Positions 1 to 26,453 of a stretch of 26,453 nucleotides of DNA are shown in pieces (positions within the stretch are counted from its first letter, which is position 1; every line of letters begins with the position of its first letter). Under the pieces are notes generated by a model, which worked only from the letters and a program-made list of their open reading frames with translations, did not search any database and had not been told where the DNA came from. Source of the stretch: a virus; IMG/VR virus record IMGVR_UViG_3300010389_000107, positions 1 to 26,453 of that record; one strand, written 5' to 3'. The translations under genes and the position numbers were made by a program.

Positions 1-86
1 GGAATGAAAAAGCCCAACTCGTCTTTTTCTACCTCTATTTCCTGTTTTTCTAATAATAATCTTTTATTAACTGGTTTTACTATCAC
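1..86 (-). CDS. Probable phage GroES-like co-chaperonin, N-terminal part (gene runs off the window)
   Basis: A reading frame opens at a GTG codon (84-86), five bases after a strong GGAGG ribosome site at 91-95, and runs open to the window edge. The nearby ATG in another frame is followed at once by TGA, so GTG is the only sensible start. The 28 visible residues begin MIVKPVNKRLLLEKQE and continue through an acidic stretch to LGFFIP. The pattern of a basic strand near residues 3-9, a hydrophobic LLLE strand, an E/K-rich stretch and then a hydrophobic strand ending in IP resembles the first strands of GroES and of phage co-chaperonins, which cap the host GroEL ring during capsid folding. It starts 12 bases after the nrdB stop, so it is probably co-transcribed with it. 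With only 28 residues the family call is tentative; that a gene is present is more secure. Confidence 0.45.
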   Translation of the reverse strand, partial: MIVKPVNKRLLLEKQEIEVEKDELGFFI

Positions 87-98
87 ATTTCCTCCGTT

Positions 99-1073
99 TT
101 ATTCTGCCCAAACATCTGACCAGTCGCCAGTTAGAGCACCTTTAGCATAATCTGTAACTTTTTGTTCAAAGAAGTTACTGTGTGTTACACCTAACATACC
201 ATCGACCCAAGGTAAGGGGTTTTTCTTTACTTTGAAAATACCCTTCATACCAAGAGAAATAAGGCGACGATCTGCAATATAGCGAATATATTGCTTTACT
301 TCTTCCTGTGTTAGTCCTGGCATGTCTCCCATTTCATATGCAAGATCAACAAATTTATCTTCTAACTCTACCATCTTTGTTGCGATTTGGTAAATCTCAC
401 TTTTTAGTTCATCGTTCCAAATCTTTTTATTCTCTTGAACAAACTGACGGAATAATTTAATCATACTTTCTGCATGTAATGTTTCATCTGCAATACTCCA
501 AGCAATAATCTGTCCCATACCTTTCATCTTTCCGTGTCTTGGAAAGTTTAGGAGCATGACGAATGAGGAAAACAACTGCATACCTTCTGTAAATGCTGAG
601 AATGCAGCAATTTGTTGAGCAATGCTGTTCTCATCTTTATTTGAGAATCTTGTAAAGTATTCATGCTTGTCTTTCATTGCTTCATATTCAAGAAACTGAT
701 TGTATGTAGTTTCTGGCATTCCCAATGTCTCAATAAGGTGAGAATAAGAAGCAACATGAATAGCTTCACGAGCAGCAAACGATGCAAGCATCATTCTTAC
801 TTCTGGTTGAGGGAAATAAGGTAAATAATTTTTTACATATCCGCCAGCAACATCAATATCGGCCTGTGTAAAGAATCGGAAGATGTGTGTAAGAAAAGCT
901 TTTTCTTCTTTTGAAAGATTATTCTTCCAATCCTTTACATCTTCCAACATTGGAACTTCTGTCCAAAGCCAGTGCATTTGCTCACTGGCTTTAAAACTAT
1001 CAAACGCCCAAGGATAGTTAAATGGTTTGTAATAGGAGCGTTCATCTGTTAATTTTAATTTTTTCTTTGGCAT
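99..1073 (-). CDS. nrdB: Ribonucleoside-diphosphate reductase class Ia, small (radical) subunit
   Basis: This is the beta subunit of class I ribonucleotide reductase. It carries the di-iron centre and tyrosyl radical that the large subunit uses to turn NDPs into dNDPs in the cytoplasm. At 324 aa it is slightly shorter than E. coli NrdB (about 375). The ferritin-like helical core holds the expected ligands: an Asp in TQADID (near residue 73), EAIHVASY (Glu, His three residues later and the radical Tyr seven residues later, matching E. coli E115, H118 and Y122), Glu in FTEGMQLF (near 163), and Glu and His in ADETLHAE (near 197-200). Nothing essential is missing. The ATG at 1073 lies only three bases after the HNH gene, so its GAGGG ribosome site sits inside the 3' end of that gene. 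NrdA is encoded just beyond the HNH gene, so the pair is interrupted but intact. Confidence 0.97.
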   Translation of the reverse strand: MPKKKLKLTDERSYYKPFNYPWAFDSFKASEQMHWLWTEVPMLEDVKDWKNNLSKEEKAFLTHIFRFFTQADIDVAGGYVKNYLPYFPQPEVRMMLASFAAREAIHVASYSHLIETLGMPETTYNQFLEYEAMKDKHEYFTRFSNKDENSIAQQIAAFSAFTEGMQLFSSFVMLLNFPRHGKMKGMGQIIAWSIADETLHAESMIKLFRQFVQENKKIWNDELKSEIYQIATKMVELEDKFVDLAYEMGDMPGLTQEEVKQYIRYIADRRLISLGMKGIFKVKKNPLPWVDGMLGVTHSNFFEQKVTDYAKGALTGDWSDVWAE

Positions 1074-1076
1074 CTT

Positions 1077-1814
1077 TTATCCCTCTTTTTTCTTCTTTAT
1101 AAAACCTAATTTAAAATTGTTTGGCTGTTGTCCTGGATAAGTAAATAGGTTAGTTTTTCCATCATTATACCATTTTCTTCCAATACAAGAATTACCAGGT
1201 TTATTTTCTTTTAATTCCATTTTTATATCTTTATAGCCATATTCTTGTAAATCATTTTTTACTATTCTATGACGAATAGCGCTCTCAGTCAAGTTAGTAT
1301 TCGCTCTTATTTCTTCTGCCAATTCTTTTTTCATGGAAAAAACTTTTTTTGTTCCATCTTCATATTCTACAAATACTTTTTTTGCTGTATGATTTTTTTG
1401 AGGTGCTTCTCTCATGGGGTTATTTTCTAACATTCTTCTTCTTGCTTTTGCTCTCGAATTATTTGTTTTTCCAGGGTTGCTTGCAGGATCTTGTTTTGCT
1501 TGCCATTTCTTAAAATCTGAAAAATTGTTTTTTATTGTTTCAACCATTCTTGAAGTCAATTTTCTATTTTCGTTAGGTGCTCTTAACATGCATAAAAAAC
1601 CATAATGTATTTTTGAAATATTAGGATATATTTTTGTTAAAATCCAATGTGCTATAAAATGTTCTCTAACTGTTAGTTTTATCAAATTATCTTTTTCGTC
1701 AGTTCCGCCCAAGCATCTTGGGATTATATGATGTATTTCGTATCCCCTTTCTTTTATAAGCTCTCTTGTCTTTCTTGTTTCTATTAATTTATCATAAAGT
1801 TTTTGATAGTTCAT
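1077..1814 (-). CDS. HNH homing endonuclease inserted between nrdA and nrdB
   Basis: A freestanding HNH endonuclease of 245 aa. The HNH core covers residues 25-60: YEIHHIIPR with His28 and His29, then GGTDEKDNL with Asn43, then REHFIAHW with His52 and His56. This is the beta-beta-alpha-metal fold that nicks or cuts DNA. Residues about 100-135 are basic and Asn/Arg-rich (NPGK, NNPMRE), like NUMOD3-type DNA-binding repeats. Residues about 145-195 resemble a helix-turn-helix element, and the tail KWYNDGKTNLF...PG...LGF is a module often seen at the C-terminus of phage homing endonucleases. It has its own AAAGGAG ribosome site and a candidate late promoter upstream (1832-1844). Its position, splitting two ribonucleotide reductase genes, parallels mobE in T4-like phages. 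It is a selfish element rather than part of dNTP synthesis; its cut site is probably in the neighbouring nrd sequence of phages lacking it (inference). Confidence 0.92.
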   Translation of the reverse strand: MNYQKLYDKLIETRKTRELIKERGYEIHHIIPRCLGGTDEKDNLIKLTVREHFIAHWILTKIYPNISKIHYGFLCMLRAPNENRKLTSRMVETIKNNFSDFKKWQAKQDPASNPGKTNNSRAKARRRMLENNPMREAPQKNHTAKKVFVEYEDGTKKVFSMKKELAEEIRANTNLTESAIRHRIVKNDLQEYGYKDIKMELKENKPGNSCIGRKWYNDGKTNLFTYPGQQPNNFKLGFIKKKKEG

Positions 1815-1831
1815 TATTTATCTCCTTTATG

Positions 1832-1844
1832 ATACTAAATAGTA
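1832..1844 (-). promoter_or_regulatory. Candidate phage late promoter upstream of the HNH gene
   Basis: The minus strand reads TACTATTTAGTAT. This is one of four near-identical intergenic sites in the window; the others lie upstream of the sheath, tube and tape-measure genes. It sits 17 bases before the HNH start codon, just ahead of an AAAGGAG ribosome site. Its inner part GATACTA-AA-TAGTATC is an inverted repeat. It differs from the T4 late box TATAAATA. That it is a promoter is inferred from recurrence and position only. Confidence 0.5.
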
Positions 1845-1870
1845 TCCCTCACATTTATTTGTGAGGGATA
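1843..1870 (-). other. Perfect 11-bp hairpin between nrdA and the HNH gene
   Basis: On the minus strand an 11-bp perfect stem (arms at 1860-1870 and 1843-1853; core CCCTCACA paired with TGTGAGGG) encloses a six-base loop. It begins about ten bases after the nrdA stop. A run of eight T lies before the hairpin in the direction of transcription, not after it, so it is not a standard intrinsic terminator. It could protect the 3' end of nrdA mRNA, act as a weak terminator or regulate translation of the HNH gene. It overlaps the edge of the candidate late promoter. Confidence 0.7.
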
Positions 1871-1880
1871 AAAAAAATAT

Positions 1881-3668
1881 TTATTCGCAAGCCAAACAGG
1901 TATTTCCGTCAATAAGTTCCTGAAAGTCTATTTCTTCTTCAATACGCTTTCTTTCGACTCTTTGAGATACACGATCTGCTTTTCTCAACTTATCACTGCG
2001 GCAATAGTATAGTCCTTTTAATCCGCTCTTCCAAGCTAGGAAGTGAATAGCGTGCAAGTATTTGATACCCACATCTGGTCTAAAGAATAAATTTACGCTT
2101 TGACCTTGATCTAAATACTTTTGTCTATCTCCCGCTAGTTCGATAATCCAGCGCTGGTCTAACTCTGTTGCCGTTTTAAATACGGCCTTTGTATACTCAT
2201 CAAGCCAGTCTAAGTGTTGAACTGAACCGTCGTTTGCGATAATAGAGGACCAAACCTCTTCAATATCTAACTTGTTCTCTTCACACTTCACTTCTAATAC
2301 TTTCTGTAAAAATCTATTCTTATAGACATGTGCTCCTGATAAGGTATCTTGACGATAAACATTAGCTCTATATGGCTCGATAGAAGGACTTGTATTGCCC
2401 ATTATAAGAGAAGTGGAGGCGTTTGGAGCAATTGCGGTTGTATGACTGAATCTTACTTTATAGCCATGCTTTCCTGCATCGGGACATGGACCCCTCTCTT
2501 CTGCTAATTCTATATTTGCTTCATCCATTTTTTCTTTGATATGGCGGAAGATACGCATATTAGCAGACTTGGCCATTGCACCTTCGAAAGCTATATTATT
2601 CTTTTGAAGATAAGCATGAAAACCTAATGCTCCCAATCCTACAGAACGCTCACGGTGAGCTGAATATTTAGCCCTTTGTATTTCAGTAGGAGCATTATCG
2701 ATAAAGTATGTTAGAACATTATCTAACATTTCTGCTACATCCCTAATAAATTGAGGATCATCTTTCCAATCATCGTAATATTCAAGGTTAAGAGAAGATA
2801 GACAGCAAACAGCAGTCCTATCTTGGTTAGTGGGAAGATGAATTTCGTTGCAAAGGTTAGAGCCATTGATTTTTAGTCCTTCCATTTTTAGCCACTCAGG
2901 TAAAGCATTATTGGCTGTATCAATAAAATTTAGATATGGTTCTCCGGTTTGCATTCTCATTTCAAGAATACGCTGCCAGAGTTCTTTTGCTGAAATAACT
3001 TCTTTTACTTCGCCAGTATGAGGGTCTACTAGTTCCCAATCGTCACTAGCTTTTGGATCAACCATGCAGCGTTCAATAATTTGCATAAAATCATCGCTGA
3101 TATTAATAGCGTGATGCAAATTGAGACAACGCATATTTTGATCGCCTGTTGGTTTACGAAGTTCAAGAAACTGAATAATGTCTGGGTGACTGATATCCAA
3201 GTATGTAGCATAAGAACCGCGACGAGTCTTTCCTTGACGATAAGCGAGAGAAGAAGCGTCATAAATTTTTAAGTGAGGCATTACCCCTGTTGATTTGTGG
3301 TCAGCAGAGCGAATACCTAAGTGAATACCTACACCACCACCAAGCATGGAAAGCCAGTTTGTTTCCGAAAGAGTATCTACCAAGCCATTAGCACTATCGT
3401 CCATATAATTCAAGAAACAACTGATCGGTAAACCATTCTTGGTGCGACCAAATGAAAGAATAGGAGTAGAATATGATAACCAGTGTTTAGAAGCATAATC
3501 ATATAATCTCTGTGCATGTTCTGGATTGCTTCCAAATTGCTTTGAAACAAAAGCAAATCTTTCCTGTGGAGAGTTTTCGGTATCTAACATGTATGATTCT
3601 CTTAGTCTCTTTCGACCAAGTTCATCAAAAAGGCTATCACGTTCTAGATCAATTTTTATCTCTGTCAT
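1881..3668 (-). CDS. nrdA: Ribonucleoside-diphosphate reductase class I, large (catalytic) subunit, without ATP-cone
   Basis: The alpha subunit of class I ribonucleotide reductase, which reduces NDPs with a cysteine radical chain. At 595 aa it is about 150 residues shorter than E. coli or T4 NrdA, and the missing part is the N-terminal ATP-cone that senses dATP. The catalytic core is complete: Cys84 in PISCFLNY, Asn271-Cys273-Glu275 in SNLCNEIHL, a partner Cys at 288 or 289 in VCCLSSLNL, the radical-transfer Tyr pair in GLYYCRSD near residue 560, and the C-terminal redox pair Cys591/Cys594 in CLACE. SYATYLDISHPDI and APNASTSLIMGNTSPSIEP are other family blocks. The gene begins ten bases after the helicase stop and is followed by the HNH gene and nrdB. 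Without the cone, the overall activity switch by dATP should be absent, which would suit a phage wanting unrestrained dNTP supply (inference). Confidence 0.97.
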   Translation of the reverse strand: MTEIKIDLERDSLFDELGRKRLRESYMLDTENSPQERFAFVSKQFGSNPEHAQRLYDYASKHWLSYSTPILSFGRTKNGLPISCFLNYMDDSANGLVDTLSETNWLSMLGGGVGIHLGIRSADHKSTGVMPHLKIYDASSLAYRQGKTRRGSYATYLDISHPDIIQFLELRKPTGDQNMRCLNLHHAINISDDFMQIIERCMVDPKASDDWELVDPHTGEVKEVISAKELWQRILEMRMQTGEPYLNFIDTANNALPEWLKMEGLKINGSNLCNEIHLPTNQDRTAVCCLSSLNLEYYDDWKDDPQFIRDVAEMLDNVLTYFIDNAPTEIQRAKYSAHRERSVGLGALGFHAYLQKNNIAFEGAMAKSANMRIFRHIKEKMDEANIELAEERGPCPDAGKHGYKVRFSHTTAIAPNASTSLIMGNTSPSIEPYRANVYRQDTLSGAHVYKNRFLQKVLEVKCEENKLDIEEVWSSIIANDGSVQHLDWLDEYTKAVFKTATELDQRWIIELAGDRQKYLDQGQSVNLFFRPDVGIKYLHAIHFLAWKSGLKGLYYCRSDKLRKADRVSQRVERKRIEEEIDFQELIDGNTCLACE

Positions 3669-3678
3669 ATTCTATTCC

Positions 3679-5103
3679 TCATGGTGAATCAGGCATTTTA
3701 CCTGAACTTTCTATGTTTTTTAATGTCGGAGGCTTCTTTTCTCTTTCTTTTTTATGGTCGCCATATTTCTCTTTCAGCTTTTTCTCTTGTTTCTTGGCTG
3801 CATTTGCCTCAATATCAGCCTTTGTCTCTCCAGTTGGTTCGAGAACCTTGATAGAAACAACAGAGGTATCCATCATAATAGGACAGATAACACCATCAGT
3901 TCCAAAACGATTCTTGGCTACAAAGATACGACCTGTGTTTGTTCTTTTATCGTCAATTGTTCTAGATACAGTGAAGATAAAGTCTGCTACGAAACATTTA
4001 TTAAAGGCTTCACTGATAGCTTCCATAGTAATGACCGGTTCGTTTAATCCACTACGATTTGTTTGTGACGCAGTGTAGCAAGGACAACCACTTTCTTTAG
4101 CGATTGCTCTTAGCTCTTCATAAATAGTTTCTAACTCTTCTCTTTTCTCTTTTCTTGTTGAAACAGGACGGAGCAAATCTCCATAATCCACAATAATCAT
4201 GCCAACATCAATACCCCGCTCCTTGATTTTGCTTAAATGATTACGCAAAGTCTCTGGTGATGCGCTCTTGGTTGGATATTCCTTAATAATCAGTTTACCT
4301 TTAACATCCTTAATTTGCTCAAAAACTTCATCTTTTCTCGCAAATAGCTCATCTAGCGGAATATTGGTAATAGCAGCATCGTATCGTCTCGCAATAGTCT
4401 TATCGTCTAGCTCCAGACTATAATGAACTACTGTCTTACCTTGTTTCACAGCTGCTGCACCAAGATGGCAGAGGACGTGTGTTTTGCCGGCTCCTGTTGG
4501 TGCTATAACGACTCCTAATTCACCATCGGCTAGACCACCACGAGTCATGCGGTCTATTACACTCCACCCAGTAGAGATAACATTACGGGTCTTTAATTCA
4601 TATCTTTCTTCAAATTGTTCGTCGTAAAGATAACCAACTTCTGGATTATTGCCTAGCTTCAAAGCATTGTCAACAAGAGAACGGATCTCTTCAAAAGAAG
4701 AAGACTTTAAAAGCTCAACGCTTTTAATCATAGCTTCTTTTAGCTTTTGCTTTTTACAGAATTCTATAGCATTAGACTTTACATAATCTACATCAACAGT
4801 ATTTCCACTTGTCGTAAATTGAGCGTAGAAGCTTCTTACTTGTTTCTGTAATGATTCATGTTCTTTGTTTAGATCTGTTCTAAGCAAAGATTCAAATGTT
4901 GTCTTGCTAGGATATTTCTTAAACTTATTTTTATAATCGTAAATCTTTTTTACAAATACTCGCAAGTATTTTAATTCAAAGAAGTTATAGTCCATAACTT
5001 CTCCGATTTGATTCGCAAACTGCGAATCCTCTAAAATTGTAAAAGCCAGTTTCTCTTGAAACGGCTTTCCAAATTCAGCAAAATTAACCTGTTCTTGATT
5101 CAT
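3679..5103 (-). CDS. Replicative DNA helicase, DnaB/T4 gp41-like (superfamily 4)
   Basis: A hexameric 5'-3' replicative helicase of 474 aa. Residues 1-160 form the helical N-terminal part. The RecA-like motor domain follows: Walker A APTGAGKT at 201-208, a conserved Glu after HYSLEL near 231, Walker B GMIIVDYGD at 301-309, the polar motif SQTNRSGL at 346-353, and the arginine-finger region KNRFG at 397-401. The last 40 residues are charged and probably disordered (KKEREKKPP), a likely docking tail. Its start overlaps the stop of the FEN nuclease gene upstream (ATGA), showing tight coupling. The family loads on the lagging-strand template and works with a primase; none is visible in this window or fused to this protein. 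T4 gp41 (475 aa) is nearly the same length. Confidence 0.93.
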   Translation of the reverse strand: MNQEQVNFAEFGKPFQEKLAFTILEDSQFANQIGEVMDYNFFELKYLRVFVKKIYDYKNKFKKYPSKTTFESLLRTDLNKEHESLQKQVRSFYAQFTTSGNTVDVDYVKSNAIEFCKKQKLKEAMIKSVELLKSSSFEEIRSLVDNALKLGNNPEVGYLYDEQFEERYELKTRNVISTGWSVIDRMTRGGLADGELGVVIAPTGAGKTHVLCHLGAAAVKQGKTVVHYSLELDDKTIARRYDAAITNIPLDELFARKDEVFEQIKDVKGKLIIKEYPTKSASPETLRNHLSKIKERGIDVGMIIVDYGDLLRPVSTRKEKREELETIYEELRAIAKESGCPCYTASQTNRSGLNEPVITMEAISEAFNKCFVADFIFTVSRTIDDKRTNTGRIFVAKNRFGTDGVICPIMMDTSVVSIKVLEPTGETKADIEANAAKKQEKKLKEKYGDHKKEREKKPPTLKNIESSGKMPDSP

Positions 5104-6068
5104 TTATTCTCCACCACTATTTTCTTAAATCTTGTATACATCTCTTCGAAGTTGGCTTGACCTGCTCCATCTGTTAATAACATTTTTTGTGTTTCAGTTA
5201 CATTAAGCTCATACTTGTAATCTTTAAGAGTTTGTCTTGTTTTTTGAGCTACTTGAACTGATATATTGGGAGAATACAACTGCATACCCCTGTAATTTCT
5301 ATGTATGAGATCTAAATTATCCAGCACATTTTGGAAGAACTTTGATTTTACGCCTTCCTGCTGTTTATTTAAGCAACAATCTTTCAAATCTTCAACAAAA
5401 TAGCTTTTGCTTTCTTTTAAGAAAGGGAAATTTTTACTAACTGTTTTTAGTCCTATACCGGCTACACCCTCGATATTATCGCTCTTATCTCCTGCCATAG
5501 CTCTAGCTAAAGCAAAATTATTTGGATGTATTCCGTATTCTTCCACTATACTCTTCCATGTTAAGATTTGATTCTGGATAGGTCTAAATAGTACCGTGGA
5601 TTCATTACAGAGTTGAATAAAATCTTTGTCTGAAGAAACGATTACTTTATTCCAATCTTTATATTTGCTGCACTGCGCCACAAAAGCTATAAGATCGTCT
5701 GCTTCTATTTCTGGCTCAAGAAACTGAATAACAGGAAAATTGTTTAAATACTCAGTCAAACGCAATTGTTGCCAAATTTTATTTTCTATTTCTTGATCGT
5801 CAGACAACATTTTGACATTTCTATTTAAACGAATAGGTTTCCTACCATCCTTATAATTTTCAATTATACTTTTCTTTTTTCTACTTCCACCTGGACCATC
5901 CCATACAATAATAACTTCATCAGGTTTTATCTCTCTTATATATTTTTGCAATGAACGCAAGTAACCTATCATTCCACCAATAGGCTGACCATTGGTAGAT
6001 GTAACAGGAGATACAACATAATTCCTGATAAACAAATTCAAACTATCTATAATCATCACTCTTTTCAT
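5100..6068 (-). CDS. FEN-family 5'-3' exonuclease / RNase H-like (T4 Rnh, PolA 5' nuclease type)
   Basis: A structure-specific 5' nuclease of 322 aa that removes RNA primers and flaps from Okazaki fragments. The carboxylate cluster of the family is present: Asp8 in MIIDSLNL, Asp57 in IIVWDGPG, Glu122-Asp124-Asp125 in EADDLIAF, Asp147 and Asp149 in SSDKDFIQ, and Asp194 and Asp197 in AGDKSDNI. A helix-hairpin-helix motif follows (GVAGIGLKTV, 201-210). The length matches T4 RNase H (305 aa) better than the nuclease domain fused to bacterial Pol I. The polymerase in this window has no 5' nuclease domain, so this gene should supply that activity. It overlaps the helicase start and follows the deaminase by a few bases. 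Confidence 0.93.
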   Translation of the reverse strand: MKRVMIIDSLNLFIRNYVVSPVTSTNGQPIGGMIGYLRSLQKYIREIKPDEVIIVWDGPGGSRKKKSIIENYKDGRKPIRLNRNVKMLSDDQEIENKIWQQLRLTEYLNNFPVIQFLEPEIEADDLIAFVAQCSKYKDWNKVIVSSDKDFIQLCNESTVLFRPIQNQILTWKSIVEEYGIHPNNFALARAMAGDKSDNIEGVAGIGLKTVSKNFPFLKESKSYFVEDLKDCCLNKQQEGVKSKFFQNVLDNLDLIHRNYRGMQLYSPNISVQVAQKTRQTLKDYKYELNVTETQKMLLTDGAGQANFEEMYTRFKKIVVENK

Positions 6069-6076
6069 ATAATCTC

Positions 6077-6569
6077 CTATATTACAAATTGCATTATAGC
6101 AAACTTCCCATGGTAATCATCTCCGTATCTATGTAGAAAATGCTTTGTGATGTTTGCCGGCTCTCCTACCAAGCCAACAAAATCTCTGTTTTTAAGAGAA
6201 CAAAGTTTTCCATCGTCATCTACATGGTGAATACGAGAAACACCAGCCTTCTTTAGCTGGTGCTGACACATAGGGCAAGGTTTTGCATTCTTAACTTCTC
6301 TTGCATCTTTTGCTGTGGTATTGTTAAATCGGTAAAGAAATATTTTTGCTCCTTTTGCTTTATCGCCAATCTTATTTAGAAGATCAATTTCGGCATGAAC
6401 AGAGCAATGAAAAATACTTTTATCCTTTAAGTGCCTTCTTTTGTTGACACCATATTCTACAATGTTGCCGCCTTTTACCATTATGGCAACAACTTGATGC
6501 TGAAAACTATCATCTCTGTGCTGTTTAGCAATAGTCTCAGCGTTGCCCTACAAAATCAAAGTAGTTCAT
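6077..6569 (-). CDS. Zinc-dependent (deoxy)cytidine-deaminase-fold protein, with an apparent frameshift near the start
   Basis: The intact frame at 6077-6481 encodes 134 aa with the deaminase zinc motifs HAEIDLL and PCPMCQHQL (His, catalytic Glu and two Cys). The ATG at 6481 has no ribosome site and would cut into the first strand of the fold (AIMVKGGNI). A much better start is the ATG at 6569, behind an AAGGAGG site and a strong promoter. It encodes MNYFDFVGQR and then meets a TGA at 6537-6539. A +1 shift near the GGG at 6543-6545 joins it to AETIAKQHRDDSFQHQ and the deaminase, giving the helix expected before strand one. So the gene probably starts at 6569 and holds a one-base insertion, either a sequencing error or a real lesion. 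The substrate is unclear: dCMP or another cytosine compound would suit the neighbouring nucleotide and replication genes, but this is inference. Confidence 0.8.
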
Positions 6570-6588
6570 ACTTCGCCTCCTTAGTAAA

Positions 6589-6603
6589 ACGGGCAGAACC
6601 CGT
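6589..6603 (-). other. 5'-terminal mRNA hairpin of the deaminase transcript
   Basis: The minus strand reads ACGGG-TTCTG-CCCGT, a 5-bp stem that would begin at or next to the expected transcription start of the promoter at 6611-6639. Such 5' hairpins can protect phage messages from decay. One arm also belongs to a longer inverted repeat: TCTGCCCGT (6589-6597) is the exact reverse complement of ACGGGCAGA in the promoter spacer (6626-6634), so the region may also serve as a paired operator. Confidence 0.5.
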
Positions 6604-6610
6604 GGAGATC

Positions 6611-6639
6611 ATTCTACCACAAAGCTCTGCCCGTGTCAA
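6611..6639 (-). promoter_or_regulatory. Strong sigma70-type promoter for the deaminase, nuclease, helicase and nrd operon
   Basis: On the minus strand the -35 box TTGACA (6634-6639) is separated by exactly 17 bases from the -10 box TAGAAT (6611-6616), which is preceded by TGG, an extended -10 element. It lies in the gap after the uvsX stop and about 40 bases before the AAGGAGG ribosome site of the deaminase. The layout is the same as the ssb promoter at 8701-8729, including the CGC in front of the -35 box. It should be read by the host vegetative RNA polymerase early in infection (inference). Confidence 0.85.
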
Positions 6640-6661
6640 GCGTTGGCTTAAAAATTATATC

Positions 6662-7801
6662 TTATAGATTTTGGCTAACTTTATCTAAACTATCTCCTGT
6701 ATCGTAAAACTCGCTTGCATCGCCAGTTCTATCATCGAACTTTCTGACAACTTCTTCATCAACCAATTCCATAATACGATTACGGAACTTCTCTTCCTTC
6801 ATTTTTTCAGTCCACTCAACAGTCCTAAATTTTTCTTCAGTTCCATCTGAAAAGTTTAGTGTATTCCAAGCTCCTGTTGAAAGATGTGGTGAACCTTTTA
6901 GAGCCTCAAAAAGAGATTCGTCGTCAAGAACACCTGTTTCTTCTCCCCACAATATTTTGAACTCACAAGTGCGTCCCTGTGAACCAAAACGGCTCTTCTC
7001 CAATCTTGCCTTAACAAGAGAACCAGTTCGATATCCTTTGTCATCATAAACAAAACTATCTTTTGCCTTGCTTCCTGTAAGCCAAATACGAAGACTATAA
7101 GCATATGCTAGAGCCTTACCGCCTGGAGTGAAGAACTTCTGTGATTGTGTCATATACTTAGGATTCCCATCTGCACCAATATTCAATTTTAGCTGATTAA
7201 GAATCAATAAGGTTGATTGACTTTGAGCAATAGGGATGATCAATTTCGACAATCCTTTTGAAAGAATCCTTGGCTTAACTGCCATTGATGATTGAGGATT
7301 AAAATCGCCTTCAATATCACTGGTAGTTGGAGTTAAAGCCATTGAATCCCAGATGAAAAGAAATTGCTGATCTCCTGTTTTCAACAGATCTTCAATAAGC
7401 TCTAGTGTCTTTTCTACACTAACAGCTTGAACATAAAGGAAGTCATCTAAATCACATCCCATTTTCTCTAAGAACTCTGGACTGATTGATGATTCGCTGT
7501 CTAGATATACAGGAGTAATACCCATTTTCTGAGCATTTACGGCAATTTGAGCGGCCATGTAACTTTTGCCTGTTGCCTCTTCACCTGCTAACTCAATTAC
7601 TTTTCCAACTGGAAGTCCTGTTCGTTTTCCACGACAGATAATTGAATCCAACCAAGTTGAACCTGTTGGAATCCATTGTTTTACTTCTGTTGGATTATCT
7701 TCTTTTAGACTATGAACAATGTTCATGCCTGCTTTTTTGTTAAGCATCGATTGCAGATCGCGCACCGATAGCTTACCAGTTTTTTCTGGTTGCTTTTTCA
7801 T
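6662..7801 (-). CDS. uvsX: UvsX/RecA-type recombinase
   Basis: A strand-exchange ATPase of 379 aa that coats single-stranded DNA and drives homologous pairing, recombination-dependent replication and repair. Walker A GEEATGKS is at residues 73-80, the catalytic acidic segment YLDSESS at 99-105 and Walker B FLFIWDS at 147-153. The stretch NQLKLNIGADGNPKYMTQSQKFFTPGG is cut here to its key parts: NQLK before DNA loop 2 and TPGGKAL after it, as in RecA. The C-terminus is acidic. I take the ATG at 7801 because an AGGAG site stands just before it. A longer frame from GTG at 7837 would start inside the terminator at 7828-7866. Transcription must therefore come mainly by read-through from ssb. The nearest relatives are T4 UvsX (about 390 aa) and RecA; the symbol is by family. 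Confidence 0.93.
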   Translation of the reverse strand: MKKQPEKTGKLSVRDLQSMLNKKAGMNIVHSLKEDNPTEVKQWIPTGSTWLDSIICRGKRTGLPVGKVIELAGEEATGKSYMAAQIAVNAQKMGITPVYLDSESSISPEFLEKMGCDLDDFLYVQAVSVEKTLELIEDLLKTGDQQFLFIWDSMALTPTTSDIEGDFNPQSSMAVKPRILSKGLSKLIIPIAQSQSTLLILNQLKLNIGADGNPKYMTQSQKFFTPGGKALAYAYSLRIWLTGSKAKDSFVYDDKGYRTGSLVKARLEKSRFGSQGRTCEFKILWGEETGVLDDESLFEALKGSPHLSTGAWNTLNFSDGTEEKFRTVEWTEKMKEEKFRNRIMELVDEEVVRKFDDRTGDASEFYDTGDSLDKVSQNL

Positions 7802-7827
7802 ATTTAATTTTCTCCTATTATTCCGAT

Positions 7828-7866
7828 AAAAAAACACCGGTCAAAACCAAAGATCTCAACCGGTGT
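7828..7866 (-). terminator. Intrinsic terminator between ssb and uvsX
   Basis: On the minus strand an 8-bp GC-rich stem, ACACCGGT paired with ACCGGTGT, encloses a 17-base loop and is followed directly by a run of T (7828-7833). It stands 33 bases after the ssb stop and 27 bases before the uvsX start, with no room for a separate promoter between. It is likely an intentionally leaky terminator that sets a high ssb to recombinase ratio. Confidence 0.85.
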
Positions 7867-7898
7867 CTCTACTAATATATATCAGCTAAAATTATTTT

Positions 7899-8639
7899 TT
7901 AATCTAAAAGTGAATTTAAAGCCTGATCAATACTGGAGGATTCTGATTCTTTTGCTCCATATTTTTCAGTTTCTTCTTTTTCTTCACCGTCATCTGCAAA
8001 GTAAGCATCAAGCAAAGCTCGAACCTCTTCGCTGGTTCGTCGTTTATGGAGTTTATCAAAGTCAGGAATACTATCCAACAATTCCTTACACTCTTCATCT
8101 CCAATATCTTCACAAAGCATAGAACTACGACGCTTAAATGTTAGAGAAGTCTCTGGATATAGTTTACCTGCTGTCTTCTCATATCGAAGATCAATATCTA
8201 CACCATTCTCTTGATCTGTAATATCTCCGTAGTCAGGATTCAATACAGTCTCCAAAAGAGTTTGGTATACTGTCTTTGAATAGCCCCAAACACGAGCACC
8301 TTCTCCCTCTTCACCTCGAACTAGAACTGGTGAAAAGAAGCGTTGCTTACGCACAAGCTTTCGTGCCATTTCCTTGCTTTCATCATCTCCATCATTATAA
8401 AGCTTAGAAACAAAATCACATACAGCGCACTCTTCACCAAAGTTGTGCTTTGGACATAGCACACTCTCATTATTTAAACCATAATGAAAGAAATAAGATT
8501 TAAAAGGATCTCCGTCTTCTGTTGGAAGAATACGAATTGTTTGTGTTCCAGTTTGTGGTTTCCAGAACTTTGCTAGTTGTCCACCTTTACCTTTCAAGGT
8601 ATTCAATTTGTTGCGCATTTTACTAATATCAATAGCCAT
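7899..8639 (-). CDS. Single-stranded DNA-binding protein, T4 gp32-like
   Basis: A gp32-type protein of 246 aa that coats single-stranded DNA during replication and recombination. The basic N-terminus (SKMRNKLNTLKGKGG) resembles the cooperativity segment of gp32. The zinc knuckle is Cys62-x2-His65-x5-Cys71-x2-Cys74 in CPKHNFGEECAVC. An OB-fold core follows (ARVWGYSKTVYQTLLE, near 110-130), and the tail is very acidic (DDGEEKEETE) and ends SSSIDQALNSLLD, the kind of tail that recruits partner proteins. I chose the ATG at 8639, which has CGGAGAAAA before it. The longer frame back to 8729 would overlap the promoter and has no ribosome site. It is monocistronic in design: its own strong promoter, a structured leader and a terminator after it. 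T4 gp32 is 301 aa. Confidence 0.92.
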   Translation of the reverse strand: MAIDISKMRNKLNTLKGKGGQLAKFWKPQTGTQTIRILPTEDGDPFKSYFFHYGLNNESVLCPKHNFGEECAVCDFVSKLYNDGDDESKEMARKLVRKQRFFSPVLVRGEEGEGARVWGYSKTVYQTLLETVLNPDYGDITDQENGVDIDLRYEKTAGKLYPETSLTFKRRSSMLCEDIGDEECKELLDSIPDFDKLHKRRTSEEVRALLDAYFADDGEEKEETEKYGAKESESSSIDQALNSLLD

Positions 8640-8700
8640 TGTTTTTTCTCCGTTACACCCTTCTCGGGCGAGTTGTTGTTGGGATCTTGCGATCACTTGC
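8640..8700 (-). promoter_or_regulatory. Structured leader of the ssb mRNA, possible autoregulatory site
   Basis: The expected transcript begins near 8694 and its leader of about 55 bases is richer in G and C than its surroundings. It can form GATC-GCAA-GATC, a small stem with a GNRA tetraloop, then CGCCC-GAGAA-GGGTG, a 5-bp stem with one wobble pair, ending shortly before the GGAG ribosome site. T4 gp32 is known to repress its own translation by binding a structured leader. A similar role here is inference. Confidence 0.4.
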
Positions 8701-8729
8701 ATTCTAGCACAGATCGTTTGACTTGTCAA
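8701..8729 (-). promoter_or_regulatory. Strong sigma70-type promoter of ssb
   Basis: The minus strand has TTGACA (8724-8729), a 17-base spacer and TAGAAT (8701-8706) preceded by TGC, an extended -10. The -35 box forms half of an inverted repeat TTGAC-AA-GTCAA (8718-8729), a possible operator for a repressor. The arrangement matches the second promoter at 6611-6639. The gap between the tubulin-like gene and ssb holds little else. Confidence 0.88.
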
Positions 8730-8744
8730 GCGACCCGAAGTTGA

Positions 8745-9554
8745 TCATACAGAATTCTGAACTATGTGAGTTGTGAACTCTATAAAACCATACTTATCTG
8801 TTTGATTTGATTCGAATATAGCAAATGTTTTTGCTGTCTCTTCTTCGTTATTTAAAATTTTATTTTTTATATTTTGTAATAATTTACCATCTTTTTTTAT
8901 ATCTTCTTTGGAAAAAGAAAAGTAAAATCTTTGCTTGGTTATATGATTCATGTTAAAAAATGGTTTATTACCATTTTCCATATCATATAAACCAATAGTG
9001 CAAATTCTGTCTATCTCATTTATATCTTCTTTTGTTTCGAATAAAGGTTTTGAATTTTTAAAATACATGATGCTATGAAAAGTATAGCAAAATAATTCAT
9101 TTAATTTTTGATAATACTGGTCTAGTGGTATATCATCTAATAGGGATTCAAGATTGGAATTATTAACTAAATAAACTTTCTCAAGTAGACCTGAACGAGC
9201 ATATTCTTGTAAGACATTGGTAACAATCTTTTGTTGTAGTTTTCCTGTAGAGGATAGCAAACTTTCATCTGTATTAAAACAGACAACACTTATTTTACTA
9301 CTCTTAATTTTTTCTAATACTCTAAGGGTTAAGCCAGATATATTACCTGAAGCAGAGAGAAAAACAAAAACATCCTCAGAAGTGCTGGATAATAGCTTGC
9401 CAAGACTGGGACAATTTTTTTCATATTCTTCTGGATTCTTTTGTTTTTTAACATTTATTCCTTCGTCTATCTCTAGAACTTTATATTGAGAATTTTTCCC
9501 TAATTCTCTTACCAGGCCACATCCAGTATTACCAATACCAATTAAACTAATCAT
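8745..9554 (-). CDS. Divergent tubulin/FtsZ-like protein
   Basis: A protein of 269 aa whose layout follows the FtsZ/tubulin GTPase fold. Residues 2-15 (ISLIGIGNTGCGLV) form a strand and glycine-rich turn like the first nucleotide loop. Residues 61-92 (strand, SASGNISG, helix, strand ISVVCFN) fall where the GGGTGSG loop and next helix and strand lie, but the loop is degraded. Residues 100-165 (long helix, then VYLVNNSNLESLL, then a helix) closely follow the FtsZ segment that reads VIPNDxLL. DINEIDRICTIG (177-188) sits at the T7-loop position, and a C-terminal domain with RFYFSFSKEDI follows. The gene overlaps the MazG-like gene and precedes ssb. Phage tubulins such as PhuZ position DNA or form filaments. 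With its weak G-loop this one may bind nucleotide poorly. The assignment comes from pattern only; a Rossmann-like protein of another family is the main alternative. Confidence 0.5.
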   Translation of the reverse strand: MISLIGIGNTGCGLVRELGKNSQYKVLEIDEGINVKKQKNPEEYEKNCPSLGKLLSSTSEDVFVFLSASGNISGLTLRVLEKIKSSKISVVCFNTDESLLSSTGKLQQKIVTNVLQEYARSGLLEKVYLVNNSNLESLLDDIPLDQYYQKLNELFCYTFHSIMYFKNSKPLFETKEDINEIDRICTIGLYDMENGNKPFFNMNHITKQRFYFSFSKEDIKKDGKLLQNIKNKILNNEEETAKTFAIFESNQTDKYGFIEFTTHIVQNSV

Positions 9555-9855
9555 CTTGCTCCTTTATGAAATATCTGCCCCAATAAAGACCCAGTTTCTC
9601 CTGTCTTTCTTCTATTACATCGCTTAACTTACTTGTTCCTAAAGATACTTGAAGCCAATCTATTAATTCAACTAACTCTGCTAAATTTTGAATTGATTTA
9701 GTCATTTCTAATAAATCAATTTCGCTTCTTATTTTAGAAATGATTGCCTGAAAGAAATCTTCATCTGAAGAAAGAGAAACTATATCTACTTCTTTTTCTT
9801 TCACCTTATCAAAGGCATTCATTAATTCTTTTGCCACATTATCTCTTATAAGCAT
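9547..9855 (-). CDS. MazG-like / all-alpha NTP pyrophosphatase
   Basis: A small all-helical protein of 102 aa. It opens MLIRDNVAKELM, like the L-V-R-D-K-I-P start of house-cleaning NTP pyrophosphatases and phosphoribosyl-ATP pyrophosphohydrolase relatives. It continues with a helix carrying SKIRSEIDLLEM (residues 41-52), then NLAELVELIDWLQ (57-69, the place of the family's EELADVLEVI helix), and ends with EERQEKLGLYWGRYFI (83-98), matching the family's K-x3-RGGFxxRI tail. The acidic residues on the first two helices would hold Mg2+. Enzymes of this family hydrolyse non-canonical or excess NTPs. It overlaps the polymerase stop (TAATG) and the tubulin-like start, so all three are translated together; sanitising the nucleotide pool for the adjacent polymerase is a fair inference. 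The substrate is unknown. Confidence 0.65.
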   Translation of the reverse strand: MLIRDNVAKELMNAFDKVKEKEVDIVSLSSDEDFFQAIISKIRSEIDLLEMTKSIQNLAELVELIDWLQVSLGTSKLSDVIEERQEKLGLYWGRYFIKEQDD

Positions 9856-11030
9856 TATAATTTCCTTAATTGTCCGTAGTCTTTACCTGCTGAAATATTA
9901 ACAGGAAATGTTCCTAATTTGGTTTTAGCAAAAGTAGAAAGTATAATATTAATTAGTTTTTTATCTTCTTTTGCAAGATCAATAACAACACTATCATGAA
10001 CTAAAAAGCTAATAAAACTCTTTTTATCTTTTAGTATTTTATTTATTTTTGATACTTGATCTAAAAATAATTCAGTAGTACTACTTTGTATTAAGTAATT
10101 TAAACTATGAAATTGATCTGATTCTATTTTTCTTCCATATAAACTAGTGATTATACGACCATCGTATTTTTGTTCCATCAATTTGTTAAGCCCAAAATAA
10201 TTTTCGTATTTTTTTGTATCAATTTTCTTGGAACCATACAACCAAGAAAATATTTCTTTCTTTGCTTCTTCTCTTGTAATTCCCAATCTCTCTGCATTCC
10301 ATTCATGGATATCGTTTTTTGGTTGCTCCTCTCCTGATAAGCCAAGTAGGACTCTCACTTCTGCTGCGTTGTAATCCAATTCAACAAAAAGATCGTTTGT
10401 TGGTTTGATTATTGAACGGTATTTACTATCCAAATTAAGAATAGGAAATGTCTTAGGATTAGTTGTAAGCCTTCCTGTCTTGGACCCAAACAAGTTGTAG
10501 CTTACATTGTGTTTGGCTTCTCCTAATCTATTTAAGAGAGTTCTAGCCCTATTATCGTGCCTGTTTTCGTTTAAGATCGACAAGTCAATATTGAGCTTTT
10601 TATTAGAGATAGAATTTAAGATTTTTTCTGTCTCTAATAACAAATTATAATTGACTGGTTTTTCGTTGTTTTCCAATACCCAATCAATTATCCTGGTTTT
10701 GATCTCGCACAACTCCAAAAGAAATTGTTCTGGAACGAGATCGAAAAAACAATTTTCATCCAAACTGACTTTTGCTGTGACAAACGATTTATGATAAGAA
10801 GATAATTTTTTTGTGTATTTCTCCCATTCCTCATTTAAATGTGGGGGGCAAACTTCACTCATGGTTTTACCGCCAACATACAATGAGGCATAGACCACAT
10901 TTCTATCACTCAAATACTCGGCATACTTCCAAGTTTTCGTTAGGTTTTCTGGTAGTTTGTCGTAATGGAGCTTGCCTTGGTGATAAATTCCTTTACACCA
11001 ATCTTTGTTATCAAGTGTTACAAAAGTCAA
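9855..11030 (-). CDS. Family A (Pol I-like) DNA polymerase, compact form without exonuclease domains
   Basis: The phage DNA polymerase, 391 aa, made almost only of the palm-fingers-thumb unit. SKTGRLTT (183-190) is the conserved TGRLSS block. Motif A is ELDYNAAEVRVLLG (217-230, Asp219 and Glu224). Motif B is REEAKKEIFSWLYG (253-266, Arg253, Lys257 or 258, Phe261, Tyr265). NYLIQSSTTELF (311-322) and motif C LVHDSVV (343-349) follow. Motif C reads His-Asp-Ser where most relatives have His-Asp-Glu; the metal-binding Asp346 is kept. The first 100 residues are not recognisable and there is no room for a 3'-5' proofreading or 5' nuclease domain. The start codon is TTG at 11030, five bases after GAGG; no in-frame ATG exists before residue 57. 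It begins eight bases after the end of the virion operon and heads the replication block. Confidence 0.92.
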   Translation of the reverse strand: MTFVTLDNKDWCKGIYHQGKLHYDKLPENLTKTWKYAEYLSDRNVVYASLYVGGKTMSEVCPPHLNEEWEKYTKKLSSYHKSFVTAKVSLDENCFFDLVPEQFLLELCEIKTRIIDWVLENNEKPVNYNLLLETEKILNSISNKKLNIDLSILNENRHDNRARTLLNRLGEAKHNVSYNLFGSKTGRLTTNPKTFPILNLDSKYRSIIKPTNDLFVELDYNAAEVRVLLGLSGEEQPKNDIHEWNAERLGITREEAKKEIFSWLYGSKKIDTKKYENYFGLNKLMEQKYDGRIITSLYGRKIESDQFHSLNYLIQSSTTELFLDQVSKINKILKDKKSFISFLVHDSVVIDLAKEDKKLINIILSTFAKTKLGTFPVNISAGKDYGQLRKL

Positions 11031-11038
11031 CTTTTCCT

Positions 11039-12442
11039 CTATAGCTTGAAGTTCGTGTTTTTTCTCTTAGAGATCTCCTTGTTGTTGATCTCTCCCTGAA
11101 GATACACCATCGCTGCGGAAATGTCAACCCTCTTGGCAAGATTACTGGTTTTTTCTACAATATCTAAAAACTTTCTCTGGGACCAATTACAATTAGCTTC
11201 TCTGCCTTTAATGAAAACATATAACTTTACCCAACTTTGCGTAATTTTTTCTTGAACAAATAAGTCTAAATTTATTACAGGTCTTTCATATATTTTTTTT
11301 ATTGTTGAAAATCTATTTTCATTTTTTTTAACTTCTAATTTTTCATAATATGGATCGTATTCTACAAAAGAATTATACATTTTTCCAATATATCTTTTTA
11401 AATCATAAAAATCATTATCATTAACAATATTATAGTAAAAAACACCACCAATACCATCTATAAGATTTTTAAATAAATCATAATCTTTTAATCTTTCTTT
11501 ACAATCTTCATAATTGTCTTCGCAATCAAAAAAATTTACTTCTTCGCTTAGTATTCCCTCTTCTACTAATCGCTTAACTCTTTGATTATAATAATATTTC
11601 ATTCTTGGAGAAGTCACATCTGCAATTAGTTGCCATGGGCAATCTTTATTTATAATAAATCCTCTTTCTTTTACATAATCCATATAGCAAGAAAAATAAT
11701 CATCATTTATAAATTTTTGAAATTTAAATTCATCATCATTAACATCTGCATCAAGAAGATCTATAACTAGTCCTGATGTTTTCGTTGGACAAGATCTGGA
11801 ATAAACAAAAGAGCTTTTTGTAAAGACTCGTGAAGGAGTAATCACATCGATAAAATCAGCAAATACTTTAATAAAAGTATCAACATCATATATATCTTTG
11901 CTTCTTTTATATATATCAATATAATCTAACAAATAACTATAATTTTGATCTGAATAAGACAAGTAAAGGGAACTAGTTTTTTCGACTCCTTTTTTAGGAG
12001 ACAGAGAATTTAATATACTGCCTTTTGGAACTCTATTCCTAACAATAAAAAGCTGTAAATCAAGTGAGAAATCTTCATAAGCATCAGCTACGAAATCTAA
12101 AACATAAACGGGATCTTCAGAAGTTCCTATATTAGATAAAATAGAATCTTTTGGATATATAGACATCAATTCGCTATTAACTCTACCGTAATGCTGGTGA
12201 TTCATAAAAAATGAATAGGGTTCTTTTTTATCTGTTGTTTCTAGTAACAAATTAGAAGAATTGGGAATATCTATAGCAGAAGGAACTGTCCCTCCAACAA
12301 ATTCTTCATATGCTTGGGTTTGATATATGTATTCTTGTATATATTTTTCTTTTGTTGAACTAGAAAATTTCTTTTTCGGGCCGGCCTCTATTAGTTCATC
12401 TGTTATAATTTTATCTCTTTTTGAAAAATCAAATTTTCTCAT
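11039..12442 (-). CDS. Putative virion-associated protein of unknown function (467 aa)
   Basis: Not firmly recognised. The protein is soluble-looking, rich in Tyr, Asp, Asn and Lys, and has no signal peptide or membrane segment. A mid-region block (residues about 200-300) with DVITPSRVFTKSSFVYSR and CPWQLIADVTSPRMKYYY has the look of a domain I associate with large-phage structural proteins of unknown role, but no database match is claimed. A second half with paired acidic and aromatic motifs (CEDNYEDCKERLKDYD, DGIGGVFYYN) follows. The ATG overlaps the stop of the 867-aa hub-like gene by one base (TAATG), so it is the last gene of the tail and baseplate block and is probably a baseplate or tail-tip component. 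A weak promoter candidate for the polymerase lies inside its 3' end. Confidence 0.6.
   Translation of the reverse strand: MRKFDFSKRDKIITDELIEAGPKKKFSSSTKEKYIQEYIYQTQAYEEFVGGTVPSAIDIPNSSNLLLETTDKKEPYSFFMNHQHYGRVNSELMSIYPKDSILSNIGTSEDPVYVLDFVADAYEDFSLDLQLFIVRNRVPKGSILNSLSPKKGVEKTSSLYLSYSDQNYSYLLDYIDIYKRSKDIYDVDTFIKVFADFIDVITPSRVFTKSSFVYSRSCPTKTSGLVIDLLDADVNDDEFKFQKFINDDYFSCYMDYVKERGFIINKDCPWQLIADVTSPRMKYYYNQRVKRLVEEGILSEEVNFFDCEDNYEDCKERLKDYDLFKNLIDGIGGVFYYNIVNDNDFYDLKRYIGKMYNSFVEYDPYYEKLEVKKNENRFSTIKKIYERPVINLDLFVQEKITQSWVKLYVFIKGREANCNWSQRKFLDIVEKTSNLAKRVDISAAMVYLQGEINNKEISKRKNTNFKL
11099..11127 (-). promoter_or_regulatory. Possible sigma70 promoter for the polymerase operon
   Basis: The minus strand holds a perfect TTGACA (11122-11127), a 17-base spacer and TATCTT (11099-11104, four of six -10 matches), about 65 bases before the polymerase TTG start. 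It lies inside the coding sequence of the preceding late gene. An early promoter is expected here because the polymerase block should not wait for late transcription. Chance occurrence in coding DNA cannot be excluded. Confidence 0.35.
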
Positions 12443-15045
12443 TATTTATAACCTCTTGGTCCCCACATTTCCCATCTGCATTGTAATGTAGAAGAGTAAC
12501 CACTATTAGAAATTTTATTATCTATTTTAATTATTCTGTAATATCCACCTAAACCTATTTGGTGTAGTAATTCGTTTTGCAAATTTGTTCCTGGAAAACT
12601 TGGTCTTATGTAAATAAGACTTCCTGGTTCAAAAAAATTGTTTCCAATCATTTCAAGGTTGCAATGATATACTTGTCTTATTATATCATTAGATCCATCG
12701 TCTGCTGCAGCTAGTAAATTGGCTGTTTCCAATTTTGCATTATCATCTCTTTTAAAAGATGCTTTTTTTATAATACTATTTGAATTATTTATTTGAGCAT
12801 GAAATATATTTTTTTGACAGTCTAATTGGAAATCACCTTTGTATATACCTGGCAAATTGGGATCTTCTCTTGTTGAAATAAAAACAATATTATTTTGATT
12901 TTTACTCGTATTTTTAAAAGCATCTTCTCGTGTAGAAAAATAACTTGACATTTTATTTATTCCAATTCTTTGATTGCTGATTATATTTCTAGATTTTTCT
13001 TTTGTATTAAAATTAAAATTCATTGTTCCAAAATATTGAACAGGAGAATTAGGCACACTTCTTACACTAATAGATTCTGCAACTAATCTTGTTAGAATGC
13101 TTCTTATCAATTTAAAAAGTGAATAATGTGTTTCGTTTTTTTCTATTATTTCTCTGTTCCACCAACGAACTAGGGAAGGAATAGTTATTGGAATATAAGC
13201 CATTGAATGAGTTTTTCTTTTTAAACCTCTTATATTTAATATTCTTTTATTTGAACCGTCTGGTAATTTCTTCGAAGAAAACATATTATCATTTCCAATT
13301 TCAGCAGAACTCAAAGACTTATAATTGATATAACCAAAAGGAGAGAGAAAAATATTAAAGTTTTTTTTGTCTTCTTTTGATAAAGAAATATCTAAAATAT
13401 ATTGTAGTAAATCTCCTAAATAAACATAATCCATTCTACTACCTTGTTCTTGTCCACCTATATCTTCTAATTCTTCTGCTAGTTTTTCTTGATCGATAAC
13501 ATTTTTTGTCGTGGCGCCGATGCCCGTTCCAAGAATTCCACTGGTTTTTTGTTGTATTGTTTCTATTTCAATTTCACCAGGATCTCTTGGTTGTGTTATA
13601 TTGTTAGCTGATCCGCTTTGTAAATCTTTGATATTTTTTTTAATAAAATCTAAAGAACCAGAATCATAATTTGCCGTAGAAAGTATTGCTTTAAGATTTA
13701 ATGTTTCTTTATCGTCTAAAACAAATGAATTTATTTTTTTATTTTTTATTAATTTATTCAATAATTCAACAAAAGTAGATAATTTAATTTTTTTTAATTC
13801 TTGATTTATTAATGGTATTATTTTTTTTGGTAATTGAAATCCTTTTTGAGTCACAGCTCCTCCTGACCATAGAGCTTTCCATTCTTTTTTGCTAAAAGAA
13901 GATAGACCAATTGGAACTGGTATAATCATCCCTGCTTTTCGATATCTTATACTAGGATCATTTTTTTCCATTATAAAAGTATTTGTTCTGGTGCCAATAT
14001 TAGCATTGGTAGCTTTTCCATTAACTATATTTGGCTGATCCATAAAATACTCTCCTGATGGATGCGGAATTAAATTTTTTATTATTTTAATGTCTTGCTG
14101 CAAAGCGCGAGCTTCATTTGAATTCAAAACATTCCATTTTACAGGATTACCAAATTCATTTTCTATATTTGCTATATAAGTTATATCAAGTTCTACTCTC
14201 CCATTTTCTAGAAAAGTAAAATTATGTTTATGGAGAAAAAGACTAAGTGTGGTTTTAAAATATTTTTCATATTTTTGTTTATATTCTGTTGGCAGAGAAT
14301 ATCCCACTTCTGCCTTTATTAACTGATCGGCTGGATCGAATTTTTCTGTATTGGTATTAGATTGATTTCTTTTTTTTTGCTCTGGAATTGGATAAAGTAA
14401 ATTTAATATACTAACTTCATTTGTGCCATCTCCATTTCTTACTCTATCTAGCTCTCTTATGCTTTGCATAACTATTTTAAAATTAACAGTATATTGAGTT
14501 TTATTTGCTTCATTCCTGCCATCACTTGACCAGTCAAAATTGGCTATTCCAACTGCACCATCGCCGCCGCCTTTTAATATTTTTGTTATTATATCTTCTT
14601 CATATTGAGAATCTATTTCACCCTTAGAAACAACTTCAAAAGGTATATGAAGTTCCGAATAAGTTTTATTTTGTCCGTTTCCACTTTCAAAAATTTTATA
14701 TAATTTTACATAAGGAACTACTCTATTAAAAAGAAGAATATTTTCTTCACTATCGGTAAAAAAACTTTCATCACATAAAAGAGTATCTGGTTTTCTTCTA
14801 CTAAAAAGATTCATATACGCTGGAAGTTCTTGTTGTGTAAAACTATTATCAAATGGCAATAAACCATTACCATTTTCACTTGTTATTTTTATTATATTTT
14901 TATTAGAACCATTATCACTGCTTTGTCCTTTGTTCATTACGTCTTCTAGGAAAAAAGGCAAAAGACATGCATTGATATCTTCATCAGAAATTTTATTTCC
15001 TGTTTGTTGTTCTAGAAACTCTTCTATCTCTTCTTCGGTTGCCAT
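12442..15045 (-). CDS. Probable baseplate hub / tail-tip protein (867 aa)
   Basis: A long structural protein placed after the LysM/gp53-like gene and before the last tail gene. The C-terminal 80 residues are the most telling: YHCNLEMIGNNFFEPGSLIYI, written here by its key parts (LEMIGNNFFEPGSLIYIRP), then GLGGYYRIIKIDNKIS and a final strand LQCRWEMWGP. A strand, 'pG..i.i.p', then 'G.Y.v..v.h.i..g..t..l' is the usual end of hub proteins of the gp27 / gpD / gp44 type. The first 100 residues are acidic and low in complexity (EEEIEEFLEQQ), and long Asn/Lys-rich stretches separate folded parts. No lysozyme or peptidase motif was seen. Coding DNA here is markedly more AT-rich than the replication genes. 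The hub role is inferred from the tail of the protein and gene order, not from a catalytic motif. Confidence 0.55.
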   Translation of the reverse strand: MATEEEIEEFLEQQTGNKISDEDINACLLPFFLEDVMNKGQSSDNGSNKNIIKITSENGNGLLPFDNSFTQQELPAYMNLFSRRKPDTLLCDESFFTDSEENILLFNRVVPYVKLYKIFESGNGQNKTYSELHIPFEVVSKGEIDSQYEEDIITKILKGGGDGAVGIANFDWSSDGRNEANKTQYTVNFKIVMQSIRELDRVRNGDGTNEVSILNLLYPIPEQKKRNQSNTNTEKFDPADQLIKAEVGYSLPTEYKQKYEKYFKTTLSLFLHKHNFTFLENGRVELDITYIANIENEFGNPVKWNVLNSNEARALQQDIKIIKNLIPHPSGEYFMDQPNIVNGKATNANIGTRTNTFIMEKNDPSIRYRKAGMIIPVPIGLSSFSKKEWKALWSGGAVTQKGFQLPKKIIPLINQELKKIKLSTFVELLNKLIKNKKINSFVLDDKETLNLKAILSTANYDSGSLDFIKKNIKDLQSGSANNITQPRDPGEIEIETIQQKTSGILGTGIGATTKNVIDQEKLAEELEDIGGQEQGSRMDYVYLGDLLQYILDISLSKEDKKNFNIFLSPFGYINYKSLSSAEIGNDNMFSSKKLPDGSNKRILNIRGLKRKTHSMAYIPITIPSLVRWWNREIIEKNETHYSLFKLIRSILTRLVAESISVRSVPNSPVQYFGTMNFNFNTKEKSRNIISNQRIGINKMSSYFSTREDAFKNTSKNQNNIVFISTREDPNLPGIYKGDFQLDCQKNIFHAQINNSNSIIKKASFKRDDNAKLETANLLAAADDGSNDIIRQVYHCNLEMIGNNFFEPGSLIYIRPSFPGTNLQNELLHQIGLGGYYRIIKIDNKISNSGYSSTLQCRWEMWGPRGYK

Positions 15046-15046
15046 T

Positions 15047-15385
15047 TTAATATCCTAAGTATTTTATTATTTCTTCTAATGAATTTGGATTTGGTATCCT
15101 TATTGTTTCCCCAGGAGAGAAATGAAAATCAGTTGGTTTATTATTTACTTCTGCTATAATCCACCAAAGCATCGGATCGTCATAAAAACTTTGAGCAAGT
15201 TTATATAATTTATCTCCGTTTTTCCAAGTATAATCTAAAAATGAAAAGTTTTCATAGTCTGTATCTATTTTTTTAGAACTAGTTTCAAAATAGCTTAAAG
15301 TTTCTTTTCTTTGTTTTAGTTTTTTTTGTTTTCGATAATCTATATCTGTTAAAATTTGCCTATCTTTGTATCTTGAAAAACTCAT
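15047..15385 (-). CDS. Baseplate wedge protein with LysM-like domain (T4 gp53-like)
   Basis: A protein of 112 aa. Residues about 54-100 (WKNGDKLYKLAQSFYDDP, then LWWIIAEVNN and FSPGETIRIP) form a LysM-like module: a start of domain GD, a helix, 'D..lWw.I...N', and the closing 'G..i.iP'. T4 gp53 and the tail protein X of P2-like phages have the same layout and sit in the baseplate, where the module is structural and holds wedges to the hub. The first 45 residues are basic and charged (RKQKKLKQRKE). The gene lies three bases after the tube-fold gene and one base before the hub-like gene, which fits a baseplate operon. Confidence 0.75.
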   Translation of the reverse strand: MSFSRYKDRQILTDIDYRKQKKLKQRKETLSYFETSSKKIDTDYENFSFLDYTWKNGDKLYKLAQSFYDDPMLWWIIAEVNNKPTDFHFSPGETIRIPNPNSLEEIIKYLGY

Positions 15386-15388
15386 AAA

Positions 15389-15997
15389 CTATGCTCCAGT
15401 TGTTTTAGTTCTAACAATAGAACTTACTTGGTCTATATTTGAAGCTATTTCTTCGATTTCAAATTTTAAATTAAAAGTATTAATTACTTTATTTGGTCCG
15501 AAATCATTGACTTCAAAATTAAAAGAACGTATTATACAGTATGCAGTAGATTCAAGATTGCCATTTATCATCCTGAAGTAAAACATAGGTGCTGATTGCA
15601 TAAAATAATTATTTGTTTCTTCCAGGTAGCTTGGGTAAAAAAACCTTTGTAAATATTGTCCATTATTTAAGAAATTATTTAAACTTTCTGTCTGAAAATA
15701 AACGGGATTATCTAACATTTTTATTCTATCGGTTCTTGCTTTGAATTTTATTAAAATAGTGTTACTAGAAACTTCACTTCTCGGAGTGTGAATAGATACA
15801 ACAGACTTTTCATCCGTTTTAATGTCAAAACTTTTTTTTCTTGTTGTATTTTTATAATTTTTTATCCCATTCATTCTACCAATTACATCTACAGAATCCC
15901 AGTTTAAATCTTGTATTAAATTCAAATTTGCTATATTAACCTGTTTTAGTGAAATAAAAGCACCACTTGAAAGATTCATAATTTGTATAGTTGTCAT
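15389..15997 (-). CDS. Probable tail-tube-fold baseplate protein (tube initiator candidate)
   Basis: A 202-aa protein located directly after the tape measure. The segment SVDVIGRMNGIKNYKNTTRK (near residues 36-55) matches a pattern seen in tube-initiator and baseplate proteins of contractile tails, in which a 'GR.dpi..y.nT.R' turn precedes a long strand (SFDIKT). A central YFQTESLNNFLNNGQYLQRF is followed by the strand-rich end YCIIRSFNFEVNDFG...FNLKFEIEE, like the last strands of tube proteins. Gene order (tape measure, this gene, gp53-like, hub-like) agrees with a first ring on which the tube is built, as T4 gp54 and gp48 do. Sequence similarity to those proteins cannot be shown here, so this is a fold-level inference. 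Confidence 0.5.
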   Translation of the reverse strand: MTTIQIMNLSSGAFISLKQVNIANLNLIQDLNWDSVDVIGRMNGIKNYKNTTRKKSFDIKTDEKSVVSIHTPRSEVSSNTILIKFKARTDRIKMLDNPVYFQTESLNNFLNNGQYLQRFFYPSYLEETNNYFMQSAPMFYFRMINGNLESTAYCIIRSFNFEVNDFGPNKVINTFNLKFEIEEIASNIDQVSSIVRTKTTGA

Positions 15998-16009
15998 GTT
16001 TTTTTACCT

Positions 16010-18712
16010 TTAAAGAGTATTTTTCAATTCTGTTGTTCGTGGAGGCACTCTTATCTCTTCTCGTTCTTTTTGTTCCATATAATAAGCCGCACCATTATAA
16101 ATAAGAGTTCCTAATTCTGCTCCGTCTATATTAACTGGACCTTCCAGACGAAGCTGTATTGTTTGAGGTTGAGCGTTTGCTATTGGCATAGATCTCTCTA
16201 CAGTATTTGTTTCTTTTTCTACTCTAATTGTTTCTATAATTTCTCTTTGTGTTGTAGAAATTTCAGTCATTATTTCTTTTATCTCACTACCAAATTCCAA
16301 AGGAGTCCCTGTAGCTGCACTAGTAGCAACAGATAATCCCGCTGTTATGTCAGCAGAAACATTTGCTAAATTACTTAATTCTTTTAGATATTCTAGTTTG
16401 TTGTCTGGCAGATTTTTTAACTCTTCTCCTATCTTGCGAAGTCCACTAGCAAAAGAGTCAAGTTTAGAAGCGTTTAATTCAATAGAACTTAACTGTCCCA
16501 ATAAGGAAGCTTTTGTTTTTAATAATTCATTTTCTTGCTTTGTTCGTTCAGCAACAGCAGTGGCCACGAGAGCTATGGCGCCGCCAATTAATAAAATACC
16601 AGCCCCAAAAGCCATTAAGCCTAAGCCTGCTGCAGCCAATGCTTTGGAAGCAAATGCTAAGACAGCTGCGGCAATTACTATTCCTGCCGTCAATGCTACA
16701 ATAGAATCTCTTGCGTATTGTGCATTTTTGCCAGCTTTGGCAAAAGCTTCCACAAGAGGAACGAAACCCAATGACGCTATTGCCATCGCAGCCCCTACAG
16801 CCAAAATAGCAACAGCTAATACTCCTAATGTTTGAGCAAAACTTAAAGTAGAAGCACTGGCTGCAGCTGGTGGAACTGGCAGAGGTTTCCCAGTAGCTAA
16901 TGCTGCTTGTTGTGCTTTTATTGCTTCTATATTTCTCCATCTTGCTGCTGTATCTGCATCCAATGTTCTAGAAGCCAGTGTTGACTGGGTAACTTCTTTT
17001 CCTCTTGCTATTGCTAGTAAAGTAGAAAAAGTTGTGTAAGCTGTTCTTAATTTTGCTACTGCAACAACAGCAAATATAAAGAAAGTAGCTAATTGAAATA
17101 CTCCACTAGCAAGAATTCCAATAATATTATTTGAACTTGAAGCTGCTTCAAACAAATAAGCGAATCCTTCAATTATTGTTATTAAAAATTGTACTAATGG
17201 ACTAGACATTATTTTTTGAAATGCTATTTCTAGTCTTTTGAAGGCATCAGCAGATTTGGCTGCGAGTTCTGCGAGTTCCTGTTGTGTTTTCGCATTATGT
17301 TCCATTTCAGAAGTTGCTTCTCCGAGACTCATATTAAAAAGTCTTTGAGCCTCTGTCACTTCCATGCCAAATATAGAAGCAATATGTCTTTGCATTGCTG
17401 GTCCTAATTCATCGAAACTTTTACCCGAAGCATCCATAGCGGTCTTTAGTTGTTCAAAGACTTCTATAGGATTTGTCATCGCAGCATTTAACAAGCCCAT
17501 AGAACTAACAAGGTTTTTTCCTAATACAGCATTTAGTTCTCCTGCCATTTTTGAGGCGCCTTCAAATGTAGTTAATTGTTCTGTAACTTGCACAAGTTTA
17601 CCTATATCAATTGCTAAGTTTTTGGCCGCTAAACTTAAACTTTCAAAAGCTCTCTGGTATCCTTCTTTACCGAAAGCTGCTAGTTTTGTTCCAACTGCTC
17701 CTATGTTTTTATCCAATGTTGTCATTGGAATATTTGCTCTTTTAGAAAAGCTTTCTAAGCTTCTTAAGGCTTCCTGACCTTGTTGATTTGTAAATCCAAG
17801 ACCTTTTGTCAGAACTTCAAACATTTGAATTTGATTAGATACAGTTATTCCTAATCTTTCTAATGTATTAACCACTTTAGTTAATTCGATTTGCTCTTGT
17901 TCTGTTAAATCTATAAATTGAGACATTCCTGTGGTAAGTTCTTTAACGGTATTTCCAACATCGGTCATAGAAACGCCACCAAGGGCCTCTGAGGCTTCTA
18001 AAGCAACAACGGATAGATCTGTTGTCCCTGTTTGTAATTTATTTAATTCTGCTCTCATTTGAGATAAAGCTTTAACATTAGCCATAAACGCAGCATATAG
18101 TCTTGTTGCAGCGCCTGTAACCATTTCGACACTTTTTGCTCTTAAAATAATTAAAGCTTGTTCTTTAGTTATATTTTCTTCTAAGTCTTTTACTATTTCT
18201 GCTTGTTTTAATCTCATTCCTTCTAAGAGATTAAATTGTTGTCCCATTGGACCAAGCAAATCACTTGAAGCCTTTAGTCTTTGAAGTTCACTACCAGTAA
18301 AAAGTTTACTATTGCTTAATAGTCGTTGAGACATGCCCAGCTGTTCTCTTATACTTTTTTCTATATCTTGTTTAATCGAAAGTTCTCTAGCAGACAATTC
18401 CTCTACGGTAGAATTCCATAAAGCTATCAATTCCATAGAATCAACTTGCTCTTCGTTTAAATCATTGAGCTGAGAGGCATAGGTTCCAAGAGCCTCCATT
18501 CTTTCTTTTATCTGATCAAGACTGCCTGTCCAACCTTCCCATGGCGTACTTGTTTGTTTTATTTGTTTATAGAGAGTCTCCATTAGTTTTATAAGTTCAT
18601 CAGTTGCATAACCTGCCTTTTCTGCTTGCTTGACAATTTCAGAAAGAGCAGCTTGCTTTTCTTCCAAGCTAGATGTATCTAATGGGTCCTTTGGATCTGT
18701 TGGTTCTGCCAT
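16010..18712 (-). CDS. Tail tape measure protein
   Basis: The tape measure sets tail length, fills the tube and helps DNA cross the cell envelope. At 900 aa it is the longest mainly helical protein in the window. Residues 1-480 are rich in Glu, Lys, Gln and Ala with heptad-like patterning, consistent with coiled coils. Three hydrophobic regions follow, near residues 505-555 (LITIIEGFAYLF and FFIFAVVAVAKL), 624-660 (LGVLAVAILAVGAAMAI) and 672-720 (GIVIAAAVLAFASKAL, LLIGGAIALVATAV). A further helical segment and a polar end close the protein. The order tube, frameshifted chaperone, tape measure is the canonical one for long-tailed phages. It has its own candidate late promoter (18738-18750) and a GAGG ribosome site. 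If tail length scales as in other phages (about 0.15 nm per residue), 900 residues would imply a tail near 130 nm (inference). Confidence 0.93.
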   Translation of the reverse strand: MAEPTDPKDPLDTSSLEEKQAALSEIVKQAEKAGYATDELIKLMETLYKQIKQTSTPWEGWTGSLDQIKERMEALGTYASQLNDLNEEQVDSMELIALWNSTVEELSARELSIKQDIEKSIREQLGMSQRLLSNSKLFTGSELQRLKASSDLLGPMGQQFNLLEGMRLKQAEIVKDLEENITKEQALIILRAKSVEMVTGAATRLYAAFMANVKALSQMRAELNKLQTGTTDLSVVALEASEALGGVSMTDVGNTVKELTTGMSQFIDLTEQEQIELTKVVNTLERLGITVSNQIQMFEVLTKGLGFTNQQGQEALRSLESFSKRANIPMTTLDKNIGAVGTKLAAFGKEGYQRAFESLSLAAKNLAIDIGKLVQVTEQLTTFEGASKMAGELNAVLGKNLVSSMGLLNAAMTNPIEVFEQLKTAMDASGKSFDELGPAMQRHIASIFGMEVTEAQRLFNMSLGEATSEMEHNAKTQQELAELAAKSADAFKRLEIAFQKIMSSPLVQFLITIIEGFAYLFEAASSSNNIIGILASGVFQLATFFIFAVVAVAKLRTAYTTFSTLLAIARGKEVTQSTLASRTLDADTAARWRNIEAIKAQQAALATGKPLPVPPAAASASTLSFAQTLGVLAVAILAVGAAMAIASLGFVPLVEAFAKAGKNAQYARDSIVALTAGIVIAAAVLAFASKALAAAGLGLMAFGAGILLIGGAIALVATAVAERTKQENELLKTKASLLGQLSSIELNASKLDSFASGLRKIGEELKNLPDNKLEYLKELSNLANVSADITAGLSVATSAATGTPLEFGSEIKEIMTEISTTQREIIETIRVEKETNTVERSMPIANAQPQTIQLRLEGPVNIDGAELGTLIYNGAAYYMEQKEREEIRVPPRTTELKNTL

Positions 18713-18737
18713 TTAGCGGTATTCCTCGCAAGATATA

Positions 18738-18750
18738 ATACTAATTAGTG
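18738..18750 (-). promoter_or_regulatory. Candidate phage late promoter upstream of the tape measure gene
   Basis: The minus strand reads CACTAATTAGTAT, a member of the shared motif [TC]ACTA[TA]TTA[CG]TAT also found upstream of the sheath, tube and HNH genes. It sits just after the terminator at 18757-18782 and 25 bases before the tape measure ATG, so it could restart transcription after that stop. The TTATAT right after the motif could also act as a -10-like box. Confidence 0.5.
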
Positions 18751-18756
18751 AATAAG

Positions 18757-18782
18757 AAAAAAAGCAGAATTTCTCCTGCTTT
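18757..18782 (-). terminator. Intrinsic terminator between the tail chaperone and the tape measure
   Basis: On the minus strand the 9-bp stem AAAGCAGGA / TTCTGCTTT (one G-T wobble) carries a GAAA tetraloop and is followed by more T residues (18757-18760) and a T-rich tail. It begins within the stop codon of the frameshift extension ORF. Both the GNRA loop and the T-run suit an efficient terminator, probably a partial one that lowers tape measure message relative to tube and sheath. Confidence 0.85.
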
Positions 18783-18981
18783 ATCTCTTTCTTGATGCTT
18801 CTTTGATTTGTTCTGATTCATCTTTTTTTTGTTTCAAAAGTCTTTTTACAAACCACTCTCTTAGCTTAACAGGAAGATTGTAAGATTCTATAAGACTCCA
18901 TCCTCCATAGTATTTTAAAAAGAAAAATTGTTCGTAAATTCCTTCTGAATATTCATCATTTAGGCCAAAAAAACTCTGCGG
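18781..18981 (-). CDS. Frameshift extension of the tail assembly chaperone (GT-like T domain, no start codon)
   Basis: A 66-codon open frame that lies +1 relative to the gp26-like gene and overlaps its 3' end. It has no ATG or GTG at all, and its only TTG is near the C-terminus, so it cannot start on its own. Its product reads GLNDEYSEGIYEQFFFLKYY, then a GGW turn, and then LPVKLREWFVKRLLKQ, which is followed by a charged tail (KKDESEQIKEASRKR). The LP-x3-R-x-WFV-x-RL-x2-Q helix is typical of tail assembly chaperone extensions. The frames meet at a run of seven T in the mRNA sense (18967-18973, read TTT TTT TGG in the zero frame), where a +1 or -2 slip yields one protein of about 336 residues. 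The position between tube and tape measure is that of lambda G/GT. Read as the second half of the gene at 18956-19792. Confidence 0.8.
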   Translation of the reverse strand, partial: PQSFFGLNDEYSEGIYEQFFFLKYYGGWSLIESYNLPVKLREWFVKRLLKQKKDESEQIKEASRKR

Positions 18982-19792
18982 TCAGCGGTACCTCCAATCC
19001 TTCTTCGTGGCCACAATTTTCACAAGAGAAATCTTGCTCCATATCTACTTCTGGAGTTAAATCTTTGATTACATTTCTTAAAGCTCTTGCGTCACTTGCT
19101 ATCATATTATCACTTACTTGTTTTATTGATTGAGGATCATACATACCGTTAACTGAAACAATACAAGTTTTCAATTGTCCTGTAGATACATTGTCTATTT
19201 CTTTTTTGCTGATTACTTGTTTAGCTATTTTAGATTCATCAGCAGAAGTCATCAAACGAAACTCTACACTTACTCCTAATCGTGGAAGAGTAAAAAGAAA
19301 AGTTCCGTGTTGTGTTTGTGTTACAGAAGAAGGGACTTCCTTTTCTTCTATTTCTTTCGACATTATGTTTGATAAATCGAATTCTTGTTTTTGTTTTGCT
19401 TCACAAGCTGGACATGTTACTTGAACGCTATAATCTGCTCCATAAGCAGATATCCTTGAAGCTAAGAGAACAGCATTCTTATCACCTACTAATAAATCGT
19501 CCACTTTAAGACCTGGATCTATTAATAAGCTTTGAAGCATTTTGTCTATTGCCACCCCCTTTCTTAATAGAGATTTGTTTGTAAGAATATCTTCTTCTTT
19601 TGCTGTCATGAATTTTATTTCTATTTCTTCTTTTCCGTGAAGAGGGTGTCCTGGTTGATAGAATTTACCTTTTGATGGCAATTCTACTATTTCTGTTGGA
19701 GTGACAAAATTTAATTTATTATCACCTGATTGCATAGCAGAAGTCTGATCCTCCTGTATAGGAGGTCCAAATCTTTCTTCGTTGTTTCTCAT
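18956..19792 (-). CDS. Tail assembly chaperone / baseplate hub assembly protein, T4 gp26-like, with zinc ribbon
   Basis: A 278-aa protein of the family annotated as gp26 (baseplate hub subunit) in T4-like phages. Family blocks: VELPSKGKFY (36-45), HPLHGKEEIEIKFMTAKEED (49-68) and ILTNKSLLRKGVAIDKMLQ (69-87). Two Cys pairs, Cys127-x2-Cys130 and Cys257-x2-Cys260, would form a zinc ribbon; the second is close to the C-terminus. The stop follows AEFFWPK, immediately after the seven-T run used by the proposed frameshift, so this would be the short, abundant form and the extended protein the rare one. In lambda the short form (G) and the long form (GT) together bind the tape measure and recruit tube protein; I infer the same here. 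The gene starts 15 bases after the second tube-like gene and is co-transcribed with it. Confidence 0.85.
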   Translation of the reverse strand: MRNNEERFGPPIQEDQTSAMQSGDNKLNFVTPTEIVELPSKGKFYQPGHPLHGKEEIEIKFMTAKEEDILTNKSLLRKGVAIDKMLQSLLIDPGLKVDDLLVGDKNAVLLASRISAYGADYSVQVTCPACEAKQKQEFDLSNIMSKEIEEKEVPSSVTQTQHGTFLFTLPRLGVSVEFRLMTSADESKIAKQVISKKEIDNVSTGQLKTCIVSVNGMYDPQSIKQVSDNMIASDARALRNVIKDLTPEVDMEQDFSCENCGHEEGLEVPLTAEFFWPK

Positions 19793-19807
19793 ATTTTATC
19801 CTTTCTT

Positions 19808-20578
19808 TTATGAGCTTGAAGGCCTTCTTGTTGGCGATGTTCCAGGAAGAGCTGAACCTTTAGTTGTAGATTGTTGTCTACTACTTGCATCTTCTCGTGA
19901 TTCACCATGGGTAATTGAACCATGTATTCCTGATAGTTTAGTTATATAAGAGCCTTGGAGCGGGTTAGTAGGTTCGGCAGAACTACTGATTTGTTTAACA
20001 TTTGGCTTATCAGGTGCAGCATTTAATATTTTTTCTGATTCAGGAGATACAAGATATTCATAATTATCGTAAACAATTGTCATAGTATATGTAGCTAATC
20101 CAGTATCAGTATAATTTAGAGGACTATATTTAACATCAGAGATCCAACCGTTATAAAGAACATATTGTTCTATCACATTTCCTAATTCATTTAACATGGA
20201 AATTTCTATATTTTTTGTTTTATCTGTTAGGGTTCTGCTTGTAGTATTTCCTATTTCTGAATATTTACTAAAATTCAAGCCTGCCAATTTATAGTAATAA
20301 TGAATCCAATTAGAAACAGTATTTTGCTCATCGTCTATACAAACTATCTCTATTGGGCGTAATTCTAGAGGACCCTTTTTATATTTTGGAGTTCCTAAAT
20401 CGCTTATTGATTCAACCGTAAAACCAAAGTTAGGTTTTTGAGCGCTTATGACATATTGAGGAGGAATATGAGTTAATAAATTATCAAAAAGCACCTTCCA
20501 GCGGAAAGTGCGTTTTGGTTCAAATCTTCTCTCTTCCCAGAAGAACCCTGTGTTAGGAGTTTTATGATTCTCCGTCAT
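19808..20578 (-). CDS. Second tail-tube-like protein with a disordered C-terminal extension
   Basis: A 256-aa paralogue of the tube gene just upstream. Both proteins share a start with FWEERRFEPKRTFRWKV here and FWNKPETLDPKRAFRWKV in the tube protein, and both have the central LRPIEIVCIDD or DPVTVTLVDS strand and a matching late block (EQYVLYNGWISDVKYSPLNY versus EEWTLHNAWIKSVKPSELSY). Residues 1-190 therefore carry the tube fold. The last 65 residues are rich in Ser, Thr, Pro and Gly and look unfolded (SSRQQSTTKGSALPG). It could be a special ring at the tube end (terminator or initiator side) or a minor tube component. It follows the tube by 14 bases and precedes the gp26-like chaperone, with no promoter motif of its own. 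Confidence 0.8.
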   Translation of the reverse strand: MTENHKTPNTGFFWEERRFEPKRTFRWKVLFDNLLTHIPPQYVISAQKPNFGFTVESISDLGTPKYKKGPLELRPIEIVCIDDEQNTVSNWIHYYYKLAGLNFSKYSEIGNTTSRTLTDKTKNIEISMLNELGNVIEQYVLYNGWISDVKYSPLNYTDTGLATYTMTIVYDNYEYLVSPESEKILNAAPDKPNVKQISSSAEPTNPLQGSYITKLSGIHGSITHGESREDASSRQQSTTKGSALPGTSPTRRPSSS

Positions 20579-20592
20579 TCAATATCCTTATT

Positions 20593-21171
20593 TTAAGCAT
20601 CAGATGGAGCAGTTGCACCAGCAGCTTGTGCCCAATCAAATCTTAATTCAATATCATAAGTGGAAAGATCCTCTGTATCATAAGATAATTCTGATGGTTT
20701 AACAGACTTAATCCAAGCATTGTGTAAAGTCCACTCTTCTATTGTTAGACCATCTACATCTAATTGCTGAATCAAAACTTTGCCAGAATTTCCAGTAGCA
20801 CCTGAGAGGCGTCCTTTGCTAATAGTTTTCATCGAACCAGCATTTAAAGGACCCTGTGCTTCTGGAATAGCGCCTGTTTGAATTGTTTCATAATTTCCAG
20901 CGTTGATGGCAGAAACAACCTTGCTCATCAATGCACCATCACGACTATCTACCAAAGTAACTGTTACAGGATCCCATTTTACATGACCAGGAAAATAATA
21001 GCTTTTATTTAAAAACTTATGTTCTGCTTCTTCAACAGTAAATTGAGGTTTTGTTACTTTTTTAGCCAAAAATGCTACATCAGTTCCTACAGCAGTACCA
21101 TCTAGTAGTGTTACTTTCCATCTAAAAGCTCTTTTTGGGTCTAATGTTTCTGGCTTATTCCAAAATGTCAT
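20593..21171 (-). CDS. Major tail tube protein, T4 gp19-like
   Basis: The 192-aa subunit of the inner tail tube, close to the 163 aa of T4 gp19 with some extra loop. Recognisable blocks are PKRAFRWKVTL (12-22), a strand-rich middle with KWDPVTVTLVDS near 63-75, and the final EEWTLHNAWIKSVKPSELSY followed by YDIELRFDWA. These give the beta-barrel with a long hairpin that stacks hexameric rings. It sits between the sheath and the second tube-like gene, the standard order for contractile tails, and has its own candidate late promoter (21202-21214) and an AGGAG ribosome site, as expected for a protein needed in over a hundred copies. Confidence 0.9.
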   Translation of the reverse strand: MTFWNKPETLDPKRAFRWKVTLLDGTAVGTDVAFLAKKVTKPQFTVEEAEHKFLNKSYYFPGHVKWDPVTVTLVDSRDGALMSKVVSAINAGNYETIQTGAIPEAQGPLNAGSMKTISKGRLSGATGNSGKVLIQQLDVDGLTIEEWTLHNAWIKSVKPSELSYDTEDLSTYDIELRFDWAQAAGATAPSDA

Positions 21172-21201
21172 CTTATTTGTTCTCCTGTAATAGTTACTTT
21201 A

Positions 21202-21214
21202 TAGTAAATAGTGT
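21202..21214 (-). promoter_or_regulatory. Candidate phage late promoter upstream of the tail tube gene
   Basis: The minus strand reads CACTATTTACTAT in the 54-base gap between sheath and tube genes. It matches the sheath-gene copy at 12 of 13 positions and is followed by A/T-rich DNA and an AGGAG site. A short dyad TTACT-ATAA-AGTAA overlaps its downstream end. Confidence 0.55.
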
Positions 21215-21225
21215 CCTTTTTTTAT

Positions 21226-24060
21226 TTATGCATCGTCAAATGAAGCACCGGTATTGGTGATTACAAAGTCGATGCCGATAAATTCAATGGCGTATACTGG
21301 CTTGATAAATAATTTAGCATACATCATGTTTCTATCGATTTCTTCTGGTGTTGTAGTGGTTTCATCCAATACTACACGATAATCACTGATGCCAAGTCTG
21401 TTCTTGACACTTTCCAACAATTCAGTTGTTGGGGTGGTGAATCTACGCCAAGTCTCTTGAACATTTGGATCAAAGAGGACACCAGCGGCGATTCGACTGA
21501 TTTCTTTCTTCAAGAAAATAACCAATCTTCTTACGTTGATTCTGTCAAGAGCAGATGGGAAAGCTTGTAGGGTCTTTTGACCAAAGATTACAATACCTTC
21601 ACTTGGGAAAGAAGCAATTGGGTTAATACCAACATCGTATAGAGCATCACGTTGCTTGGAAGTAACTTTATCTTTTACTCCTACAACATTTAGACCAGAA
21701 GAGCCTTCGGACAATCCACCACGATTAAAGCCTGCTGGAGCAAACCATACTTCACTGGTTTCTTGGCTGGAAGCCATTGTGCCGAAAGCAGCAACAGAAG
21801 GTGGAACCCATAGTTTAGAGCCGCTTCTTCCATCTCTTATTTGCACCCATGGATAGTAAGCACAAGCATAGCTGCTATTTAAATCTCTATCTTTAATTGC
21901 TGAGACAACTGCTGAAACTCTACCCATTCTTTCTTTTTCGGTTTCTGTGTTTTCTGTATCTGGCACATAACCACTTTCAACATCAATGATAGCAAGACAA
22001 TCAGCTCTTTCGTCACAGGTTTTAATCATTTGTTCTGTTAATATTTTCTCTGTAATACCTGGAACTACCATAATATTCATATCAATAACTTCTGGATCTT
22101 TAACAGAGGTAATTGCTCTCTTGATTGAATAATAAGCGTAATTGTTATCTTCAGTTGCGCCATCCAATAAGGTATTTCTAAACGGCTCTCTTTCAGTGAT
22201 ATCAAGACCATCAAAACCACCAAATAGAGGCATTGTGAACTTATTGAATCCAGCATCTAGAGCAGCGCCAAAGTTATCAGTAGCAGATTTTGAAATACCA
22301 GCCTTTCTGTTTCCAGCAACATAAACGCCGCCATTAGCACTTGAACTTACATCGTCTAGGGTAAATGCTACACTGTTTTCTAAATATGTTCCATCAGCAT
22401 CATAAGAATTAAAAGCTGAAGGTTTAACTTTCAAAATATCTCTTAGTGATTCATTGAATGGCTGTCCTACATCTAATCCAAAGAAAGCATCTGCTGGATC
22501 TAGGAAGCCTGCATCAGAAGCACTTACTACTAAAGGTAAGCTTGGGAAGGAAATGCTTGCCGATAGAGCAAGGGTAGTTCCTGGAATAATTTTATCACTT
22601 ACAGCTTGATTTGGAGTGGCATTGAGAGCATTAACAATTGAGCTAGCTGTTTGTGAATCGCCCGCTGAATCACTGATACCTTCAAAAGTAAATGTCTTGA
22701 ATCTTGGTGGACCGATGAATCCTGCTGGTAATACTCCTTCTGGTAAACTCTTTGCTGTTGGGTGCATTTCTACACGAATAATTTTTGAATTATTTTCAAA
22801 ATCGCCAACTTCGATATATCTTCCTTCACCGTCAACAGCTTCAGACCATTCAACTCTTCTGTCGCCAATACGAGCAGCAATATAGTTTGGAGAAGCAGGG
22901 TCTAAATTCAAATTAGAGAAAACTTCAACGAACTCTGGTGATTTGTCGCTATCGTTTATATTGCGAATACCAACAGAGAAGGTGCCGTATTTCTGATATT
23001 TATTAGAAGGTGCTTTGATATCGAAAATAGAAATCTTGTAATTTAATTGTTCAAATTCGCTACCTTCACCTTCACCTGCTACGATGCGGAAAAGTTTTCT
23101 TGAATCAGTTGCAGGATCAAAGCTGCTAGTATCAGCACTTAAATGTTGAGAAATCACCCAACCAGACTTAGCTGGCTGTGCAGCTTGTCTGAATTTGCCA
23201 GCATAATTGCTACCTGAAGCTAGAGGTGTGATAAAAGCATAGCAGCCTCCTGCAGATTTGGCGCCTGCTGGTAATACTTTATCTAGAGAATCTTCAAAAG
23301 TTTCTCCCAACCAATAAGTTTGTAGGCCGCTATCAGTAGTATAAATTGAATCATTTACAAGAGTAGGGTTTGTATTAAATGATTTTCTAATAAATTTATC
23401 CGAGGATTTGTTAAAGTTAAATGTTACTAGTTCTTTTTGAGCATTACTTTTATCGACAATTCTTGCTTTGAATTCATAATCGGTACCCTTTGTTTCTACA
23501 AAAACATTAACGCCGGCGCCGCTTGCAACGGCAGTTCCGTCATCTCTATCGCCAATTAATTCAACAACACCTTCGTCTACATAAAATACAGCAGCTAATG
23601 TTCCTGTGGTTGGAGTCGCATCTTGTGTTGAACTTGAAGCTACGAGGAATAAACCATAAGCGCCGCCATTTAAAGTTCTGGTATCGTCTAAAGTCCCGCT
23701 TGTTTGCCAGCCTGCTGCACCGGCAGCAGTAGGAGAGCCTGGTTCAACGCCACCTAATCTTAGAAATGTTAAGGGTGAAGAACTAGCTAACCAAGCTTGA
23801 GCAGCATAAGCGCCATAAGTTGGGCCGGTATCATTTCCGTTTCTCCAAATATCACTTGAACCTAATCCTGCACTTGGTTCACCGAATTTTTGTACGAACT
23901 CTTCATAAGTATCTACTGTTACAGGAACCATAGTTGGACCTTTGATAGAACGACCAACAACTAAAGGACCAACTTGTCCTGGTAGTGATGGTAATCTTGA
24001 TCTATCGATCTCGTTAATTTTTACTCCTGGTGATACAAAACGGAATTTTTTTGCTGCCAT
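21226..24060 (-). CDS. Tail sheath protein, T4 gp18-like, enlarged
   Basis: The contractile sheath subunit. The first 60 residues are diagnostic: FVSPGVKINEIDRSRLPS, then GPLVVGRSIKGPTMVPV and VDTYEEFVQKFGEP. The last 200 residues are too, with WVPPSVAAFG, the block NRGGL, INPIASFPSEGIVIFGQKTL, the segment NVRRLVIFLKKEI and a final strand IEFIGIDFVIT. These N- and C-terminal arms join neighbouring subunits. At 944 aa the protein is nearly 300 residues longer than T4 gp18 (659). The extra length lies in the middle (about 120-640), which is Ser, Gly and Asn-rich and beta-like, so it likely forms added domains on the outer surface of the tail. A candidate late promoter and a GAGGAG ribosome site precede it. 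Confidence 0.96.
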   Translation of the reverse strand: MAAKKFRFVSPGVKINEIDRSRLPSLPGQVGPLVVGRSIKGPTMVPVTVDTYEEFVQKFGEPSAGLGSSDIWRNGNDTGPTYGAYAAQAWLASSSPLTFLRLGGVEPGSPTAAGAAGWQTSGTLDDTRTLNGGAYGLFLVASSSTQDATPTTGTLAAVFYVDEGVVELIGDRDDGTAVASGAGVNVFVETKGTDYEFKARIVDKSNAQKELVTFNFNKSSDKFIRKSFNTNPTLVNDSIYTTDSGLQTYWLGETFEDSLDKVLPAGAKSAGGCYAFITPLASGSNYAGKFRQAAQPAKSGWVISQHLSADTSSFDPATDSRKLFRIVAGEGEGSEFEQLNYKISIFDIKAPSNKYQKYGTFSVGIRNINDSDKSPEFVEVFSNLNLDPASPNYIAARIGDRRVEWSEAVDGEGRYIEVGDFENNSKIIRVEMHPTAKSLPEGVLPAGFIGPPRFKTFTFEGISDSAGDSQTASSIVNALNATPNQAVSDKIIPGTTLALSASISFPSLPLVVSASDAGFLDPADAFFGLDVGQPFNESLRDILKVKPSAFNSYDADGTYLENSVAFTLDDVSSSANGGVYVAGNRKAGISKSATDNFGAALDAGFNKFTMPLFGGFDGLDITEREPFRNTLLDGATEDNNYAYYSIKRAITSVKDPEVIDMNIMVVPGITEKILTEQMIKTCDERADCLAIIDVESGYVPDTENTETEKERMGRVSAVVSAIKDRDLNSSYACAYYPWVQIRDGRSGSKLWVPPSVAAFGTMASSQETSEVWFAPAGFNRGGLSEGSSGLNVVGVKDKVTSKQRDALYDVGINPIASFPSEGIVIFGQKTLQAFPSALDRINVRRLVIFLKKEISRIAAGVLFDPNVQETWRRFTTPTTELLESVKNRLGISDYRVVLDETTTTPEEIDRNMMYAKLFIKPVYAIEFIGIDFVITNTGASFDDA

Positions 24061-24103
24061 TATCTTATTCTCCTCAAAATGGATTAAACTATACTAGTTT
24101 TCT

Positions 24104-24116
24104 ATAGTAAATAGTA
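24104..24116 (-). promoter_or_regulatory. Candidate phage late promoter upstream of the tail sheath gene
   Basis: The minus strand reads TACTATTTACTAT, about 45 bases before the sheath ATG in a 97-base gap. It is one of four copies of the shared motif. Downstream the leader can pair ACTATA with TATAGT and AAACTA with TAGTTT, small dyads that could affect the message 5' end. No sigma70-like pair was seen in this gap. Confidence 0.55.
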
Positions 24117-24157
24117 TGCTCGTTTGCGAAAGTCAAATAGATTAAATATTTTTTGTC

Positions 24158-24382
24158 TTATTCGTTATTATTTAATAGTATTTTTATCTCGTTTGATATT
24201 TGCTTTGCTTCTAACATTCCCACATAAGGACTTTCGCCTTCAGGCCAAGGATCTTCTGTTAAATTATCTACCCAATCTAGCAATTGGCTTATCCTTTCTC
24301 TGTTATCTTCTGCTGTTATAGAAGGAAAATTACCAGAAAAAACAAGTATTTTTTGTATTAATTCTTGTACTACATAATTCAT
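24158..24382 (-). CDS. Small protein of unknown function (74 aa) between the spike and sheath genes
   Basis: Not recognised. The start codon overlaps the stop of the spike gene (ATGA), which supports it as a real, translationally coupled gene. The protein is mostly helical and acidic. It has a hydrophobic first helix (YVVQELIQKILVFSG), an aromatic and acidic turn WPEGESPY near residues 46-53, and a last helix ending ILLNNNE. No signal peptide, membrane segment or cysteine is present. Its place suggests a role with the spike or tail, such as a chaperone for fibre assembly, but this is position only. Confidence 0.65.
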   Translation of the reverse strand: MNYVVQELIQKILVFSGNFPSITAEDNRERISQLLDWVDNLTEDPWPEGESPYVGMLEAKQISNEIKILLNNNE

Positions 24383-26094
24383 CTTGCTATAGCTCCTATT
24401 GAACCAGTTCCTAGTATTAAATCTGTTTGCGGTAAATCAGAAAAGGCAAAAGAAGAAGTGACAGCTCCTACTATTACTTCTTGACCTGGATTTGCTGTAT
24501 TGGTTATGTTCCATCCTGCTATTCCAGGACCAGCTTGAGTTGTTGTGAAAGCATTGCCAGTCATACTTTTAGTGCCAACAATAACAGGAGCAGTGCAATC
24601 TCCAATAGCAGAAGGATTTAGGTGTCCCCAGAAGCTGTTATTACACAAAACTAAAGGATTGGAAACACCAGAAAAACTAAAATTACCAGAACCAGCCGAT
24701 GCTCTAACAGAAGTATTGCTAAATTGCATACCTACACCTGGTCCTATAAAATCCATGCCCCCAAGATAAGAAATACCAACAGATGGTCCTGCTCCATGAC
24801 TTGTGCTGGTATCATCTGTACCTGTTATAAGTTTTGGTATATTTAAGCTTGATTCATAAACTCCCGCCAGACTAAAATATTGGCCTATACTAACATTAAC
24901 TTTTGTATTATAAATATAGCAGCCAGACATACCACCTCGAAAAGCACCTTGCCACCACATATATCCTCCAGAAGTATATGCTGGAGAGCTTTTTATGCTG
25001 CAATTCCATAAAGCATTATTAATCTGATCTGATGATAATATCCATGCCCCTGATTCCTGAAAAGAACAAGCATAGATATTAATTCCTTTCAAAGTAGGAG
25101 TTTTTTTAAAACAAACATTATAGACAGAAGTGCTAGCATTCTTACATGAATTAATTATAGTAGTAAGATTTGTAAATTGTGGTAGTTTATCTACATTTGT
25201 TAAATAATAATTTCCAACTTCAAATAAATTATTGTTTCTGGGGTTTACAACACGCAACGATCCAGAATCATAACTACCAGAATATACAACCCTATTACTA
25301 AATCCTGGTGTCTGGAAGCCAAAGAAAGAGGACGGTGGGCCATATAAAATATAATCTCCTTTTATATCGGAAGAAGATATTGGAGTTGTAAAAGTTGGAA
25401 CATTAAAATCACTCAAAGCTGCGTAGTTTCCATTATTGCTTGGATGTGGAACTAGACTAGCAGTTAGATTAGAAGAAGACAAATAAATTTCTTCTCCGTT
25501 TATATAAGGGGAAGGGCTAAATACTCTAATTTGTGGAGTAGCATAAAAAGTATTTCCAGAAGCTACATCTCCTTGTTGTATATCGGCTGATTCAGGAAAA
25601 TGCCATCTGCAATCGTTATAAGAACCAGATTCAACTGTTACAAAAACAATTGTTCTATATCCTCTTGGTATCATTTGTAAAGCTCTCGTTACAGAGCGAA
25701 ATGGAGATGCTTGCGTCCCTTCTCCATTATCGTCACTTCCAGTTGTAGAAACATATAAAACAGGAAAAGAATAAGAAACATCATCGTAATAAAAGAAATC
25801 TGGTCTTGTTGAACTATTTGGCAATAAAACCCATTTTGTTCTTGCATTATCCCAAACAAACAATTCTCCAGTACTTTTTACTCTTACTACATCTCCGTCT
25901 TCTACAGATAAATTATTTCTTTCAGCTATATCGCTAACAACAGGATATCTAAAAGTGTTTTCGTTAACATAATTTGTTATTGTGTTTATTGTTGCTCTTT
26001 TGGTATCTTGTGTTTCAGTATCTAAAACAATAAAACTGTCTCCCGATGTTAGAGAGCCTGTTAGTGATATTTCATTTATTTTTACATTTGTCAT
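24379..26094 (-). CDS. Tail spike or tail fibre protein with parallel beta-helix
   Basis: A virion adhesin of 571 aa. Residues 5-45 (INEISLTGSLTSGDSFIVLD, then TKRATINTITNYV) form the anchor seen at the start of many phage fibres. A second module, VEDGDVVRVKSTGELFVWD near 65-85, resembles a fibre-connector repeat. From residue about 113, YVSTTGSDDNGEGTQASPFR and SVTRALQMIPRG match the entry to right-handed beta-helix proteins (pectate-lyase and tail-spike type). The remainder is Ser, Asn and Gly-rich with short strands, as expected of helix coils. Such spikes bind and often cut host surface polysaccharide. No catalytic pair can be picked out by eye, so enzyme activity is not claimed. It begins three bases after the preceding structural gene and overlaps the 74-aa gene. 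Confidence 0.75.
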   Translation of the reverse strand: MTNVKINEISLTGSLTSGDSFIVLDTETQDTKRATINTITNYVNENTFRYPVVSDIAERNNLSVEDGDVVRVKSTGELFVWDNARTKWVLLPNSSTRPDFFYYDDVSYSFPVLYVSTTGSDDNGEGTQASPFRSVTRALQMIPRGYRTIVFVTVESGSYNDCRWHFPESADIQQGDVASGNTFYATPQIRVFSPSPYINGEEIYLSSSNLTASLVPHPSNNGNYAALSDFNVPTFTTPISSSDIKGDYILYGPPSSFFGFQTPGFSNRVVYSGSYDSGSLRVVNPRNNNLFEVGNYYLTNVDKLPQFTNLTTIINSCKNASTSVYNVCFKKTPTLKGINIYACSFQESGAWILSSDQINNALWNCSIKSSPAYTSGGYMWWQGAFRGGMSGCYIYNTKVNVSIGQYFSLAGVYESSLNIPKLITGTDDTSTSHGAGPSVGISYLGGMDFIGPGVGMQFSNTSVRASAGSGNFSFSGVSNPLVLCNNSFWGHLNPSAIGDCTAPVIVGTKSMTGNAFTTTQAGPGIAGWNITNTANPGQEVIVGAVTSSFAFSDLPQTDLILGTGSIGAIAR

Positions 26095-26097
26095 AAT

Positions 26098-26453
26098 TTA
26101 ATCTACCAATATATATTTTCCATCACTAGTTAAGATGAAATTTCCTTCACTTGTTTGAACTGCATCTTTATCTGGGAAGGCCCCTTTGTAGCCTTCAAAA
26201 TTATCTCCAAAAATTACATATTCTCTTGGGATTTTTACTTCAACTATATTCTCTCTTACAGATACTTTTGGTTTTTCGTCATTTACGCCTTTGCCTACAA
26301 GGTGAGCAAGAACTCTTATTGTTAGTTGTGTGTTAAACAGTCTTTCGTTTTCTTGTAAATCGGCGCCGTTATTCTTTAGTGATAAGCTCCCATCAACAAA
26401 AGCTTCGTATCTATGACCTTCGTTTTCTACAATAAAATAATTTACTCCACCTG
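26098..26453 (-). CDS. Unidentified structural protein, C-terminal 117 residues (gene enters from beyond the window)
   Basis: An open minus-strand frame continues from the right edge to a TAA at 26098-26100, three bases before the spike start. Visible residues include HRYEAFVDGSLSLKNNGADL near the front, then FNTQLTIRVLAHLVGKGVND, then VRENIVEVKIPREYVIFGD and an end of TSEGNFILTSDGKYILVD. The mix of amphipathic strands suggests a beta-rich virion protein, perhaps a neck, head-tail joining or tail terminator component given the following spike and sheath genes. I cannot assign a family, and the N-terminal part is not in the window. Confidence 0.65.
   Translation of the reverse strand, partial: GGVNYFIVENEGHRYEAFVDGSLSLKNNGADLQENERLFNTQLTIRVLAHLVGKGVNDEKPKVSVRENIVEVKIPREYVIFGDNFEGYKGAFPDKDAVQTSEGNFILTSDGKYILVD

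Follow-up and report, generated by a model that had tools for sequence, protein, structure and literature searches.

A directional 8-bp box as a probable late promoter of uncultured T4-related myophages

Taken together, our computational data on the motif, its strand, the class of gene behind it, its start-site signature, a sigma gene in relatives and the hairpin of one leader make it highly likely that a large uncultured T4-related myophage group uses ACTANTTA as its late promoter box, of the -10 type, that the box is read by a gp55-like sigma factor together with host polymerase, and that before an HNH endonuclease gene it serves as a timing device. Host RNA polymerase carrying the phage gp55-like sigma would recognise the box at about -13 to -6 and would start transcription some six bases downstream of it, usually at a purine, and each late unit would possess a box to itself, in many cases immediately following the preceding unit's terminator; we infer here a late timing, exact starts and an action on the host polymerase. 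By sequence comparison the box is best described as a divergent class of T4-type late promoter and looks like an altered form of the T4 late switch, with C at -12 already known from phage Aeh1, and it is very probably T4-type in function and descended from T4 late promoters. A preliminary description of this DNA had proposed a late promoter class of the phage and had pointed to a phage-encoded sigma factor. Both ideas gain support here, the former from strand-specific enrichment, placement before virion and not replication genes and the capsid operon (12/12 genomes), the latter from a gp55-like sigma gene in the large relatives.

The box in the window and in related genomes

The window, i.e. 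the whole 26,453-base virus record that we analysed, is probably a fragment and has a T4-like gene content (nrdA, nrdB, helicase, UvsX, SSB and a short PolA, then tail genes). Four minus-strand sites had been reported in it, and all four exist and precede the HNH, tape-measure, tube and sheath genes as described, although the site given as 21202 truly spans 21201-21213, one base off. The 8-bp late box within them is ACTATTTA at 1836..1843 before the HNH gene (13-mer 1832-1844; start at A1830 predicted from T4 spacing), ACTAATTA at 18742..18749 before the tape-measure gene (16010..18712, phrog_167; 13-mer 18738-18750; predicted start A18736), ACTATTTA at 21205..21212 before the first tail-tube gene (20593..21171, phrog_4542; predicted start A21199) and ACTATTTA at 24108..24115 before the tail-sheath gene (21226..24060, phrog_23; 13-mer 24104-24116; predicted start G24102), with all boxes and genes on the minus strand. 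These four sites would drive the sheath, tube, tape-measure and HNH genes, and just before the tape-measure box lies an intrinsic-terminator-like hairpin with a T run (18761..18782, minus strand, from fold and sequence).

Allowing at most one mismatch, the motif has five matches in the whole window against a mean of 0.72 in shuffled sequence (0/100 shuffles reached five), the fifth match being the opposite strand of the first site. That no copy this good lies inside genes is true of the 13-mer and untrue of the 8-bp core, of which intragenic minus-strand copies occur in the window at 4121-4128 and 5585-5592 (ACTATTTA), 9950-9957 (ACTAATTA) and 11764-11771 (ACTAGTTA). Similarly, the window copies are near-palindromic as claimed but the class is not: sites before sheath orthologues read ACTATTTATTA and similar, and the class is strongly strand-specific. 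The exact 13-mer was rejected as the conserved unit, with YACTAWTTASTAT present at 10/117 loci in relatives, 4 of which were fragments surrounding the query sites. Relatives at 43-63% protein identity retain ACTATTTA, or rarely ACTAATTA, before their sheath gene, with variable bases after it. The operative unit is the 8-bp box ACTANTTA, which is directional, and the palindrome of the window is incidental, a chance of the flanks: the box is strongly strand-biased, and single-base changes at most positions leave little of that bias.

The comparison covered larger relatives (G001, G002, G007, G009 and G010, later also G003 and G008) and six complete-size genomes added with a gp55-like gene as the sole selection criterion; of twelve gp55 records, six were read whole and the other six as 15-kb pieces around gp23. 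Genes were called with a simple longest-ORF caller, by which certain ORFs are spurious (e.g. at window position 26151, plus strand), and upstream regions shorter than 25 nt were excluded from the counts. Across 1,022 upstream regions in 20 related records, ACTANTTA was found in 237 in the sense and in 26 in the antisense orientation. T is preferred over A at N, then C or G, and the sense/antisense counts were 139/5 for ACTATTTA, 61/10 for ACTAATTA, 25/6 for ACTACTTA and 14/5 for ACTAGTTA. Substitutions at -13 are tolerated at a low level (T 20/6, C 11/1, G 6/0), and at six of the eight positions (all except -13 and -9) a change leaves hardly any strand bias, with counts about equal or low on both strands. 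Over 14 records the density of ACTATTTA per kb is 1.114 in noncoding sense, 0.058 in noncoding antisense and 0.042 in coding sense sequence, with 76 sense copies within coding DNA.

The box is also recovered by an unguided, strand-controlled search for 8-mers over-represented upstream of called genes, in which, for G003, G008, the six gp55-selected genomes and the controls, words containing AGGA or GGAG were removed ahead of the ranking. The highest-ranked word was ACTATTTA in G001, G007, G009 and G010 (observed/expected 12/0.5, 9/0.59, 8/0.44 and 7/0.40), and the top word of G002, CTATTTAT, is a one-base shift of the box; ACTATTTA was strongly enriched in G008 (8 sense, 0 antisense), and from the merely 15 upstream regions of G003 the box was not recovered de novo. 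Four of the six gp55-selected complete genomes have ACTATTTA as their top 8-mer; G016 has ACTAATTA and G024 has CTATTTAT. In the positive controls T4, S-CAM1 and Melnitz-3 the same search recovered TATAAATA, either exactly or shifted, so the procedure finds known late promoters. Strand-controlled word counts were used because an expectation-maximisation position-weight matrix slid towards A+T-rich columns for several of the genomes.

Genes behind the box and the predicted start site

Gene classes were assigned by reciprocal best hits to the complete genome G017 and by PHROG names, and clusters with at least seven members were tallied (74 clusters). The box stands in 69 of 133 virion upstream regions versus 1 of 71 in the replication module, a contrast whose size is the point, since its Fisher p of 1e-15 is overstated by non-independent orthologs and by module borders set after the table had been inspected. 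Sites resembling sigma70 promoters (TTGAC-N-TAnnnT) behave in the opposite manner, with 29/71 replication and 10/133 virion regions. The sheath gene is preceded by a box in 13/14 genomes, the tube gene in 9/13, the head-tail-adaptor-like gene in 9/11 and the tape-measure gene in 5/5 of those having a spacer; the hub gene (1/11) illustrates that some virion genes have no box of their own, and a non-virion ATPase family carries it in 3/9. In the replication module we counted none before SSB (0/12), UvsX (0/8), helicase (0/7) or GroEL (0/8). The capsid, for which the preliminary description had named a missing motif as a refuting outcome, agrees with the late class: the head gene of the capsid operon, immediately before gp23, has a box in 12/12 genomes, and gp23 itself, which is operon-internal behind this boxed gene, has its own box in 0/5.

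A profile of 216 sites, all at a distance of 17 nt or more from the start codon, shows that at +1, six positions past the last base of the box, purines make up 75% and G 38%, a G share above that of any other leader position. Box and purine/G peak together match a short element at -13 to -6 with a predicted start about six bases on, which is the T4 spacing. Upstream of the box, 73 hairpin-free sites over-represent G at -33/-32 (0.36, 0.41) and T at -28/-27 to a degree reached in 0/5,000 permutations, which is no more than suggestive of a weak second element, G(-33/-32) plus T(-28/-27). Terminators often occupy this position (40/216 sites by a strict test) and were our first reading of the G/T columns, which we dropped because the columns persist in hairpin-free sites. 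A GG pair is not clearly enriched in hairpin-free sites (13/76 vs 5, 12 and 2 at control offsets). T4, S-CAM1 and Melnitz-3, with 58 sites between them, do not show the G(-33/-32) signal; G at -33 is seen in 45% of 22 sites, a small sample, in the Microcystis phage Mel-JY01 and in 3/7 sites in the Flavobacterium phage immuto. A strong TTG element that accompanies TATATTTA in immuto was discarded as evidence, as these sites resemble host-type promoters.

A gp55-like sigma factor and the relation to T4 late promoters

That the gp55-like sigma reads ACTANTTA is suggested by the co-occurrence of the two and by the T4 precedent. A gp55 homolog is present in all eight group records longer than 160 kb examined, six of which were chosen for carrying gp55. 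By phrog_234 (gp55) matches were obtained in 2/8 records, G001 (E 2.7e-9) and, weakly, G007 (9e-4); the 26-kb window fragment has no sigma gene, and gp55 was not found in the partial records G002, G003, G008, G009 and G010. Used as a query, G001 gp55 has relatives encoded on 241 IMG/VR stretches, of which the best 80 were kept, and the uncultured T4-related phage group for which the box offers a late-gene map is accordingly a common one. Of 25 aligned group proteins 23 match phrog_234 at E<=0.01 and 6 weakly match Pfam Sigma70_r2 (best E 0.025). Against reference proteins the group profile is strong for immuto and Mel-JY01, weak for S-CAM1 (2.6e-4) and Melnitz-3 (1e-3) and poor for T4 gp55 (E 1.2); phrog_12791 matched nothing, controls included, and is uninformative. 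In the structural model of group gp55, residues 38-140 adopt a sigma region-2 fold (e.g. 4lup, Z 9.1, rmsd 2.9, 93 aligned) and sigma folds rank top in the structure comparison; T4 gp55 likewise has a region-2 homology domain (PMC7892883). The group alignment had no sequence match in the PDB, nor did Foldseek return one at E<=0.001 for either gp55 model.

Unlike T4 gp55, group gp55 carries at its C-terminus an extra domain of about 68 residues; this domain, predicted with a pLDDT of 92.4, contains a helix-turn-helix. By alignment this domain is missing from S-CAM1 and Melnitz-3 gp55 as well as from that of T4, and the Mel-JY01 and immuto proteins align over the same extended length. Taken alone, the extra domain is at most a candidate region 4: its best structural match is sigma-H (Z 5.6, rmsd 1.9, 54 aligned), tied with other helix-turn-helix and with unrelated chains. 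In T4, gp33 clamps onto the flap like region 4, though it is structurally unrelated (PMC7892883). The T4-type clamp (PF02916 and PF09116) was found in 0/8 group genomes by a profile search that recovered the T4 control and that a diverged clamp could escape, and the bacterial beta clamp PF00712 in 0/10 records. We can tentatively imagine, as a possibility that we hold to be more doubtful than not, a two-element promoter of G(-33/-32) and ACTANTTA served by a gp55 whose fused region-4-like domain replaces gp33, with late transcription free of a T4-type clamp and uncoupled from replication, and with the NATATTTA boxes of Mel-JY01 and immuto as steps on the path. With these phages it becomes testable whether T4-type late transcription can dispense with gp45 and rely on a sigma that is self-contained.

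With the T4 late promoter TATAAATA, as set out in the available text of PMC2988020 and PMC1524935, the group box has in common a single 8-bp box at -13 to -6, a position before late genes and a gp55-type sigma, and the two share T-11, A-10, T-7 and A-6; nine T4 sites likewise have A at -13 (PMC2988020, PMC1524935). The group box differs in its C at -12, free base at -9 and T at -8, and the group system in its weak upstream element, its longer gp55 and the T4 clamp not being found. We assign the box to a variant class and not to the TATAAATA class because the T4 consensus occurs 20 times sense and 52 times antisense in the 1,022 upstream regions of the 20 records, and so is not enriched in the sense direction, as against 237/26 for ACTANTTA. 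The preliminary description called the motif neither sigma70-like nor the T4 late box. Sigma70-like sites form a separate set; the shared register and bases speak against the box being unrelated to that of T4. The late promoter of Aeromonas phage Aeh1, CTAAATA from -12 with a or g at -13 (PMC1524935), likewise has C at -12 but keeps A at -9 and -8, and the Aeh1-type ACTAAATA is not enriched in the group (3 sense, 9 antisense). Mel-JY01 and immuto, which sheath and helicase comparisons place among the nearest named relatives, combine the extended gp55 homologs with late-type sites NATATTTA that have T at -8 like the group, but A and not C at -12; in immuto the signal is intermingled with that of host-like TTG-N-TATATTTAGG promoters. 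The series TATAAATA, NATATTTA, ACTANTTA displays a shift of gp55-type promoter specificity. Neither T at -8 nor a free -9 appears in the accessible portions of the T4 and Aeh1 late-promoter literature (PMC2988020, PMC1524935), and in a literature search, with subscription journals largely outside its scope, no title or abstract opening among the matches listed described the group late box.

The same box might be a late promoter element read by some other factor, either an alternative sigma of the host or an activator of the phage bound at -13 to -6 and aiding sigma70 polymerase. The partial records in which gp55 was not found and the weak phrog_234 match of G007 would fit such a factor, which we nevertheless consider unlikely: the +1 purine peak lies at the distance from the box that fits a sigma -10 element and not an upstream activator, sigma70-like sites are mostly before replication genes, and every group record above 160 kb examined, albeit mostly chosen on this ground (6/8), has a gp55 homolog. 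Far less probable is an RNA-level leader element, i.e. a processing or translation signal in place of a promoter. Boxes do lie in leaders near start codons, and the one at the HNH gene is part of a hairpin; on the other hand the distance to the start codon, mostly 17-60 bases, varies widely, boxes often stand behind terminators, replication genes with leaders have none, and three of the four window sites show no unusual RNA fold. Chance matches in A+T-rich intergenic DNA, which an A+T-rich motif in a window of 34% G+C might suggest, retain practically no probability and were already refuted by the strand control; besides the 237:26 bias and the single-base specificity, enrichment is seen at 40-46% G+C too, among the gp55-selected complete genomes, and the group box is not enriched in T4, S-CAM1 or Melnitz-3. 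We therefore retain a promoter box read by the gp55-like sigma as the preferred reading.

The leader of the HNH endonuclease gene

The HNH homing endonuclease gene (1077..1814, minus strand; phrog_655, E 5e-40) lies between nrdA and nrdB. In read-through (early) RNA its ribosome-binding site is paired in a computed fold at 1819..1879 (minus strand) that has the late box inside it; for the read-through RNA from nrdA the fold energy is -20.5 kcal/mol, with z of -3.8 (80 nt) and -4.4 (75 nt). For the late leader expected from the box (1830-1806) the computation gives an unfolded RNA, and a transcript with a late start would lack the 5' arm of the hairpin. The HNH box would thereby act as a timing device, in that only RNA started at the box escapes the hairpin hiding the ribosome-binding site, and the mobile endonuclease may share its motif with virion genes because a start at the late box would remove this hairpin, as in the T4 family. 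In this predicted form the arrangement lends independent support to late timing. The same design is described for T4 I-TevI and segB and for Aeh1 mobE, where an early-RNA hairpin hides the ribosome site and a late promoter skips the hairpin (available text of PMC2988022); the present case differs in that its late box is ACTATTTA, that the HNH gene sits between nrdA and nrdB, and that it is predicted from sequence. Two endonuclease genes of G001 have the same predicted hairpin arrangement. When 192 late-box leaders were ranked by how far the ribosome site pairs with RNA that lies upstream of the start, the window HNH gene and the two G001 genes took ranks 24, 21 and 9; most of the other top-25 leaders belong to genes that are not known endonucleases, so the hairpin is not exclusive to endonucleases. 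Rank 1 of the 192 is again an HNH gene, located inside the replication module of G017.

Sliding clamp and conserved genes

Among the related uncultured T4-like phages of complete size (G001, G007, G015-G017, G019, G021 and G024), we recognised no sliding clamp of either the T4 or the bacterial type. A 269-aa protein encoded at 8745-9554 of the window, which lacks a PHROG match, is retained in 12/14 clustered records, and a phage-encoded GroEL-like chaperonin (32752-34320 in G017, a genome with a gp55-like gene) in 11/14 records. G017 also carries, within its replication module, an HNH endonuclease gene (19051-19692) that is preceded by the late box, the candidate late promoter element, and whose ribosome site is predicted to be almost wholly sequestered.

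Promoter signals beside the late box

In Flavobacterium phage immuto, a run of genes at ~60-76 kb has predicted TTG-N-TATATTTAGGTAT promoters, a set distinct from the GATATTTA that precedes the sheath gene and one that closely resembles host-type Bacteroidota promoters. The related record G008 has, alongside the late box, a highly regular early-type signal, CTTGACAA (13 sense and 0 antisense relative to the downstream gene), as well as early-type TGAGATAA words (9 sense and 0 antisense).

Repeated intergenic words

The upstream word search also returned, in G024, a palindrome resembling GGGGCTAGCCCC that lies 5' of 10-12 genes, on both strands and in many intergenic places. In G019, words around TGTCCTACCCA were found 5' of up to 10 genes on the sense strand only, and these perhaps represent another promoter or operator class.

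Follow-up and report, generated by a model that had tools for sequence, protein, structure and literature searches.

Proteins of the tubulin superfamily form cytoskeletal filaments that serve in cell division, DNA segregation and spindle-like positioning. Phage tubulins are already known (PMC3678025, PMC7824862): PhuZ and the TubZ of phiKZ carry a catalytic aspartate in loop T7 (PMC3678025), and jumbo phages hold two distinct FtsZ/tubulin representatives (PMC7824862). Our literature searches, with bioRxiv and most subscription papers outside their reach, returned no tubulin-fold protein beside a phage polymerase. We examined a gene that the initial annotation had described as a divergent tubulin/FtsZ-like protein in a replication cluster, a description that two confident predicted structures and a strict association with the polymerase and gp32 genes now support. 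We refer to its product as mini-tubulin.

The window, which is the whole stretch of DNA analyzed (26,453 bases; virus record IMGVR_UViG_3300010389_000107), is only a fragment of a phage genome. The mini-tubulin gene and its neighbors are arranged as follows:

6662 to 7837, minus strand: UvsX/RecA-type recombinase (PF00154, phrog_97)
7899 to 8729, minus strand: gp32-type single-strand-binding protein (PF08804, E 2e-12; phrog_1192)
8701 to 8729, minus strand: sigma-70-like site TTGACA-17-TAGAAT in the gap between mini-tubulin and gp32 (consensus match only)
8745 to 9554, minus strand: mini-tubulin gene (P0001), 269 aa, complete two-domain tubulin/FtsZ fold (ORF and predicted structure)
9547 to 9855, minus strand: ORF of 102 aa between polymerase and mini-tubulin, without a family in Pfam or PHROGs
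9855 to 11030, minus strand: PolA-type DNA polymerase, 391 aa, polymerase domain (PF00476, E 6.4e-10)

The annotated ORF at 8745-9554 matches exactly, reading from an ATG with AAAGGAG directly 5' of it, and its translation contains the peptides that had been quoted: GIGNTGCG (residues 5-12), SASGNISG (67-74), VYLVNNSNLESLL (about 127-139) and DINEID (177-182). It overlaps the 102-aa ORF by 8 nt, and the 102-aa and polymerase ORFs have one base in common. On the other side gp32 comes next, so the gene does stand just before ssb. The MazG identity given to the 102-aa neighbor was rejected: no MazG is listed among its Pfam or PHROG matches, and the strongest of the Pfam matches, Thioredoxin_8 (E 0.0024), falls short of the cut-off. 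The gp32 ORF as listed begins at TTG, the likelier start being an ATG near 8639, and gp32 may have its own promoter at 8701-8729, judged by a consensus match of 11/12 positions with a TG preceding the second hexamer; the region holds four sigma-70-like sites, fewer than the 7.3 that shuffled sequences contain on average. Further T4-like genes on the minus strand of the window encode a tail sheath protein, a 5'-3' exonuclease and a DnaB-type helicase.

Sequence searches place the protein in no described family. Pfam and PHROGs gave no family for the window protein, and the 76 family members that we compared with them drew scattered weak matches only. PF00091, with a curated cut-off of 33 bits, matches nothing in the window at E<=10 and only one protein among the 76 members (L030, E 0.058, 14.1 bits). 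No tubulin-family match was found in the PDB by sequence or by profile. Membership of PhuZ or TubZ, which the initial annotation had raised, finds no backing at this level (no phrog_4733 match for the window protein at E<=1), and the suggested profile-profile link to FtsZ reaches an hhalign probability of only 4%. A first pattern scan with the single window protein found no relative, and the GenBank phage collection returned none for the window protein or for a main-clade member. We reached the family through the polymerase instead: one relative locus came first, in which a protein of 31% identity occupies the equivalent position, then 64 polymerase loci, and a scan of IMG/VR with the protein itself gave 182 confirmed relatives, of which the best 80 were used.

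The gene is present in 142 of 143 sequences examined, a set that includes the window twice (as window and as L001); the one exception, L061, ends within its polymerase match. Merging six duplicate loci leaves 137 contigs, among which near-identical ones may remain, and 136 of these contain the gene. The polymerase lies upstream of mini-tubulin in 136/136 contigs, and gp32 lies at most 1.5 kb downstream in all 116 contigs with more than 600 nt downstream. Because 64 loci had been retrieved by way of the polymerase, this linkage is judged more fairly on the 80 that the protein scan retrieved. A 4-nt overlap between the polymerase and mini-tubulin genes is seen in most loci. The relatives share just 23-39% identity with the window protein. 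In the tree that protein forms a long branch paired with a second one (L068), and its exact place is unsure. The mini-tubulin gene is more than a chance ORF: it is conserved and under purifying selection in close pairs (median dN/dS 0.115 over 27 pairs, an approximate value with dS near saturation). The phages that carry the gene form an uncultured, T4-like lineage with contractile tails and a PolA-type polymerase, represented by many IMG/VR contigs. One genome match, L144:5514-10873, is a short run of phage-lineage genes within a WOR-3 MAG scaffold, with unrelated genes around it and 200 N in the locus. It is likely a binning or scaffolding join, and for these reasons WOR-3 was set aside as a host.

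The structure prediction and structural comparison that the initial annotation had proposed give an FtsZ/TubZ/CetZ-type fold throughout the chain. An AlphaFold2 model of the window protein, built from the 76-sequence alignment A3, has a pLDDT of 93.6 and a pTM of 0.91. In a Foldseek search of the PDB, FtsZ and TubZ proteins account for all of the 50 best matches listed for this model, with TMq 0.64-0.71 and a best E of 1.1e-11. VIA-align superposes it on CetZ (Z 23.6, rmsd 2.9, 247 aligned residues), TubZ (4ei7; Z 22.5, rmsd 3.5, 266 aligned), FtsZ (2r6r; Z 22.3, rmsd 3.5, 259 aligned) and tubulin (Z about 21), with matches spanning residues 1-269. A second model, headed by main-clade member L074 and built from the 56 sequences of alignment A7, has a pLDDT of 92.5; its 50 listed Foldseek matches are again all FtsZ or TubZ (best TubZ, E 1.4e-13), and it aligns with CetZ at Z 24.1 (rmsd 4.0, 265 aligned). 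The best viral structural match of mini-tubulin is A0A6J5RW92 (E 5.8e-9, TMq 0.74), named 'FtsZ Cell division GTPase', from an uncultured Caudovirales phage. PhuZ is not among the 50 matches listed per Foldseek or VIA search for either model, an absence that excludes nothing. Both models contain a GTPase domain, the central helix H7 and a C-terminal domain, and DSSP recovers the tubulin/FtsZ core order that had been read from the sequence (S1-T1-H1-S2-...-T4-H4-S5-H5-S6-H6-H7-C-terminal domain). The predicted fold is thus solid for two distant members of the family.

We then located the nucleotide pocket and active-site loops; their registers rest on sequence alignment, element order and conservation:

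9513 to 9545, minus strand: T1-type nucleotide loop, residues 4-14 (LIGIGNTGCGL); G6 in 75/76 rows, G8 in 76/76
9333 to 9356, minus strand: T4 (G-box) equivalent, residues 67-74 (SASGNISG), from alignment and element order
9189 to 9209, minus strand: family signature at the end of H5, residues 116-122 (QEYARSG); L115, Q116, Y118, R120 and S121 invariant
9159 to 9161, minus strand: N132, T6 asparagine equivalent to the FtsZ guanine contact; 72/76 rows
9099 to 9113, minus strand: H7 pair Y148-x3-N152, aromatic and Asn of the guanine pocket, from alignment
9006 to 9056, minus strand: T7-equivalent stretch, residues 167-183, with no NxDxxD and no H8 before S7 (alignment and DSSP)

Mini-tubulin keeps the GxG of T1, and its other phosphate loops are altered. 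In the main clade and the bulk of the family the T4 equivalent reads GSSxSSNY, and most basal rows have G-x-G-x-I-S-G (GGGGTISG in L030, GGSGTISG, AGSGQISG); none of these forms, nor that of the window, fits the canonical signature GGGTG[ST]G, basal ones such as GGGGTISG coming nearest. The chain from S2 to S4 is shorter than in FtsZ, so that the T2-T3 region is cut down, as judged by DSSP of the two models against the FtsZ topology, which also gives the place of H8. Neither the T7 motif NxDxxD/E nor helix H8 was found, the former in residues 167-183 of the 76-row alignment and the latter between H7 and S7 of both models. An acid at residue 180 (E or D) is present in 62/76 rows and could serve as a remote T7-like acid. 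The weak G-loop that the initial annotation had noticed, and a form that probably does not self-activate, agree with this motif analysis, whereas the annotation's further suggestion of a decoy for host FtsZ found no positive evidence.

The base-binding side of the pocket is kept. The residues expected to contact guanine in FtsZ and tubulin, namely T6 Asn, H7 aromatic and H7 Asn/Asp, are all present in the inferred register: [YFW]148 occurs in 72/76 rows, N152 in 73/76, and N132-[YFW]148-N152 together in 71/76. The variants H-Y-N and N-H-N occur in one row each, and the trio is lost in the divergent rows L008, L062 and L068. N132 and N152 are among the 33 of 269 columns that reach 71/76; the invariant residues are G8, Y24, L77, L80, L115, Q116, Y118, R120, S121 and Q266. 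As in mini-tubulin, FtsZ has the Asn, the aromatic and the Asn/Asp at its guanine positions (N165, F182 and N/D186 in E. coli numbering; 9/9, 8/9 and 9/9 of nine rows), and the docking results of PMC10020519 list FtsZ Asn166, Phe183 and Asp187 as ligand contacts.

Set beside the described systems, mini-tubulin shares the two-domain, whole-chain fold of bacterial and archaeal FtsZ, but it lacks the GGGTGTG box, NxDxxD, H8 and the long C-terminal tail, falls below PF00091 detection in the window, and is encoded in a phage replication cluster. Archaeal CetZ is the best VIA match of both models at about 11-15% identity, although the active-site loops of mini-tubulin are altered, and Z gaps of 1 to 2 over the other families do not amount to special kinship. 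It also has the fold of the plasmid and jumbo-phage TubZ/PhuZ proteins and is phage-borne like them, yet it is shorter, has no recognizable T7 Asp and does not match PHROG 4733. No gene seen here indicates the nucleus-forming lineage.

A second tubulin is encoded by some of the same phages. In 5/9 large mini-tubulin records, PF00091 detects a second, longer protein over its cut-off. Two loci of this second tubulin are:

L155:1297-2445, plus strand: canonical-looking phage tubulin, PF00091 at or over cut-off
L158:1036-2082, minus strand: canonical-looking phage tubulin, PF00091 at or over cut-off

This canonical phage tubulin (13 sequences aligned, A6) keeps T1, T4 (GGGGGTGS) and T7 (FDSKD), has the guanine trio N225, Y/F242 and N246 in 13/13 rows, and belongs to the tubulin superfamily by profile as well (97.4% against FtsZ, E 1.2e-11). 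It is far better conserved than mini-tubulin: 11 of the 12 other A6 rows are 81-90% identical to L155, and L158 is 64% identical. In L155 the gene adjoins a gp46/SbcC-like ORF (phrog_77), which it follows. We found the canonical gene in 9/46 mini-tubulin records, two of them cut at the contig end, and mini-tubulin in 4 of 20 canonical-tubulin contigs tested (20 of 66), one of which was already counted, so that 12 records carry both. In the 8 records for which the distance was worked out, the canonical gene lies about 35-46 kb upstream of mini-tubulin on the same strand. In each of the 16 other canonical contigs tested, the sequence downstream of that gene ends before 40 kb. For two of the contigs, at about 36 and 39.5 kb, it reaches into the observed span, and contig ends do not wholly account for these two. 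PF00091 found nothing in three long records with mini-tubulin (158, 162 and 204 kb), while 13/14 control genomes were positive; an A6 search of the same three was also empty, which by itself shows nothing. The tree separates the nine rows whose records carry the canonical gene from the three whose records lack it. No canonical tubulin is present in the window, which is, however, a fragment and whose protein sits on a long branch. Unlike the canonical protein, mini-tubulin departs from the T4 and T7 motifs, and a comparison of the two profiles matches T1 only (probability 0.9%); an origin of the two tubulins by duplication is neither supported nor contradicted by this profile comparison.

What might such a protein do? 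With somewhat better than even confidence, we take mini-tubulin to be a replisome-associated tubulin-fold protein, probably without self-activating filament GTPase activity, a function that we infer. It would be a core part of the phage DNA-replication gene cluster and would most likely act in or at the replisome beside the polymerase and gp32, as a monomer or as a capping or adaptor subunit, bearing in mind that gene adjacency is no proof of physical contact. In most relatives it is probably made in step with the polymerase, by translational coupling, because of the 4-nt gene overlap. The linkage, the likely coupled translation and the presence of the gene without a canonical tubulin together point to a replication job needing no canonical-type filament. 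Guanine nucleotide binding, present or ancestral, is probable in view of the retained base-contact trio. With an altered T2-T3 and T4 and no T7-H8 catalytic face, mini-tubulin is not expected to activate its own GTPase and treadmill as FtsZ or PhuZ does, nor to show cytomotive polymerization. This combination suggests a nucleotide that would be held with no FtsZ-like switching or self-activation.

Several other readings share part of this evidence. A polymerizing PhuZ/TubZ-like tubulin, whose GTP-dependent filaments would place or move phage DNA from an unusual active site, could draw on the whole-chain fold, the retained guanine trio and the acid at residue 180. We consider it distinctly unlikely, given the shortened T2-T3, the degenerate T4 and the absence of the T7 signature and H8 in both models and the family alignment; in addition, 12 records carry a separate canonical tubulin, and its 13 aligned sequences keep T1, T4 and T7. 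Full repurposing, with no nucleotide role left, would make the protein either a subunit of the PolA-type polymerase, structural or for processivity, or a loading factor. It would explain the strict polymerase and gp32 linkage and the invariant L115, Q116, Y118, R120 and S121 at the end of H5, which lie outside the canonical phosphate loops. The gp59 loader (PF08993) is also unmatched in 9/9 large records, a weak negative, as the control genomes held no T4-like phage. Yet the base-pocket trio ranks with the most strongly conserved positions, and clamp-loader-like matches in 6/9 large records suggest that the usual clamp system may exist and argue against mini-tubulin simply replacing it, with the sliding clamp PF02916 at 0/9 in the same records, a result weakened likewise by the control set. 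We regard full repurposing as rather unlikely.

The remaining alternatives fare worse. Phage inhibitors of FtsZ are known in general, lambda Kil for example, and mini-tubulin has its fold in common with FtsZ, so that a decoy blocking host division during infection is conceivable. Every contig examined nevertheless has the gene within the replication cluster, its relatives are just 23-39% identical to the window protein, and the protein is without the T7-H8 face used in FtsZ subunit pairing, which a mimic of a conserved host protein would be expected to keep; we find this reading highly improbable. Almost no credence is left for an unrelated Rossmann-fold protein of the dehydrogenase or ParA type that resembles tubulin by chance, the outcome that the initial annotation had named as refuting its proposal. 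Weak Pfam matches to NAD-binding families lean that way (F420_oxidored, E 0.21, in the window protein; TrkA_N in 4/76 members, best 3.1e-5), but both domains of the two models match tubulin/FtsZ along the whole chain at Z 21-24, and the Foldseek matches listed contain nothing else. This contradicts such an identity, and the refuting outcome, an unrelated Rossmann fold lacking the C-terminal domain, did not arise. A broader version of the replisome-associated reading covers both proteins of the phages that encode a canonical tubulin as well as mini-tubulin, found in one branch. Here the tubulin fold would be a standing replisome part: where the canonical tubulin, encoded upstream, is present, it would make a filament, and the degenerate protein, made with the polymerase, would cap or link to it, so that a phage cytoskeleton would hold or move the forks, and in the deeper branch it would act as a replisome subunit only. 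We offer this scheme tentatively and think it more probably wrong than right by a wide measure.

Two things are new within the searches made: a distinct family, of minimal fold and with a degenerate switch, that has a fixed place between polymerase and gp32, and the occurrence alongside it, in some of these phages, of a second tubulin. A complete predicted tubulin fold is tied to a polymerase and a single-strand-binding protein, with no exception seen. If it acts at the replisome, a cytoskeletal fold would be linked to DNA synthesis and would provide a testable tubulin with a lost switch. Those members of the lineage that also encode the canonical tubulin merit testing as a two-tubulin phage system. 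The family also illustrates that whole tubulin families can escape sequence profiles.

The surrounding genes have features of their own. At just 391 aa, the PolA-type polymerase (9855-11030, minus strand) matches the polymerase domain only, and Pfam names no proofreading exonuclease domain among the nine cluster proteins scanned. In phage RM378, PolA is split into separate genes. An ORF of 400-470 aa lies immediately 5' of the polymerase in most loci (window 11039-12442, minus strand; L002:4808-6004), the window copy being assigned to neither a Pfam nor a PHROG family. An ORF of 102-107 aa separates polymerase and mini-tubulin in the window and in L008, L009, L029, L034 and L054. Finally, between two window ORFs that we take to be NrdA-like and NrdB-like lies an ORF at 1077-1814 (minus strand) whose start, YEIHHIIPRCLGG, looks HNH-like by eye, and which probably encodes a homing endonuclease.

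What the first reader, a model, noticed from the sequence alone, without database searches (positions are those of the whole stretch)
18781..19792. Probable programmed frameshift (+1 or -2) fusing a T4 gp26-like protein to a start-less chaperone tail
Seen: the gp26-like frame ends right after TTT TTT TGG CCT AAA TGA (18956-18973, minus strand). A second frame, open for 66 codons through this point, has no ATG or GTG and ends in a helix with the motif LP-x3-R-x-WFV-x-RL-x2-Q. Going from the first frame to the second needs +1 or -2 at the seven-T run. Known: long-tailed phages place a frameshifted G/GT-type gene between tube and tape measure, mostly by -1 (lambda), with -2 in Mu. Here the host gene is a zinc-ribbon gp26-like protein in a T4-like tail, and -1 is excluded by the reading frames. 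This suggests that gp26-type proteins are the counterpart of lambda G, and that this phage uses a rare shift direction.
Basis: partly seen in the sequence, partly recalled or inferred. Interest (0 to 1): 0.85.

Follow-up and report, generated by a model that had tools for sequence, protein, structure and literature searches.

The report
+1 frameshift in phage tail chaperone
A phage tail-building gene appears to make a short and a long protein from one message by having some ribosomes skip one base forward; this two-product trick is known in phages, but here a large uncultured group of T4-related phages uses the forward shift where its cyanophage cousins shift backward and T4 itself keeps two separate genes.

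Summary
The 278-aa gp26-like gene (19792-18956, minus strand) ends just after TTT TTT TGG, and a 66-codon frame without ATG or GTG crosses that point in +1. All of 147 non-redundant relatives, plus 15 loci from bacterial assemblies, keep this +1 relation. The tail evolves as protein only in the +1 frame (pN/pS 0.21), and its second residue (Leu) is invariant although the overlapping 0-frame residue varies. Sites are TTT TTT TGG, TTT CTT TGG, TTC TTT TGG or TTT CTA TGG. These fit a +1 slip of the P-site tRNA at UUU/CUU and argue against -2 and against transcriptional slippage. The tail is homologous to the -1-frame tail of cyanophages (E 1e-7), which is homologous to the C-terminus of T4 gp51 (E 4e-13). 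The closest solved folds to the body are three tail assembly chaperones. So this is a gp26-type G/GT chaperone pair. The gp26/gp51 chaperone role in T4-like phages is already published (Vladimirov 2022), as are poly-T -1 signals. New as far as the held literature shows: a widespread clade using +1, and a conserved GGAGG 17-26 nt upstream. Expression has not been tested.

The parts
18956..19792 (-). gp26-like tail assembly chaperone, short (unshifted) product, 278 aa, 31 kDa
   Evidence: ORF; PF12322 T4_baseplate 3.9e-17, phrog_150 baseplate hub 7.2e-20; AF2 pLDDT 87.7, top three VIA matches are tail assembly chaperones
18965..18973 (-). shift site TTT TTT TGG (P-site Phe codon UUU followed by U, slow UGG in the A site)
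   Evidence: site class conserved in 147 of 147 non-redundant relatives: TTT TTT TGG 108, TTT CTT TGG 29, TTC TTT TGG 6, TTT CTA TGG 3, TTT CTT TAC 1
18781..18966 (-). +1-frame extension (61 codons after the shift, then TAA), T-like / gp51-tail-like domain
   Evidence: purifying selection in this frame only; homologous to the cyanophage gp51 tail, itself homologous to the T4 gp51 C-terminus; AF2 helical, pLDDT 84.6
18991..18995 (-). Shine-Dalgarno-like GGAGG 17 nt upstream of the T run, candidate stimulator
   Evidence: GGAGG within 45 nt upstream in 88/99 and 35/48 relatives, against 21 and 13 expected from synonymous resampling and 1-2% of other windows; positions
16010..18712 (-). tape measure protein (900 aa), next gene downstream
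   Evidence: phrog_167 tail length tape measure 2.9e-6
19808..20578 (-). tail tube protein (second tube-like paralogue), next gene upstream
   Evidence: phrog_4542 tail tube 4.7e-21, Phage_T4_gp19 1.8e-6
20593..21171 (-). tail tube protein
   Evidence: phrog_4542 tail tube 6.3e-23
21226..24060 (-). tail sheath protein
   Evidence: phrog_23 tail sheath 1.1e-65

Best explanation
[quoted passage not shown] Most ribosomes stop at TGA 18956 and make the short chaperone (TAC-N, gp26/lambda-G-like). A fraction slip +1 while peptidyl-tRNA-Phe sits on UUU followed by U, with the UGG codon waiting in the A site, and continue into the +1 frame, adding a 61-residue helical domain. The 38-kDa product is the long chaperone (TAC-NC; like lambda GT and, in body plus tail, T4 gp51). 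The short form is expected to coat the tape measure protein, and the long form to recruit tail tube subunits to it. Shown by sequence: the ORFs, the conserved +1 relation, selection on the +1 frame through the junction, homology of body and tail, gene order, chaperone-like predicted fold. Inferred: that frameshifting occurs, its exact codon and efficiency, that GGAGG stimulates it, and the binding roles.
For: +1 frame open past the gp26 stop in 147/147 non-redundant relatives and 15/15 from bacterial assemblies. Selection only in the +1 frame: pN/pS 0.21 vs 1.37 and 2.06, 61% of substitutions at third positions. +1 residue Leu2 invariant 147/147 while the overlapping 0-frame residue is P/F/S/V/T, so the +1 reading is selected within six bases of the site, upstream of any start codon. 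80/147 have no ATG/GTG/TTG in the first 15 extension codons. Site variants all allow a +1 slip at UUU or CUU. Body in PF12322; VIA top three of 990 aligned PDB chains are 3fgx, 3klu and 2ob9, all tail assembly chaperones per PMC9603447. Tail homologous to cyanophage gp51 (E 1.1e-7), which is homologous to the T4 gp51 tail (E 3.7e-13). Gene sits between tail tube and tape measure.
Against: No expression data. No conserved RNA structure. GGAGG lies 17-26 nt upstream, not at the short spacing known for bacterial prfB (own knowledge). Direct profile comparison of the extension with the T4 gp51 tail is not significant (E 0.37); the link rests on the cyanophage bridge. VIA Z of 5-6.2 is only moderate.
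Confidence: 0.87

Rival explanations
1. The same two products are made by -2 ribosomal frameshifting, as proposed for phage Mu, adding one more residue (FFFGL instead of FFGL).
For: -2 and +1 reach the same frame; a 7-T run lets tRNA-Phe re-pair at -2, and CUU could re-pair at UUC. 108/147 sites are 7-T runs.
Against: In TTC TTT TGG (6 non-redundant sequences) a -2 slip from the second Phe codon would land on UCU, a middle-base mismatch, while +1 re-pairs perfectly; TTT CTA TGG also re-pairs perfectly only at +1 (UUU to UUC).
Confidence: 0.06
2. Transcriptional slippage at the T run (one U dropped) makes a second mRNA with the two frames fused.
For: Seven T in 108/147 sequences.
Against: 39/147 have runs of only 3 or 4 T at the site with the same frame relation.
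Confidence: 0.03
3. The 3' ORF is a separate small gene, translated by re-initiation after the gp26 stop.
For: Some relatives have an ATG in the +1 frame soon after the stop, and Mel-JY01 and S-PM2 records annotate it as its own CDS.
Against: No ATG or GTG in the window ORF; 80/147 lack any of the three start codons in the first 15 extension codons; Leu2, upstream of any start, is invariant in the +1 frame while the 0-frame residue varies.
Confidence: 0.03
4. Sequencing or assembly error in the T run of an in-frame gene.
For: Homopolymer run; environmental contig.
Against: Same frame relation in about 200 contigs, in cultured phages immuto and Mel-JY01, and in relatives without a long run.
Confidence: 0.005

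Closest known systems
T4 gp26 and gp51 (PF12322; TAC-N and TAC-NC of T4-like phages, Vladimirov et al. 2022)
   Same: Body homologous to gp26 and to the gp51 N-terminal 200 aa; extension homologous to the gp51 C-terminal tail through cyanophage sequences.
   Different: T4 has two separate paralogous genes and no frameshift; here one gene with a +1 shift.
Cyanophage (S-PM2, Kyanoviridae) gp26/gp51 pair
   Same: One gp26 gene followed by a short gp51 frame before the tape-measure-like gene; homologous tail.
   Different: The tail lies in the -1 frame after the canonical U UUU UUC heptamer in 58 of 59 distinct sequences (this set includes the PBECO4-like ones).
Lambda G/GT tail assembly chaperones
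   Same: Position between tube and tape measure, short protein plus start-less shifted extension, near the end of the first ORF.
   Different: Lambda shifts -1; no sequence similarity was found.
Flavobacterium phage immuto, Microcystis phage Mel-JY01
   Same: Same +1 relation (TTT CTT TGG; TTT TTT TGG), 38-40% identical body over about 90%.
   Different: No frameshift appears in their annotated CDS; the tail is a separate 'hypothetical protein' or mostly unannotated.
Vandenendeviridae/Andersonviridae TAC (PMC12846349)
   Same: Proposed poly-T programmed frameshift in the chaperone gene.
   Different: -1 at GTTTTT.

Membership tests
Frameshifted tail assembly chaperone pair (G/GT type) | gene lies between tail tube and tape measure genes | tested here: met
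   the same in L044, L045, L048, L049, L052
Frameshifted tail assembly chaperone pair (G/GT type) | second ORF without start codon, entered near the end of the first at a conserved slippery site | tested here: met
Frameshifted tail assembly chaperone pair (G/GT type) | tail assembly chaperone fold | tested here: inconclusive
   top three VIA matches are tail assembly chaperones, but Z is only 5.0-6.2
Frameshifted tail assembly chaperone pair (G/GT type) | two products in a fixed ratio that bind tape measure and tube proteins | not testable with these tools
   needs expression and binding experiments
T4 gp26/gp51 family (PF12322) | profile match above the curated cut-off | tested here: met
   63.1 bits against a cut-off of 24.5
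T4 gp26/gp51 family (PF12322) | gp51-type C-terminal tail | tested here: met
   extension to cyanophage tail E 1.1e-7; cyanophage tail to T4 gp51 tail E 3.7e-13; the direct comparison alone is not significant
T4 gp26/gp51 family (PF12322) | short and long forms encoded by two separate genes, as in T4 | tested here: inconclusive
   only one homologue seen among the window genes scanned, but the window is a fragment
Canonical -1 slippery-heptamer frameshift (lambda, cyanophage type) | second frame is -1 relative to the first | tested here: not met
   -1 frame reads TTG GCC TAA in the window; closed soon after the stop in most relatives
Mu-type -2 frameshift | re-pairing possible at -2 at all conserved sites | tested here: not met
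   TTC TTT TGG and TTT CTA TGG sites

The most novel reading that the evidence does not exclude
Homologous gp26-type chaperone genes with a homologous tail are decoded by -1 in one set of lineages (cyanophages, jumbo phages), by +1 in another (this clade), and by two duplicated genes in T4; the +1 clade uses a previously undescribed signal made of YUU UGG plus a GGAGG placed 17-26 nt upstream.
Probability: 0.4. Interest if true: 0.65.

Novelty: new variant of a known kind. Interest (0 to 1): 0.52.

Why it matters
It shows that T4-related phages outside the studied groups do appear to make their tail chaperones by frameshifting, with the direction switched between lineages while the protein architecture stays. 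Together with T4's duplicated genes this gives one protein family with three solutions to one problem, where the evolution of shift direction can be tested. [quoted passage not shown]

Tried and rejected
Direct profile match of the extension to T4 gp51: not significant (E 0.37); resolved by a cyanophage bridge. Fold search of the extension alone: nothing significant. RNA structure around the site: none conserved. A mixed alignment of all gp26 types was too diverse for a scan; LR756508 and SagM-GXN1 queries gave zero and one relative. The tree groups the +1 rows on one side of a branch with weak support (71/15), so the number of direction switches is open. An hmmsearch shuffle test failed on an option clash and was not repeated. 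Vladimirov et al. 2022 is not held, so whether it mentions +1 members could not be checked. LR756511 (L053) did not give a clear junction.

Full report
Observation. The gp26-like ORF 19792-18956 (minus strand) and the 66-codon +1 frame that crosses its stop are exactly as described. The -1 frame closes at TTG GCC TAA. The fusion is 336 aa and 38.0 kDa.

Conservation. A scan of IMG/VR with the window protein gave 42 relatives; every one that could be read (41) shows the gp26 stop a few codons after F-F-W and an open +1 frame reaching about 157-217 nt past that stop. Two more scans brought in an immuto-like clade and further window-like loci. After removing near-copies 147 sequences remain, and all keep the relation. 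Fifteen loci from bacterial and archaeal assemblies do too. Cultured phages immuto and Mel-JY01 have it, with the tail unannotated or called a separate hypothetical protein.

Is the tail a protein? In the +1 frame pooled pN/pS is 0.21, against 1.37 and 2.06 for the other frames; stops are 0 per 100 codons against 6.1 and 10.6; 61% of changes fall in third positions. The first residues after the shift are G-L; the Leu is invariant in 147 of 147 although the overlapping 0-frame residue is P, F, S, V or T. The +1 reading is therefore under selection within six bases of the site, where no start codon could serve it.

Which shift? Site codons are TTT TTT TGG (108), TTT CTT TGG (29), TTC TTT TGG (6), TTT CTA TGG (3) and TTT CTT TAC (1). 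All allow a +1 slip of the P-site tRNA from UUU to UUU/UUC or from CUU to UUU. A -2 slip fails at TTC TTT TGG by a middle-base mismatch. Transcriptional slippage is unlikely where the run is only 3 or 4 T (39 of 147). The A-site codon UGG is rare in these genes (0.07% of codons). More remote named phages (SagM-GXN1, LIS04, SP-15, BRock, LR756508) also have the small frame in +1, at sites holding UUU followed by U or C.

Signals. GGAGG occurs within 45 nt upstream in 88 of 99 window-like and 35 of 48 immuto-like sequences, against about 21 and 13 expected when codons are resampled for the same protein, and in 1-2% of other windows of the same genes. It sits mostly 17, 23 or 25-26 nt before the run, so it appears at different codons. 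This is farther than the known prfB stimulator (own knowledge), and its role is unproven. GAC just before the run and CCG, GCG and GAG upstream are also preferred over their synonyms. No RNA structure is conserved.

What the proteins are. The body belongs to PF12322/phrog_150. T4 gp26 and gp51 both belong to PF12322 too, gp51 being a gp26-like body plus a tail of about 48 residues. In cyanophage S-PM2 the 57-aa gp51 lies in the -1 frame directly after gp26; 59 of 59 distinct S-PM2- or PBECO4-like sequences have an open -1 frame and 58 carry U UUU UUC. Jumbo phages Atu_ph07, MIJ3, XacN1 and PBECO4 are also -1. The cyanophage tail matches the T4 gp51 tail (probability 97.9, E 3.7e-13) and the window-clade +1 tail over 57 columns (probability 94.3, E 1.1e-7). 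The three tails are thus one domain reached by -1, by +1, or by an in-frame duplicate gene. The predicted body (pLDDT 87.7) has as its top three VIA matches in the PDB 3fgx, 3klu and 2ob9, described as tail assembly chaperones in PMC9603447. Z is moderate (5-6.2), but nothing else scores above 3.6.

Known or new. gp26/gp51 as short and long tail assembly chaperones of T4-like phages was published by Vladimirov, Gautam and Davidson in 2022; that paper is not held, but PMC10885494 describes its duplicated-gene result and PMC12846349 cites it for poly-T -1 signals. Sullivan et al. 2010 (PMC3037559) noted the short cyanophage gp51. The Atkins review (PMC5009743) states that -1, -2 and +1 all occur in tail genes and that T4 is an exception. 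No held paper was found that reports +1 decoding in gp26-type genes or its spread across this uncultured clade. I therefore rate it a new variant of a known kind.

Limits. No expression evidence; efficiency unknown; the literature check is incomplete; the tree does not settle how often the direction changed.

Noticed in passing
20593-21171 and 19808-20578 (minus): Two tandem tail-tube-like genes (both phrog_4542) lie between sheath and chaperone gene.
   Followed up: no
1077-1814 (minus): HNH homing endonuclease (phrog_655, 5e-40) between what look like the two ribonucleotide reductase subunit genes.
   Followed up: no
9855-11030 (minus): Short DNA polymerase I-like protein (391 aa) starting at TTG, matching only the later part of the polymerase profile.
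   Followed up: no
8745-9554 (minus): 269-aa protein whose start resembles tubulin/FtsZ-like sequences by eye (GIGNTGCGLVRELG, FLSASGNISG); no PHROG match at E 0.01.
   Followed up: no
18991-18995 (minus) and homologous positions in L002-L219: GGAGG 17-26 nt upstream of the shift site is strongly over-represented but at a spacing unlike known +1 stimulators.
   Followed up: partly
L226: A gp26 homologue with the same +1 site lies in a 2.8-Mb chromosome record of a WOR-3 bacterium (metagenome assembly): a provirus or an assembly mix-up.
   Followed up: no
L058:10472-11364 and L242-L324: Cyanophage gp51 CDS begin at a non-conserved ATG; the -1 frame is open upstream of it to the slippery site, so database gp51 entries are probably truncated long chaperones.
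   Followed up: partly
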